Part shown: positions 1 through 64,000 of the stretch, piece by piece
Numbering within the stretch: position 1 is the stretch's first letter
Layout: every line of letters begins with the position of its first letter
Assembly (NCBI RefSeq): GCF_000003815.2
Contig: NC_049982.1
Location: 1,147,604-1,211,603 of the forward strand
DNA length: 64,000 nt
Reading direction: 5' to 3'
Origin: Branchiostoma floridae
Taxonomy: Eukaryota > Chordata > Leptocardii > Amphioxiformes > Branchiostomatidae
Translations under genes and position numbers: made by a program
Notes under the pieces: model-generated
Told to the model about the DNA's origin: nothing
Database searches by the model: none
The model's input: only the letters and a program-made list of their open reading frames with translations

Positions 1-15
1 CGTGGAACTCTAGTT
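1..15. repeat. 3' tip of a dispersed repeat cut by the window edge
   Basis: These 15 bases are identical to 63599-63613, the end of the long dispersed repeat at 62703-63613. The window therefore probably begins just inside another copy of the same element. With only 15 bases the match is suggestive. Confidence 0.4.
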
Positions 16-55
16 ATTGATGAAGACAGTGACTATAACAATCAATAAAGCATAG

Positions 56-242
56 TACAGTGGAAGCCATGGCCAGTTAATTGCACAACGGATAAACGCA
101 CACTTCTGTTAACTGCACGGAATCCCCAAATCCCAAACCGGTGCGGACCAGCTAGATAACTTCGCATTATTGCACCAACCGAATAATTGCACCAAATTCA
201 CTGGCACTGAATAGGCCGTGCAATTACGCGGCTTCTACTGTA
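56..242. mobile_element. Short MITE with imperfect terminal inverted repeats (TA target site)
   Basis: The left end reads TACAGTGGAAGCC and the right end is its near inverse, GGCTTCTACTGTA. Further in, TAATTGCAC on the left is mirrored by GTGCAATTA on the right. The element is about 187 bp, has no coding capacity and is flanked by TA. The CAGT start and TA target suggest a pogo/Tigger-type non-autonomous element; that assignment is inference. Confidence 0.55.
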
Positions 243-1404
243 CAATGCTTAACTTTCGTCCAACACAAAGGTGTGCACAGAGTAAATTTTCAACGACCAC
301 TGTTGCCTTGTTCATGATCATCAGTATATGCTGAAGAAGGCGACAATGGTTGTTGAATATGTGATCCTTGTTTACCCTTGTTTGAGAAGAACGTTTAGCA
401 TTGTACTATGATTTAATTACTATCAACACAGATGAACTTTCATGATAAATTACTAAGGCAATTTAGCTTTCAATCCGATTATATAAGTATATGATCTGAC
501 ACTACTTGCACAGAAATGTCTAACTTTCAGCGACAAAGATCAGTATACTTCTCAACAACTATTGTTTTTTTGTTTGTTTCAGTTTTCTATACATTATATA
601 AGATTAATTCATTCTTTCAATACAATTCTGGCACGGTACCATTTACACAGTCAGTGTTGCAAGGACATAAAGAAGTTTAATATCAGGACATTATATAACA
701 ACTTCGAAAACAGTGAGCAAAATTACTTTAACCATAAAACGCACATACACAAATTTGAAGCTCTCTATGTTGAAGAAAATAGTAGGAAGGGGGATTCAGC
801 GTCAGCTTTTCTATCAATATTTATTTTGGCCGGGCCTGACTTTTTATCCCAAATGGTCTCCGTGGCCCGGAGCGATACTGGGCATGGTTGTGTACAGGTC
901 GGAAAGGTTCCGAGACCTTTAATCAGAACAAAGCCGTCTAGCCGGGTGATTGCGGATTTGACCGAGCTCGGAAACAGTGTGTGGTTGTTTTTTTCACACT
1001 GTACAAGGCATTACATACAGGTTTGTACAGGTTTGGAGGAGTGGGGCGCCAGGGCCACTAGTACTGCTGGCATTGTTGCCACGGCGGGGCATTTCACATC
1101 TGATAAGATTGATTCTTCCAAACTCAAGGCTGGACCACATGCAAAGGCGAGACTGACTTAAGCTATTGTATCTTACATGGCATTGGTAGAAACGTCACGC
1201 CTTCTATGATTGATGAGCATTTTGTGTCTGTCTACAAGTTCTGACGCTTCCTTAAGTGTGTATCAATCTAAAACATGTCGCAACGACGCAGCATCTTGCA
1301 TGCACCATCCCGTCGAAACTAGCTTCAGATCGTATATTTCATGACATTGATAGAACCGTTACGACTTTTACGATTGGCGACCTTTCCGTTGGTGCCTACA
1401 TAAC
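243..1404. other. 5' flank of the LRR-Ig gene, no supported gene
   Basis: A 199-codon open frame at 562-1161 shows no recognisable domain, has skewed composition and lacks a convincing start context. I do not call it. Promoter and 5' UTR of the gene at 1405 must lie here, but I see no clear TATA box. Confidence 0.4.
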
Positions 1405-4023
1405 ATGACAATGCCCAGGCTTGCAGTGTTAGTTGTGCTCATGGTCCGTTTTGTCGCCTGCTTCTCTTGTATTAACTTTGAATGCTGCGATGTAAGCGGG
1501 GAGAATCCCCCCACAGTGATCAACTGCACCAAGAAAGGGAATATCCAAGGAATCTCGACTCTCCTACCTGTAACTCTTCAGGTTCTGGTGATCAAGTCTC
1601 AAATGATTGATTATAAAGTCATCACACGCGACCATCTTCCCTATCTCCCAAACCTCCATTTTCTGGCCATCATAAACAGTCGAGTGGCGACGGTTCATCT
1701 TGGTTCATTCGAGGCGCTACCAAATTTGACGACCCTCGACCTAAGTGGGAACAAGATTCGGAAGCTCCAGGCCGGGACATTCAGAGGACTGCAACAGCTT
1801 CGAACTCTGGATCTTCAAAGAAACCACATTCGTTCCGTAGACAACGGGACCTTTGTTGAGTTGCATAAACTCGAAAAGCTGGACCTTTCTGGAAATTGTC
1901 TTCCTCGCATCCCGGAAGACATCTGGATCCTCAAGTCTGTCATAGAAGTCAACCTTAGCCTCAATAAAATTCTCCAGTCGCCACTTGAAGACTTACAAAG
2001 ATTCGAGCGCACTGAATCTTTGACCTTGAATGGGGCCGGTGTACTGGAGAAGTTCGACTGCACAGCTCTAGGAATAAGGGACTTTATATTCAGACACAGG
2101 CACTTGCGTTGGGATGTTTACTGTACACCTGAAAATGGAGGGCTAACGTTTCTGAACGAGCGTGCTTTGGACAGCCTCACATGCGAAGCACCTAAAATAT
2201 CTATCGTTCCGACCACACAAGCTGTGAACATACAGGAGACTGTCTCCTTCACTTGCCGGGCGGACTGTAAGGAGCGTCTCCACTTTTCGTGGCTTCTACC
2301 CAACGGGGAAGAACTTCCGTCCACATCTGAATACACGGAGCAGTACACCAAAGCAATCATGCGACAGTGCAAATTTACCAACGTGAGAACCTACGAGAAG
2401 CGAACCGTGTGTTACTCTGTATTAAACATAACCACGACAAGCGGAGCAAATGACACAGCAGGTACGTACACGTGCAGAGTAACAGGAAATCACACACTGA
2501 GCGCGTCTGCATCCTCCAACCTAACCATGAACAACGTCCAGGTGAGTGATACACTAGAAGGTAAGGTAACACATCAGCAACACGCTGGGACCACACCGCA
2601 TAGCGCTGTTGAAGGACTAGACACCGATGACGTAACACGAGAGAATAAGAACATCATCATCTTGTTGTCAGGTAAAGCGCATGGAGAACCAGACAGTCGC
2701 GGTAACATTTCTGTTTACGTGGTGCTGTCCTGCTCCTTCGTCGTCTATGTGATCCTGGTTGTCGCTTTGACGGTTAGAGAAGTGAGAACGCGAACGAAAG
2801 AGCGAAACAGGCACGTTAGATCCAGAGATGAATTCAACCGGATGTCAAACGCTGAAGAAGATAACAAGACCTACGAAAACGACGACCAGTTCTTACACGA
2901 AGAAGATTCTGGAAATAGGGGCATCTATGAAAACGACGACCAGTTTTCAGACAGAGATTTCGGGGATAAAACTTATGAAAATGACGACCAGCTTCCAGCC
3001 GAGGACGCCGAAGATCAACTTTATGAAAATAACGACCAGTTCTCTGACGGAGAAGCTGAGCACGTCTATGATAATGACGATGAACTTTCGCCAAAGTATC
3101 ACCAGCGGAAGATGCCCCATCGCGCACCAGCACACCCACTACCCGACAACGCTGTTGAAGCAACACCTTCGCATAGACCGAGACGCATCAACCGCAAGAT
3201 ACTGAAACCATCCATGTGCAAAGCTAAAGTCACGGTCGTGGAAGAAGGGATAGAAGAGGGCCATTATGACAACGACAGCCGAAGATGTGGCCAGGCAGGT
3301 ACGAAATCGGCGGGGAATCACATGGGCACTAAGGTCTCAAGACATGCGACGTCTGAGGCTCAGCGTAAACGGGTTTATGACAACGAAAGGCAGCTAAGAG
3401 AGTCATTGTCAAGAAAGCTTACCAAAGGCATCACAACAGGCTCTAACGTTTTTGCGACGAAAACGTCTGAATTTGGATTCGGGAATTACGACAATGAAAT
3501 ACAAAAGAGGGCCAGTAGATTCACACGACCCAGAAACCCGGACATGTCAAGAGACAGCCTCTATGTGAGCCGATCGTCGATCATCGCAGCCAAACGCAGA
3601 ACCAGGCAGCCCGCGGGTGCTAGACCCTGGGATAACGTCGTGTTCAGGGCACCAGATCAGGTGGGACATTACAACAACGAAGGGCGGTTTATTGCTTTTG
3701 CCGAATCTACAAAAAGATCTGCTGACAAACGGCCACCCAACTTGCGAAGTAGAGGCCATATGAGGCAGGGAAAGGCTGACAATAGTGCACAAGAGGACGG
3801 GGCATCAGGGTTTGACATGAACAATCAAGGCATCAATGACTACATCACTGAAAAACGCGCTGGTCCATCCGAGCCTGACTATCTGGATATACAGAAAGCT
3901 GACTCCAACATCCAGACATCAGACGAAATGAGTGATGACAACAGCTCAGATCATGAATATTTTGCATTCCCAGGTTCATCCGGGGAAACCAACGAACAGC
4001 ATTCTACCACAGGATACCCCTGA
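1405..4023 (+). CDS. Single-exon LRR-Ig transmembrane receptor with YxN-rich tail
   Basis: This 872-residue type I membrane protein is encoded without introns. Residues 1 to about 19 form a signal peptide. Leucine-rich repeats (LxxLxLxxN pattern) run from about 80 to 195 and are capped by a cysteine-rich region with C219, C240 and C260. An Ig-like domain follows, with C284, W296 and the AGTYTC signature ending at C357. Several NxT/S sites are present. The membrane helix is residues 435-457. The 415-residue cytoplasmic tail has nine YxN motifs (Y490, 508, 524, 540, 555, 621, 658, 695, 756), the first five spaced 15-18 residues apart; other tyrosines are at 720, 813, 826 and 852. In vertebrates pYxN is the consensus docking site for the GRB2 SH2 domain, so a signalling receptor or adhesion role is inferred. 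LRR-Ig genes are known to be expanded in amphioxus; I cannot name an orthologue. The tail may once have been longer (see 4024-4175). Confidence 0.85.
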   Translation: MTMPRLAVLVVLMVRFVACFSCINFECCDVSGENPPTVINCTKKGNIQGISTLLPVTLQVLVIKSQMIDYKVITRDHLPYLPNLHFLAIINSRVATVHLGSFEALPNLTTLDLSGNKIRKLQAGTFRGLQQLRTLDLQRNHIRSVDNGTFVELHKLEKLDLSGNCLPRIPEDIWILKSVIEVNLSLNKILQSPLEDLQRFERTESLTLNGAGVLEKFDCTALGIRDFIFRHRHLRWDVYCTPENGGLTFLNERALDSLTCEAPKISIVPTTQAVNIQETVSFTCRADCKERLHFSWLLPNGEELPSTSEYTEQYTKAIMRQCKFTNVRTYEKRTVCYSVLNITTTSGANDTAGTYTCRVTGNHTLSASASSNLTMNNVQVSDTLEGKVTHQQHAGTTPHSAVEGLDTDDVTRENKNIIILLSGKAHGEPDSRGNISVYVVLSCSFVVYVILVVALTVREVRTRTKERNRHVRSRDEFNRMSNAEEDNKTYENDDQFLHEEDSGNRGIYENDDQFSDRDFGDKTYENDDQLPAEDAEDQLYENNDQFSDGEAEHVYDNDDELSPKYHQRKMPHRAPAHPLPDNAVEATPSHRPRRINRKILKPSMCKAKVTVVEEGIEEGHYDNDSRRCGQAGTKSAGNHMGTKVSRHATSEAQRKRVYDNERQLRESLSRKLTKGITTGSNVFATKTSEFGFGNYDNEIQKRASRFTRPRNPDMSRDSLYVSRSSIIAAKRRTRQPAGARPWDNVVFRAPDQVGHYNNEGRFIAFAESTKRSADKRPPNLRSRGHMRQGKADNSAQEDGASGFDMNNQGINDYITEKRAGPSEPDYLDIQKADSNIQTSDEMSDDNSSDHEYFAFPGSSGETNEQHSTTGYP

Positions 4024-4175
4024 CGTCACGGAAAACGACTACGTCACCCTCCGGAACACCACATTTCGTAACACCAAAATTGATGACGACGCCTAGACTG
4101 TGATTACATCACCTTCCCTGACACAAAAAATGATGACGCCCCAGACCACGATTACGTCACCTTCCCGAACACTCA
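4024..4175 (+). repeat. Degenerate tail-repeat units downstream of the LRR-Ig stop
   Basis: Three similar units, each containing GA(C/T)TAC(G/A)TCACC, lie at about 4037, 4102 and 4150. Translated, they give DYVTL, DYITF and DYVTF cores followed by (N/D)T. Unit 1 is in a different frame from units 2 and 3, and none is in frame with the annotated stop at 4021. The last in-frame unit of the protein (HEYFAFPG, around residue 852) resembles them. This looks like the remains of a longer tyrosine-repeat tail now in the 3' UTR. Confidence 0.5.
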
Positions 4176-4345
4176 TATGATGGAGACATATGGACGCGTC
4201 AGTCCGTCATCTTCCAGGACAGCAGTAATGAGAACAGATGAAAACGTTGTCTCTGAGAAAAAAAAAAAAAACTGCAACAGACTATCAATTTGAACCAAAC
4301 CATTTGCGTGAGAAGAGTGTTGACTTCTCCTGAAATCTTGTGAAG

Positions 4346-4445
4346 NNNNNNNNNNNNNNNNNNNNNNNNNNNNNNNNNNNNNNNNNNNNNNNNNNNNNNN
4401 NNNNNNNNNNNNNNNNNNNNNNNNNNNNNNNNNNNNNNNNNNNNN
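4346..4445. other. Assembly gap (100 N)
   Basis: Exactly 100 N, the usual placeholder for a gap of unknown size. It follows a poly-A run and the 3' flank of the LRR-Ig gene. Confidence 0.99.
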
Positions 4446-6123
4446 TCAACCTCTGCTTGGAAAGTAACGATAAGAACGTTTTATTTTCTTTAGGCAGGGA
4501 AGTTGAAGATGTACATAAATGCTGATGGTTTGGCTAAAGCATTAGAGTTTACATTAAGTTTCATAAATACATTGTAAGTTTGTGCTCAGAAAATATGTTT
4601 AGGTTTTTAGCTGAAAACAGGTGTTGCACATTGACATCATACATTTCCATGGCAACGTGGCAGACCAATCTTGCGTGTCCTTGGACTTTCTACGAAACGT
4701 GTCTCTAGTGGAGCATAAATATTTATGGTTTCTTTTGACAGACACATTAGACATTACCCAAGGTGAGATATATTGCAGTGTATATGTATAAAATATTAAT
4801 TACGGCTTTAAAAAAAAGCAACAGTTTTCCAATCATGTTAATCAGACTGAAAGTTAATGTACAAAAGACTGAGAGTAAAAATTTAAAGTACATGTATGAT
4901 ACAGGCAATGTTTTACACTGTTAGAGGTGCTTTGTCATTTTAGATTTTAGACAGGTGAATTCATGGATATTCTTATACATTGTGTACATGTTAAATTGTA
5001 GGGCTTACATGTAACTACTATTGTCAAATGGAAAAAAAAATTATCAGCTGTTTGATGACAAACTTTGCTATTTAAAAAAAATTATGTCAGTACACCTTTA
5101 TCCATAGAGTAACCTATTCATTGTTTAAAGAAACAGGGTATCTAGGGATATTATTTGACAGATTGTGGTTTCAAACTGCAATACCTTGCAATATCTATAC
5201 CAATTTGAATGCCACCATCCATTGACTTGGTATCCTTTAATACCTAGTTTTGGAAATAGGTAAAGGTGAACTCGAATTAGCATTCCTGTTGAGTAGGCGG
5301 AAATATCATGAATGAGACAACATTACATACACCAAATAATCAGTATATATTTCACTAATACATGAAAACAATAAAAAGCAAAATTCTAATACTAATAGAC
5401 AGGTCACTATAGTATTGCTGACAAGAACTGTATCTTACTACCATTAAAAATTCATGTACAGCCTAACACTGGCCAATACCTTCCAAATTTCCCTGCATGT
5501 TCAGATAATGGATGTAAATACTCTTGCCTTTTAATGTCCTAATAAATACACCAATTGACCAAGGGCATCTAAAGATGAACTTCTCAGACTTAAACTTAAA
5601 GTTCTGGCTGTTTTATAATACTCTGGAAAAAGGACAATCTTTGCTGACTGTACATAAGTCTGATTTCTTTATGATTGACAAGGAAAATTTGAATCACTCC
5701 ATGAAACTTATTCAAAGATCAACCTACTACATAAAGAGCAGATTAAGAAGAAAAAAAAGCCATATGTGTAATACAGTTACTTACTACGCTTGTGTACAAT
5801 GTCTAATGTTTCCATGTGCTGGAAATACAATACCATTAAAAATATATAGATTAAAGGCAATTTTGCCATTGTATCAGATGGAGTGATCTTCGAAGTTGTT
5901 GGATGCACTGACTAGGGTGGGCCCAAGTCTGGACCTAATTTTAGGATAGGAGGGAAAGGAAATCTTAGCTTATGCTGTTTTCAGTTCAGGGATGAAACAA
6001 TTCTGCAGTACAGTATGAACAAATTGGAATTGCATATTCAGTGTCATGATGTTGTGGCAACTTCCAAAATAGACCTGCTAACATTTCATGATTTACTGTA
6101 CTTCAACTGTGATTTGCAGTATT
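4446..6123. other. AT-rich intergenic DNA, no supported gene
   Basis: I see no conserved coding frame or structured repeat. A 120-codon frame at 5524-5886 has AT-driven composition and no recognisable motif. Confidence 0.45.
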
Positions 6124-6170
6124 TGTACGTACTTGCTTGAGTAGTTCTTGGCAGCCACCACGAGACCTAC
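6124..6170 (-). repeat. Decayed copy of the TXNL4A 3' exon end
   Basis: This segment resembles the last codons of TXNL4A at 6553-6597 (shared blocks GAGTAGT-CTTGG and CCACGAGACC on the plus strand) with several substitutions. It is the older of two partial copies downstream of the gene. Confidence 0.6.
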
Positions 6171-6469
6171 ACTGGACAGCCTGGGAGTACTGGGTGGTGT
6201 CTACTGGGCTTTAAGGCACGCCCCTAAACATGTCCTGTAAATTAGATCCATTCAGCAGGCTACCTATGGGCAGCGTAAGCCCTAACTCTGTTGGCCAGCT
6301 TAATACGTTTTATGGGAGATGATGCTAGGGTGCCCAGCAAAAGCCCATTAGCCTCTGTGCCATAGTCTGGACGTTCAAGGTACACACGAACTCTGCTTGT
6401 GACTTTTAATATGCATCTAAGTGACATCATGTGACTTCTACTATGTTTTAGTTTGTGAACTTTAGTATT

Positions 6470-6518
6470 GACATCTGTACTGTACTTGGTAGAGTAGTCC
6501 TTGGGTAACACCACAGAC
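6470..6518 (-). repeat. Second partial copy of the TXNL4A 3' exon end
   Basis: On the minus strand it still reads PKDYSTKY, the TXNL4A C-terminus. The sequence between this copy and the gene (GTTTGTGAACTTT) is also repeated, which marks this as a tandem duplication. It lies past the real stop codon and would not be translated. Confidence 0.75.
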
Positions 6519-6548
6519 CACTTGACCCCTGTTTGTGAACTTTGAACT

Positions 6549-7597
6549 TTAGTATCTGTACTTGGTTGAGTAGTCCTTGGGTGACACCACGAGACCCCGT
6601 CCCTTCCTGGCCCCCCTGTACACCACCTCGATAATGTCCACCATCTCCTGTTTGTCCTCGATAGCCCAGTTGATCTTGTTGTTATTTCCGGTGCCCAGAT
6701 CGATCATGATGTGCTTGTTCCGGTAGAAGAACATGACCGTGCAGGGGTCGTAAAGTTCGTACATCTTGCAAAAGTCCGGAATCTCCGAGATGTCCACCAG
6801 GTAGATCACCGCAAAGTTCTTGATCTTAAAGAGAAGACAAAAGAAGACATGCATGACTTGTACGTACAGAAATGACCTAGAGAGAGGTTATAATTTAGGA
6901 AAAGCATGGAAACTACACAGTCACACACACACACACACACACACACTATTCCATGTGTCCTGGGATATTCTTTACTGAATAATGAATTGGTAAATACTAT
7001 CCTTTATCTGTTCCTGTATCTGTATCGATATTGTTAGTATAACTGCCCTTAGGCATAACACACCAGCTTTATCTGTACCCATATAACCTATATAACTGGC
7101 CTTTGGCATAACACACAAGCTTTGCAGGCAAGCATCCTGCTGGCAGTGGCTGGTTATATTACACTGAGCTACACAAACCAATTGGGGCTGTTCAACCTCC
7201 TTGCACAAACCTACACTAAGTTTTAATGGTCTAACTGCAAATAAGGTCTTCATGGAGGTGGGGTCCTATTCCTGCTTGCACTGGATCTCACAAAAATCAG
7301 ACACAAACAAACCAACTTTGTCTGCGATTAAGTATAATGTCTCGTCCATTTTCATAGAGGTGGGTCCTTTACAGTTGTGGCTGAAGGGGATCACACCATT
7401 CATCAGACACACAAACAAACAAACAAACAAACAAACAAACAAACCTTGTCTGCGATGGAGTATAGCGTCTCGTCCATCTTCATGGAGGTGGGGTCCCAGT
7501 CGTGGCCGAACCGGATCACCACGACCCGGTCCTCCTCCGACAGAATGGCCTGGTCCACTTGCCAGCCATTGGTCAGATGTGGCAACATGTACGACAT
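6549..7597 (-). CDS. TXNL4A: Thioredoxin-like U5 snRNP protein DIM1 (TXNL4A)
   Basis: Two exons: 7597-7445 (51 codons, phase 0, donor AAG|GTTTGT) and 6824-6549 (91 codons plus stop TAA, acceptor TTTAAG|ATC). Together they make 142 residues, the usual length of this very conserved protein. It starts MSYMLPHL and contains the family blocks VVVIRFGHDWDPT, FAVIYLVDI, MYELYDPCTVMFF and NKHIMIDLGTGNNNKINWA, and ends PKDYSTKYRY. The fold is thioredoxin-like without a catalytic CxxC pair. The protein is a nuclear U5 / U4-U6.U5 tri-snRNP component needed for pre-mRNA splicing. It is divergent from NDUFA9, whose start is 1.1 kb away. Partial tandem copies of both exon ends surround it. An in-frame ATG three codons upstream (7606) is possible, but the family starts at MSYM. 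Confidence 0.95.
6922..6946. repeat. (CA)n microsatellite in the TXNL4A intron
   Basis: About a dozen uninterrupted CA dinucleotides in the single intron of TXNL4A. Confidence 0.9.
7230..7400 (-). repeat. Two decayed tandem copies of the TXNL4A exon 1 end in the intron
   Basis: The segment 7319-7400 aligns with exon 1 plus donor (7443-7525) with scattered changes. The segment at about 7240-7300 is a shorter, more diverged copy of the same part (GGAGGTGGGGTCC then GGATC). A (CAAA)n tract at 7411-7443 joins the copies to the real donor. They are not translated in any consistent frame. Confidence 0.75.
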
Positions 7598-7680
7598 GGC
7601 GACCAATCAACAGCTGTCCTTTCTGAGGGTAAAAAACCTGCGGTGTCCATTGTCAAGTGTTACATCATAAAAGATTCATA

Positions 7681-7892
7681 TACTGTAAATGCAGAAATGT
7701 TCGCGGTGGATTAATGTTCGCGGTTTTCACGGCGACCACTTTACCGCGAAATTAAATCCACCGCGAACATTTTTCTATTAAGGTATTAGACTGCAGTAGA
7801 TGGTGTTACCGCGAAATTTAATCCACCGCGAAAAGTCATTTTTCCCGCTACCGCGAAATTAAATCCCCGCGAACTTAAATGCATTTACAGTA
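7681..7892. mobile_element. MITE with perfect 12-bp inverted ends
   Basis: It starts TACTGTAAATGC and ends GCATTTACAGTA, an exact inverse, giving CTGTAAATGC ends between TA target sites. It is 212 bp long, with several internal copies of ACCGCGAAATTAAATCC. It sits 84 bp upstream of the TXNL4A start codon, in the divergent promoter region. Confidence 0.75.
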
Positions 7893-8657
7893 TTACAATT
7901 TACATATGCAAACTTGCTCATGAAAATGGGTCTTCCCTCCAATAATTTGTGAATAGAGCTATACTACATGTAGCTTCTTTCTGTATTCTTGAATGCCACA
8001 ATAGAAGAATCCTTGTTTTGAATTTGATCTAAGAAAAATTTCAAAGAAATTTTGTGACATCTTGATCATAATTGCAGTTGCTTTTTTGTTGTTAAAACTT
8101 GCCAGAAGTAAGAGGAAATAAGAACTCTGAAAACTGCTGTACTAAAGCATGTCTGCTTCATATATCCTACAGTTGCTACAAGTCTGCTGTATATATGCTA
8201 TATGGTATTAAAATTTTAGCACAAAATCATTTCTGCCCCCCTCCCCCATATCAACAACAGAAATATATGCAGAAGTGAATGGACAAGACAAAACCAACCT
8301 TTTCAGTAAAATAGTTCCTTCCTGCGTCCCCTTAACAGGCTTTCCTGACGTATGAGTAGTTCTGGAACTCCAATGTGTAATATTTGTAAAATTATTTAAA
8401 AATGCAATGAGTAATTTTGCGAGAAAAGGGCGAAAGCAGCCAAGGTTTCGAGATTTTTCCGGTTTTACACTAATTACAGCTCAGGTCACAGTGACGTAGG
8501 GGTCAAAGGTTATTTGCTTGGAAGAAAATACTTTAAATATAAAACCTTTTTTTATCTTTAATATCTATTGTACAAAAGAAGGCGATTTTTTTGAATCACC
8601 CTGCGAGTTTTTGTTTTGTTTTGTACTTTACCTCTTTTCTTTTTTTTCCCTAACGTA
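7893..8657. other. Divergent intergenic region between TXNL4A and NDUFA9
   Basis: No coding feature seen. It becomes pyrimidine-rich from about 8600, just ahead of the NDUFA9 start. Confidence 0.4.
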
Positions 8658-8666
8658 TCTCGCGAG
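8658..8666 (+). promoter_or_regulatory. TCTCGCGAG core-promoter motif upstream of NDUFA9
   Basis: TCTCGCGAG lies 38 bp ahead of the NDUFA9 ATG, in a TATA-less, pyrimidine-rich stretch. It matches nine of ten bases of the TCTCGCGAGA element bound by BANP in CpG-type promoters of housekeeping genes. Its use here is inferred. Confidence 0.45.
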
Positions 8667-8703
8667 GATTCACGAGAGTTTGGCTGAAGGCTGCAAGAAG
8701 AAA

Positions 8704-11700
8704 ATGGCGGCCATTCTGGTGGTGAGAAGTGCCGGTTTGGCAGGTAAATATTCTCCTTTTTTTGGATCAAGGAGTCCGCTAGTGGGTAGATTATGAATTT
8801 AGACACTACAATGAAATATATACGTGCAATGTCAACTACTTTTGAGTCGCCCAAATCCGGTAACGTCGCCCAAAACAACGCGGTCCTTGTTGCCCTTCAC
8901 TGGGAAGGGCAACAGCTGAGGAGGGGGGAGGGGGTGCGATACCGAGTGGAGGGGTCTTGTATAGGTATCATCGGCTTCGGTGTTAGTTATTAAAGTTTCT
9001 GGTGCATTAATCTACTGATCAGTCATGTGCTTTGTGGTGTGCATTATCAAAAAGTCTAACCTTATCATGAATTAGGGTGACTACACAGGCGCAGCCTACT
9101 TCACCTAGACATCATCAAGGTATCATCAAGGTATCATGTATGGTGATGAAAATTCATGAACAAGTAGGATACAAACTTTACAGCTTCTAAATTTTTTCTT
9201 CAAATCTGGCCACTTGCTGAGCCCCAAATTAGGCATGACAGTCCTGGCAGATTCTACAAATTGAAAGATTGAAACGGTAAATGTTGAAGTGTCCACAACA
9301 TGAGACACACTGAGAAACAAACAAACAAACACCTGTTGTTGCTTAAAGGTCCCTAATACACTGCATGCGTTGTAGTCCTGCAGAAGCTGTCCACAACATT
9401 GGACAAACATATAAACAAACAATCGTTGTTGTTTACAGGCCACCAGCTGAGCCCTATAGCAGGGGTTGCAGTCCTGCAAAGCCGAGGTGTCCACAACAAT
9501 GTGATCCCGACCGGCTCCCACACCCCCAGACAAACAAATAAACAATCGTTGTTGTTTACAGGCCACCAGCTGAGCCCTATAGCAGGGGTTGCAGTCCTGC
9601 AAAGCCGAGGTGTCCACAACAATGTGATCCCGACCGGCGCCCACACCCCCCGGGGCAGGGGAGGGCGGTCGTCCTTCAGCGGTATCTGTGCTACCGTGTT
9701 TGGTGGAACCGGATTCCTGGGGCGATACGTCATCAACAAACTTGGTACGTACACATACCCAAGGACTGAAGGAGGTTAAACTTCCTTGGCGTACCATAGA
9801 TTAGATACAACAGTTCGTAAGAATCTAGATCATGTATGCATTCAATCCATAGGATCCACACAATGTGTTGTAGTTTTTTTACGCAGTTACTCTTCAGTTG
9901 TCATGGTTAGAGTTCAGTTTACTTTGAAGGCTTGTAAAAACTTCCTGCATTGTTTTAAAAGAATATGCAAATACATTTGCCTTCACATTGAGAAAAGCAT
10001 ATTCGGGTGTGATTGTCTTAGGCTGGTGCAACATCGCCCACTCAAATAATCATAAATATAATGATGTATGTTAACATGTAGATGGTTTGTTCCTACAGGC
10101 CGTGATGGTAGCCAGATCGTGGTGCCACACAGATGTGACTGGTACAACACTCTGTACCTCAGATGTGACTGGTACAACACTCTGTACCACAGATGTGACT
10201 GGTACAACACTCTGTACCTCAGGTTAACGTGCTGATGATTTGTTCCTACAGGTCGTGATGGTAGCCAGATCGTGGTGCCACACAGATGTGACTGGTACAA
10301 CACTCTGTACCACAGGTTAACATGTAGATGGTTTGCTCCTACAGGCCGTGATGGTAGCCAGATCGTGGTGCCACACAGATGTGACTGGTACAACACTCTG
10401 TACCACAGGTTAACATGTAGATGGTTTGCTCCTACAGGCCGTGATGGTAGCCAGATTGTGGTGCCACACAGATGTGACTGGTACAACACTCTGTACCACA
10501 GATGTGACTGGTACAACACTCTGTACCACAGGTTAACATGTAGATGGCTTGTTCCTACAGGCCGTGATGGTAGCCAGATCGTGGTGCCACACAGATGTGA
10601 CTGGTACAACACCCTGTACCTCAGACCCATGGGGGATCTGGGGCAGATCGTCTTCTCCGTAAGTGTTCTGTTTCTTTTTCTTGACTTGATCTTGAGCCAG
10701 TTTAGCTCACTAGCACACTTGCTAATGTTCCACCGGTTGTGACAGAAGACAGATGCCATGTACAGTATTTTCAGGTCCATTGTACAAGGGAAATTCTCCT
10801 AGCCCTTTCTGATAGTCACAATGAACAGTTAACAACAGCTAGGATATCATCCTGTACAAAGAACTGCAAGCCTTTCCAGTAGCGCGCAGCCAGTATTGGA
10901 ACTCCCAATCTCCTGGTTCAATGCTGCACATCATGGCTTCTAAGTTCTAACTTCCATGTCTATTACTAATTGCAAAGCTTAAAAGTGGGTAAGATATGGG
11001 GGAAAGTGTGTAGGTTTGGACTCCTTTGCTGTCGTGTAATTGAGCTATTGTAAAGTCTTGCACTGGAAAAACGCGTTGTGTTTTTGTCTTGTCAGGAGCT
11101 TGACGAGAGAGACCCAGAGTCGTACAGGAAGATGCTGAAGCACTCCAATGTGGTCATCAACATGATCGGCAGGGACTGGGAGACAAGGTCAGTTACTAGA
11201 ATTTTACTGGCAGGCTTTTATACTAGCTAGGATTTTATTATAGGGTGTCCAGATTTCTTAGTCTGACTGAGAGTCGCCGCATGGTGAGTACTACAGCTGT
11301 GAGTATTGTAGGGGGGACGGGGGGCATCCACCTTTCATGTTGCAGAGTTTAGAGAATTTGAGTTAAAATGGTGCATTCTAAGGTATCCTGAGGGGCAAAA
11401 TTACTGTCAGAGAGGTCACAGTAGAAGACTGGCAACATTTCTGTCTTCTGGAAACCACCCTGTCTTGCTACTAGTTCTTGCACTAGTTAGAACCCCATTT
11501 TTTTGCCTAAGCTTCCAATACAGAATGGCTTTTAAAAGTTCTTATTTGCTCTACTGTGCCTTGAGTTGTCATAGATGGCTTGGAAATCCAAAGCTCCAGA
11601 AAGGTACTATTTTTGTCATGTATCTTGTCCCTTGGAGCAGAAACTTAAAGTTGTGTTCACATGATCAAAACAATTCAATTAAAAAAAAATTATTTTGTAC

Positions 11701-14700
11701 AATTAGTTTTTTTAAAAACACACGTTCTCTGGTACATCATGAACTTTAAGTTGTGTTGACATTATCAAACTGATTCAAATTTTCAGACTTGCATTGAACT
11801 AACATACATGTACTTTTCAATGACAAAGGCACTTTCTCTTCCAAATCAGAAACTTCAAGTTCGAGGAAGTAAACATCGACCTTGCCCGTACGATTGCCCA
11901 ACTCTGTAAGGAGGAGGGTGTGGAGAGACTGATCCACGTGTCATCGCTCAACGCTGATCCCAACAGCCCCTCAAAACTGTACAGAACTAAGGTAAGGAGA
12001 GATCCATGTGTCATCGCTCAACGCTGATCCTAACAGCCCCTCTAAACTGTACAGAACTAAGGTAAGGGTATGGTCATGAAAGTTACATACGTAAGAAAAC
12101 AGTTACTTCAGCAACCGGACACATTTTGGAAACGGACATTTCAGATACAGTAGTATCCTCTACTGACCAGGAACTACCTGAAACTTAAGAAAAAGGTGAA
12201 ATTATTTCAAACTTATCTGTTTTGTAATGGGAGGGGAAAGGTGATTGAACTGAGTAAGTTCCTTAGCTAGCAATTTCCAGTACATCATCTATGTTAGGAG
12301 TTAGGATTCTGAAGTTGTTTTCTTTCTTCAACATTGTCAAAAATTAGCAACCACAATAGACCTATATGTACACGTTAAAGGAAAACTGATGCACTTGAAC
12401 AGAGGTGTGGCACCTTGACCCCATTGGTCACCGGTCATGTGGCTGCTCGTGGCCTGATTAGTCGCTGAGCGTCACATGACCTTCCCATGGTCCACCTGCC
12501 TGCACAGAGTGCTAGAGCAAGCGCCATGCAGCGTCCAGTGCTTCGGAGTTTTGTCTGGAGCGCGGGGCCTGCAGTGGTTCAGTTCTGGTGAGAGTTTGTA
12601 ATGTCTATCAGAACTGGACCTGGCAAGTGAAGGAGAATTAAGCCTGGGAGAACTGCTAGTCTCGTACCCAGGTTATGACTCCTCATACAGATGTGTATTT
12701 GACTAATACTCTTACATTTTTGGTTTGGTTTTGTGCTTTTGTAAGTTGGTTTCAGAAATCTAAGAGTAGGAGTACAAGGTAGCTTTCTACTGTGACTGTG
12801 TGATTGATATTGGTTATGAAATTGACACAGTACATTGAATAAACTTCCTTAGTACATGTACCTTAGGCATACTAAGTCACAGGTATCTATCTGAAAAATA
12901 TCTAACTGATAGTCTACCTGAAACATCTGACTCTTTGAAGAGTGTAGTAGTATGCTGTACTACCATACTAAACTCCAAGTACCTCACACATTACAGGGCT
13001 CAAAATTCATTTTTGGGATTAGATGCACTGGTGCACCCAGCTTAAAAAATTGGGTGCACCAAAAAAGTTTTGGGTACACCACTAAAATTTAAGTAGAATG
13101 TCAGAAAAAAATAATAACAAAACTTAGTTACAAGCTATCAAATTCTTAAAGAAGCACAATGACAGACATTTTTATTGTCTTTCTAACACTAAGGTTAGAA
13201 TATGATGTATACTAGTATACTTGATATCTTTCCATACATAAACCTAAGAAAATATTGAAAAAAATTGGGTGCACAGTTCCAATTTTGGGTGCACCTGGGT
13301 GCACAAACACCCAGTATTTCGAGCCCTGCATTACCTCAAAAGTATTGACAGAAAAACAACTATCATACACGTATATCACAGTGTATATTAACAATGTGTA
13401 CATGTCTGTTAACATACCAATGGTGTTAGAAAACTATGATGGGATAAAACATCACTATTTTCTTCATCATCACCATTGGTCGACTGCAGAGCAGGCAACT
13501 ACAAGCCTCCTCCATTTCCTTCTATCGGCAGCAAGTTTGTATGAAAAGTATGACTTTTTCTGTCTTCTCCATTCCCCTCCAAGTTTGAAGGAGAGGAGGC
13601 AGTGAAGGAGGCGTTCCCTGATGCCACCATCCTGCGGCCTGCACAGATGTTTGGCAGGGAGGACAGGTTTCTCAACTACTATGCCAGTAAGCAAGCTTTC
13701 TTATATTTCTTCTGGTAAAAGATGTCTGAAGTAAGAAAAAATAACTGTACAGTTGTGATTGTCAAATGTTTTCATAGATGACTCACTAACAGGTATATTT
13801 GCATACTTTTGTATGTGCAAATTCAGTTGCTTTAATGGATAAAGTTACAGTGTCAGTTGCCACCGGCTTCAACCTGTTTGTAGTGCTGGAGTAGGCTGGA
13901 ATTCGTCTGGTCTGTTTTTAAATTGAGGATGACTAGTACTATCTGGACATAAACCCTGCTGTTCCCCATCCCCCACCACTCCACACGTATAGACCTGCGT
14001 GCGTTTGGAGGAGTTCCCCTCATCAGCAGAGGCAGGAAGACCATACGGCAGCCGGTCTATGTGAGTAGTGCTATCAACTTTTTTGAAAGTAGTTTCCCTG
14101 TAAACATTTACAATTTAGATTTGACCCCAGCAGTCTAGCTGTTTCCTTTTGAAAGGTACTTATTACCTAACAAAAATGACTTTCCTTACTCTAAGGTGTA
14201 AAACTCAGTACTTGACTTTGGTTTGGAGGTAAAAGGCAGTGAACAGAGAGTGAATGCCTCAGTGTCCCAAGGCCCTTGACACAGTGGACTCGTATATTAT
14301 GGGCAGTACATTCTAGTGGTGACCGCGTGGCGCAGCCTAGCATGTCCGGATTTGCACCGAGAGGTTGCGGGTTCGAATCTGCCTACCGTGCCACCGATCT
14401 TGTGCCCTTGGGAAAGGCATTTTACACGACTTTCCTCACTTTACTCAGGTGAAAATGAGTCGTCCCTCGGATAGGACGTTAAATGGAGGTCCCGTTTATG
14501 GGGAGAGTCACACCCCATGCACGTTAAAGAACCCCCACACGTGCGATGGTGTGGTGTGCGATGGAGCAAACCATTCTGTCTGGAGTTGGTGATTCACTAC
14601 AAATCACCCGGGCGGAGGCCTGGCGAACCTTCGTGTCGTATCAGCCACACGGTGATTTACATCATTCACCATGCCCCGGAGAGGAGATAGGCGCCGCCAG

Positions 14701-17700
14701 GGGACTAAAATGCCTATTGATACAGCACAACATGTTGTGCTGCCCCTACGGCTAATTAATCAGCCTACGGCTGATTAAAAGGCTATGGGACGAACGAAGG
14801 AACATTCTAATGTATGACTTAACAGTTTAATTACTGGTTGTCTCTTTTCAATTTTCTATTTAGGTAGGAGATGTGGCCACTGCTATCATCAATGCTGCCA
14901 AGGAGCGTGACGCTAAGGGGAAGACATTTGAACTTGTTGGGTATGTCAGAAGCCTTTAGCTCTCTTTCTTTTAAACATCTTGAGGGTTTGTAATGCTCCC
15001 ATAAGTCCCATTCTTATAAAGTTTTGAAGGTTTGTAATGCAACCCCAGAAATGGTGGTGTTTCTTTTATTGGATTTTGTGACAAAATAAAAATTTTGACA
15101 CGCAAAGCTCTTTACAAACATTGAGCATATTTATCAACAATAAAAATCAAATTAAGATTTTTTTTATACTTGATGGAATGATAATGCTAATTGTGTGTGA
15201 TTAGACCTATTGAATATTGCAAAAAAACAACAGTGAAATGCAGTTTTCAGCAACAATCCTTCGGCTCTTTCTGTTGACTGTAATTCTGCATTCTAAAGCC
15301 TCAACATCTCAATAATTTTGTGTTTTCTGATCTTCTGATGCTGAACAGCGATGAACAGCATAATTCGTGGCACCTCATACATACAAGGATGAAATCAACT
15401 GAACTGATCTTGTGTTTTCCACAGCCCCAACAGATACTACCTGTATGACATGGTGGAGTACATCTATCGAGTCATGCACCGAACACCCTTCATCTACCCT
15501 TACCCCAAGTTCCTGTACATGTGAGTACAATGAAACAGCTTCTTTTGGAAGAATTGGAGTTAATTTGATGTAGCCTGCCCCCTCCAAAAGACTACAGCTC
15601 TCAAGAACAGTGGCCTGAAAGTTGGAATTTAGAGTTACGTGACTGTTTAGAGTTACATGTACATGACTGGGTATGATGCCTAAGGCAAGCTTTGGCTAAT
15701 TTGTTGTACACAGGCAGGGATGCTTAAATCAGTGAACTACAGTAGCCTTAATTTCATCTATTACTATATAATTTTCAAAGTATATTGGAAGGAAGATTTA
15801 TGCAGTGAAAACAAGTACATGTATGTAGTAGAGTTATACACTAAGTCTGGAAATACATGCTCACCGAAGAATAGAACTACCATGAATAACAGTCACCACT
15901 GTATTGTTCTCTCCAGGATTGAATTTGTTACTAACAGTATTGCCTACAGTATAACTAAAGAAGAAGTATCAATTATAGTGGGGTCATGTGGCATAACTGC
16001 AGGGTATTTGGCCCACGACTTTCATCACTTCAGCTCTGTATGTAAATGGGTACCTGACTTTGGTTGGGCAGGTAAAGGCAGCTGAAGGAAAGGCTTGGGA
16101 TCCGCTTATTAATTCTGCGCCCTGGACACAGTGAATAACAACCCACTGTCCCTATGGCCTTAAAAGACTATTGGACTACCTTTAGTGCCTTTACCGTTAT
16201 TACCTATCATTACTTATCAGCCTTGTCTGCATCTCCAGGCTTGCAGCCAGGTTTGGTGAGCTGAAGTGGCGGCCGCTCCTTACCAGAGATCAGGTCATCA
16301 GGGTACGTTTTCTCTCATGTACATGTATAACAATCCTTCTGTTTTATGTCATACCTGGGCCGCGAAAACGTTCGATACCATATCACACAGGTTCAAAGTT
16401 GTATCACACAGGCTTCCCTCGAGTAAATCGAACTATTTCAAACGGGCCAAATAGGCACGGTCGAAAATTCGAATTCTGGATTTGGACGTTAGAATTGCTG
16501 TTGTTATAATCTTTTGTTCGAGGACACAACATTTTCTCAACTAACTGGTGCATTTTGCATCATTTTCTCAGGTCGGTATGACATAAATGAAATACAACAC
16601 GGTGTATTCCGCATCACCCTCAGTCCCAGCCCTCCTGCGGGTCGGATCCTTCCCGCGGTCTGGCTTCAACCTCGGGTGATATGGAATACACCATCGTGAT
16701 GTTGTGTTCTATATGTACGAGGGGCGTGCAATAAGTAATGGTCCTGACCCACTTCCAGTTGTCTGATCTAAATGAAATTTTGTATGTGTAATAATTCATA
16801 TCTCTATGGGTTATGTTGCAAAAGACAGCTCTGAACTAATTGTGGTTTCTGATTTACTGGTGTTTGAACTTAGTCAGGTGTGAAATGGACCAGGTGTGAA
16901 ATGGAACCAGTTGAGTGTCGCGCAGTGATCCGGTTTTTGTATTTGAAAGGACGCACACCAAAGAAGACTTTTGATGAAATAAATGAAACTTATGGTGATG
17001 ATGCCCCATCATATGACCTTGTAAAACGCTGGCATCCTGAATTCAAACGTGGCTGGAAGTCTGTGGAAACAGCTCCCAGACCTGGTCGTCCCTCTTGTGC
17101 CATTGATGAGGCATCAGTTGGAGGACCAACCTGGGGTGTCCTACAAAATCGGTGTCCAGAGCTGCATCAAACGATGGGAGAAATGCATAACTCTGGGTGA
17201 TTCCTATGAAGATAAAGACTAATAACTGTGCCAAGTTTCATTAATCTCCTGCTATGGGAAATGGGTCAGGACCATTACTAATTGCACGCCCCTCGTACAA
17301 TCATGTAACTTGGCTACATGCATCCCTGATGGTTTGTTCATCATTACATTGGAGAACCATCGTGACTTTTCGATGCTCGGTTGATGAAGAAAACAGGCAG
17401 CTTAGAAAAGCTTGGTTCTAGAAGTACTGGAAAGTATTTATGATGTAAGCTAGCCACTTTTTGTAGCAGCTTTTTTAAATCAACTTACAGATATTGATAA
17501 GTTAATTAAATGTAAATCGTTACTTGGAGATAGCAGATCTACTTTTATAGCGTGTTCAAATGTTGTCAAAAAATGATGTAATCATCTGGTGTGACACAAG
17601 CAGGTTTATATTTTGTTCTCCCGAAAATAATTTCATCAGGTTGGTAGAATATAGGATATAGGAGAATTCTTGCACACAACCAAAATGAAGCAGAACTCCA

Positions 17701-18005
17701 GTCAGAAGCTCTGAGGAATGTGTCTGATAGACACCGAAACGTAAGCAAGTAAGTTTAATTTTGGTTGTGTACAAGAATTCTCCTATATCCCAGGTTTTGT
17801 ACTCTGCGTTCAAGTTTCCTGTCTGTCTGAATTCCAGGATCACCACACGGACGAGACGACCGTGGGGGTGCCTGGTCTAGAGGACCTGGGCGTGACCCCG
17901 ACCAGCCTCGAGGCCGGCGCCATCTCGGTCCTGCGGCGACACCGCATCCACAGATGGTACGAGGAGGCAGTGGACGACATCCAACCCGCGAAAACCGCCT
18001 CCTGA
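8704..18005 (+). CDS. NDUFA9: NADH:ubiquinone oxidoreductase subunit A9 (complex I, mitochondrial)
   Basis: Eleven exons: 8704-8743, 9562-9744, 10561-10658, 11096-11187, 11850-11991, 13584-13686, 13993-14060, 14864-14940, 15425-15520, 16239-16302 and 17838-18005. Joined phases are consistent and give 376 residues, close to the 377 of the human protein. The N-terminal 40 or so residues are basic and alanine-rich, as expected of a mitochondrial presequence. The Rossmann motif GGTGFLG is at residues 61-67. Family blocks include [29 protein letters not shown] and PGLEDLGV. It is an atypical SDR-fold accessory subunit of the complex I matrix arm that binds NADPH and stabilises the arm-membrane junction. 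Exons 2, 3 and 5 have tandem copies of an edge in the adjacent intron; I chose the copy that keeps frame and family sequence. For exon 2 an upstream acceptor at 9438 would also stay in frame (+41 residues). Confidence 0.95.
9316..9561 (+). repeat. Tandem copies of the 5' part of NDUFA9 exon 2 with its acceptor
   Basis: The copy at 9439-9561 is nearly identical to the first 123 bases beginning at the real exon 2 (9562), including the TTGTTTACAG acceptor. The period is 123 bp, a multiple of three. A more decayed copy lies at about 9316-9438, and a fragment sharing GTCCACAAC at about 9280-9300. Decay increases away from the real exon. Confidence 0.85.
10099..10560 (+). repeat. Four tandem partial copies of NDUFA9 exon 3 with acceptor
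   Basis: Copies start at 10099, 10252, 10345 and 10439, each right after TCCTACAG, the same acceptor as the true exon at 10561. Each ends in CAG|GTTAAC, a possible donor. Copy lengths to that donor are 124, 64, 64 and 93 nt. The first and fourth also contain extra 30-bp subrepeats (AGATGTGACTGG...). Only the fifth copy continues into the conserved RPMGDLGQ sequence. Confidence 0.9.
11999..12066 (+). repeat. Tandem copy of the NDUFA9 exon 5 end with its donor
   Basis: The last ~65 bases of exon 5 plus GTAAGG are repeated 70 bp downstream with few changes. Use of the second donor (after 12061) would shift the frame and meet a TGA inside the copy, so the first donor (after 11991) is taken. Confidence 0.85.
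12994..13328. mobile_element. MITE-like element in NDUFA9 intron 5
   Basis: The ends are CAGGGCTCAAAAT and ATTTCGAGCCCTG, inverted with one mismatch. Nearby sub-terminal copies of GGGTGCACC are also mirrored. CATTAC occurs at both flanks and may be part of a target duplication. No transposase is encoded. Confidence 0.55.
14315..14780 (+). mobile_element. tRNA-derived SINE in NDUFA9 intron 7
   Basis: The head has pol III promoter boxes: a TGGCGCAG-type A box and GGTTCGAATCT as B box about 35 bp later. The body contains TTGGGAAAGGCATTTTAC and ACGTTAAAGAACCC, stretches I associate with marine invertebrate SINEs. The tRNA-like part does not fold into a full cloverleaf with paired acceptor arms. 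Confidence 0.6.
16601..16692. repeat. Inverted repeat in NDUFA9 intron 10
   Basis: GGTGTATTCCGCATCACCC is mirrored by GGGTGATATGGAATACACC about 55 bp away, with two mismatches. It ends 24 bp before the mariner element and may be a separate foldback repeat. Confidence 0.55.
16716..17297 (+). mobile_element. Internally deleted mariner-type transposon
   Basis: The left end TACGAGGGGCGTGCAATA is matched by the inverse at the right end (…TTGCACGCCCCTCGTA) with TA at each border. The sub-terminal TGGTCCTGACCCA is mirrored too. It is 582 bp with a truncated transposase gene inside (16880-17222). Confidence 0.85.
16880..17222 (+). pseudogene. Mariner transposase remnant (HTH head joined to C-terminal tail)
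   Basis: From the Met at 16901 the frame encodes a mariner N-terminal helix-turn-helix region: [15 protein letters not shown], then YDLVKRW and the GRPS hinge. The central DDD catalytic region is missing. A different frame then encodes the typical family C-terminus, with [12 protein letters not shown] and a stop at 17220-17222. A large internal deletion and a frame break make it non-functional. Confidence 0.8.
17654..17790. repeat. Hairpin-forming inverted repeat in NDUFA9 intron 10
   Basis: Arms of 33 bp at 17654-17686 and 17758-17790 are near-perfect inverses (GGATATAGGAGAATTC ... GAATTCTCCTATATCC), with a 71-bp loop. The right arm ends 47 bp before the last NDUFA9 exon. Confidence 0.8.
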
Positions 18006-20860
18006 GAAGATGCAGCTTTCTCCTAATGTCCACACATTTAAACTAGACTACAAAAAAGCTTTTGATGTTAAAAAGTATTGTCTTTTAATAACTCACATGG
18101 ATACTTGAAAGTTAGATGTCTCTTCACTTTGATGATACTGAACAATAATCTCCCAGTCTGAGGTTATAATCTTGAAACCACCAAAATAGTCTGCTGTGTC
18201 AGGATGGCACTTAATGTCAGTTTTGTCCAGCATTGTATACAACATGGTTAATCTATCATGTAACCAGACTTTTCTTTCACAGGACAATAAATATTGTGAA
18301 AACTTCAATCTGGTTTTCATGTTTATGTAAGCAACAGAATCGTGCTTACAAGGACATATTTGGAATAAGTTGCACTAACCACTCCCCATGGCATGCCAGT
18401 TCAAGTTGTAAGTCTCTATCACACAAATATTTAATGACGTCTGTAGTGTTCATAGTCCAATGGTTGACTATGTCTCTGTCCCAAGAAGAGGCAGTTGCTA
18501 ACCCCACGGTTTTGCAGCTCACCTCACCACCGTTAGGTTGATCTGATGAGTAAGATAACTAAAACTAGGTACACATTTGTGTCCTCTATCAGTAATAACT
18601 ACATTTTGTAGCACTCAGGAAGAATTACTGTTATGTACATGTAAGCACCGTAAGCTTGGGGTTTATGGGGACGTGTTGAGGTATGGAGACCGCTGAACAT
18701 TGTGATTGATTTACCATTTATAAAGAGATAAGCCGTTTCAACACTAGTATGCTGTTATGCCAGTAATTTATCAACGATCCAAATATTGCTTGGTTCTCTT
18801 ATCTCAGTTCACCTGGTAGCTCCCAAACACCTTCTCAGCAGCCAAAGTTGTTAGGGCCAAATACTTTATAGCTGCATCATAAAGTACTCTGCTATCCGAT
18901 GGTTGGTAAGGTAAAGTTGGGGTCACTACAAATTTTAAATGTAATCCAGAAGCAGATGTATCAGTTGGGTTTGTTTTGAGCCCATTTGACGATATTTTGT
19001 ACGTTTTTCTGGAGATTCAAGACTGGCAATAAAAAAAAAAACACGCACCAGCCGAAAACGTACAAAAAACATTGCGTAATTATAAAAAGATTCGTCTGCT
19101 TGGACTACAAATGTACTGAATGGCATTGCGGCACGAATGTAAAGGGCTTGGTAGGCCAGCCATTACGTCTGGTTAGAAAAGTTTGTGACTAAACCTTGTA
19201 TACCTTCATCCAATACCCTCCGGCGGTCTATATGGCCCTATTGTGTTAGTAGATCAAGGACGTTATTGACGTCATTGAGTAGACGTAGCCATTGAGGAAA
19301 ATTTTACATTGTTCAAAAAGCTGTTGAGTTATAGCAACAATCGTCTCAATAATGTGTGCTGTCTTTTTGTTATCCGAAATTGCCTTTCTCGGCTTCCGTG
19401 GCTGATCATAGCCATTGCGTGTGCGTAATTAGGAAAAATGCAGTACCCACTTAATTATAAAGTCTTACAAAGATTTGTCGGTGTTACAAGATAAGCTCTT
19501 CATCATAACAGTGTGTTTTTGTGCGCTCCCCCACCTGTTTAGCTCCCAAATCATGTCGGGTCGGTAGCCTGAGAAATTACTTTATAGCCTGATATCATCA
19601 ATAGGCTGAGTTAATAAGAGGAAATTACGTTCTCCCCTCTTAAGGTACTCAGGACAAGGTGAAGGTCGCCAGTGTCGGTATTTCAGTCATTAAGGATTAA
19701 AAATGGGTAGACAGATGAGTACATGTAGAGATGTGCACGTATCAACTAAAGTCATCAATATGCCTATTTGATTTTGTTTAAGGGGCTTTAAACAGTAGTA
19801 TCTGTGATTGCAAAAAAATCGTAATGTCGTGTACTTAAAACAAATACCACATCGATGATTTCACAACTGGACCGGGCACTGACGAACATTATCCAAATCA
19901 AGATCCTCTACATGACATTGAGAGGATCTGGTTGCCATTGCACCATTTAAGGGAGAAAGAGTGAGTGGAAACGTGGTCATTTTAACAGGTGTCCTACATT
20001 GTATATATATAGAGAGATTAGTAATGAGTGAGATCGATATCATTTACTTCGACGCTCAACTTTAGCCTTCGCCAGTGAAAACCTTTCAAACTATTTTATT
20101 TGCATTTTTACGTTCATATGATAAATAACGTCATATATACGATTGGTTTGGAATTGTTTACTTATTACCTTCCAACGCACCTAGTCGTTCACCTGGCCTG
20201 GTAGACATTATTACACATGTCAATGTTTATCTGTTGGAAATCTCATGATTTATTTGCCGTTCATTAAACGATAGGCCTCTATAGAACTATTATGGTGCCA
20301 ATCTTCCAATTATTGCGTCTTATCGCATCTTCACCTGCTACCGTCTCAGAGGCCGAATTACTTTATAGACTCATAAAGTACTTTATTAAGGGGGGATGCT
20401 TGTATAGCGGCAGGGTCACTGAAAGGCTACGACCGAGATTGTTAGTGTTTGAAGGAAACCTAGAAATATGAGGGTTCCAAGGACGGATACTGGGGCAACC
20501 TTGCCAAATGCATGACAAACAAGAATGGTGTTAAAAACACCCTGGCGACGCTGGGTCTAATGGATTTGTGAGTCTCTATATGAAAAAGATGTTTATTAGC
20601 TAGCCATGCTCACAACACAGTCTTGCACGCACACATTTCCATGCAATGATTCCATCTTGCGAGAAGCCTCGCAAACATTTTATCAACTCTGCAAAAAAAG
20701 TTAAGCTTGCCTCATTCTGAGTAAATTCTGAAAATCTATATTTACCTATGCCAAAATGTTATATTTGGGCGTGTTTAGCCGCCAGGTGACAACTTTATCC
20801 ATAACCCCCTATACTCCATACAAATATTTGTGTGTGTCTGTGAACAGTAAAACTTGATTA
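18006..20860. other. Intergenic DNA downstream of NDUFA9, no supported gene
   Basis: No conserved coding frame seen. A segment at about 20200-20350 (CGTTCATTAAA, ATAGGCCT, GCGTCTTATCGC, TTCACCTG) resembles 44985-45080 upstream of array gene C, so part of this region may be an old relative of the array spacers. Confidence 0.4.
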
Positions 20861-20869
20861 AGTCTTGGA

Positions 20870-21330
20870 TGGATCTTTAATGGTATTTGGTAGTCAGGGA
20901 AATCGAAGGTCAAGTTCGATAATGGATCCCCTATCTACTCCCTAAGGTACTGCAGCGGAACTACTGTCTTTATATTTCCTGTTTCCTGACATTTCACGGT
21001 CTTGATTTTTTAAAGGTGGGTATCTCTTGGGGCAGAGAGTTAGTGCTGTAAGTTTGGGTCCCCTAGCACCTTTATTTTCGGAAATTGTTTCAAAGTTTAG
21101 AAGAGAATAAATCAAGAACGTTTTGATGGATCGTCATGCTTTTTTAGGTTTTGTAATGTCTAATTTGCATAAGTAATGGCAAAATGTTATAAATCCCTAC
21201 ATTCCATCTAACTTCTCACATATGTAACTGAGAAAGACCGAAATTCTTTGGATATCAATTATGCAAATAGATACCTTTTTTGCATAATTAATGACAGGAT
21301 ACTATAATTCTATACGCTACAACAGCCTTC
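20870..21330. repeat. Dispersed repeat copy (related to 62703-63613)
   Basis: It shares GGTACTGCAGCGGAAC, TGGATGGAT, a CCCCTAGCACC-like block and AATTTGCATAA-type blocks, in the same order, with the element near the right end of the window. No coding frame. Confidence 0.5.
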
Positions 21331-23321
21331 TTTGCTATAAGATAAGATTTTCATACTAAGATAAGATTTTCATAGTTTAAACTTTTCCCACCTTGTGTTC
21401 ACCTGTACACACAAGTTACAAGATCTATGTTAGACTTATGAATCTTGACCAATGCATGGCCAGAACACTAGATATCAAAACCGAAAGTTCACTCAAGATT
21501 CATCAGAATCCATACTTTGCGAGTTATGCAGGCTACAAACAGACACACATGGAGATAAACGGCACCGAACACATAACCTTTAATGGACAAAGTTACGTTT
21601 TAATGTATTACGCTTGGGTTCTGTATTCAGTGCAAAGCTTTGTTGGGACTTCCCCACTCCAAAAGAGATATCTAAATAATACAAATTCCGACTACTACCA
21701 TGATACTATCTCTGCCGGACCAAACCTCTGCTTGGAGAATATGTGTCACGATGGTCTAAAAAGGCCCTGAAAATCAATGTCAATCATCCATTTCACTAAT
21801 GGCAACGGTAGCTGATTGGTTCCTCACCTTTGAGGGCGGAAGCTTGAAATGTTTTTTTTTCACCTAGACGAGCTGAATTTTTCCCGCGAACTTACCCTTT
21901 CAAATGCACGCCTGTCTCCGCCCCAATTGTTTCCGTTTGCACAGTAAACAATACCCAAGCTTTCATTCCTACGATGACGCATCTTTAATACTGACACAGC
22001 CCTCTCTGTCCCTTCTTTGCTATATTCTCGTCTATTCTGTCACCAATATTTATAAAACACCGAAGCTAAGATGCAAGGAAATATCAGTTTCCGACATTCC
22101 CCCGGGGCATTCCCCGCGCGGGGCCGGTGACGCGCGAAACCCGTCGCCATTTCCGTTCTTTCCTACGTACATTAACGTTATATCTGCGCTAGACACACAC
22201 AAATTTAACCGGCAGAGTACGGATAGTTCGTCGATGAAGTCGACTTTCTATATATAACTTGTTTTCAAAACACATCCATGAAAGCAACGTCAACACTGAC
22301 CGCCTTGCTACATATTTCCGCCCTTGATTGAGAACTTGACTCTGGCCCTGTCCTGTTCTATCAATAATCGACAACGCCTCGGAAATATCAACCCTCGCTT
22401 TCCGATTTAATAAGGTATTCTTTCCAATAACTCATTACACCTATGTATTTCTCTAATGAACTACAGTTCCTGATTCAATACGACCGGTAACAAACTCTGC
22501 ACAAGCCGCTGTTTGATGCGTCGGCATGTGTTCGACTAGCTCTCGCCGTCCTTGATAGGAAAATTGAAATTGAAAAAAAAGCCACATCTATGTAAATAAA
22601 AACGCAACTTGTAATGAAGCACACAATGTAAAGCAAAGTCTGGGGAAGAAGGGGGCATTGGCGAGGGAGCTGGATTAGATCGGTCGGCCGGCCCTCCAGT
22701 TTGTTTACAAACCGACGCCATGTTTGAATCAATGTGTTGAAAAAAGGAATATAGTATCGGCTTTTATTACGTGGTAAACTTTTGGTGTCCTTCTGCTTGA
22801 AAATGATACATTACACAAAAGATTTGAATTTTACTTAAACACACAGAAGTAATTTAGTTGGTGAAGGAGGGGTTAAAGAGAGTGTTGTTGTTGTTTGCAG
22901 CCCGGGATCCTTGTATTACAACCGACGCCATTTTTTCCGTTTGTCATAGATCTGCGAATCTTCATGCGTATTGTCGTTATTCTCCCCAAATGTGAATGTC
23001 ACTAGCTGAGCAAGTAAAACACTCAAGGTGGTAATCGTGACTCGTACAAGTACTAGTAACAAAGATCAAGTCAACCTAACTATAAAATGTATATGCGAAA
23101 GCCCACTCATTCACTTCTTGCAGATTGCTTGTGTTTTCTTTTATAAATTTGGGGCATCAAAAACTCCTCATTTTGGGATCATAAATCCATGCAACTCCCC
23201 ACCTATGTAATATCTGCTGCGCTATTATTAAAACCGTGGCAGTGACTAGACACCCTTTTAACCCATGATCAGCATAGAAAACTTAGTTTCTACGTGTTGT
23301 CGGGCGTGTACGGGGGTTGAA
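21331..23321. other. Intergenic DNA, no supported gene
   Basis: A 125-codon open frame at 21393-21770 has no recognisable domain. Two minus-strand ATGGCGTCGGTT sites (22721 and 22931) head short frames; see the findings. Confidence 0.35.
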
Positions 23322-23600
23322 GTCTGAAATCATTACTGCTTTCGTTGGGTGTTTGGTCAACGTTGCGATATCAAAATTCCGCCGTTACCTATTTATACAA
23401 TCAAGGATAAAGCCTCCTTGTTAGAAATGTGGCCTTACAAGAGGGTGTTATAAATGCCTCGCGGGAGGTATTCATTCACACCATGTCGTATAACAGTTCT
23501 CTCGAAGGCGATCAATCTATATGCAAAACAAATGGCCTTCTGATGTTAGGCCGACAAAAGATCTCTCAACGTTATGACACCGGCCTTTTCCTGTGATAAC
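23322..23600 (+). repeat. Dispersed direct repeat, copy 1
   Basis: About 280 bp nearly identical to 25646-25920, including TTCGTTGGGTGTTTGGTCAA and GATGTTAGGCCGACAAAAGA. The two copies are direct repeats 2.3 kb apart. No terminal TG/CA or tRNA primer site was seen, so an LTR identity is not supported. Confidence 0.8.
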
Positions 23601-25645
23601 TCCAAGGGTGGCGGAGCAGTACCAAATCCACATAGTCAGGACACTACCAGGATCTATCTGACTTAGAACATGGCCATCTTTCCGAAGCAAAATACACTTT
23701 TTTAGTCAATAGAAACATGCATGTTTTCCTAGCAAGCGAACAGACAGGCTATATTGGTGATGGCGCCTCACACCTTTCCTCATGAGGCTTGTGTGAAATT
23801 CATGTCTGGTTTTACAACACTTTTTTGCACCACAATGCCATTGTTCTGTGGGTGTATGTCAGATCAATCCCAGTTCCCAACCTGACCTCAAATGAGCAGG
23901 ACGTGGCATGTCTTGGAGGCCCATTTTCTCGAGTATATTCAGCCGTTTTCACAGTAATTGTTCAGGCGAGTTCCGTACACAACCCGACATGTCTGAGTTC
24001 CAGCTCGAGCTGGTGTAAAACGTTTTGCTGCAGCATGGTGGCATCTCTGCCGAACTGTTCTGTAGTTTTGATCCTGACCAGTTCTTGCCAGACAGACCGG
24101 CCGATGTCGCTGCCTCCTCCCCCATTTCATTCGCCCTGCTGGAGCAACCGTTCTGACGAGCTGTCCTGTTCCCAGTTTGACCCGTTCCTGGTAGACCACA
24201 TCATGCATTATCTTCCTGCATTTTTAGTTTGTTTCTCGTTTATGGAAGTATTGATCGTTTTGATCAATTTAACTCGCATGTTTTTATGTAGCATCTCTAC
24301 TAGTTTTTCTTTACTATCTTGGAGCCTGTTCCCTAGCTTGATGTTACCAAGGAGGTTATATTTTTCATGTCTTTGAAAGTTTGATGTAACGCTGTTTGTG
24401 TGTATTTTCTTGTTACAAGAAACTCTTTATTATTGTCTTGTTCGTTTTCTGACTTTCTTTCATGATCGTAAGAATTTCCTTTGTTTATGTTATGAATAAA
24501 GATGTTCAGTAACATAGGTTGATTTGCTGTTTCCCTTTTTGTTAATTCTTTAATTGCTTTTATTTGCATGAGAAAGGTGGGCATCTCCAACTTAGTCAAT
24601 TTATTCGTTGGTTGGTACACCCCTACCCCAAGGGAGACCATTCAGTTGAATGGTGGGCGTCTCCAACTTAGTCAATTTATTCGTTACTTAGTACACCCCT
24701 ACCCCTAGGGACACCATACTATGTGGATATAGTCACAAGAAATACTCGCTCCTGATTGGCTGAGGAAAGATGGCCGTGTTCTAACGTGTGTCACGAGATA
24801 ACATCGTGAGGACCAGGTCGCCGCTGTAATTATAACCATATGGACAGGGGTCGGGTTGGTCTGGCCGTGTGACGTGGCAGGCAAGACAGGACACGACGCG
24901 AGAGAGGATCGACGTGGATGTTTACAGAGTAATGTACTGCGTAGAGTACAGAGGGCTGGGAAACAGAATGACGTTGATCAGTTTAACAAGTATATGGCTG
25001 TCACCCGTATTTGAACGCGCACGTGACATTCTGGTAGTACTGCTGGGCTGGAGTTCAACCAAGATAGAGACGGGAACAGAGTGATCGAGAGAACTGAGGA
25101 CGTGGCAAGGCTACTGGGCCTGTGATGGGTGGCGCGCGGGGCAGGGAGGCAGAAATAACACATAAAGATGCCCGCCGATCCCTGACCCTGAAGAGAACGC
25201 CAGCCCGGAGAAATCTTACTACTGTATTGACACTCGGGGAGCGGGGCAAGATGCGGCGGGTACGGGCGGTGGTATAAGGCGGGAAAGGGATCTCAAGACT
25301 ACTCGTCAGAAGGAAAGGTGGGTAGGCTCCCATATAAATTATTGGTGGACCGTGTTGTGGATACCGGTATCGTCCTGTACTGTACTTTATTGTAGTCTTA
25401 AATTTGTCGACATGTGATTGTGACCCGGAGGTCTGAATCGGGCAGCGATCCACCATTTTGAAAACAGGTTTGGGTTACGTAACGTTAGCGTTAACTTTTT
25501 TGTACTACCATAGTTTATGCTCAAGTTCATGTTTATATATCTGTTCACTGCGTAAACGGTTGTGTATTTTTCTTCCTGCCACTTGTCTTCTTTGGATTGT
25601 TTTGTGACCTATGCAGTGAGCGAGAAATCCGCATAGTGAATTGTC
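23601..25645. other. Unique DNA between two direct repeats, partly GC-rich
   Basis: It contains a 195-codon open frame (23789-24376, + strand) with no family signature and a GC-rich block at about 24830-25330. No splice-supported gene could be built. Confidence 0.35.
24576..24717. repeat. Two-unit tandem repeat (76 bp)
   Basis: GGTGGGC(A/G)TCTCCAACTTAG starts units at 24576 and 24652; both continue through TACACCCCTACCCC. Confidence 0.85.
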
Positions 25646-25920
25646 TGAAATCATTACGGCTTTCGTTGGGTGTTTGGTCAACGTTGCGATATCAAAATTC
25701 CGCCGTTACCTATTTATAAATCAATGATAAAGCCTCCTTCTTATAAATGTGGCTAACAAGAGGGTGGTAGAAATGCCTCGCGGGAGATGTTCATTCACAC
25801 TATGTCGTATAACAGTTCTCTCGAAGGCGATTAATCTATATGCAAAACAAATGACCTTCTGATGTTAGGCCGACAAAAGATCTCTCAACGTTATAACACC
25901 GGCATTTCCCTTTGATACCG
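25646..25920 (+). repeat. Dispersed direct repeat, copy 2
   Basis: Partner of 23322-23600, with a few small indels and substitutions. Confidence 0.8.
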
Positions 25921-26394
25921 ATATGTGATGTGTCGAGTGATTGCATACCAAAAGAAGGTCTCACTATAGCCGCCCAAGACCATGGTGACGAATTGTTTTA
26001 GCGAATTAATACAATAGAGAGATGCCAGCCAGTCTATACATATTCTGAATACTGGATGTGATTTAGTTTTCTTCTGATATAACGGCAACTGGGAAATACA
26101 GACGGGATCTCGTTCTTGTATACGAGAACGTCTAACACGTCTGTTCTGTGAGGTACCCTCTGCTATACAGCAATGTTTTGATGAAAAAACGCCTCAGGAG
26201 CTTTCCAAACTTGTCAGGTGACAGTTCGCTCGAGGTCCCGCTTGTTTGTTCTAGCTTTTGTTTCAGTTAGATTTCATGAAGGAAATACACAGCTGGTTGA
26301 AGAGAGCAATTCAATGGTGCAAATCTCTAACCATTCTCGTCATATTTGGTCCGTGCCTTCTCCTTCTGGACAACTGTGAGAGTCGAGTAGAAAC

Positions 26395-26475
26395 AAAACT
26401 CCTGGCTCCCAGTCCGGGATTCGAATCCGGGCAGCCAGATTACAAAACAAGCGCTAACCGCTACGCCGAGAAGGT
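26395..26475 (-). repeat. tRNA-like SINE fragment
   Basis: On the minus strand an A-box TAGCGGTTAGCGC and B-box GGATTCGAATCCC have tRNA spacing. Placing T8 by the A box gives acceptor arms that do not pair, and the anticodon stem has mismatches. I read it as a tRNA-derived repeat and not as a working tRNA. Confidence 0.5.
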
Positions 26476-26532
26476 CCGGGCCATCGGGCGTTTGGCGTGG
26501 AGCTGGTCAGATTGGCGAAGTTGAACTCAACT

Positions 26533-26885
26533 GCCGGACCGATTTTCACGGCCCTTCTATGGGATTCGGTCCGGTCGTGAGAATCGGTCCTCCCTCACAG
26601 TCTTCCAAATGGAGTAAACTATGTGATGACAATGACTTTTATTAACTCGAAAATGTCTATTTGAGTCATGACAGTCAGTTTCAGAGGTGGTTTGGGAAAG
26701 TTTTTGCGCTTTTCTTCAGGCCGGACCGATTTTCACGGCCCTTCTATGGGATTCGGTCCGGTCGTGAGAATCGGTCCTCCCTCACAGTCTTCCAAATGGA
26801 GTAAGAGTCTATGTGATGACAATGACTTTTATTAACTCGGAAATGTCTACATGTACTTGAGTCATGACAGTCAGTTTCAGAAGTG
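26533..26885. repeat. Two-unit tandem duplication (187 bp period)
   Basis: GCCGGACCGATTTTCACGG begins at 26533 and again at 26720. Both units run through CCTCCCTCACAGTCTTCC and GTCATGACAGTCAGTTTC. Confidence 0.9.
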
Positions 26886-26889
26886 GCTG

Positions 26890-26980
26890 CGGAAATATAA
26901 ATATTCATATAAAAGTATCACAAATCTGGTCTAACACAGAAGTTCGGCTTCTTCTCGCTTCTTGTGTAGGATAACGTGAA
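26890..26980 (+). repeat. Dispersed repeat, first copy (second at 28467-28555)
   Basis: GGAAATATAAATAT, AAAAGTATCACAAATCT and ACACAGAAGTTCGGCTTC occur in the same order at 28467-28555. The copies bracket the weak two-exon candidate at 27633-28227. Confidence 0.7.
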
Positions 26981-27632
26981 AATGTAGGATTAACTCAGAC
27001 ATAAACATTGTTTTAACATTCAAGTTTTTGCGGTAGTAGGATTGACAGAAGTTGTGGTGTTATGATTTCTTTAGAAGTGCTGAAAATACTTATTTACTCA
27101 ATCTTATTAAGTCTTTTGAATTATGTCTACATATCTCCTATGTCCCATGAGTCCCATGAGCTACCATAGTTAGGTTGCCCCATCTTATGGAGTATTTTGA
27201 ATTATGTCTACCCCACTCTTATGTCTTCGTTTTGATGTAATTGTCTGTCTAATTGGGTCGTCTGGAGCAATTATGTTTTTAATAGGGAGTTGAGATTGAA
27301 TGAATACAATTATTATACAATGTGATACTACTAATAATTAAATATCATATCTACAAGCTATGTACAGGCAGCACAGCTATGAATAATGTCTCTTGAATGC
27401 AGGCAGAGTCTCATAAGTCTGACATCCATGCTATATGCTAGCCCACATTCATAAGGATTTCAATTTTATTCTTTCTATTTTTGTAGTTGCCTACATTGTA
27501 CTGTGCGGATTTTCTGGCCTTTCCAAATATACTCTCCAGTTGAATATTCCAGTAACGGTCAGCTGTTCCCTCTTCGTCCCTATCCACAGTTACAACGCCG
27601 TAGGGATACGTACTTGACGATTACGTCAGACG

Positions 27633-28227
27633 ATGGCGGTTCCAGTAGGTCAATGTTCGAAGCAGCTGCGGGTAAACGTCTTTCGGTATGTCGTCAAGGT
27701 AAGTAAGCACGATGTTCCAATGCGTCGAGTAACCAGAGTTCAACTTAGCACAACTTTAGGCAACTAAGTCAAAATCTGTACACTGCATTTCAGCTAACAA
27801 GGCATAGATAGGCTTACCTGGCTCATGAATGCCGAAGTTCCAATTTCTACAGTGTTTTCTGGTTGTTACGAATTGACAAGAAAGAGAAGAGAATTGTTCT
27901 TGTACTTCTTTGCGGGCGTTCTCCCTACGTACAGCAGCTCCTGAGATGAACATTAGCTAACTGTGACGACCATCCATGTGGTGACTTAGTCCATGTAGAA
28001 CACCAACAGACGTGCAGCGATAGTAGCAAATTTATGAGGGTGACTTTACAATAATCCATTATTGCTAGCATCACTATTATTATAGTATATAAAACGGGTA
28101 AAACTGTGTTCTCTCGTGATCTAACGCACAGGCCAACCTACCGGACAAGAGCGACGACGACGAGGTGATCCTGACAGACATATATTACGTCCATCAGAAC
28201 GACACATTCCCGCCACACCCAACATAG
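27633..28227 (+). other. Possible small two-exon gene (weak)
   Basis: An ATG in good context (ACGATGGCGG) at 27633 opens 22 codons ending at a strong donor AAG|GTAAGT (after 27698). A plausible acceptor (CGCACAG, exon from 28132) gives a 31-codon acidic extension, including DKSDDDEV, before TAG at 28225-28227; 53 residues in total. The same splice in another phase links a different 66-codon frame (from 27503) to an arginine-rich frame with a further donor GAA|GTAAGT at about 28249. No family recognised; it may be neither. Confidence 0.15.
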
Positions 28228-28466
28228 AGACTCTTACCGGCACAAGGGAAGTAAGTCGAGTCCCTTCACGACTAGTGGCCATCGCTGAGAGGAGCCAGAA
28301 TATACGTTTGAGCGGCTTGAACATTCTTAACAGAAGGGAGCCACACAACATCCAGAACAGCGCCATCGACAGAAGGAAGGCAACATGAGGGAAGTAGAGG
28401 CCAGTAGCAGAGCCAAGACGTACAGCCGATAGTTGTGATCATACTTGTCCATGTATAGAAAACCTG

Positions 28467-28555
28467 ACATGACCGGAAATATAAATATACATATAAAAGT
28501 ATCACAAATCTAGTCTAACACAGAAGTTCGGCTTCTTCTCGCTTCTTCTCTCGAC
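28467..28555 (+). repeat. Dispersed repeat, second copy (first at 26890-26980)
   Basis: Direct repeat about 1.6 kb from its partner, with few differences. Confidence 0.7.
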
Positions 28556-28959
28556 ATGACACCAGTTATAGAATTCACGGATTGACTGACTGTTTATATC
28601 ACGAATATGTATTTTAGTGTATACATTGTAGTAGTTGATTTTACATGTATATGAATGGACCGTAGATGAAATAACCGTTGTTTTGTGGTTTGACAAGACC
28701 TGTCTGTTTGATACGCCAAAATGTGACCACGAGATATAATGTATGTGTATGACAGATAGTCAGAGAGTAGAGATCAGAAGAGAAATAAAGATCCTCAGCT
28801 AAGACCGAGGTTAGCGAGGTCAGCATTACTAGTATATAGTAACGTCAAACCACCTTAACAGTCTCCCGTGCCCAGTGTACGGAAAACCTTGTCTCTGCGT
28901 CCTTCCTTTATTCTAGCTGTGCTAGTCTTCAAAGCAGAATCTAAACAACTTGAAACCCA

Positions 28960-29420
28960 TTGGTTTCATGGCTTGTTTGAAACATGTGACTTATTAAGTT
29001 TTCAAAATCAGGCTTTACGTAATCTGTATCTATATAGCCGGTATAACCGCCATTCGGCGTAACACACCAGCTTCAATTCCAAACGACAACCACCTGAAAG
29101 CACATCATTTCATATTTCATAAAAAGATATCGACAAAAATCTGTGAAACATTGGTCTTCATTATTTCTTTCATCTCGTGAAAGCATATCATCCCACATTG
29201 TAAAAGCAAAGCTCAAAAGATGCTGGCAAAAGTTGTGCTACATTGGTCTTGTCTTCTTTAAAACATCTTATTTTCCTACCACTAAAAATCAGGCTCTCTA
29301 TTACTCCGAACGATTTATTAACCACTTGACAGCATTTCATTCCATATTGTAAAAAGCGCAGGCTTATAGAAGACATAACGGCAAAAAGCTGGGACATATT
29401 GGTCTTCATTGCAAATTCAT
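28960..29420. repeat. Degenerate tandem repeat array
   Basis: Blocks such as ACATTGGTCTT(C/G), CAT(T/A)TCAT(T/C)CCA(T/C)ATTGTAAAA and AAAATCAGGCT recur three or so times at irregular 100-150 bp spacing. It lies next to a copy of the TATAGCCGGTATAACCGCC repeat (29032-29050) that is also found, inverted, at 38868-38977. Confidence 0.5.
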
Positions 29421-29920
29421 AAAGCATGCAAAACATCGTAATAATCTGTGTGTATGGCTTATGATATGCAAGGAGCGTAGTCATTCCCGGCTATGTAAAA
29501 AGACCGGTTCTTAAATCATTAATCCTGAAAACAAAGAATGCCTTAACAAAGAAAAATAACAGCTAGAATAATCCTCAATTGCTACTGTATAGACGACACC
29601 CCTACGGTTTAGCCAAAAATCAATTCCCAAGGGAATGCATTCGTGGAATTTTCTAAATTCCTTCAAAGCGATCGTAATACTGTAGAAAATGCCTCCGCCC
29701 CTGAGGCGTCGCCAAAAACATTTTTAAGGAGTTTGCAGTGCAAGGCCAGCATTGGCCACTTTTCGGCACCGAACAACGATCACTGTAGCAGCATTCGTTT
29801 ATCGAAGACAACGATACTGCCACATGCACGCCTGAGATAGATCCCACTTCTTTTTTAACTTAATTAGGTTAAACAAAAAATATGACAAAGACATTACAAA
29901 ATAAATCCCACTTATTCGTT

Positions 29921-30072
29921 AGCCTCCTTCACCGGCGTCTCTAGGNNNNNNNNNNNNNNNNNNNNNNNNNNNNNNNNNNNNNNNNNNNNNNNNNNNNNNN
30001 NNNNNNNNNNNNNNNNNNNNNNNNNNNNNNNNNNNNNNNNNNNNNGCCCTAGAGACGCCGGTGAAGGAGGCT
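29921..30072. mobile_element. Transposon-like inverted repeat whose interior is the assembly gap
   Basis: The 25-bp arms 29921-29945 and 30048-30072 are perfect inverses (AGCCTCCTTCACCGGCG ... CGCCGGTGAAGGAGGCT). ACTTATTCG occurs just outside on both sides, as a target-site duplication would. The element body is hidden by the 100-N gap (29946-30045). Confidence 0.65.
29946..30045. other. Assembly gap (100 N)
   Basis: Exactly 100 N between the arms of an inverted repeat. A palindromic or multicopy interior is a likely reason for assembly failure here. Confidence 0.99.
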
Positions 30073-30657
30073 ACTTATTCGTGCAGTCTAGTTTTCAAGG
30101 ACCTCCTCAGCCTAAGTTGCTTGTTTAATTCTGAGGTAAAATTTGATTGTAGGGGAGGGGTGTGGCGTTGGTGAATTGTTTGTAACAGTTAATCTAAAAT
30201 GATGTAGATCTACTCAACATCTTGCATTGAAGAATAGTTTAGAGAGAGTGTAACTCACACATTCTCCGAGCCGATCAGTTGTTTACATTTTTATCTATAG
30301 GTAAGATAAAAAATAGCTATCGCCCCACAAGAAACAAAACATGCGTCCTATGCCGAAGACGGACGACTTTGTCTTATACCATTGTGGTACGGCAAGAAAT
30401 TTAAACATAACTGTTTGAATATAACCCAAGAGGTCCGTCCAAAGAGTGCGCCTATGACGTAACAGGCGGCATGTAAAGGTACGTAAATCAGTGGATATTA
30501 ATTAAACTGTATAAGTATGCGGTGCGGACCGGCGTTGTCAAGTATAAGCTATAGATTAAATGTATACCTATTATGGATTTCGTTGAATGGCTCTAGATAT
30601 AACCGCGACAGGTCAACACATTAATTCACAGAAAGCGCGCCCAACTGGCCTGCGAGG

Positions 30658-30700
30658 CAGCTGTTTGGTTCTCACTCGGGTCCCGGGATAAGGTATAAAT
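30658..30700 (+). promoter_or_regulatory. Array gene A core promoter
   Basis: CAGCTGTTTGGTT at 30658-30670 is followed by TATAAAT at 30694-30700, 66 bp before the chosen ATG. The same block precedes all six array genes. A and C share an ACTCGGG...GATA version and further upstream similarity (CCGCGACAGGTCAA). CAGCTG is an E-box; TGTGGTT in the paralogues matches a RUNX-type site, changed here to TTTGGTT. Confidence 0.7.
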
Positions 30701-30765
30701 TGCCACACACAGAGCAAGTCACACTTGTATCGAAGGTTATGTGCTCAACTCAGCATACAGAAAAG

Positions 30766-33700
30766 ATGTGGAAGTTCCTGATCTTTATGGCCGCTGTGGC
30801 CGCCTGGCCGGACTCATCACAAGGTGAATAGAGTTATTGAGTATCTTGTGTCGCATTTTCAGTTCACCATTTATGTCAGGTTTGCCAATAGACGGAGCCA
30901 CATCTCCAGCACGTAACATAACCCACCACATTTATCGAAAAGATCAGGGGTCCTTTCCGGTGTGAGTGCATCAATGCATTACGTCTGGATATGCAGCTTG
31001 TACTCTTTAGTATAAATATGATGTGTTAGGTGTGTTACCGGTATGTAATACAAACTAACAAGCAAAATGTGTCGATCCATTTTCTCTCAAGGAGACCTAG
31101 GAGAAAGAAAATTCCATAGAACTCTCTACGTGGCGTGGTGGCTGTCTTACAAACATAGCCCCCGCATGCATGATCGGGGGATGTACAATTATTGCGTCCT
31201 TTTGTGCGTTTGAAAATGGGACCCACCTTTAATGATAGTCCTCCGACGTGTAGTCAGTTTGTAGTTTTATGATGTGAATGGTGAAGGAAGATGTTTTTCT
31301 TAAATTTGACCTAACGTTTAACGTTGAAACTATTGTTATGGAAAAAATTTACCCGCTCTTTGATTTAGGTAGATTATGTGACTTTTAATTTTTTCGTAAA
31401 ATTGTTTGTTTATTTCTTTCTGTTTTTGTTTCTTTAACTACACAATACTACTTTTTACAAGCAAGATGTACATTCTTCTTCAAGTGCAAAATAAAGTGCC
31501 ATTCGCACAATAGGTAAATCTCATCAGGCTTAAAAATAGTTTTTAACAATAAGTTCAAGCTGCGTATATTTGCACTCTAAGATTCGATCTCCCCTGACCT
31601 ACTATAAGTGTGGTGTGATTTTCTAGATGTGTCTGTCATCAAAAACGAGATACTTAACTAGGATCGTTTGGTATTAATGAATGGATTGAATGTGATTATT
31701 GGCAGCCAGCCTTACATGACAGAGATCATACGACGAGCGTTACTTGATTTCGGAGATGATCCCTGACAGATATCTGGAAATGACTTTTACAATCTTTCAT
31801 CTTCTTTAAGGTCAACAACGGTACCTGACCAGCGTCGACGGCTTTGCGTTTTACAAAATTCGCGCTTCTGGGAGGATGACCAATGCCAACGTAAAGGTCA
31901 CGTGCGAGGCGGCGGGGATGAGGTACCCCTGTCACTGGTCAGGTATGGCTGGGTGTACCAGCTACTGGACCTCGGGCTGCATCGCGTATGACGGCACCGG
32001 TGTCGGCTGTAGTACCAACCAGGTCCTCTCATCAAAGCTGTGTGGAAATACTGACTTTCGGTACTGTCAGCCTCTGGATGACACCTTTGTGTATATCCCT
32101 GGCTGGCGGAGTGATGACAGCGCCTACGGTGTGGACTACGAGACTCACACCCACAACCTGCAAGGAGCAAACTTCAACAACAAGTACGCCCTGTGTGCAG
32201 GTACGGGTCAAAGGTGTCATTGCACTTAATTAATAATAATATAGAAAATGTCGGGTTAATTGAGCTCAACGCAAATACATTGTGTACAGGCAAAGCATCG
32301 AAAGGGAATTTAGGCTATGGATATTAAAACATGTCATATAAATACAAAAGATCAAAGTATGTCTGTAACGCATTATTGCGCGACGTTTATCCTACATCCA
32401 GTCTTTGATAACTGCGCGTCCTCCCCATGCACACATGGAACTTGTACGAATGGAGTGGGGAGCTACACCTGTAGCTGTGAGAACGGCTGGGAAGGGACGG
32501 ACTGTGATCAAGGTTTGTCGTGTTATGCTATACTCTGATACAATCGAACTTTAAGTAGAAAACTCATGTTTAATCATCCTATTTTCGTTACTGATAACGC
32601 AGTGGCAAGAAGAGGAATTTGAGTCGGCAATTCCGTTTAAAGTATAGTGGTGGATCGAAAAGATTAAAAGGATTAAAAAAAAGCTTTTGCAAAGGTGTTA
32701 GAGGTTTGGCTTAGAGGTTTAGGTTGAATTTCTCTTCCTAGACATTAATGAATGTGCGGCCTCCCCATGCACACATGGAACTTGTACGGACGTTGTGGGG
32801 AGTTACACCTGTAGCTGTGAGATCGGCTGGGAAGGGACGAACTGTGATCAAGGTAGGTATCAAATGTTAAACCATGCTTTGTTGCAATCGAACTTTATGT
32901 ATGTAACTACTTCAGACCACTCTATATAGTATTACGTTTACTATCATTAGTGGTGACTCAACGGTTAAGTGGAAGAAAATGCGTCGTAAAATTTCATTTA
33001 AAGTATAAGTGGTGGTGTTGTGTGTTGAGTGGAAACCCCGCACAAGTATGTCAAGTGGTAGGGCCCAGAGGGGAGGGAGCCACGGGGACAAGGGTCAGAT
33101 TAGGCACTTCTGGCGGGAATCGAGGAAGTTGGCCATGTGTGAGGAGAGATGAAGAATAAAATGAACTGTACGTAGATCGTGTGTTTGTGAACTTGAGTTT
33201 CGAACTTAACAGGTGGATTGAAAAGATAGCTTGGCAAACGATTTGCATTTCTTATAGTATTTCCTTGTATGATTTACCATATAATAGTTTGAATTTCTTT
33301 TCCTAGACATTAACGACTGTGCGTCCGGTCCATGTGAGCATGGAACCTGTATGGATGGCTTGGCGAGCTACACATGTAGCTGTGATAACGGCTGGGAAGG
33401 GACGGACTGTGGCCAAGGTTAGTATATTACATTTGCCACAAGCATATAAGAAAACTTAAAGTAAGAGGTCGTTGTTTTATTCACTATTTCATCCCAACTG
33501 CAGTTACTGTATTAACGTTTAGATATTCTTTAAAATATGCAAATCTCTCGATCCATCAATTTGAAGAATTTTGAAAACAGCCTAACTTCACCAAGCAGAT
33601 GTAACGTAACGTAACGTAACGATAAAACGTATTGTCTTTTGCAGGTTTTCGTCTATTGATTTTGATGGGACATTTGTTTCTTTTTGTTTTCTTTTCCAGA

Positions 33701-36700
33701 AATCGATGATTGCGCGTCCTCCCCATGTGTACACGGAACCTGTAAAGACGGGTTTATGAGCTACACCTGTAGCTGTGAGAACGGCTGGGAAGGGACGGAC
33801 TGTGATGAAGGTTTGTGTCGTAAAATCATTTATCACTTGAACAAAAATCATTGAACAGAGCTCGAGTCATTATTTGCAAGGTCTTATCACTCAAAGTAGA
33901 AGATACAGACGTCTAGACGCGTGATCATGTGATGTGATTTGATTTTAACCCTCAAACCACCGTATGGGGTCAAAACTGACCCCAGGCGTATACCAATGTG
34001 TGCCATTATGTCATTTCTGATTGAAAACGAATTTCCTTCCAGGAGTTTGTTTGTATATATGTCCTATAACTTCTTATACGTTTTTACCGAGATTGGCTCA
34101 TTGTTGATTAAGTTATCCTAGAAAGTTTATGCATGGTGCAGTGGGGTCAAAACTGACCCCAGCATTTTTTTAAACGAACTTTTGTGACCCACACCTAAAC
34201 TACTTATTGTAGGATCGTGAAATTTTCAGAGAATGATGTACATGTAAGCCAAAATTATTGTAACAACTTTCGTGCTATTATCATGTAATATGACGACATT
34301 ATGACGTCATCTAGGTAATATCGGCCGCCATCTTGGATTTTGACTGATGACATCATCAAATTAGCATAAATTATGAATATTGAGTCATGAAATTTACGTT
34401 GAATTTTACAAAATGTGATAAGCAACTGTTATTTTCCAAGAAAACCTTAAAACTTAAATGTTTTATACAAAATTAGAAAATTTCGTAATAAATATTTCTG
34501 TCAGAATTCCGTTGCCATGGCAACGTGAAAAATGATGAACATACTTTGTTCACTGAAACTGTTTGCTATCAACATTTTCTAAAAGTCACCAAGTTTGGTG
34601 GCCCTAGCATAAGCCATTTGGGCGCTATATGGCATTGAAGTTGGTACAGGCATCAAAAACCTCCTTCCCGGTCTGAATAGCGTTGGTGCAAAATGTGGTC
34701 CTCAAGATCTTTTGCATAAATTATGATAATGAGCTAAAAGTATTCTCACCTAATCATGTAAGACTGTTCCACATAGATCAATGAAACTATACTTATATAC
34801 AAATCACAAAAAGAGTCACACAAAAAAATGTAATTGTACAAAACGTTTTGGGGTCAGTTTTGACCCCATACGGTAATCTACGTCACAAAAAAGCTACGGT
34901 GGTTTGAGGGTTAAAAACAGGTACGTTTTTAATGTTACAGATATCGACGAGTGTGCGAGCAACCCTTGTTGGCTGGGAGGGACCTGCCTGGATCACGTGG
35001 ACGGGTACAGCTGCGTCTGTCCTAAGGACAAGACGGGCAAGAATTGCGAAACTGGTATAGCTTCTTGTACTCTGACATAATAGCTTAAAAATAGTAGCTT
35101 TAACGTTCACTTTATGTTAACAAACACAGCAAGGTTTACCATCAGACGTGTATATAAATTTATATAAAATATATTTTGATATCTTAGGGCCTTTTAGCGG
35201 AGAATGCTACGAGTTTTCAACCGTAGCCTTACCACACCGTGAGGCGACAGAGGCCTGCAGCACCAATGGCGGCCGCTTGGTGGACGTGAAAGACGACAAG
35301 CTGCAGCGTTTCCTCGCCGACAAGATCTCGGTCACCAGCCGCGCTTCCAACTGGCTGGCTATGAGAAGTGCCCCATCGCCGGTCTACTACAGTGACGGAT
35401 CCTCTAGTTCAGGTATAACAGTCTATAGAGTTTTGATGCAGTTTACTTTGAACTTAAATACAGTATTGCGTCATACATTCATTCTAGATCAGTGAATGAT
35501 GTAAACGTAAGTACTTGCTAATTCAAACGCTGAAGAAAAATATAAAGCATAGGCGTGAAACTATGTCAACAAAGTATGTACGCTCTGTGCAACTGTTAGC
35601 ATACTTTCTCTGCCATACAATGTGATGTATATCTTAACTGATATTGTTTTAGAGCATCGGATAGTTTATTTATTGTCCGAAAAAAGGCTTTGCGTTTCTG
35701 CCAGGTTCCCTTCAGTGGTCAGCAGAAGAACCGTCCTCCCCTTTGGACCTGTGTGTTCTCCTGGACAGTTCTGACAACTACAGGGCTAAGACTGTTTTCT
35801 GCTCGGAACAACACAACTACATTTGCGAGTCTGGTAGATCATTCTTTTCATCTATTTTCTTAAGACACTTCAGATTAGGTGTGCTAGTTATCAACGTGAT
35901 TTCCAAGTCAAATCCAATGTTACGAATGTGATTCATCATGAATCATGCACAAATGTACAAAGATTTGAAACGAAAGTCACGTGCACCTACCAGTCACAAA
36001 CATGAACAGTCGTCAGAACATCCAACAATGAAGTCAACTCGCATATGAAGATACTTGCTCACAGACTGCCTCAATCTTCCAGAGGATACTTAGTATGGAA
36101 TTGCCAAAAAACTGACATTTACGACATATTTTTAATGATTCCAGCTGCCAAGCCCTGTGAACCAAACGTGTGTCAGAACGGCGGAAACTGCACCTCCTGC
36201 TTCAACGGCTCCAGCACCTTCTGCGACTGTCCTGAGGGGTTCGATGGAAGAACGTGTGAAATAAGTAAGTGCTGTTTACTGACATGAAGGTAAGAATGTA
36301 CATTTCTGTCGATAGTTCTGGTTTCCTAGACTGGGTGCTTATTCGGACTCGTTTAATGCAAATTAAAAAAAACGCATCACGTGTATTTGAAATAAGAATA
36401 TTTTCACAAAGAGCTTGATGTGTAAACGTTTTTACAGACATTGACGAGTGTGCCTCCAATCCGTGCCAAAACCATGGAAGTTGTGATGACGGCATCAACT
36501 CCTACAGCTGCCGCTGCCTCCTCGGGTTCCAGGGCGACCACTGCGAAACAGGTTTGAGTGGCACTAATTTCTTTGGCATTGAGCATAACCGGCAAATATC
36601 ATGAAAGATATCCAGTCCTAATGTGAGAGATAGGCAGGGAGAGATAAAGAATCTACATGATCCTTAAACAAGATATCTAGAAATGTACTTGGAAATCTTC

Positions 36701-37149
36701 AAAACAAAAATGGATGTTTGAATGTGTTCAAATGTGTAAAAAAAAGTGCTACTACCTGACGGGAAAGATTCATCAGAACAATATTAAGTGCTAGGACAAA
36801 ACTTCACATTATAGATTTATATATTAATATCTGCATCTTTATTACTTCATATACGTATCTTTTGATCTCAGTGAAAACAGCCTGTATGCTATGATTTGAG
36901 TTTAAAAAAAATATCTTTGTTGTCTAGTCCCAGATCGGTGCAACCCAGACCCATGTCCGTTAAGCTGGACATGCGTAGATCACACCTTGTACTTTTCGTG
37001 CGGTAAGTAAACCTCTTTAGTTGTATATTATTCTATTTCATCCTTGTGAAGAATATCAAGGAAAATGTCCGAACTTGGCATTGTGATTTGATCCATGACA
37101 TTTTCTATTTGATATGATATACGTACAATCGTTTACGGCTAATTATAAG

Positions 37150-37212
<63 letters not shown>

Positions 37213-37521
37213 CAGTTATCATAATCTCATATCTGCATCTTTGTATTTCATTAAAATTCTACAATAAAACACAGTAGACAAAATGCAATTCAGGCAAGTG
37301 TACTGTGCAGACTGTGAATAATACAGAAACCCTTTGCTATATGTACAAGCAATGTAGTCGTGAATGGTTCAAAAGTCCTGAATACGAGTATTTTGCATTC
37401 GTACGCAGACCCTCCTTCAGCCAATCGGATGGTCTCCTACCAGTGCAGTAGCGCCTCCTGTCCGGACGGCATGTACTGCACCGAGGAGGGTGCGGCCTCT
37501 TTCTCGTGCAAACCTGAGTGA
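30766..37521 (+). CDS. Array gene A: secreted 8-Cys domain / EGF / C-type lectin protein
   Basis: Thirteen exons, all joined in phase 1: 30766-30823, 31811-32200, 32402-32512, 32742-32852, 33307-33417, 33700-33810, 34941-35054, 35188-35412, 35705-35833, 36145-36264, 36438-36551, 36928-37002, 37409-37521 (593 residues). Order: signal peptide ([14 protein letters not shown]); eight-cysteine domain with [11 protein letters not shown] and KYALCAG; five EGF repeats (several GWEGTDCD); a C-type lectin-like domain over two exons ([12 protein letters not shown], then DLCVLL and HNYICES); two EGFs; two four-cysteine modules, the last ending SFSCKPE. The lectin domain lacks EPN, QPD and WND calcium/sugar motifs. 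An in-frame ATG at 30739 also exists; MW is conserved in all six genes. Role unknown: likely an extracellular recognition or matrix protein. Confidence 0.85.
33945..34914. mobile_element. Non-autonomous piggyBac-like element in gene A intron 6
   Basis: TTAA target sites at 33945-33948 and 34911-34914 enclose inverted ends: CCCTCAAACCACCGTA on the left, and ACGGTGGTTTGAGGG on the right. The palindromic motif GGGGTCAAAACTGACCCC occurs near the left end (about 33966), again at about 34142, and inverted near the right end. About 962 bp without a transposase frame. TTAA plus CCC/GGG termini are typical of piggyBac relatives. Confidence 0.75.
37150..37211. repeat. (TA)n(TG)n microsatellite
   Basis: A run of AT dinucleotides followed directly by GT dinucleotides, in the last intron of gene A. 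Confidence 0.95.
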
Positions 37522-37626
37522 TCGTGAGGTCAAAGGTCTTCTTCACCAACTAGGCTGGCGGCCAAAGTCTGACATGTGTTATAACAGTAGCCTTGAGAAG
37601 GTTTATCTTGATGAAAGATAGAAGAA

Positions 37627-37632
37627 AATAAA
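37627..37632 (+). terminator. Gene A polyadenylation signal
   Basis: AATAAA in GAAGAAAATAAAG, 106 bp after the stop. The same 3' UTR string occurs after gene C. Confidence 0.75.
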
Positions 37633-37893
37633 GTGCTTTAAAGACAGAACCACTTGGTGTGTTCTTTCCAGAATTTTGTACTGAATGATTTATTAATAAG
37701 TAAGCTTAAAAAGTATACTTTTAATGGAAAACCCTGGTGAAAGAAAACAGAGAAATGGATAAATGACACATTAGAATGAAGAAAGGTATTCCTTAAAAAT
37801 AACCAATGTTAGTTCTGACTTCTCAAGTAGCTGCTCTGTTCTTGGTTGTCTTCTTAGTCCTCTTGGCGGCAGCAGAAAAGTGCCAACCATTAT

Positions 37894-38710
37894 AGACTCC
37901 TGAAGTAGGTGTGGCAATAACAAGGGTGAGGGGGTCAGGGTTTGTTAGGACAGCGGCGGGCTTACAGCAAGTTTACAGGTGACATCGGTGACGTGCGAAC
38001 GTTGGAACACACATTAGACTAAACAATGTTGGCAACTTGTTGAGGCAAGCTTAAGTAACATGTAACAGTACGTCCACGGGAAGTAATTTCTAGCACTGAG
38101 ATGAAACTTTACAAAAGCTTTAGATGCTTTTCAAGTGATACATCCTGATAAGACTAGCTACTTTCTTTTAAAAGATTGGAGAATATGAACTTATTTTTCT
38201 AGGCTTTCTTTCTAATGCACGGAAAGCTATCTATTTATTATCTACGTAAAACGCCGCATTTTCTGTTATCTAATTGACGGATACTCAAAATACCAAAATA
38301 TTACATTGTGGCATAAGTACCAAGTCCAAGTAAACGAACGACTATGTCTATCACAATTAAGTAAACTTTTTGTTTATTTTTCTAATTATTTCTATATTCT
38401 TTTACCAGGGTAATTAAGCTCCCATCAGTGACTAGCATTGCTCTTCAGGGAGATACTCGGTACACATACACATAACACATATATACAATTTCGTTATTAA
38501 AATGACTCTTCTTTACAAATAGAAGTTAAGAAGGGATCCAAACTATCATTGGCAGAGTTGCTCCCCAGTTGTTCATTTCACAGGCGCAGCCTTCCTGTAA
38601 CCGGAGCGAAGAGTGAACCAGCTCATGAGTTATAATTACGTGTGTCCACAGGCGGTCAGGGGTCAAGGTTCTTTGGAAGGGTGTTAGGCCATTAGGGTCA
38701 TGGAAAGGTA
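37894..38710. repeat. Spacer repeat copies between genes A and B
   Basis: A clear copy at 37894-37995 has CTCCTGAAGTAGG, GGGTGAGGGGGTCAGGGTTT, GACAGCGGCGGG and GTTTACAGGTGAC, in that order. A weaker copy at 38640-38710 has GTCAGGGGTCAAGG and GGTCATGGAAAGGTAA. The same ordered blocks recur in the C-D, D-E and E-F spacers. Confidence 0.65.
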
Positions 38711-38867
38711 AAATTGGTTGTGCTGACTGGCACAACGATCGATATGATAAATGCAGTACGCCAACATCTTAGCCAAGGCTTTATACGTTCCTTTGAATAA
38801 AATTTTCACCCGCTTGCCCAGCCCCTCATGATCAGGAAAACAGCGGTAAACACTACGAATGGGCTTG

Positions 38868-38977
38868 TGTGTTACGCCGAAGGGCGGTTATACCGGCTAT
38901 ATAGAAACAGATACAGAAGCTGGTGCGTTACGCCGAAGGGCGGTTATACCGGCTATATAGAAACAGATACAGAATAA
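38868..38977. repeat. Two-unit 54-bp tandem repeat
   Basis: GCGTTACGCCGAAGGGCGGT-type units are repeated almost perfectly, each ending GAAACAGATACAGA. Inverted relatives lie at about 29016-29075 and, more diverged, at 6990-7120, so it is a dispersed family. Confidence 0.85.
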
Positions 38978-39045
38978 GCCATACATGACAACGTTCATGC
39001 CATGTCAAGACATCAGAAATATTAACAGCGCCCGTCCCTACCGGT

Positions 39046-39085
39046 CAGCTGTGTGGTTCCCATGGCCTTGGTGTACAGTATAAAT
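39046..39085 (+). promoter_or_regulatory. Array gene B core promoter
   Basis: CAGCTGTGTGGTT at 39046-39058, then CCATGGCCTTGGTGTAC and TATAAAT at 39079-39085, 60 bp before the ATG. It is almost identical to the promoters of D, E and F. Confidence 0.7.
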
Positions 39086-39144
39086 TGCCGCTCACAAAAC
39101 AAGCCTCACACATTTGTCTGGACTCACCTCAACATATGGTAAAG

Positions 39145-42100
39145 ATGTGGAAGTTTCTGCTCTTCATTGCGGCTGTGATCACCTGGCCGGTCTCATCACA
39201 AGGTAGGTATGAAGTTCTAATACATTATTTGTCATCTTACATTTCAATCATGCAACTATTTTATTGGCAATGATACTTAGTGCCAAGTAACCAGTAATTA
39301 TTCTGTAACAAACTAAATAATTACATTATTGGCGAATTGAGAGATGTACAACTATTTTCAACTTTCATATTTAGTCCCCCTCGGAAACGCCCAAACAGGG
39401 TTACCGTAATAAACAAATCCAAAGCACATCTTTAAATCTGGAGATTATAATTCTATGAAGTACCGGTTTAAAAATGACGTCAATATCTTACGTCCTTTAA
39501 AGTCCGTTAGGTGGGCACTATGCAGACAGGCTTTGCTGTACATGATATGATTTTTTCGCTTACGTCGTGTGCTCAACTGAGCGGATACGCGTTGATACAG
39601 AGGGGAAGTTCTTGTTTTACTTTGCACCACGAGGAAAGCATTGTTATGCGCAATTTACCACTACATAATGTACCGACCATACATTACATCTTCTAAATAC
39701 TGTAATGTAACAAGGTAGATGAATGGTGGAGTTTATGATTGCGTAATGATGCTGATTTTTATTTGTTTAGAAAATAAAGCAATGCAAGGTAGTAATTGTT
39801 TTACTCGTTTCCTTGCTTGTTTGTTAGGATAATCAGTAATCTGCCTTCAGGCCTTAATCAACATGAATCTTTTGTACAATAAGAACACGTTGCGTATATA
39901 TATATGTAGGTCCGGAATGTGAGGTTAATTCCTGAATGTGTACCTTCTTTTAGATAAGTGTGTTTTTCTCTAACATGCCCTAAGTGTAAATTAAACACAG
40001 GATTCTGAACGAGGACCGTTAATCTACGGAGTGAATGCGACGATTGGCTGGCACTTAAATGAGTTACTGAGTACTTCAAAGATGATCCGGTTAAGGTTAA
40101 ATTTCCAGAAAAGGAAAATGGTAAATGTTTTATCTTCAAGGTCAAAGTGTTTACCTGACCACAGTTGACGGATGGGGATTTTATAAAATTCGCACTGCCG
40201 GATCGATGACTAATTACATGGTGAAGGCCGCGTGTGAGGCGGCGGGGATGAGGTACCCGTGCTATCACTCTGGCGTGGACTGGTGTACCAACGTCTGGTG
40301 GACCTCAGGCTGCATCGCGTATCGTCACGGCGCCGATGTCACCTGTGATACTCACTGGATCCTCTCGGCAAACCTGTGTGGAACGCTGGACCCTCGGTCC
40401 TGTCAGCCCCTTGATGACACCTTTGTTTACATCCCTGCCATGGCTGGCAGAGTGACGACAGCGCCTGGGGAGTGGACTACGAGAGTCATACTTACGGCCT
40501 GCAAGGAGTACACTACAACAACATGTACGCGCTATGTGCGGGTAAGAAAGCGTCGATATGTCGTGAGTTTTTGGGAGCCTCTATGTTGAAGCATACACAT
40601 AATCATAACGTTAAATCGTCGATTTATCTTCGTGGCAATCGCATCATTAATCTATTTTGATGAATATTTTAATGTGTATAGATTGGACTTGTTTGCCGGG
40701 AATAGAAAAATAGGTTCACCATAATATTCTTATTGTTTACCATATGATGATTTGGAAAATCATTGTCGTATTAGATATTACAATTGGCTGTTGCATTTAA
40801 GCATTGGTTGATTGTTACACGGCGAGTAACTTCTCATATCTAAAAAGCAGATAATCAGACTGATTGGAAAACAGGAAGGTGATTTTTCGCGCTTTTGGAT
40901 ATTTGAATGCTATAGTCATATCAATACATTCCAACGTATAGTGGTTTGCTTTTATTGTAAGTTAGCCATGTAACAATGGATTTAGTATTTATCAGGCTCC
41001 AACAAATAAACGATTACTAAAAAATTGTGACAGCCCCTACGTGCGCGAGATCCCCATGTTTCCATGGAACCTGTACCGATGATATCGGGGGCAACACGTG
41101 TACGTGTGAGAACGGCTGGGAAGGGATCAACTGTGATCAGGGTATGCACTCTTTGTATTGAATTAGATTGATTCCTCCATCGTGTATGGGTTTATCGTCT
41201 GGTATTACTTACAATCAAATTTAGAGGGGACACCTTTGAATAATCACATTATACATTTCTAAGTGGCAGTATAGCAGAATTGTATTTCTAATACAGTAAA
41301 ACCAGGTGCCCAAGCGACCATCCCTTCAAGCCGACCACCTGGTCATTACGACCGTTTTTTTTCTCAGTCTATTCTAGGTAAGATGCCAACCACAATACAT
41401 GAAAGCGAAATACATGAAATCGTTAATATCTTCGCCAGCAGAAGGCTACAATGGTGGAGTGGCTGAGGATGTCTGTGTGTTTGATGTAAAGAGCACAAAA
41501 TGCCATTATTAATATTCATGACATTCAGTAGATTAGTTGTGGGAGAGATAAAGGTCATCTTCTAGAACGGGCCCACTAGCAGTTTCCTATTGCACCAAAG
41601 TGGAACTAAGTAAAAGCTTTAGACCTAAGACCTCTTCCAGGAATTTCTTGTGATTTTTTTTAGCGGTGAATAACTTTGGGGTCAAGAATTTGGTGGTTAT
41701 TGAAATATTATAAACATATTTTAAATGTCCTGAATATGCAATAAACATTTTGTTGTAAACTAGACATCGACGAGTGCGCGAGCAACCCTTGTTGGCTGGG
41801 AGGGACCTGCCTGGATCACGTGAACGGCTACAGCTGTGTCTGTCCTAAAGATGCCACTGGCAAGAACTGTGAAACTGGTACGCTATATACAATATTTAGC
41901 AATAAGCACAATACAGCTCTCTCAGTATCCTTCGCATATCTCCGGATCGATCCGTCTTTCTCTCCTCTCTCGCTATGGAGCGCTCACACGGGTGCGTATA
42001 TTCAAGTCCGTATGAGATCCGTATTTACATTGTTTTGGGTTTTGAAAAAATTTGGGCCCAACAAGGTCTTCTTCGATAACCTAGTTGCATATTAAAGACA

Positions 42101-44471
42101 AAGTAGAATATAACTTCTTCCTGGCAAAATTTAACTAAACCAAAGGACAGCCAATACGCATTTCATATCTTATACGGACTTGTATAGGTGCACTCCCCGT
42201 CGCCGCCAATGTAGACAAGCCATTGGCTACCTTAGACAAAAATTAAATGTTGCAGTCATCATTTATGTGGTCCTTTAAGTTCATGCAATCTTTGACAATT
42301 TCTCTTACACTTATGGTCAGCACAAGTTTATCCCTTTTTTATTTACTGTTTAGACATATCACGTTCCCTTTTGAACATCACCCTGTAGCGACTTTTTCCG
42401 GAGAGTGTTACCAGTTCTCGTCCATCGCTGCCTCCTATCGCGATGCGGCCCTGACCTGCCGTACTACAGACGGCCGCCTGGTGGATGTGAAAGACGAGAA
42501 GCTGCAAAGTTTCCTCGCAGAGAAAATCGCTGCCAGCAGCGGCGTTTCCAACTGGCTCGCGATACGAACCGCTCCATTGCCGCTTGTGTACAGCGATGGA
42601 TCTCCTCTTTCAGGTGTCCTGATGCACAAAAAGTGGAATTTGCCAATAGTGATGTATATACCGGGTAAATCCGGTAATGGTTGCTTTCGGCGATACATGG
42701 CACCAGAATATATGTGGATGTATTTGTAGATATTGGTAATTTGCACTTGTACGTGGATTCGGCCATCCATATCTAACTACATGTGTTCCTCAAGCTTTTA
42801 TGAAATCATATCCAAGGTACGTCTGGAAATGGCAAAAAACTATATTATAAGTCTCATAATCTATGTCTTAGACAAGTGTGTAAAATAGTAGCTAGTATGT
42901 CATAACTTTTTGAATTTACCTTGTGGTGACAATTCAAGATACTGGCTCATTACCAAGTTTTCAGCGCGCCATGGTTTTTTCATTTGACACTTTTCTAATG
43001 ACAGGTGATCTTCAGTGATCAGCCGGTGAGCCGTTGTCCCCTTTCGACCTGTGTTTTATTTTGGACAGCTCTGATAACTACAAGGCAAAGAAAGGCCCAT
43101 GTACGGAGCAACACAACTACGTCTGCCACTCTGGTATGTAAAAGATTCTGTATTATGTTCTGGACTAAAAGAAACAAAGGGATATCAGGTATACTCGCAG
43201 TTGATTCCAGCTCTCAAACCCTGTGAACCAAACGTGTGTCAGAACGGCGGAAACTGCACCTCCTGCTTCAACGAGACCACCACGTTCTGCGGGTGTGCTG
43301 ACGGTTTTGGAGGAAAGTTTTGTGAAATCAGTGAGTATTTTACGACTCGCATTTTCCACTCATAACGTGTTTTGCTGCTACTTGTTAGCTTCAAATGCTT
43401 GTAGTATTAACAACTAAAATATGTGTATATTCCTGACATTACTTTAATCTACATTATTAATTTTCCCTCACTAAAACAGCATGCACAAGTTGAAAGCGTT
43501 GCATTTTGATGCCTCTAAAACTTTGATATTTGCAGACATTGACGACTGTGGCTCCAACCCGTGCCAACATGGCGGAACTTGTCAGGATGGCGTCAACTCC
43601 TACAGCTGCAGCTGTCCAACCGTCATAGGAACCGATTGTGAATCAGGTCAGTGTGGTCTCACTGTGGCCTTTTCAAAATAATATCTTGTCTAAGTGGCAA
43701 TTGTTTAGCCATTTGGAAGCTGTCTTTGCCCTCGATTGATCTGATTGCACCTTTCTATCTTGTTGCTATATAATCGCATTGAAGACAATATCATTTAAAG
43801 TTAATAACTTGAAAATCTATTTATGATAAAAGAGAATCAGCCGTGTCATGCATGGTTTGAACTGTGCATACGCGTTGTTGTACAATTTGTCAAAAGTGAA
43901 GTCCCCTGAGACAAAACGTACGTCTGACCATGTATAAAGCTAAAGCATAGTCTGGAAATGAAGTTAGGGGCCTTCACCTTTCACTTCGTGTTTGAATTGT
44001 TCAGACCATGTTCAAACCCTTGCTGAAATGTACATTATGTTTTTGATGGCGTGCGTTGTTAACTAAATAATTTATACAAAATAATACTGAGTATGACATT
44101 GTATTTCTGTACTATTGCAACACCTCAACCTTTCTTGTCTCTCATTCCTATTTTTCATTAGAAGTGGACTGGTGCTCCCTGGTCCAGTGTCCGTTCGGTT
44201 GGGTCTGCCAGGTTTCCACGTCCTCCTTCCAGTGCGTCGGTGAGTGCAATTCTTGCTTCTACATGTATATATGTATTCATGCAATACACGGTACTAGTAT
44301 ATAGATACCAGTATGTATATATATACCGGTATGTATATTGGTATATATTTCCTTGCAGATCCTGCTCCCATTGTCCGGGAAATACCTTACCAGTGCAGCA
44401 GCGCCTCCTGTCCGGATGGCATGTACTGCACCAAGGAGAGCGCCGCGTTCTTCTCCTGCAAGGTTGAGTGA
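39145..44471 (+). pseudogene. Array gene B: disabled EGF / C-type lectin paralogue
   Basis: The exon plan is intact: 39145-39202, 40141-40541, 41034-41141, 41764-41877, 42389-42613, 43005-43133, 43211-43330, 43536-43646, 44162-44239 and 44359-44471. The order is signal peptide, eight-Cys domain, two EGFs, two-exon C-type lectin domain, two EGFs, two four-Cys modules. Two lesions break it. A 5-bp insertion (CCATG, about 40438-40442) shifts the frame late in the eight-Cys exon, and TGA at 43016-43018 replaces the Trp codon found in A and C (LQW) at the start of the second lectin exon. All splice sites and the final stop are still normal, so the damage is recent, or one or both lesions are allelic or assembly errors. 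Length without them would be close to 480 residues. Confidence 0.7.
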
Positions 44472-45341
44472 CGTCACTGAAAAAGCGCCAGGCACCTAAC
44501 TGGCTGTCAAATGTTAATTCTTATTTGAGTACAGATGGCGAAATATAAAAGTGCTTCAAATATGACAGTCACAGTTTCTGATCTTTCCTGAGTTTTGTAC
44601 TGATTTACTTATGTGTACGCAAGTTCGATACCTGATAGTTGCACCGACGTATTTAATCTCCAAGCAGGTCTTACGGTAGTATATTATTAGGATACGGTAG
44701 TATATTATTAGGATAGTATCAAAAGCTGGCAAAAGAGTGAAGCCGGCCTAGAATTGGTATGCCTGACGCCGGCTATACTCACGTATACTATCCAGAATGA
44801 AGTGGTTACAATCTTCCATCAATAAATTTCCGGACAAGTCTACTTGTAACGTAACGTGTACAGACTAAATATGATTTGAGGCATGTCACTTGTTACCTAC
44901 CTACCGGCCTAGTCCTCCACTACCTGGCCGTTTGGAGGGAAATTAAACTCTAATCAAGATAGACTGTTGTAAATATCATAACATTATTCGCCGTTCATTA
45001 AAAAAAGATAGGCCTTTATACATGTTTATAGTACCAATCAAAAAAGCATTGCGTCTTATCGCTTTTCACCTGTTAGCTTCCAAGCGCCACCCGAACTTCA
45101 TTATGCAAATTGTCCACCATTCAGATTAGCTTTTAATACAATAGCGTAAGATTAGGAACTCCGTCGTCTATTACGTAACATGCGTAAAGTCAGGGTTCGT
45201 AAATCAATCAATTTTAATTAAAACGTATACAATGTGTACACACCAACGTTATAGACGTAATGCCCTGCTGATTAGCCCTTCATATACCCGCGACAGGTCA
45301 ATACAATAATTCATGGAAAGAGCGCAAAATTTTTCTGCGGT
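44472..45341. other. Spacer between genes B and C
   Basis: It contains the gene B 3' UTR. A polyadenylation-like AATATAAA at 44541 sits where A and C have AATAAA. A short GATACGGTAGTATATTATTAG duplication at about 44670-44715 and the stretch similar to 20200-20350 are also here. No other gene seen. Confidence 0.45.
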
Positions 45342-45377
45342 CAGCTGTGTGGTTCCCACTCGGGATAGAGTATAAAT
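45342..45377 (+). promoter_or_regulatory. Array gene C core promoter
   Basis: CAGCTGTGTGGTT at 45342-45354, CCCACTCGGGATA, then TATAAAT at 45371-45377, 54 bp before the ATG. The ACTCGGG...GATA version and the upstream CCCGCGACAGGTCAATA are shared with gene A. Confidence 0.7.
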
Positions 45378-45430
45378 TGCCGCACACAGAGGTTGGTTCA
45401 CATTAGGAATATACCTTAGCACATGCAGAG

Positions 45431-48400
45431 ATGTGGATGTTTCTGCTTTTCTCCGCGTCTGTGATCGCCTGGCCTGACTCGTCAGAAGGTGCGGTTTCTT
45501 ATTATCCTTGCTTTGTCACTTAACTAGTGTGTAATAACTCACTTAGCAATAACATTTAGCAATGGATTCGACTGATTTTTGTTCACCATTGATCTGAGGT
45601 GTGGAAACGGTTGAGAAGAGGGGAGGGGCAGTGTACAAAGAAAGTAATTTGATAATCCGGAAATGCTGGCTTCTTTCAGGTCTAGGGTTATTGGATTTTT
45701 TTACGGAATTAACGCGATTGTTGTCTGATATTTTAATATTACGAGTGAACGGTTGAATGATTAAAAGTTTCGTCAACGTAATGAAGAGTAAACTGACCCT
45801 TCCCTTATGACTTCAGCTAGGTTTCGCTGCTGTAGTGTGAAGATTGCGGATAATGTTGTGTTGAATGGAGTTTTTGCTCAATGATTAACCAACCGGATGT
45901 AGCTACCCATGGGGATACGGTGTTATCAAATTTACATGGTGATTTCTAGTAGCTGTTTTGAAATGAACATGACTAAACTTTTTTTTTTTATCTACAAGGT
46001 CAGCGCGTGTACCTGACCACTGTCGATGGATGGGGATTTTACAAAATTCCCACTGTTGGATCGATGACGAACTTCAAGGTGAAGGCCACGTGTGAGGCGG
46101 CGGGGATGAGGTACCCTTGCCACTACTCAGGTAGGAACGGGTGTCCCGGCGCCCACTGGACCTCAGACTGCATCACGTATGACGACGGCGGTATCGATAT
46201 ATACTGTCGTACCCCAAGCGTCCTCTCAGCAAACCTGTGTGGACATACTGACCCTAAGCGCTGCCAGCCCCTTGATGACACATTTTCGTACCACCCTAAC
46301 TGGCTGAGTGATGGCAGCGCTTGGGGAGTGGACTACGACACTCACACCTGGGAACTACATGGAGCAGACTACAGCAACATGTACGCTCTGTGTACCGGTA
46401 AGGAGCGTAGGTGTGATGAAAATGATCGGTTAATTCCTGTTTACACTCAGACAGCAAAATACAATTTTTGTTATTGATATTCCAACATGATATATAAATC
46501 CTTGAGCTAGCAAACAATTTGCGCAATGCTTGCAACAAGTTGATGATGATGACGTAACAAATTATTGCAAGACGTGTATCCTACTCGCAGACCTTGATGA
46601 CTGCGCGTCCTCCCCTTGTGCTCATGGAAACTGTACGGACGGAGTGGGGAGCTACACCTGTAGCTGTGAGAACGGCTGGGGAGGGACGGACTGTGATCAA
46701 TGTAAGTGTATTATTACTACTATATGCATGGTGCTCTATTTCATATTGGTTATGACGCCGTAACGCACAGATTTCCTGTGTTAAACGGGTGTTAAAAATC
46801 TTAAAACCTGACCAATCAGAAAGAGTGATACTCAGGATTTTAACCAATTAGTACATAGAGGAAAGATAAGACCACGCAAGGAGGAATGATCATGGGTACA
46901 CTATAGTAAAAGTTTGAATAGGTTTAACATGCCAAGACTACAATGTTCCGAATATTTTCAGTGTAAATTTTGGTTTCAAAATTCAATCTGTAATCTCCTT
47001 ACAAATGTATGTACCAAAGAACAAATGTGAACCTTCAGGAGTTCGACAACGGAATTCAAACGTACTAAGGGATCTATGCGTCATACATTAGTTTGCAAGT
47101 TTGGGTAGGCTATATGATGATACCGTTAATGACCCACTTGTTCCTTGGTGTATCTGGTGTCATAAGGCCCGATCCTTATTTCATTCCAACTAGATGAAGC
47201 ATAACCGTCTAACATTAGATCAATTCTGATATAAAAACAGTACGCCTTTTCAAAGCAGATGTTACAAAGGGCTCAACATGTTATTTTGTTTACAAGTTTT
47301 TATCCATTGATCTTGATGAGGCATTTGTTTTACTTTTCTCTCCAGACATTGACGACTGTGCGTCCTCTCCGTGTGTACACGGTAACTGTACGGATGGCGA
47401 GGGGAGTTACACCTGTAGCTGTGAGAACGGCTGGGAAGGGACGGACTGTGATCAAGGTTAGCGTCGTAAAATTGATTACGAAAATGAACTAAAGCAATCA
47501 CTAAAACAATGCCCTGCAACAAATTCGTGGAACTATGTCAGTATTTATAAGGTCTTACCGCTTCAATGAAGAGGATGTAAATGGCATGCTTTGATGTGAT
47601 TCAATTCTATTAAAAAATGAAAGTACATTTTTGAGTGTTGATTGCTACAGATATCGACGAGTGTGCAAGCAACCCTTGCTGGCTGGGAGGGACCTGCTTG
47701 GATGACGTGGACGGTTACAGCTGTGTTTGCCCGAAAGACAAGACGGGCAAGAACTGCGATATCGGTACTACTTTTATTCTCTAATATTGTAGCTTAACAA
47801 AATGTAGATTTTACTGAGTGTTTATAATAACAAAACACAGCCAGGCTTACCATTATATGTGTATATAAAAATCATGTTTTGGCCATGGGTTTTAAAGTAT
47901 GATATTGGTTTGTTTGAACAAATTTTAAAATAACATTGTCTAAAATTTACTACATTTTAGGACCTTTTGCCGGAGAATGCTACGAGTTCTCCAACGTGGC
48001 TGTAACACATCGTGAGGCGACAGAAGCCTGCAGTACCAATGGCGGCCGCTTGGTAGACGTGGAAGACGACAAACTGCAGCGTTTCCTCGCCGACAAGATC
48101 GCGGTCACCAGTCGCGCTTCCAACTGGCTGGCCATGAGAACTGCGCCATTGTCTGATTTCTACAGTCACTGTGATGGATTTCTTAGTGCAGGTATGGTGT
48201 ATTATGGGATATCGACCTAATTTGATAATGAGATTGTGCCATAATTAGGAGCTTCTCATCATATGTGTATATTTGAACGCTTCTTCCAATGCTACAACCA
48301 GTCCATGGCTTCGGCTTGCATCAAAGGGTGTGTTAGGGCCCAATACACAGTTAGGTATGATATGTCTTGGTTTGGTTAGGGTCACCACATGAACACTCGG

Positions 48401-50279
48401 CTTAGTACGTTCTCTCTAGTTCTGCCTACCCTGATTTTGGTGCTCTTCTGGGCTTCATTCGCTTCTGGGTAGACAGCAACTATTCCTAAAATGATAAGGA
48501 ATAAGGGAAGTGAGATTAGTACAAAACTATGTCGTTTATGCTGGAAGAGATCTGCATAACCTGGTTGCCGATGGTCTAACAACAAATTTGCGTTTATGGC
48601 AGGCTCCCTACAGTGGGTGGGAGGTGAGCCTTCCTCCCCTTTGGACCTGTGTGTTCTCCTGGACAGCTCCAACAACTACATGGCAAAGGCTGCTTTCTGC
48701 ACGGAGCAACACAACTACGTCTGCGAGTCCGGTAAATCATCTACTTTGTCTATTTCCTTACGACATTATATATGTAGATACGGTGCAACCCACTTGTTTT
48801 CCATGTCAGATTCGACACATACTTGTCTTCATTATCCCATGTGGGACATAAGGCTGGAATAAAATTCGACACGGATCATGTCGGCATATGGAAAGGCATA
48901 AAACTGAGGAAAATGTTCTAAAATCATATATAGCCGACAGAGACTTCAGATCGTCATCTTGAATAGGTTATGAGCTGAAGCAATGTCTCAATCTACCTAT
49001 AATGTAAGATATGTATAAGGTATAGTTAGGATAATAAAAAGGGACATATCAGGTGCTATTTGATGTCGATTTCAGCTGCCAAACCCTGTGAACCAAACGT
49101 GTGTCAAAACGGCGGAAACTGCACCTCCTGCTTCAACGACTCCAGCACCTTCTGCGACTGTCCTGATGGGTTCGAGGGAAGGACGTGTGAGATAAGTGAG
49201 AAATTTCTGCATCTGTATCTGTATATAATATAATTTGAATATAACTCATGCACGGCTGTTTAAGTTTTTTAATAACCCTGATTTTCTATAGACCGGATGA
49301 TCATAGTGACTATTAAACACTTTGGGCTTGGAGTTACGTTTTTGCTATTAATTGCTTTAATATAAAAGTCTGATGTTCCTTTGAAATTACAATATTTTTA
49401 ATTAAGGCTAAAAAATATGAAAACATTTGAACAGATATCGACGAGTGTGCCTCAAATCCGTGCCAAAATGGCGGAAGTTGTCATGACGGCATCAACTCCT
49501 ACAGCTGCAGCTGTATCGGCACGTTCCAGGGCGTCCACTGTGAAGCAGGTTTGTGTGCTAGTCCTTTTTTTGGCATTAGGCCATACACATTAAATTGTAT
49601 GGAAGACGCCCATATCTTATACGGGAGACCAAAACAAGAATGTTTATGAGCCTGAAAGCAAGATGTATAGATATCATCTCGATAATTTGCAAAACTTGGT
49701 GTAGCAACAAAACTATAGAGAGAAGGCCGCCAGCAGAACTTCATCAGACCTTACCTGAAACTCAGATTTTGTGTGTTCTAGCCCCGGACTGGTGTTCTCC
49801 AGACCCATGTCCGCCAGGTTTGACATGCGTGGATCACACGTTCTACTTCCTGTGCAATGGTGAGTAAGCTGTTATTTTGGTATAGTGATGAACATTATTT
49901 TGTAAGGTTTGCCCTTGAGTCAATAAGATAAGGAACTTCCCTAAATGATGCATCGATAAATAAACAAATAAACATCCTGATTGGCACTTTACATCGTGAT
50001 TTGATTCAAAACTTTTTTCTATTTTGTATGATGTCTTTACAGGTAGACTAGATATATGAAAACAGTTTTTAACAGACCACAACTTTGTGAATGATACAGA
50101 AACTTTCAGGTATGTCGTAATGACTAGCTTAAGACTTTTGCTAGATAATTTTGCATCCGAACTTAGATCCAGCTTCAGCCAATCGGATGGTCTCCTACCA
50201 GTGCAGCAGCGCCTCCTGTCCAGACGGCATGTACTGCACCGAGGAGGGCGACGCCTCCTTCTCGTGCAAACCTGAGTGA
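45431..50279 (+). CDS. Array gene C: secreted 8-Cys domain / EGF / C-type lectin protein
   Basis: Eleven exons in phase 1: 45431-45488, 45999-46397, 46591-46701, 47346-47456, 47651-47764, 47961-48191, 48603-48731, 49076-49195, 49435-49548, 49782-49859, 50167-50279 (525 residues). Order: signal peptide ([14 protein letters not shown]), eight-Cys domain, three EGFs, C-type lectin domain, two EGFs, two four-Cys modules ending SFSCKPE. It is the closest relative of A but has two fewer N-terminal EGFs. The first lectin exon is two codons longer than in A and B and carries an extra, apparently unpaired cysteine (SHCDG). Calcium-binding EPN, QPD and WND motifs are absent. A short upstream ATG (45423) is out of frame. 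Function unknown; a secreted recognition or matrix role is inferred. Confidence 0.85.
46920..47150. repeat. Dispersed element in gene C intron 3 (inverted partner at 57690-57890)
   Basis: Read on the opposite strand, the order of blocks (CAAACTTGCAAA, ATGACGCATAGATCCCTT, TTACAGATTG, AATATTC) matches 57700-57870. The two copies are in opposite orientation. Confidence 0.65.
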
Positions 50280-50373
50280 GCGAGAGGTCAAAGTCTTCTT
50301 CAGAACCAGGCTGGCGGCCTAAGTCTTATTGCAATAGCCTTTAAAGGCATTATCTTGATCAATGATAGAAGAA

Positions 50374-50379
50374 AATAAA
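50374..50379 (+). terminator. Gene C polyadenylation signal
   Basis: AATAAA in GAAGAAAATAAAGC, 95 bp after the stop, as in gene A. Confidence 0.75.
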
Positions 50380-50664
50380 GCACTTGAAAGATGACTTTCT
50401 CGGTCTGTTCTTTCCAGACTTTTATACCAACCATTTATAAAAACGTAAAATCGTGAAATATTCAACATGGAAAACAGTTCTGCGTTACTTAATGAGCTAA
50501 CGTGGCAAAAGAATTAGGCAGTGTGACGTTGTAAACAAAAGAAAGGTAGCCCCCCCCCCAAAAAGAAATAATTTGGGTTTTATTTCTCCAACTCCTGCTA
50601 TGCTCTTAGTTACTGCCCTCTTAGTTAGCTCAAAGAACTGTTAGCCAGCATAGACTCCTAATAA

Positions 50665-51860
50665 GTATGTGAGGCAATAAAAGCTTCTAATGTACGTGCG
50701 ACAAGTTAGGTCAGGGTTTGTTGGAACAGCGCCAGGGTTACGGAAAGTTTACACGTAACGTCGGTGATTTGAGTGAAGGACGGCAAAACGATCGATATCT
50801 GGCTGATCGATGTTGGCAGCTTTTTGAGGCCAATAAAAGAAGTGTTTCAAAAATAAGTTACAATTCTGCACCTTTTTGAATATCTCTTCCTTACGTATAC
50901 TCTATAACTTGATTTACTTTTTATTATATAAACTTATTTTGAACATATTTAGTTCCTCACTAACAGTAAGACATTTATTCGGTGTCTACTTTAAACACTA
51001 CGTTATTTTCTTTTTAATTAATAGACTAAAGGCGAGATAATAATTTGGCGCTTTAAATACCCTACATCTACTTAATATATCGAGTAACCAGACTTAGTGT
51101 TAAGTAGGTGTGTAAAATGTGCGTACATGTGTTTGTATGGGCTCCTGAAGTACGTGTGACAATAGTAAGGGTGAGGGGTCAGGGTTTGTTGGAACAGCGG
51201 CAGGGTTAAGGAAAGTTTGCAGGTAACGGCGGTGATGTTTGAGTGAAGGACGACAAAACAATCGATATTTGTCTGATCAATGTTAGCAGTTTTTTGTGGC
51301 CAATGAAAGAAATATTTTAAAACTAAGTTACAATTTTACATAATTTGAACATCTGTTTATTAATGGATAAACATGTCTGATAAGTTGAGTTATCTTTTTC
51401 CCCATTATTAATAGAAACGTATCTTAAAATCATTTAGTTCCCTACCAACAGTAAACTATATAGATCCATTCGGTGGCTATTCACTAAATTATGTTTTATC
51501 TAAACTAAAGGCTAGAAAATAATTTGGCACTTAAGACGCCATATATCAACTGGTATCGAGTAAGTGTTGAGTAGATGTATATGTATTTGTATGTGTGATA
51601 GACTGAAAGATTCATATGACACTTGTAAATATCGTCTTGGGCCTTTTGAATTCACGACTGTATTCTGTTGCTTAAGACTCAGTGGAAGCCCAGTTAGGAA
51701 CGTTCTAACACATACTTGTCTGGCTTGCTTCCACCTGTTCAGTTCACAACAACATGTCGATGAAGTGAGCTATTCTAGGGTCGTGTGTCCACAGGCAGGG
51801 TCAGGAGGTCAGGGTTTGTTAGAGCAGCGATAGGGTCATGGAAAGGTGACATTTGTATCG
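50665..51860. repeat. Spacer repeat copies between genes C and D
   Basis: Three copies at about 50665-50800, 51140-51290 and 51785-51860. The first two share GGTCAGGGTTTGTTGGAACAGC, (A/G)GGAAAGTTT and GTGAAGGACG.CAAAAC.ATCGATAT (dots mark differing bases). The third has the GGTCATGGAAAGGTGAC variant. The rest of this spacer is AT-rich without a gene. Confidence 0.75.
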
Positions 51861-52276
51861 CTTAGGCACTTAATAACACATAGATCGGTAAAAGAATCGA
51901 AGTTCTTCGCCTTCGCCAGCGATGCTTTGGAAGTTTATGAGCAATATTTGTAGCATTTCGTCAACATCAACAAGTTTTCAACACTCAGACATTGTCCAAA
52001 CGCGCGAATATGCTTTTATGTGCGTGGAATCTGTGAATGTATGTGTATGTGTGTCATGGATGGCGTGGGTCGCGAACTGACTCTTCTGGCTCTGGCCGGG
52101 CTGTCTCCCCTTGAGCATACTACTCCCTCTATAACCCCCCTCCCCCCCTCCACATACACACACATTTCCACTTAGTAGAGACATTTCCACTTCGTCTAAC
52201 ACCAATCTTCCGCAACTAGGTTCACGCAATGTCAACACATCCATCAGAAATATTAATTGCGCCCGTCCCTACTGGT

Positions 52277-52316
52277 CAGCTGTGTGGTTCCCATGGCCTT
52301 GGTGTACATTATAAAT
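52277..52316 (+). promoter_or_regulatory. Array gene D core promoter
   Basis: CAGCTGTGTGGTT at 52277-52289, CCATGGCCTTGGTGTAC, TATAAAT at 52310-52316, 63 bp before the ATG. Confidence 0.7.
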
Positions 52317-52379
52317 TGCCGTGCACAAAACAAGCTTCACGCATTACAGAGTCTGGACTCACCTCAGCATTTGGTAAAG

Positions 52380-55290
52380 ATGTGGAAGGTTCTGCTCTTC
52401 ATTGTGGCTGTGATCACCTGGTCGGACCCGGCACAAGGTGGGTACAGAATTTCTGACATCATTTGTGACTTTTGTAAAATACTCCTATTAGACTATGTCA
52501 TTTATCAATAAGTGCTTTTGCCATCGTTTGTATCAATTAAGCAAACCCTTTCCTCATTTGGGATGTTTGATATCTGTTAAATTTCCATCACCATGAGTTA
52601 CACAAGATATCATTCGTCACTTTCCATTCAAATCCCTTAATGATTGTTCTAGCAGCAGTTCTAGCATACAGTGCCTTAAGCCACTCAGCGCCTGAAATAA
52701 CTCACTGGGCCACAGGAACAATAAGTACATATTATGAATGACACCCTCTGCAAACCACAAAAATAATGAGCGAAAGAAGATAAAAGATTTGCAAAAAAAG
52801 TGGCTAAATTTTTAGAATAAACCAAAGACGTTTTCATGATCTGAAGTGCACTCGTGAAGTAAAAGTGACAATAGTTTTGTAGATTGGTACCACTTACGAC
52901 ATTGGCAATTTCACTATTGGTGCAACCATTACAACTGTCCAACTAGATTCACTTTTACAGAACTTTCTCGCTAGTGTCATAAGTCAGCAACACAGCATAT
53001 TTGCAAATGTATGGGCAGATCGTTGTTCATGCCCTTTTAGCGTGTACATCTCCAAAAATATACGTCTCCCTCCGAAACACACATAACCAGTGCTGAACAT
53101 CTGGAGATTATGATTGACCGGTTTGCAAAAATGCTGATATCACGCCTCTTTTACGATTACCCCTGTAAGCTTAACTCGTTTACAATATGATCTGAATTTG
53201 TTTACAATACTATTTGAAACAACACATTTTTTTACAATGAGTACAAGCCACGCATATTCGGACTGTGAAGCTCGATCCACCATGGCTTTTCAACAATTTT
53301 GTCGGGTGTCTATGTGAAGCTTTCATCAAACACGAGATTATCTAACTTGGATCTTTATTTACAGCATGAATTTGATTATTGTATGTCTCTGTACTTATAT
53401 GTCAGAGATCGTACGTGTTACTTGATGTCTGACGAGGGGATCTCCTGACAGATATTTTAAAATGTCTTGTACAAAAATTTCATCTTGAAGGTCAACGTGA
53501 GTACCTGACCACCGTCAACGACCGTCTGTTTTTCAAGATTCGTGTGTCCGGCCCGATGACCAATGCTAACGTGAAGGCCACCTGCGAGGCGGAAGGGATG
53601 AGGTACCCCTGCTACCTGTCAGGTACTGCTGGGTGTATAAATGTAACTAACGGCACCACCTACTGGACCGAAGACTGCATCACCTATGGCGACACCGGAG
53701 TCAGCTGTTATACCCACGAAGTTCTCTCTGCAAACCTGTGTGGAGACACTAACTATAATTACTGCCAGTCCCTTGATGACACCTTTGTGTACATCCCTGG
53801 CGGGCAGAGTGATGACAGCGCCTGGGGATTGGACTACGACAATCACACCTGGGGGCTGCGTGGAGCAAACTACAACAACATGTACGCTCTTTGTGCAGGT
53901 AAGAGATGTTTTTGCACTAAACAGAAAGGTCTTGCAAATCCATGATTTTCTTGCTGTTTTATTATCAAAAGTCACATACAAAGCATAAATCTATTATATT
54001 GGTAGTCAATAAATCCACAGCATTTAGATGTCGTGAAAAGCCAAATACTACAATTAAACCACAATTGCCTGATATTACGTAATAACTAAACATACAAAAA
54101 TAAATTCATGATTAAGAGTTGCGTGTACATTCCCCGTCCGTGGGGTTCCTAAAAAGTTCGGTATAGATAAGATTAAATGTTTTGACACATGAAGATGAAG
54201 AGACAACGATGATCACTTTCTGTTCCATTTCAAAGCCGAAAAGGTGTACCTGACCACGCTAGGAGGCTTGGAGTTCGTGAAAGTTCCCGCAGTTGGTGCG
54301 ATGACCAATCCCAACGTGAAAGCAACGTGTGAGGCTGCGCACATGTGGCATCCGTGCGGATGCTCGGGTAGTCTTGATTTTTGTCATCAGTGCGACAGGG
54401 ACTCGTACGTACCCTGCATCGTTTTTCTCGAGAACGGAGGGTCGGGGTGCCTCTCAACTCTCTTGTCTATCTCGAAAAGTCTGTGTGGATACATGGAAGC
54501 TTGGAACTGCCAGCCCCTTGAAAACACCTTTGTGTACTTTCCCGACGGGACTGGCAATGGTGCCATGGCCATCGATAACGTCCAAGTTGGCCAAGTCCTG
54601 CATGGAGCAAACTACAACAACATGTACGCCCTGTGTGCAGGTAAGAGTACAGACTCTCGATGTAAAGGTATGAGAGAACAAGTCTTGGACATCTCAATAC
54701 TCCCTGTGTATTATTAAATTGCTGCTAAACGCAATATCTGCCGAAAAGGTAGTCTTATTTTCAATAACTACAATCTTTAAACATGTGGACGGAAGATCAT
54801 GGTGTTTTCGCTATTGCCAAAGTAACATAATTGTTTTCAAATGTGTGCATAACACTATGATATTTAAGCTTCCGATTAAGTTAAATTTGCCGAATAAGTT
54901 AAATTTGTCACATTGGAAAGCTCCACTGTGTTGGTAGTAATCATAGTACTACATTCAACACAAAAGTGTACGCGGAACAAATTTTCAACGAAGTTCTGAA
55001 GTGATTGGTCAGTAAGGTATTGATCTTGAAAAGGCGACACTGGTCGTGAAAAGTTTGATCCGTGTATACTTTTGTGTTTGGAGAAAGTTTAGTATTGTAC
55101 TATGAATTTTTTTTGTTTGTTTTATTGGGATCTCCATTAATGATGCACACATGTAGTATCACTATTCTTCCTGGAGTCCTACACAATTGATATACGATGG
55201 AGTCATAAAAAGTCGAATCTAACGATGTAACGATTGATCCTTGCAGTACATCCGCAAGAAGTTATTCCCGACGTCATCATCACAGGCTGA
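52380..55290 (+). CDS. Array gene D: secreted protein with two 8-Cys domains
   Basis: Four phase-1 exons: 52380-52437, 53491-53898, 54236-54640 and 55247-55290 (304 residues). Signal peptide (MWKVLLFIVAVITW) is followed by a first eight-Cys domain like those of A-C (starts GQREYLTTV) and a second like that of E (VYLTTLGG, then FVKVPAVGAMTNPNVKATC). The second has two additional cysteines (GC and QC), making ten. The last exon adds only 14 residues ending VIITG before TGA, closely related to the tail of E. There are no EGF or lectin exons. An NxT site lies in domain 1 (NVTNGTT). The upstream ATG of the paralogues is TTG here, which supports the MW start throughout the family. Function unknown; secreted. 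Confidence 0.82.
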
Positions 55291-55348
55291 AGATGGAGCA
55301 TAAGCTCGAGCGGAAACCATGAAGCTGTTAACTACTAGTTTTGCAGTG

Positions 55349-55354
55349 AATAAA
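55349..55354 (+). terminator. Gene D polyadenylation signal
   Basis: AATAAA in TTGCAGTGAATAAAATCTAC, 58 bp after the stop; the same string follows gene E. Confidence 0.75.
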
Positions 55355-55439
55355 ATCTACAGCTCCATACTGCTTGTCTTGTTTTTGTTGTTGCTGTCAC
55401 TAATCATATATGACGTATCATTATGCCAACAGGGTAGGT

Positions 55440-55510
55440 ATGTGAGTGTGTATGTGTGTGTGTGGAGGGTGTGTACGTGTGTGCGCGCGCGTGTGTGTGT
55501 GTGTGTGTGC
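55440..55510. repeat. (TG)n-rich microsatellite
   Basis: Interrupted TG repeats with a short CGCG core, just after gene D. Confidence 0.85.
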
Positions 55511-55679
55511 ATAGGATAGTAAAAGACATGGATGGGTCTTCTTGGATATCTTGAATTTTGGGCAGTAGTCTTTAGTCAATCGTCTATGACAGAATTCTAT
55601 AGATTGCTCTCATGTGTAATCTTCACAGACGCTGCCTCATAAAAACAAGCGGATGGAGTGAACTATTCTGGGTACGTGT

Positions 55680-57075
55680 GTCTACAGCTGTACAGGTAGG
55701 GTGAGGGGTCAGGGTTCGTCGGAACGGCGGGGGGGGGGTCATGGAAAGTTTATTTCAGGTAAAGTCGGTGATGTTTGAGTGCTGGTGATACAAAGATGTC
55801 AGGGAGTCAAAAGAGATAAAGAAATCACCCATCACACAACTGAACAGTTTAAGTAAGTAAATCAATATGGTGTTAATTAATATTCTCATTTTTATCGTAA
55901 TCGTCTGTAGTAGCACTGGTAGGAAATAAGCTAGGAATTTGCAGGTGTTAAATTCGGACACTGACCACAGGTTGGGTCTAGGTCATGGTTTGTTGGAATA
56001 TCAGCAGGGTTATTGAAATTTGACAGGCGTTGCTGGACAACGTAGATTTTGGCAACTTATTCTAAGGCTAATACAAGGTGCTATGCTACACTATTACACA
56101 CGTGAAGTACATGCAGTCAGGGTTAGGGAGTCATTGTTGGGACGATCATGGTAAGTTTACTTCAGGTAATTTTGATGATGTCTGAGACAATTCAAACCAA
56201 TGTTAGCAATATGACTTTAGGTGGTTAGATTTAGACTGATTAAAAAAAAACAACCCTAAATATCTACGAAGCACTCGAGATGTTGACCTCCTTTTTAATA
56301 AATTCATACAGGCGTATGCGCATACTAACAATGGCCGTGGCCATAACAGTGGCCAAACTCTAACATTGTAATTTTTTTTTTTTCAAAGCTTTATTCTTAA
56401 GAACAAATAGTAAATAGTATTTAAGCTACTATATAGGGAGTAATACATAGTACTCGTGCCCACTATCGTTAGGGTACATGCACAATAGGACCAGTATTTC
56501 TACAGTCTACAACTATTGCACAAGTAGGGATAAAAAGTACATGTGTCTCCTCTCGCACGAGTAAGAGTACATTAGACCAGCACAGGGAAGTTGAAACAAG
56601 TATGTCTACAAAGTACAGTTATTGCACAGGTGGTGGTAAAAAGTACATGTGTCTTCTATCACATGGGTAATGGTAATGATACATTTGACAATCTCAAGGA
56701 GGTTGAGACTACAAAAGTAGTATCTTAGCTATCATAGGTATCGCACAAGGAAGACTCTTCGCTCACACAAGCCTTCCTCTCATGTATACAGGCTATTATG
56801 TATAACCCCTATACACCACATGATTTCCACGATTGCCATGAATTATCTATGATACATGTAGATGGATACAAAACAACAAGTTATTATTTACAGTCGAGAC
56901 ATTGTCTTTCATAACAATGGATAGTTTACAGTATGTTATAACACAGTACACTGGACTTGGACACAGTACACTGGACCAACACGTACTCCTAATAAGTATG
57001 TGAGGCAATATAGGCTCCTAAGTACTTTCGACAATAGTAAGGGTGAGAGGGGCAGTGTTTGTTGGAACAGCGGCA
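55680..57075. repeat. Spacer repeat copies between genes D and E (part 1)
   Basis: Copies at about 55690-55790, 55975-56050, 56105-56210 and 56985-57075 carry GGGTGAGGGGTCAGGG(T)T, GGAAC.GCGGCAGGGTTA or diverged forms. The interval 56370-56760 also has a two-fold repeat around AAAAAGTACATGTGTCT and a poly-T / TTTATTCTTAAGAACA stretch that may be the 3' end of a retroelement on the minus strand. Confidence 0.6.
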
Positions 57076-57446
57076 GGGTTACGTGGGATCGTACAACAGA
57101 ATTCGTGTTTTAATACGCCAAATGGAAGTCTGGAAATTTTGGGCCAAATTTGACCATCGGGTTTGTTTAGTGGGGGTGTTGAAAATCCTGTTTAATCTTT
57201 TTCTGTTTAAATATCATTTATACATTTTTAATTGTGTTGCGTTTTAACATAAATTGTTTGAAATGAAGTACAATACGCTGTTTAATAGATATAATCGATA
57301 AATCTTACCCTAGTATTAGCGTCCTGTCCCCTCTATAATGGTGTAATCCAAAAAGGGTGCGGTTATTCTAATGACCGCACACTTTTGAGGTTACGGCCTG
57401 ATAACCCATAGGAAATGGGGTCCTCTGATTGGTCAACTTCATCTGG

Positions 57447-57707
57447 CTATATGATAATAAAGGGTTAATGCCCCGGCCCGAGGTGTATATGGTGAGATAA
57501 TCCCTGGTCAGGTGCGATAACCACCGAATAAACCACCGAGTGAGCGTAGGTGAGATAATCCCTGGTCAGGTGCGATAACCACCGAATAAACCACCGAGTG
57601 AGCGTAGCGAACGAGGTGGTTTATGAGGTGGTTATCGCACCTGACAAGGGATTATCTCACCATATACACAGAGGATAAGGGTGGGCATTAAAGTTATTAT
57701 CATATAG
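57447..57707. mobile_element. Foldback element with inner tandem duplication
   Basis: The outer arms CTATATGATAATAA...GGGTTAATGCCC (57447-57474) and GGGCATTAAAG...TTATCATATAG (57683-57707) are inverses. Inside, GGTGAGATAATCCCTGGTCA is mirrored by its inverse near 57640-57660, and a 58-bp unit (57491 and 57549) is duplicated on the left side only. Adjacent to it is DNA shared, inverted, with 46920-47150. Confidence 0.65.
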
Positions 57708-58404
57708 CCTACCCAAACTTGCAAAGTCCTGTATGACGCATAGATCCCTTGGTACTATACGTGTGAATTCCTTTGTCGAATTTCTGAAAGTTCACATTTG
57801 GTACATACATATGTAAGGAGATTACAGATTGCATTTTGAAACCAAAATTTCCACAGAAAATATTCGAAACATTGCAGGCTTTTTAGAAAAACAAAACTCA
57901 TTATCAATGTTAACAGAAGGAGCCATTCCCCCTTGCAGTCTGCTCCGGCATATGTTTTGCTCCTTTTTATTGGCCAATGCCTGCATATACCTTTATTTCG
58001 TTCTTTTTGATTGGTCAAAATGAATTAACACCCGCACCGGTGTTAATTCAAAATGAATTAACACCACTGGTGTTAATTTGCACCTGCCTGGCCGGAATCG
58101 AAGTGTTACGGCGTCGTAACCAACGTGGAGCGGGGCCTTCTGATTGGTCCGCGGCGCCTGGCTATATGATAATTTGTGTTAGTATATGTGTACTAATTTG
58201 TGCGGGTGTGTGTGAGTGAGTATTTATTGAAATATTGATTTTAATGTAACGAAAGAAAATCGTTATTAATGATGCAACGTGGTCAAAGAAAACAGAGACA
58301 TAGTCTGTGTAACACAAACTCCGCTGTCCAGGGCTGTAACTTGCCCCTCCCCTTGATTGCTTCCACCTGTTCAGTTCACAACAACAGGTCGATGAAATGA
58401 GCTA

Positions 58405-58490
58405 TTCTGGGGTCGTTTGTCTGCAGGCAGGGTGAGGGGTTCAGGGTTTGTTAGAGAAAAGATAGGGTCATTGGAAGGTAACATAACTAG
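58405..58490. repeat. Spacer repeat copy between genes D and E (part 2)
   Basis: GCAGGGTGAGGGG.TCAGGGTTTG, AGATAGGGTCAT and GGAAGGTAACAT are in the usual order (dot marks an extra base). It follows a GTTCACAACAACA-GTCGATGAA block also present at 51740-51765. Confidence 0.7.
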
Positions 58491-58929
58491 CTAAATAAAT
58501 AAAACAAAGATGGAAGAATCGAAGTGTTGCGCCTTCACCAGCGATGACTTAAACGTTCACTCCCTCACTCATGTCTGCATGCTCCGGGAACGAGCGTATA
58601 CGTAGCGCCTCAACAAATGGTTTTCCACGTAGGTCTGTTGTAGGCTAGGTCCCAGGAGGTGGTTAAGTCTAGGCCTGCAGTCATCAGGTCGTCCCTCAGC
58701 TGTTTGCATAATTTCCTGTGAGCACAATTTGTCCTGTACATATGATGTATGTGTATAGAATCCGATGTATGTAATATGTGTATGTGTTTCACGGGCCAGG
58801 TAGCGTGGGTCTGACTCCTCTGGCTCTAGCCGGATTTACTCTAGCCGGACTGACTCCCCTTGAATATACTACTACTTTTCTTTGAAAAATTGCTACTGGC
58901 CTGTTATCCGCGGAGCCTGGTAGAGGCTA

Positions 58930-58995
58930 ACACACACACACACATACACACACACGCACACACAGTGGTAGAGGAACACACACACACACACACAC
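58930..58995. repeat. (CA)n microsatellite
   Basis: Two CA runs separated by GTGGTAGAGGAA. The block before it (58740-58870) is a diverged duplicate of 52025-52130 near gene D. Confidence 0.9.
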
Positions 58996-59180
58996 TAACG
59001 CATGTTACAACTACTTGGAGGTGATGAGGTGGTGTGAATGTGGAACCAGGGTTGTTGTGACGTAGACATCATTGGTTATTTTATCTTTCCGCTTCATTTT
59101 ACACCAATCAGCCGCGCGCCCGCGACTAAGTTCACGCAATGTCATGACGTCCGTCATCAGATATATGAATAGCGTCCGTC

Positions 59181-59220
59181 CAGCGGTGTGGTTCCCATGG
59201 CCTTGATGTACAGTATAAAT
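59181..59220 (+). promoter_or_regulatory. Array gene E core promoter
   Basis: CAGCGGTGTGGTT at 59181-59193 (the E-box is changed from CAGCTG to CAGCGG; TGTGGTT kept), CCCATGGCCTTGATGTAC, TATAAAT at 59214-59220, 61 bp before the ATG. Confidence 0.68.
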
Positions 59221-59281
59221 TGTCGCGCACAGAACAAGCCTCACACCTTAGAGTTTGAACTCACCTCATCACATGGTAAAG

Positions 59282-60396
59282 ATGTGGAAGTTCCTTCTGA
59301 TCATCGCGGCTGTAGTCGCCTGGCCAGCATCAGCTCAAGGTGACTATACGATGTTAATTGTAGATTTCGAATTACACGACATATCACAGATATGGGAGTG
59401 ACATATATTGTTATTGCTGTCAAATGATACTCCAAATTAAACGAAGCATATACTACTTCTTAGTTCTGTGTTTGCGAAGTTTGTATTTGACGGTTTTAAT
59501 TTACGAGTTGGGAGAATGAAGGTATGTTTCAGTACTCCCTCGGAACGTTAAATGTTTTAAAATATATAGATGTAGAGACAGTGATCACAACTCTTTGTTT
59601 GATTCCATAGCTGACAATGTGTACCTGACCACGGTAGGAGGCTGGGATTTCTTCAAAGTTCCCGCGGTTGGTGCGATGACCAATCAGAACGTGATGGCCA
59701 CGTGTGAGGCGGCGGGGATGAGGTACCCCTGCTTCTGGACGGGAACAGGCTCCTGCACTTCTAGTACTTACTGGGGAGGCGGCTGCATCAGGGTTGACGA
59801 TGGCGGTGGCCATTTCTGCCATACTTTCATGGCCCTCTCGCATAGCCTGTGCGGAAACATGCAAGCTTGGCGCTGCCAGCCCCTTGATAACACCTTTGTG
59901 TACTACCCAAACTGGATCGGGAATAATGCCCTGGGCTTGGACTACGACAGTGGCCAATCTGCTCTGTACGGATCTGGCTATTACAACATGTACGCCCTGT
60001 GTGCAGGTAAGTGACGTTTGCAGACTCTCAGTGTAAAGTTATAAGAGAACAAGTCTTGGGCATCCTAATACTGACTGTGGACTATAAAATTGTTGCTAAA
60101 CGCAATATCTGCGTTAAAAGCAAATAGTCTTTTGGTCAAATAACTACTGATCTTTAAACACATGAACGAAAGATCTAGACGTTTTAGCTATTGTCAAAGT
60201 AACATGATTATTTTGATATGTGTACATGATACCATGTTATTCAACTTTCTTTCTTTCGTCGAGCATTCGATCAAGTTAAGATTGTCAGCTTTTTCATGTA
60301 TTTTCTATGCGAGGAACGGCACGTATTAAAGTTGAATCTCACCATCTGGTTGTTGATCCTATCACAGTGCGATCCCAAGACGTCATCACAGGCTGA
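59282..60396 (+). CDS. Array gene E: small secreted single 8-Cys-domain protein
   Basis: Three phase-1 exons: 59282-59339, 59611-60006 and 60368-60396 (160 residues). After the signal peptide (MWKFLLIIAAVVAW) the mature protein is essentially one eight-cysteine domain: [49 protein letters not shown] and NMYALCAG. The short tail ends DVITG. It is the minimal member of the family and shows that the domain can stand alone. Domain 2 of D is its nearest relative here. An in-frame ATG nine bases upstream (59273) gives an MVKMW start; MW is chosen because it is shared by all members. Function unknown. Confidence 0.82.
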
Positions 60397-60455
60397 AGAT
60401 GAAGCGTAAACGCAACCTGGAAAGCATGACGCAGTTGACTACTAGTTCTGCAGTG

Positions 60456-60461
60456 AATAAA
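60456..60461 (+). terminator. Gene E polyadenylation signal
   Basis: AATAAA in GCAGTGAATAAAATTTAC, 59 bp after the stop. Confidence 0.75.
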
Positions 60462-60939
60462 ATTTACAACTCCATACTGCTTGCCTCGTTTTTTTGTTGA
60501 TGTGACATTATATGACATTACTATTAATACTAACAGGGTAGGTCAAGGATTGTTGACACAAAGATAGCTACAATTTACGCACACTTCAAATATGGTTCCT
60601 TTTGCACGTTATGTTAAGATGTAAAAGACGATTGTTTAAAGTTCGGTCAAAAAACACGAATCGCCTTATGATATCCAGGGACAATGAAGTTGTAATAGCA
60701 TAAATGTATGACTAGTTCACCTTAGTCCGTGGGGTAATCTACATCAATTGTTTTAGAAAAAAACAGGGAATTTAGAGATATCAAGAAGATGGACGGTTGT
60801 TTTAAAATGCACTTTAGAAGTATTGCAATCCTTTCATTCCCTTTCCTTTATCAAAATGAGTAAGTCTTCCAAAATACCATTGCAGAGTTGCTCAGTGGCA
60901 CCTGCCCATTTCAGGCAAGTGAACTGTTATCAGCCTATG

Positions 60940-61440
60940 AAGTACGTGTGTCTACAAGCAGGGTCATGGGTCAGGATTTGTTGGTACGGTGGCAAGGTCA
61001 TGGAAAGGTAACATAAGTGTAGCTTGAGTGCTGACTAACACAGAGATCGATATAAAAAAAGTAACTAGGGGATCATCACCAACAAGGCGTTGTACCTTGA
61101 GTAAACTTTTTGCGACCGTTTGCCAAGCTCTTCGCGACTGAAGGCAACGATAAAACGTTAAGATGCAGGTATCCTTTACATTTTAGATGTTAAGTATACC
61201 TATATTTGGCATGAAGAAAAGAACGCCAAGTTTCAGTCCCTTCATAAACATTAAGGAAAGACGGCGGGAGGGTCATAGAAAGTTACTTTAGGTAACGTTG
61301 GTGATGAGTGTTGGTGATACAAAGATACCAGCGTGTACGTGCGTCAACAGGCCGGGTTAAGGGTCAGGATTTTGTTGAAACAGAGGCAGGGTCATGGAAA
61401 GGTAATATTTGATAGTAATGCTTGGACGCTGACGACAACG
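60940..61440. repeat. Spacer repeat copies between genes E and F
   Basis: Copies at about 60940-61050, 61265-61325 (partial) and 61330-61440 share GGTCAGGATTTTGTTG.-type blocks, GGTCATGGAAAGGTAA and GCTGAC.A-type blocks. The remainder of 60462-61974 shows no gene. Confidence 0.7.
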
Positions 61441-61974
61441 ATCTACATAAGAATCTCCATGATGAGTAAAAGTGGCAGCTGCTCGCCAGGCTCTTAAGTC
61501 CCCAAATCAAATCCCCAAATGACTTTGATGAAATCTCATTTGTTTGCCACTTGCCATGAATATCAGTTCTTATTTCTTCCACTTGAGGACCGTGGCAAAA
61601 AGTTTACGTCAACAATTTTACATGACTACTACAGTAATACAGTCACCCGTTTTAATCCAAATTAAACAAAACGTCACCATCAACATATTATCGCTTTGTG
61701 TCAACAGACTTCACAATTTAAATACAGCCAATTAGACACATATGATATGCAGGAGCAGACAAGGACACATATAATTACGCACGGGTACAACTTGCCGGAA
61801 ACTACAACTGATCATGCATGGATATTGCAAGATGGGTTAATTGAAGGGTGCACAGCGTTGATGCGACGTAGTTATTATTGACTGTATAATTTTTCAGCAA
61901 TCAGTCATGACAAGGTTCACACAATATCAAAACATCCGTCATCATAGATATTAATAGCGCGCGTCCCTACCGGT

Positions 61975-62014
61975 CAGCTGTGTGGTTCCCATGGCCTTGG
62001 TGCAATGTATAAAT
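61975..62014 (+). promoter_or_regulatory. Array gene F core promoter
   Basis: CAGCTGTGTGGTT at 61975-61987, CCCATGGCCTTGGTGCAA, TATAAAT at 62008-62014, 63 bp before the ATG. Confidence 0.68.
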
Positions 62015-62077
62015 TGCCGCGCACAGAAAAAGCTTCACACATTACAGAGTCTGGACTCGACTCAGCATATGGTAAAG

Positions 62078-62135
62078 ATGTGGAACTTTCTGCTCTTCGT
62101 CGGGGCTGTGATCACCTGGCCGGAATCGTCACAAG
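62078..62135 (+). CDS. Array gene F: signal-peptide exon only (partial gene)
   Basis: A 58-nt exon encodes MWNFLLFVGAVITWPESSQ plus one base of the next codon, ending at CAAG|GTGGAT, in phase 1 like every other family member. No eight-Cys exon is found in the remaining 1.9 kb, although the corresponding intron is 0.3-1.1 kb in A-E. F therefore either continues beyond the window after a repeat-expanded intron, or is a stranded promoter plus first exon. An in-frame upstream ATG is at 62069. Confidence 0.6.
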
Positions 62136-62702
62136 GTGGATATGGAATGTTTAATATCATTTGTTACTTTACATGTAAATACACATTCCTATCATTTATT
62201 AAAAGCAGTTTTGCCATTTCATGCATGAAGTACGAAAATCCGTTCCTTTATTTGGGGTGTTTGGTATCTGTTTGAATTACGTCTCCATTAATTGCATATA
62301 TTACAGTTGTTTAAATTCAGCCACGGAAAGCACTGAAAATTATAGATTTTTTTAAAATTTGCGATGCACAATAAGTCATCATTTGCATATAATGTATATA
62401 ATTGTGTACATCATTGCTCAAGCTACCTGCTTACCTAAAATTATGAAAATCCGACTTTGCTTTCGTTAGCTATCCTCTTTGAAATAGTTAAAGTTAGCAA
62501 AACACCCCTGCAGTTCTCAAGTTAAATGTTAAGAGGCCCAAGTCTGCCCTACTTTGTCCTGAAGTCAGAATCTGTCTACAAAAGAAATATCAATATCATT
62601 TTATATCCTAGTCAATAACAGATTAAAAAAGTGCCATGATAGAAAGTTCTCATTAATTATACAAAGACCTCTTATTTGACTATAATGACTAACGGTTTCT
62701 AT

Positions 62703-63613
62703 TTGTTACCTTCGCCGAGAAGGTTATATTTTGGATAGCGTGTGTATGTTTGTTTGTCTGTAGAAGACCATCATAACTCAAGAACGCCTGGATGGATTGT
62801 CTTGATATTCGGTATGTTGGTAGGTCTTGTTAAGACCTAAAAACGATTAGATTCTGGGCCTCCTAGCGGCCTGTTGCGGTACTGCAGCGGAACTTCCTAG
62901 TTTGATATTTCGAGTTTTGGACATGCTGCGGCAATTATTTTTAAGTAGTGCATAGCTCTTGATGTCGAGAGTAAGTGGTATAGGTTTGGCCCCCTAACGG
63001 CTTGTTTTGGAACTGCAGGGCAGGTTTTGTGTCGGACTTTGAAAGGGAATAACTCAAGAAGGGATTGACGGATTGTCATGATTTTTCGTATGTAGATAGC
63101 TTAAGTGATGCCTCATATAATTACATATTGACTATGCAAATTGAAATCTAATTTGCATAATTAATTAGGAAATTGTCTCAACACGCTCATTTCAATTATA
63201 GGACCATTGCAACATGTGACATTTGTAACTGAGAAAGAGAAGACTATTGATAGATATTTATAATGCAAAATAAATACCTAATTTGCATAATTAATGAGAA
63301 AATGCTATAAAGTCATTGTGGTAAATGACGGGAACTTCTTACTTATAGCAATTGGAAGTTATGTACAGGTGAAAATCGTTGAACATTAATCATGCAAATG
63401 AGGTCCTAATTTGCATAAATTATCAGAAAATGCGATAAAAGCCTTCTTTCTAAACATAGATTACGTTCGTCTATTTGGTGGAGGAGATGATCAAGTTACA
63501 TAATTTATGCAAATGAGAACATTATTTACATAATTGATTACGAACACAAATAATACAGCAGCTGTAAAAGATAGACTTATTTGGCGAAGGTATGGGGTCG
63601 TGGAACTCTAGTT
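62703..63613. repeat. Long dispersed repeat in the presumed gene F intron
   Basis: It begins TTACCTTCGCCGAGAAGGTTAT and ends near GGCGAAGGTATGGGG...GTGGAACTCTAGTT, so ACCTTCGCC and GGCGAAGGT form short inverted ends. Internal AATTTGCATAATTAAT-type blocks recur five times. Relatives: 20870-21330, and the window start (1-15). Confidence 0.6.
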
Positions 63614-63710
63614 TAGAGATCAAACAATGTAGTTATTTTTCTTGCTTGCTTGCATGTTTGTTTTTCGTTTGTTTAGGATAACCGATTAATCGCCCTAATT
63701 AATACGCCAT

Positions 63711-64000
63711 GTTTACCTCCATGAAAAACGGAGGTATAGTTTTTGGTGTGCCTGTTTGTGTGTCCTGATATTGTGGTCACCATAGCTCTAGAACCTCTGG
63801 ATGGATTGTGATGATATTTCATATGTGGGTAGGGGTTAGGAAGACAAAGGTCGAGGTTCATTTTAGGCCTCCTGGTGTGCGACCTTGGTACTGTAGCAAA
63901 CTTCGATTCTTCGTATCTTTTGACCTAGACATGCTATGATCTTGATTTGTTGTTGACAGATAGCTTGTGATGTAAGGAACAAATGATGTATGTTTTGCTC
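63711..64000. repeat. Second related dispersed repeat running off the window
   Basis: Starts TTACCTCCATGAAAAACGGAGGTA, itself palindromic, and continues with ACCTCTGGATGGATTG and GGTACTGTAGC, which parallel the preceding element. Confidence 0.5.

Follow-up and report, generated by a model that had tools for sequence, protein, structure and literature searches.

What is known about the closest described systems can be put briefly: lancelets exhibit very fast exon shuffling with a 1-1 phase bias (PMC4284660); PF00059/C-type lectin genes are over-represented in two species among the dispensable genes, i.e., those present or absent between lancelets (PMC12373286); an EGF-like protein and “C-type lectin 6”, with neighbouring identifiers, are among the 15 most poly(I:C)-induced genes of B. 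belcheri (PMC5752451), and may or may not belong to the family described below; and the ApeC domain is about 200 aa long and carries DXED motifs (PMC8361754). Against this background, we describe a tandem gene array found in the window (the whole 64,000-nt stretch of DNA that was analyzed, C4:1147604-1211603, + strand), together with its continuation and relatives in the rest of the genome searched (513,431,437 bases, 431 contigs). The array is read here as a tandem, lineage-expanded family of secreted lectin-like multidomain proteins, diversified by duplication and phase-1-intron recombination and equipped with a variable recognition head, a reading whose chances we would put just short of even.

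Array extent, gene plan and genome-wide relatives

A tblastn search of the whole window with the U1 signal peptide as the query recovered six signal exons, all on the + strand (E 2e-11 to 1e-5; Table 1), and blastn matches between the units are as good as E 3e-107, far beyond chance. The original prediction of six units in one orientation was right about the orientation and an undercount of the units, as the array continues on the same strand up to C4:1273252 and comprises, by reading, 11 units over ~95 kb, with 10 signal exons found.

The signal exon that had been described as a 58-nt phase-1 one is indeed 58 nt long up to the GT donor in each unit and, with exon borders set at AG/GT pairs in phase 1 and products spliced from these, the domain exons are in phase 1 as claimed: internal exons are AG/GT-bordered and their lengths are multiples of three (the broken U2 8-Cys exon being the exception), with symmetric phase-1 borders in U1, U3, U4, U5, U6 and U7, which are also the units showing open frames. 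The protein sizes initially given (593 aa for U1, 525 aa for U3, 304 aa for U4 and 160 aa for U5) were reproduced by the spliced gene models, and the one copy said to be broken is U2, whose 8-Cys exon shows a frame change and whose second lectin exon contains an in-frame TAG. The supposedly “partial” sixth copy, U6, turned out to be a complete gene cut by the window edge: its 8-Cys exon is found at C4:1212324, ~720 nt past that edge, and its frame stays open through 12 exons (558 aa).

The full-length plan consists of a signal peptide, the 8-Cys domain, one to four small EGFs, a conserved EGF, a C-type lectin domain, two EGFs, a half-EGF and a Cys-rich tail, the short forms (U4, U5) having only one or two 8-Cys domains. 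The gene models support the view of a multidomain, tandemly duplicated and secreted family, secretion being predicted from the signal exon; inspection of the tails by eye revealed neither a membrane segment nor an anchor. Past the window, U7 is full-length with an open frame (483 aa), and U8 combines a signal exon with just one 8-Cys exon (a motif search found no terminal exon for it). In U9, one signal exon goes with three 8-Cys exons and one tail; because there is an assembly gap inside it, U9 could represent either a single mosaic gene or two or more units. The lectin domain of U10 has collapsed to a remnant, and the 8-Cys exon of U11 is split, with no signal exon found for this unit. In the first 30 kb of the window, the modules match at better than E 0.001 in one place only, a lectin-like piece on the minus strand (9525-9617, E 1e-4) that sits within a minisatellite; the window as a whole yielded nothing in Rfam and tRNA scans.

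Table 1. Coordinates, within the window, of the features of units U1-U6
Feature	Position	Strand	Remark
U1 promoter block	30616..30765	+	TATAAA at -72
U1 signal exon, 58 nt	30766..30823	+	ends in phase 1
U1 8-Cys exon, 390 nt	31811..32200	+	
U1 four 111-nt EGF exons	32402-32512, 32742-32852, 33307-33417, 33700-33810	+	
U1 EGF exon adjoining the lectin domain	34941..35054	+	
U1 C-type lectin domain, two exons	35188-35412, 35705-35833	+	
U1 two EGF exons, then half-EGF exon	36145-36264, 36438-36551; 36928-37002	+	
U1 terminal Cys-rich exon with stop	37409..37521	+	AATAAA at 37627
U2 signal exon	39145..39202	+	
U2 8-Cys exon, 401 nt (not divisible by 3)	40141..40541	+	frame broken near 40436-40442
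U2 remaining exons: EGF, EGF, lectin (two exons), EGF, EGF, half-EGF, tail	41034..44471	+	
U2 lectin exon carrying the in-frame TAG	43005-43133	+	
U3 signal exon	45431..45488	+	
U3 8-Cys exon	45999..46397	+	copy used for structure prediction
U3 three EGF exons	46591-46701, 47346-47456, 47651-47764	+	
U3 C-type lectin domain, two exons	47961-48191, 48603-48731	+	
U3 EGF, EGF, half-EGF, terminal exon	49076-49195, 49435-49548, 49782-49859, 50167-50279	+	
U4 promoter, signal exon (52380-52437) and intron 1 start	52220..52602	+	nearest to U2, U6
U4 intron 1 end and first 8-Cys exon (53491-53898)	53228..53898	+	nearest to U1
U4 second 8-Cys exon	54236..54640	+	nearest to U5
U4 short terminal exon with stop	55247..55290	+	
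U5 signal exon	59282..59339	+	
U5 8-Cys exon	59611..60006	+	
U5 short terminal exon with stop, U4-like	60368..60396	+	read by eye; downstream 60383-60543 matches U4
U6 signal exon	62078..62135	+	other 11 exons past the window, to C4:1216170

For the EGF-like repeats, Pfam places PF00008 above its gathering score in U1 (94.9 bits, seven stretches, E 3e-27), and the calcium motif known for EGF repeats can be read from their sequence. The two U1 lectin exons (lecA+lecB), when scanned alone, reach 37.8 bits for PF00059 (Lectin_C) against a cut-off of 22.6 (E 3.4e-9), the lecA exon by itself staying below that cut-off at 17.5 bits and the scans of whole U1 and U3 not listing PF00059. C-type lectins usually need EPN/QPD and WND residues for calcium-dependent sugar binding; EPN and WND-type residues are missing from all seven lecB (second lectin) exons inspected, which places these outside the Ca-dependent sugar-binding subtype. 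By sequence, the best solved lectin is PLA2R (7qsr), with an E of 3.5e-19 summed over several domains and 1.3e-4 for the best single one (query: EGF + lectin exons), and the Cys-rich tail has no Pfam family.

Genome-wide, the U3 8-Cys query gave 100 matches at E <= 0.001 (103 candidates scored), a count that for large families is a lower bound according to the search tool's own warning and that exceeds the gene number, because the match to some copies is broken into two. Thirteen of the 100, each covering part of the query only, were left out of the sequence set; removing fragments and identical duplicates from 99 rows left 78 sequences, and an 80% identity cut left 64 for the alignment, in which the window's U3 copy replaces its duplicate locus. 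The 77 copies used for the placement analysis (one short duplicate without a place was left out) are spread over 17 contigs, and 37 of them have their nearest relative <=500 kb away, whereas shuffling gave a mean of 4.6 and a maximum of 14. A unit 1.3 Mb from the array (L079) shows the same module order, and a locus on C12 (L049) has the EGF-lectin modules three times over, 2,070 nt apart; two further 8-Cys places seemed to have very long open frames, but these are runs of N and were discarded.

Mosaic structure of U4 and the promoters

U4 is a mosaic of its neighbours at the DNA level. From the promoter through the signal exon into early intron 1, it matches U2/U6 (85% over 249 nt; 79% over 395 nt); from late intron 1 through the first 8-Cys exon, it matches U1 (71% over 691 nt); and both the stretch comprising the second 8-Cys exon and its flanks and the terminal exon region match U5 (72% over 715 nt and 82% over 166 nt, respectively). 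In quartets of U1-U4, U4 pairs with U2 in the promoter (support 100) but with U1 in the first 8-Cys exon (support 91), and in the six-copy tree, the second 8-Cys exon of U4 falls with that of U5 (support 100). The all-copy 8-Cys tree splits U1 and U4a from the other 8-Cys exons with a support of 76, and the all-copy promoter tree splits U1 and U3 from the rest with a support of 100, the branches among U2/U4/U5/U6 being supported at 44-63. The change of partner could be placed in intron 1, between 52602 and 53228, and a pattern of this kind would be expected from recombination in phase-1 introns.

That the promoter is the same in every unit, as had been said, holds broadly: U2, U4, U5 and U6 are 80-88% identical over -150..+58, but U1 and U3 only 63-73% to any other unit. 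TATAAA occurs at -60 to -74 in eight of the ten signal exons of the array (9.6% in random 150-nt array stretches) and TGTGGTT at -83 to -101 in seven of ten (1.7% in such stretches); as the promoter copies are related by descent, these motifs have been conserved among duplicates and do not count as ten separate events.

Rates of change and the rival readings

The dN/dS ratios were obtained for the ten pairs among U1, U3, U6, U7 and U9 (for U9, the last of the three 8-Cys exons only), U4, U5, U8, U10 and U11 being outside this set because the compared exons are missing or broken in them, and U2 being outside both the 8-Cys dN/dS and the five-sequence 8-Cys alignment of window copies because of its broken frame. 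Over these pairs, the ratio is 0.31-0.68 for the 8-Cys domain, 0.14-0.35 for the lectin domain and 0.13-0.21 for three EGFs; that of the 8-Cys domain is above that of the lectin domain in nine of the ten (the exception is U3-U9), and the dN difference between the 8-Cys and the lectin + EGF exons excludes zero in six, with all four failures involving U9. For U1 vs U3, the 8-Cys exon shows a dN of 0.28, a dS of 0.42 and a ratio of 0.67 (bootstrap range 0.38-1.19), compared with 0.085, 0.45 and 0.19 for the other shared exons pooled; the difference between these two ratios has a bootstrap range of 0.17 to 1.00 (1 of 2000 resamples <= zero), or 0.06 to 0.97 if taken against the lectin exons alone.

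The EGF/lectin body is, in most gene pairs, under stronger constraint than the 8-Cys head. The fast evolution ascribed to the family therefore holds for the head in a relative sense (faster than the lectin domain in nine of ten pairs) and no further: no 8-Cys, lectin or EGF point estimate in the ten pairs exceeds 1, so that positive selection is undemonstrated, the faster 8-Cys change may be relaxed constraint, and paralogue divergence is a mix of duplication age and selection. The 19-codon signal exon shows a ratio >1 in 4 of 15 pairs, its sites being too few to weigh.

This contrast between head and body bears on a rival reading that is on the unlikely side and still has to be taken seriously, namely, that the products are structural/adhesive matrix or mucus glycoproteins, EGF rods whose lectin-like ends cross-link mucus or cuticle, with copy number varying through unstable EGF-exon arrays, not through recognition selection, and with an 8-Cys head that is merely less constrained. 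The conserved EGF-lectin body (the 0.13-0.21 of the three EGFs over ten pairs), the differing number of small EGF exons between units, the lectin exons without Ca-sugar residues and the EGF calcium motif read from the sequence are all in line with such a role; the short 8-Cys-only forms (U4, U5), however, have no rod, and in most pairs most of the change is seen in the N-terminal head and not in the body. That the array is simply a promiscuous set of exons in ordinary birth-and-death turnover, with little function for the organism and with most copies in decay, seems improbable: U2 is broken, U10 retains a lectin remnant, in U11 the 8-Cys exon is split and a signal exon could not be located, and very fast 1-1-biased exon shuffling has been reported in lancelets (PMC4284660), but the frames of U1 and U3-U7 are open, and their 8-Cys dN/dS of 0.33-0.68 in the pairs computed therefore speaks of constraint. 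We consider it quite improbable that fast-changing secreted lectin-like heads act here in fertilisation or allorecognition, even if a faster head on a conserved body and duplication plus mosaicism would suit gamete or self-recognition, as nothing in the present data points to gonads and 100 domain matches on 17 contigs are many for such a role.

The 8-Cys domain and the array among known systems

The 8-Cys domain is the new part of the family. It is 131-137 aa long, and its eight cysteines are invariant in the five window copies, a number that is not specific by itself; over the 64 aligned sequences, five of these cysteines are invariant and the other three are conserved in >=90%, and single copies contain eight (40/78) or ten (25/78) cysteines. 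At E 0.01, Pfam gave three families for the 64 copies, none of them in more than two and with a best E of 1.1e-4, and its lectin or Link models matched 0/64; NCBIfam returned nothing for two copies, a PDB sequence search returned antibody chains only (E 0.29-0.6) or nothing, the 64-sequence profile found no match among PDB sequences at E 10, profile comparison gave no link to the array's own lectin domain (hhalign probability 0.2%), and the 44 and 9 pattern matches of the five-sequence alignment in prokaryotic/viral contigs include none confirmed as a relative. ADAM17_MPD (1/64 at E 0.01, best E 0.0056) and Cys_rich_VLP (2/64, best E 1.1e-4) are both below the cut-off on window copies and, like FGF-BP1, are treated as probable noise from Cys-rich sequence.

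The single usable predicted model, that of the U3 copy, suggests a divergent lectin-like (C-type-lectin/Link) fold for the domain: the 50 Foldseek matches listed out of 350 at E <= 10 are by title all C-type-lectin-domain entries, nearly all of the 50 VIA matches listed are of the C-type-lectin or Link type, and CTLD7 of PLA2R is among the fold matches. That the 8-Cys domain is instead a new fold or family outside the C-type-lectin superfold (e.g., FGF-BP1-like) and the array a growth-factor-binding system is highly improbable, the weak FGF-BP1 (PF06473) matches in 2/64 copies at E 0.01 (best E 5.6e-4) standing against a U1 score of 14.3 bits where the cut-off is 25, the Cys-rich nature of the stretch and the resemblance of the one good model to lectin folds. 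The array had also been put forward as a candidate for an undescribed system, which is borne out as far as the domain has no Pfam family; no published description of this architecture was found in the literature searched, which took in few subscription papers. The evolution of the array fits mechanisms reported for lancelets.

Secreted recognition is our best bet as to function, a recognition or defence role being plausible. The proteins would be released at epithelia and attach to glycans or proteins on the surface of microbes or particles, with the 8-Cys domain as the variable ligand-binding head, the Ca-binding EGF repeats as a rod, and the conserved lectin domain probably mediating assembly or contacts between proteins and not the Ca-dependent binding of sugars; new forms would arise by recombination inside phase-1 introns, because such recombination always rejoins the common signal exon and the domain exons in frame. 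A bolder version, tentative and on balance doubtful, would have the genome of a basal chordate encode about a hundred secreted recognition proteins built on a cryptic lectin-like 8-Cys domain, variable heads being swapped between neighbours onto the conserved EGF-lectin body through phase-1-intron recombination, individuals differing from one another and Pfam missing the head altogether.

Gene counts by Pfam domain, as in PMC12373286, where enrichment is by Pfam and GO and the 8-Cys head would thus go uncounted, would be blind to this domain, and a family of ~100 matches would therefore be hidden or filed as “EGF”/“C-type lectin”. The array shows at the DNA level how a common signal exon and phase-1 domain exons permit the exchange of parts between neighbours, and the fast exon shuffling reported for lancelets becomes testable at one locus. 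Should the 8-Cys head indeed be a lectin-like ligand-binding domain, the family would constitute a large new repertoire for recognition in a chordate that has no vertebrate-type lymphocyte receptors.

Among the known systems, the mannose receptor family and PLA2R are membrane receptors with many lectin domains; they provide the best sequence match (7qsr) and, with CTLD7, one of the fold matches of the 8-Cys model, whereas the products of the array are small, predicted to be secreted and furnished with EGFs. Secreted multidomain C-type lectin proteins (PF00059) resemble the array in having this domain beside EGF repeats, above the cut-off when it is scanned alone, and differ from it in that the array is without EPN/WND-type residues and has an 8-Cys domain and a Cys-rich tail without Pfam families. 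The ApeC proteins of amphioxus, which are secreted and bacteria-binding, are likewise expanded and have eight conserved cysteines, but ApeC was rejected as the identity of the 8-Cys domain, whose length (131-137 aa) is wrong for it, whose five window copies all miss DXED and which gave no PF16977 match. The lancelet families shuffled in 1-1 phase (PMC4284660) are alike in their 1-1 internal exons and in domain exons being recombined between neighbours, and the array has the appearance of such lancelet exon shuffling at a local scale; what distinguishes it is its being a local array with a common promoter and signal exon and with a breakpoint placed within one intron.

Left flank of the array

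Judged from its sequence, the 889-aa open frame at the left end of the window seems to encode a receptor of the LRR-Ig type whose tyrosine motifs may serve in signalling: its Ig_3 match (27.8 bits) falls slightly below the cut-off of 30, a membrane-like segment was recognized by eye, and the motifs YENDDQF/YDND recur on the predicted cytoplasmic side. The left half of the window holds just one match to an array module (an exon-encoded part of a unit) with an E value below 0.001, and this lies within the first minisatellite array. Both N runs are probably scaffold gaps, and, as the second ends ~720 nt upstream of the signal exon of U1, the first unit, the joining of U1 to this flank is thus an assembly inference.

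Features in the window and the U10 lectin domain
Feature	Position	Strand	Details
Open frame	1354-4023	+	889 aa, uninterrupted; leucine-rich repeats, immunoglobulin-like match
Tandem repeat	2926-3053		48 nt; tyrosine-motif part of the open frame
N runs	4346-4445; 29946-30045		exactly 100 each
Minisatellite arrays	9413-9650; 10130-10625		units 123, 93 and 30 nt
Mariner-type transposase fragment	16874-17200	+	HTH_48, 41.7 bits (cut-off 24.1)
U10 lectin domain (L035)	G000:C4:1258642-1259350

Lectin-bearing units elsewhere

The lectin domain of unit U10 is truncated (~60 residues), lectin exon 1 continuing directly into the final residues of exon 2 (...GASTSGYYVCQSG). At L049, a place on another contig (G000:C12:16463000-16472999), an EGF-lectin-EGF-EGF module occurs three times at a spacing of 2,070 nt, with an 8-Cys exon and an N run upstream, which might represent either a multi-lectin member or an assembly effect.

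Array promoters

The promoters at 39145, 45431, 52380, 59282 and 62078 (U2-U6) have in common, upstream of the TATA box, the block CAGCTGTGTGGTTCCCA, the copy at 59282 differing by one letter. The motif TGTGGTT, found in seven of the ten promoters of the array, resembles a RUNX site.
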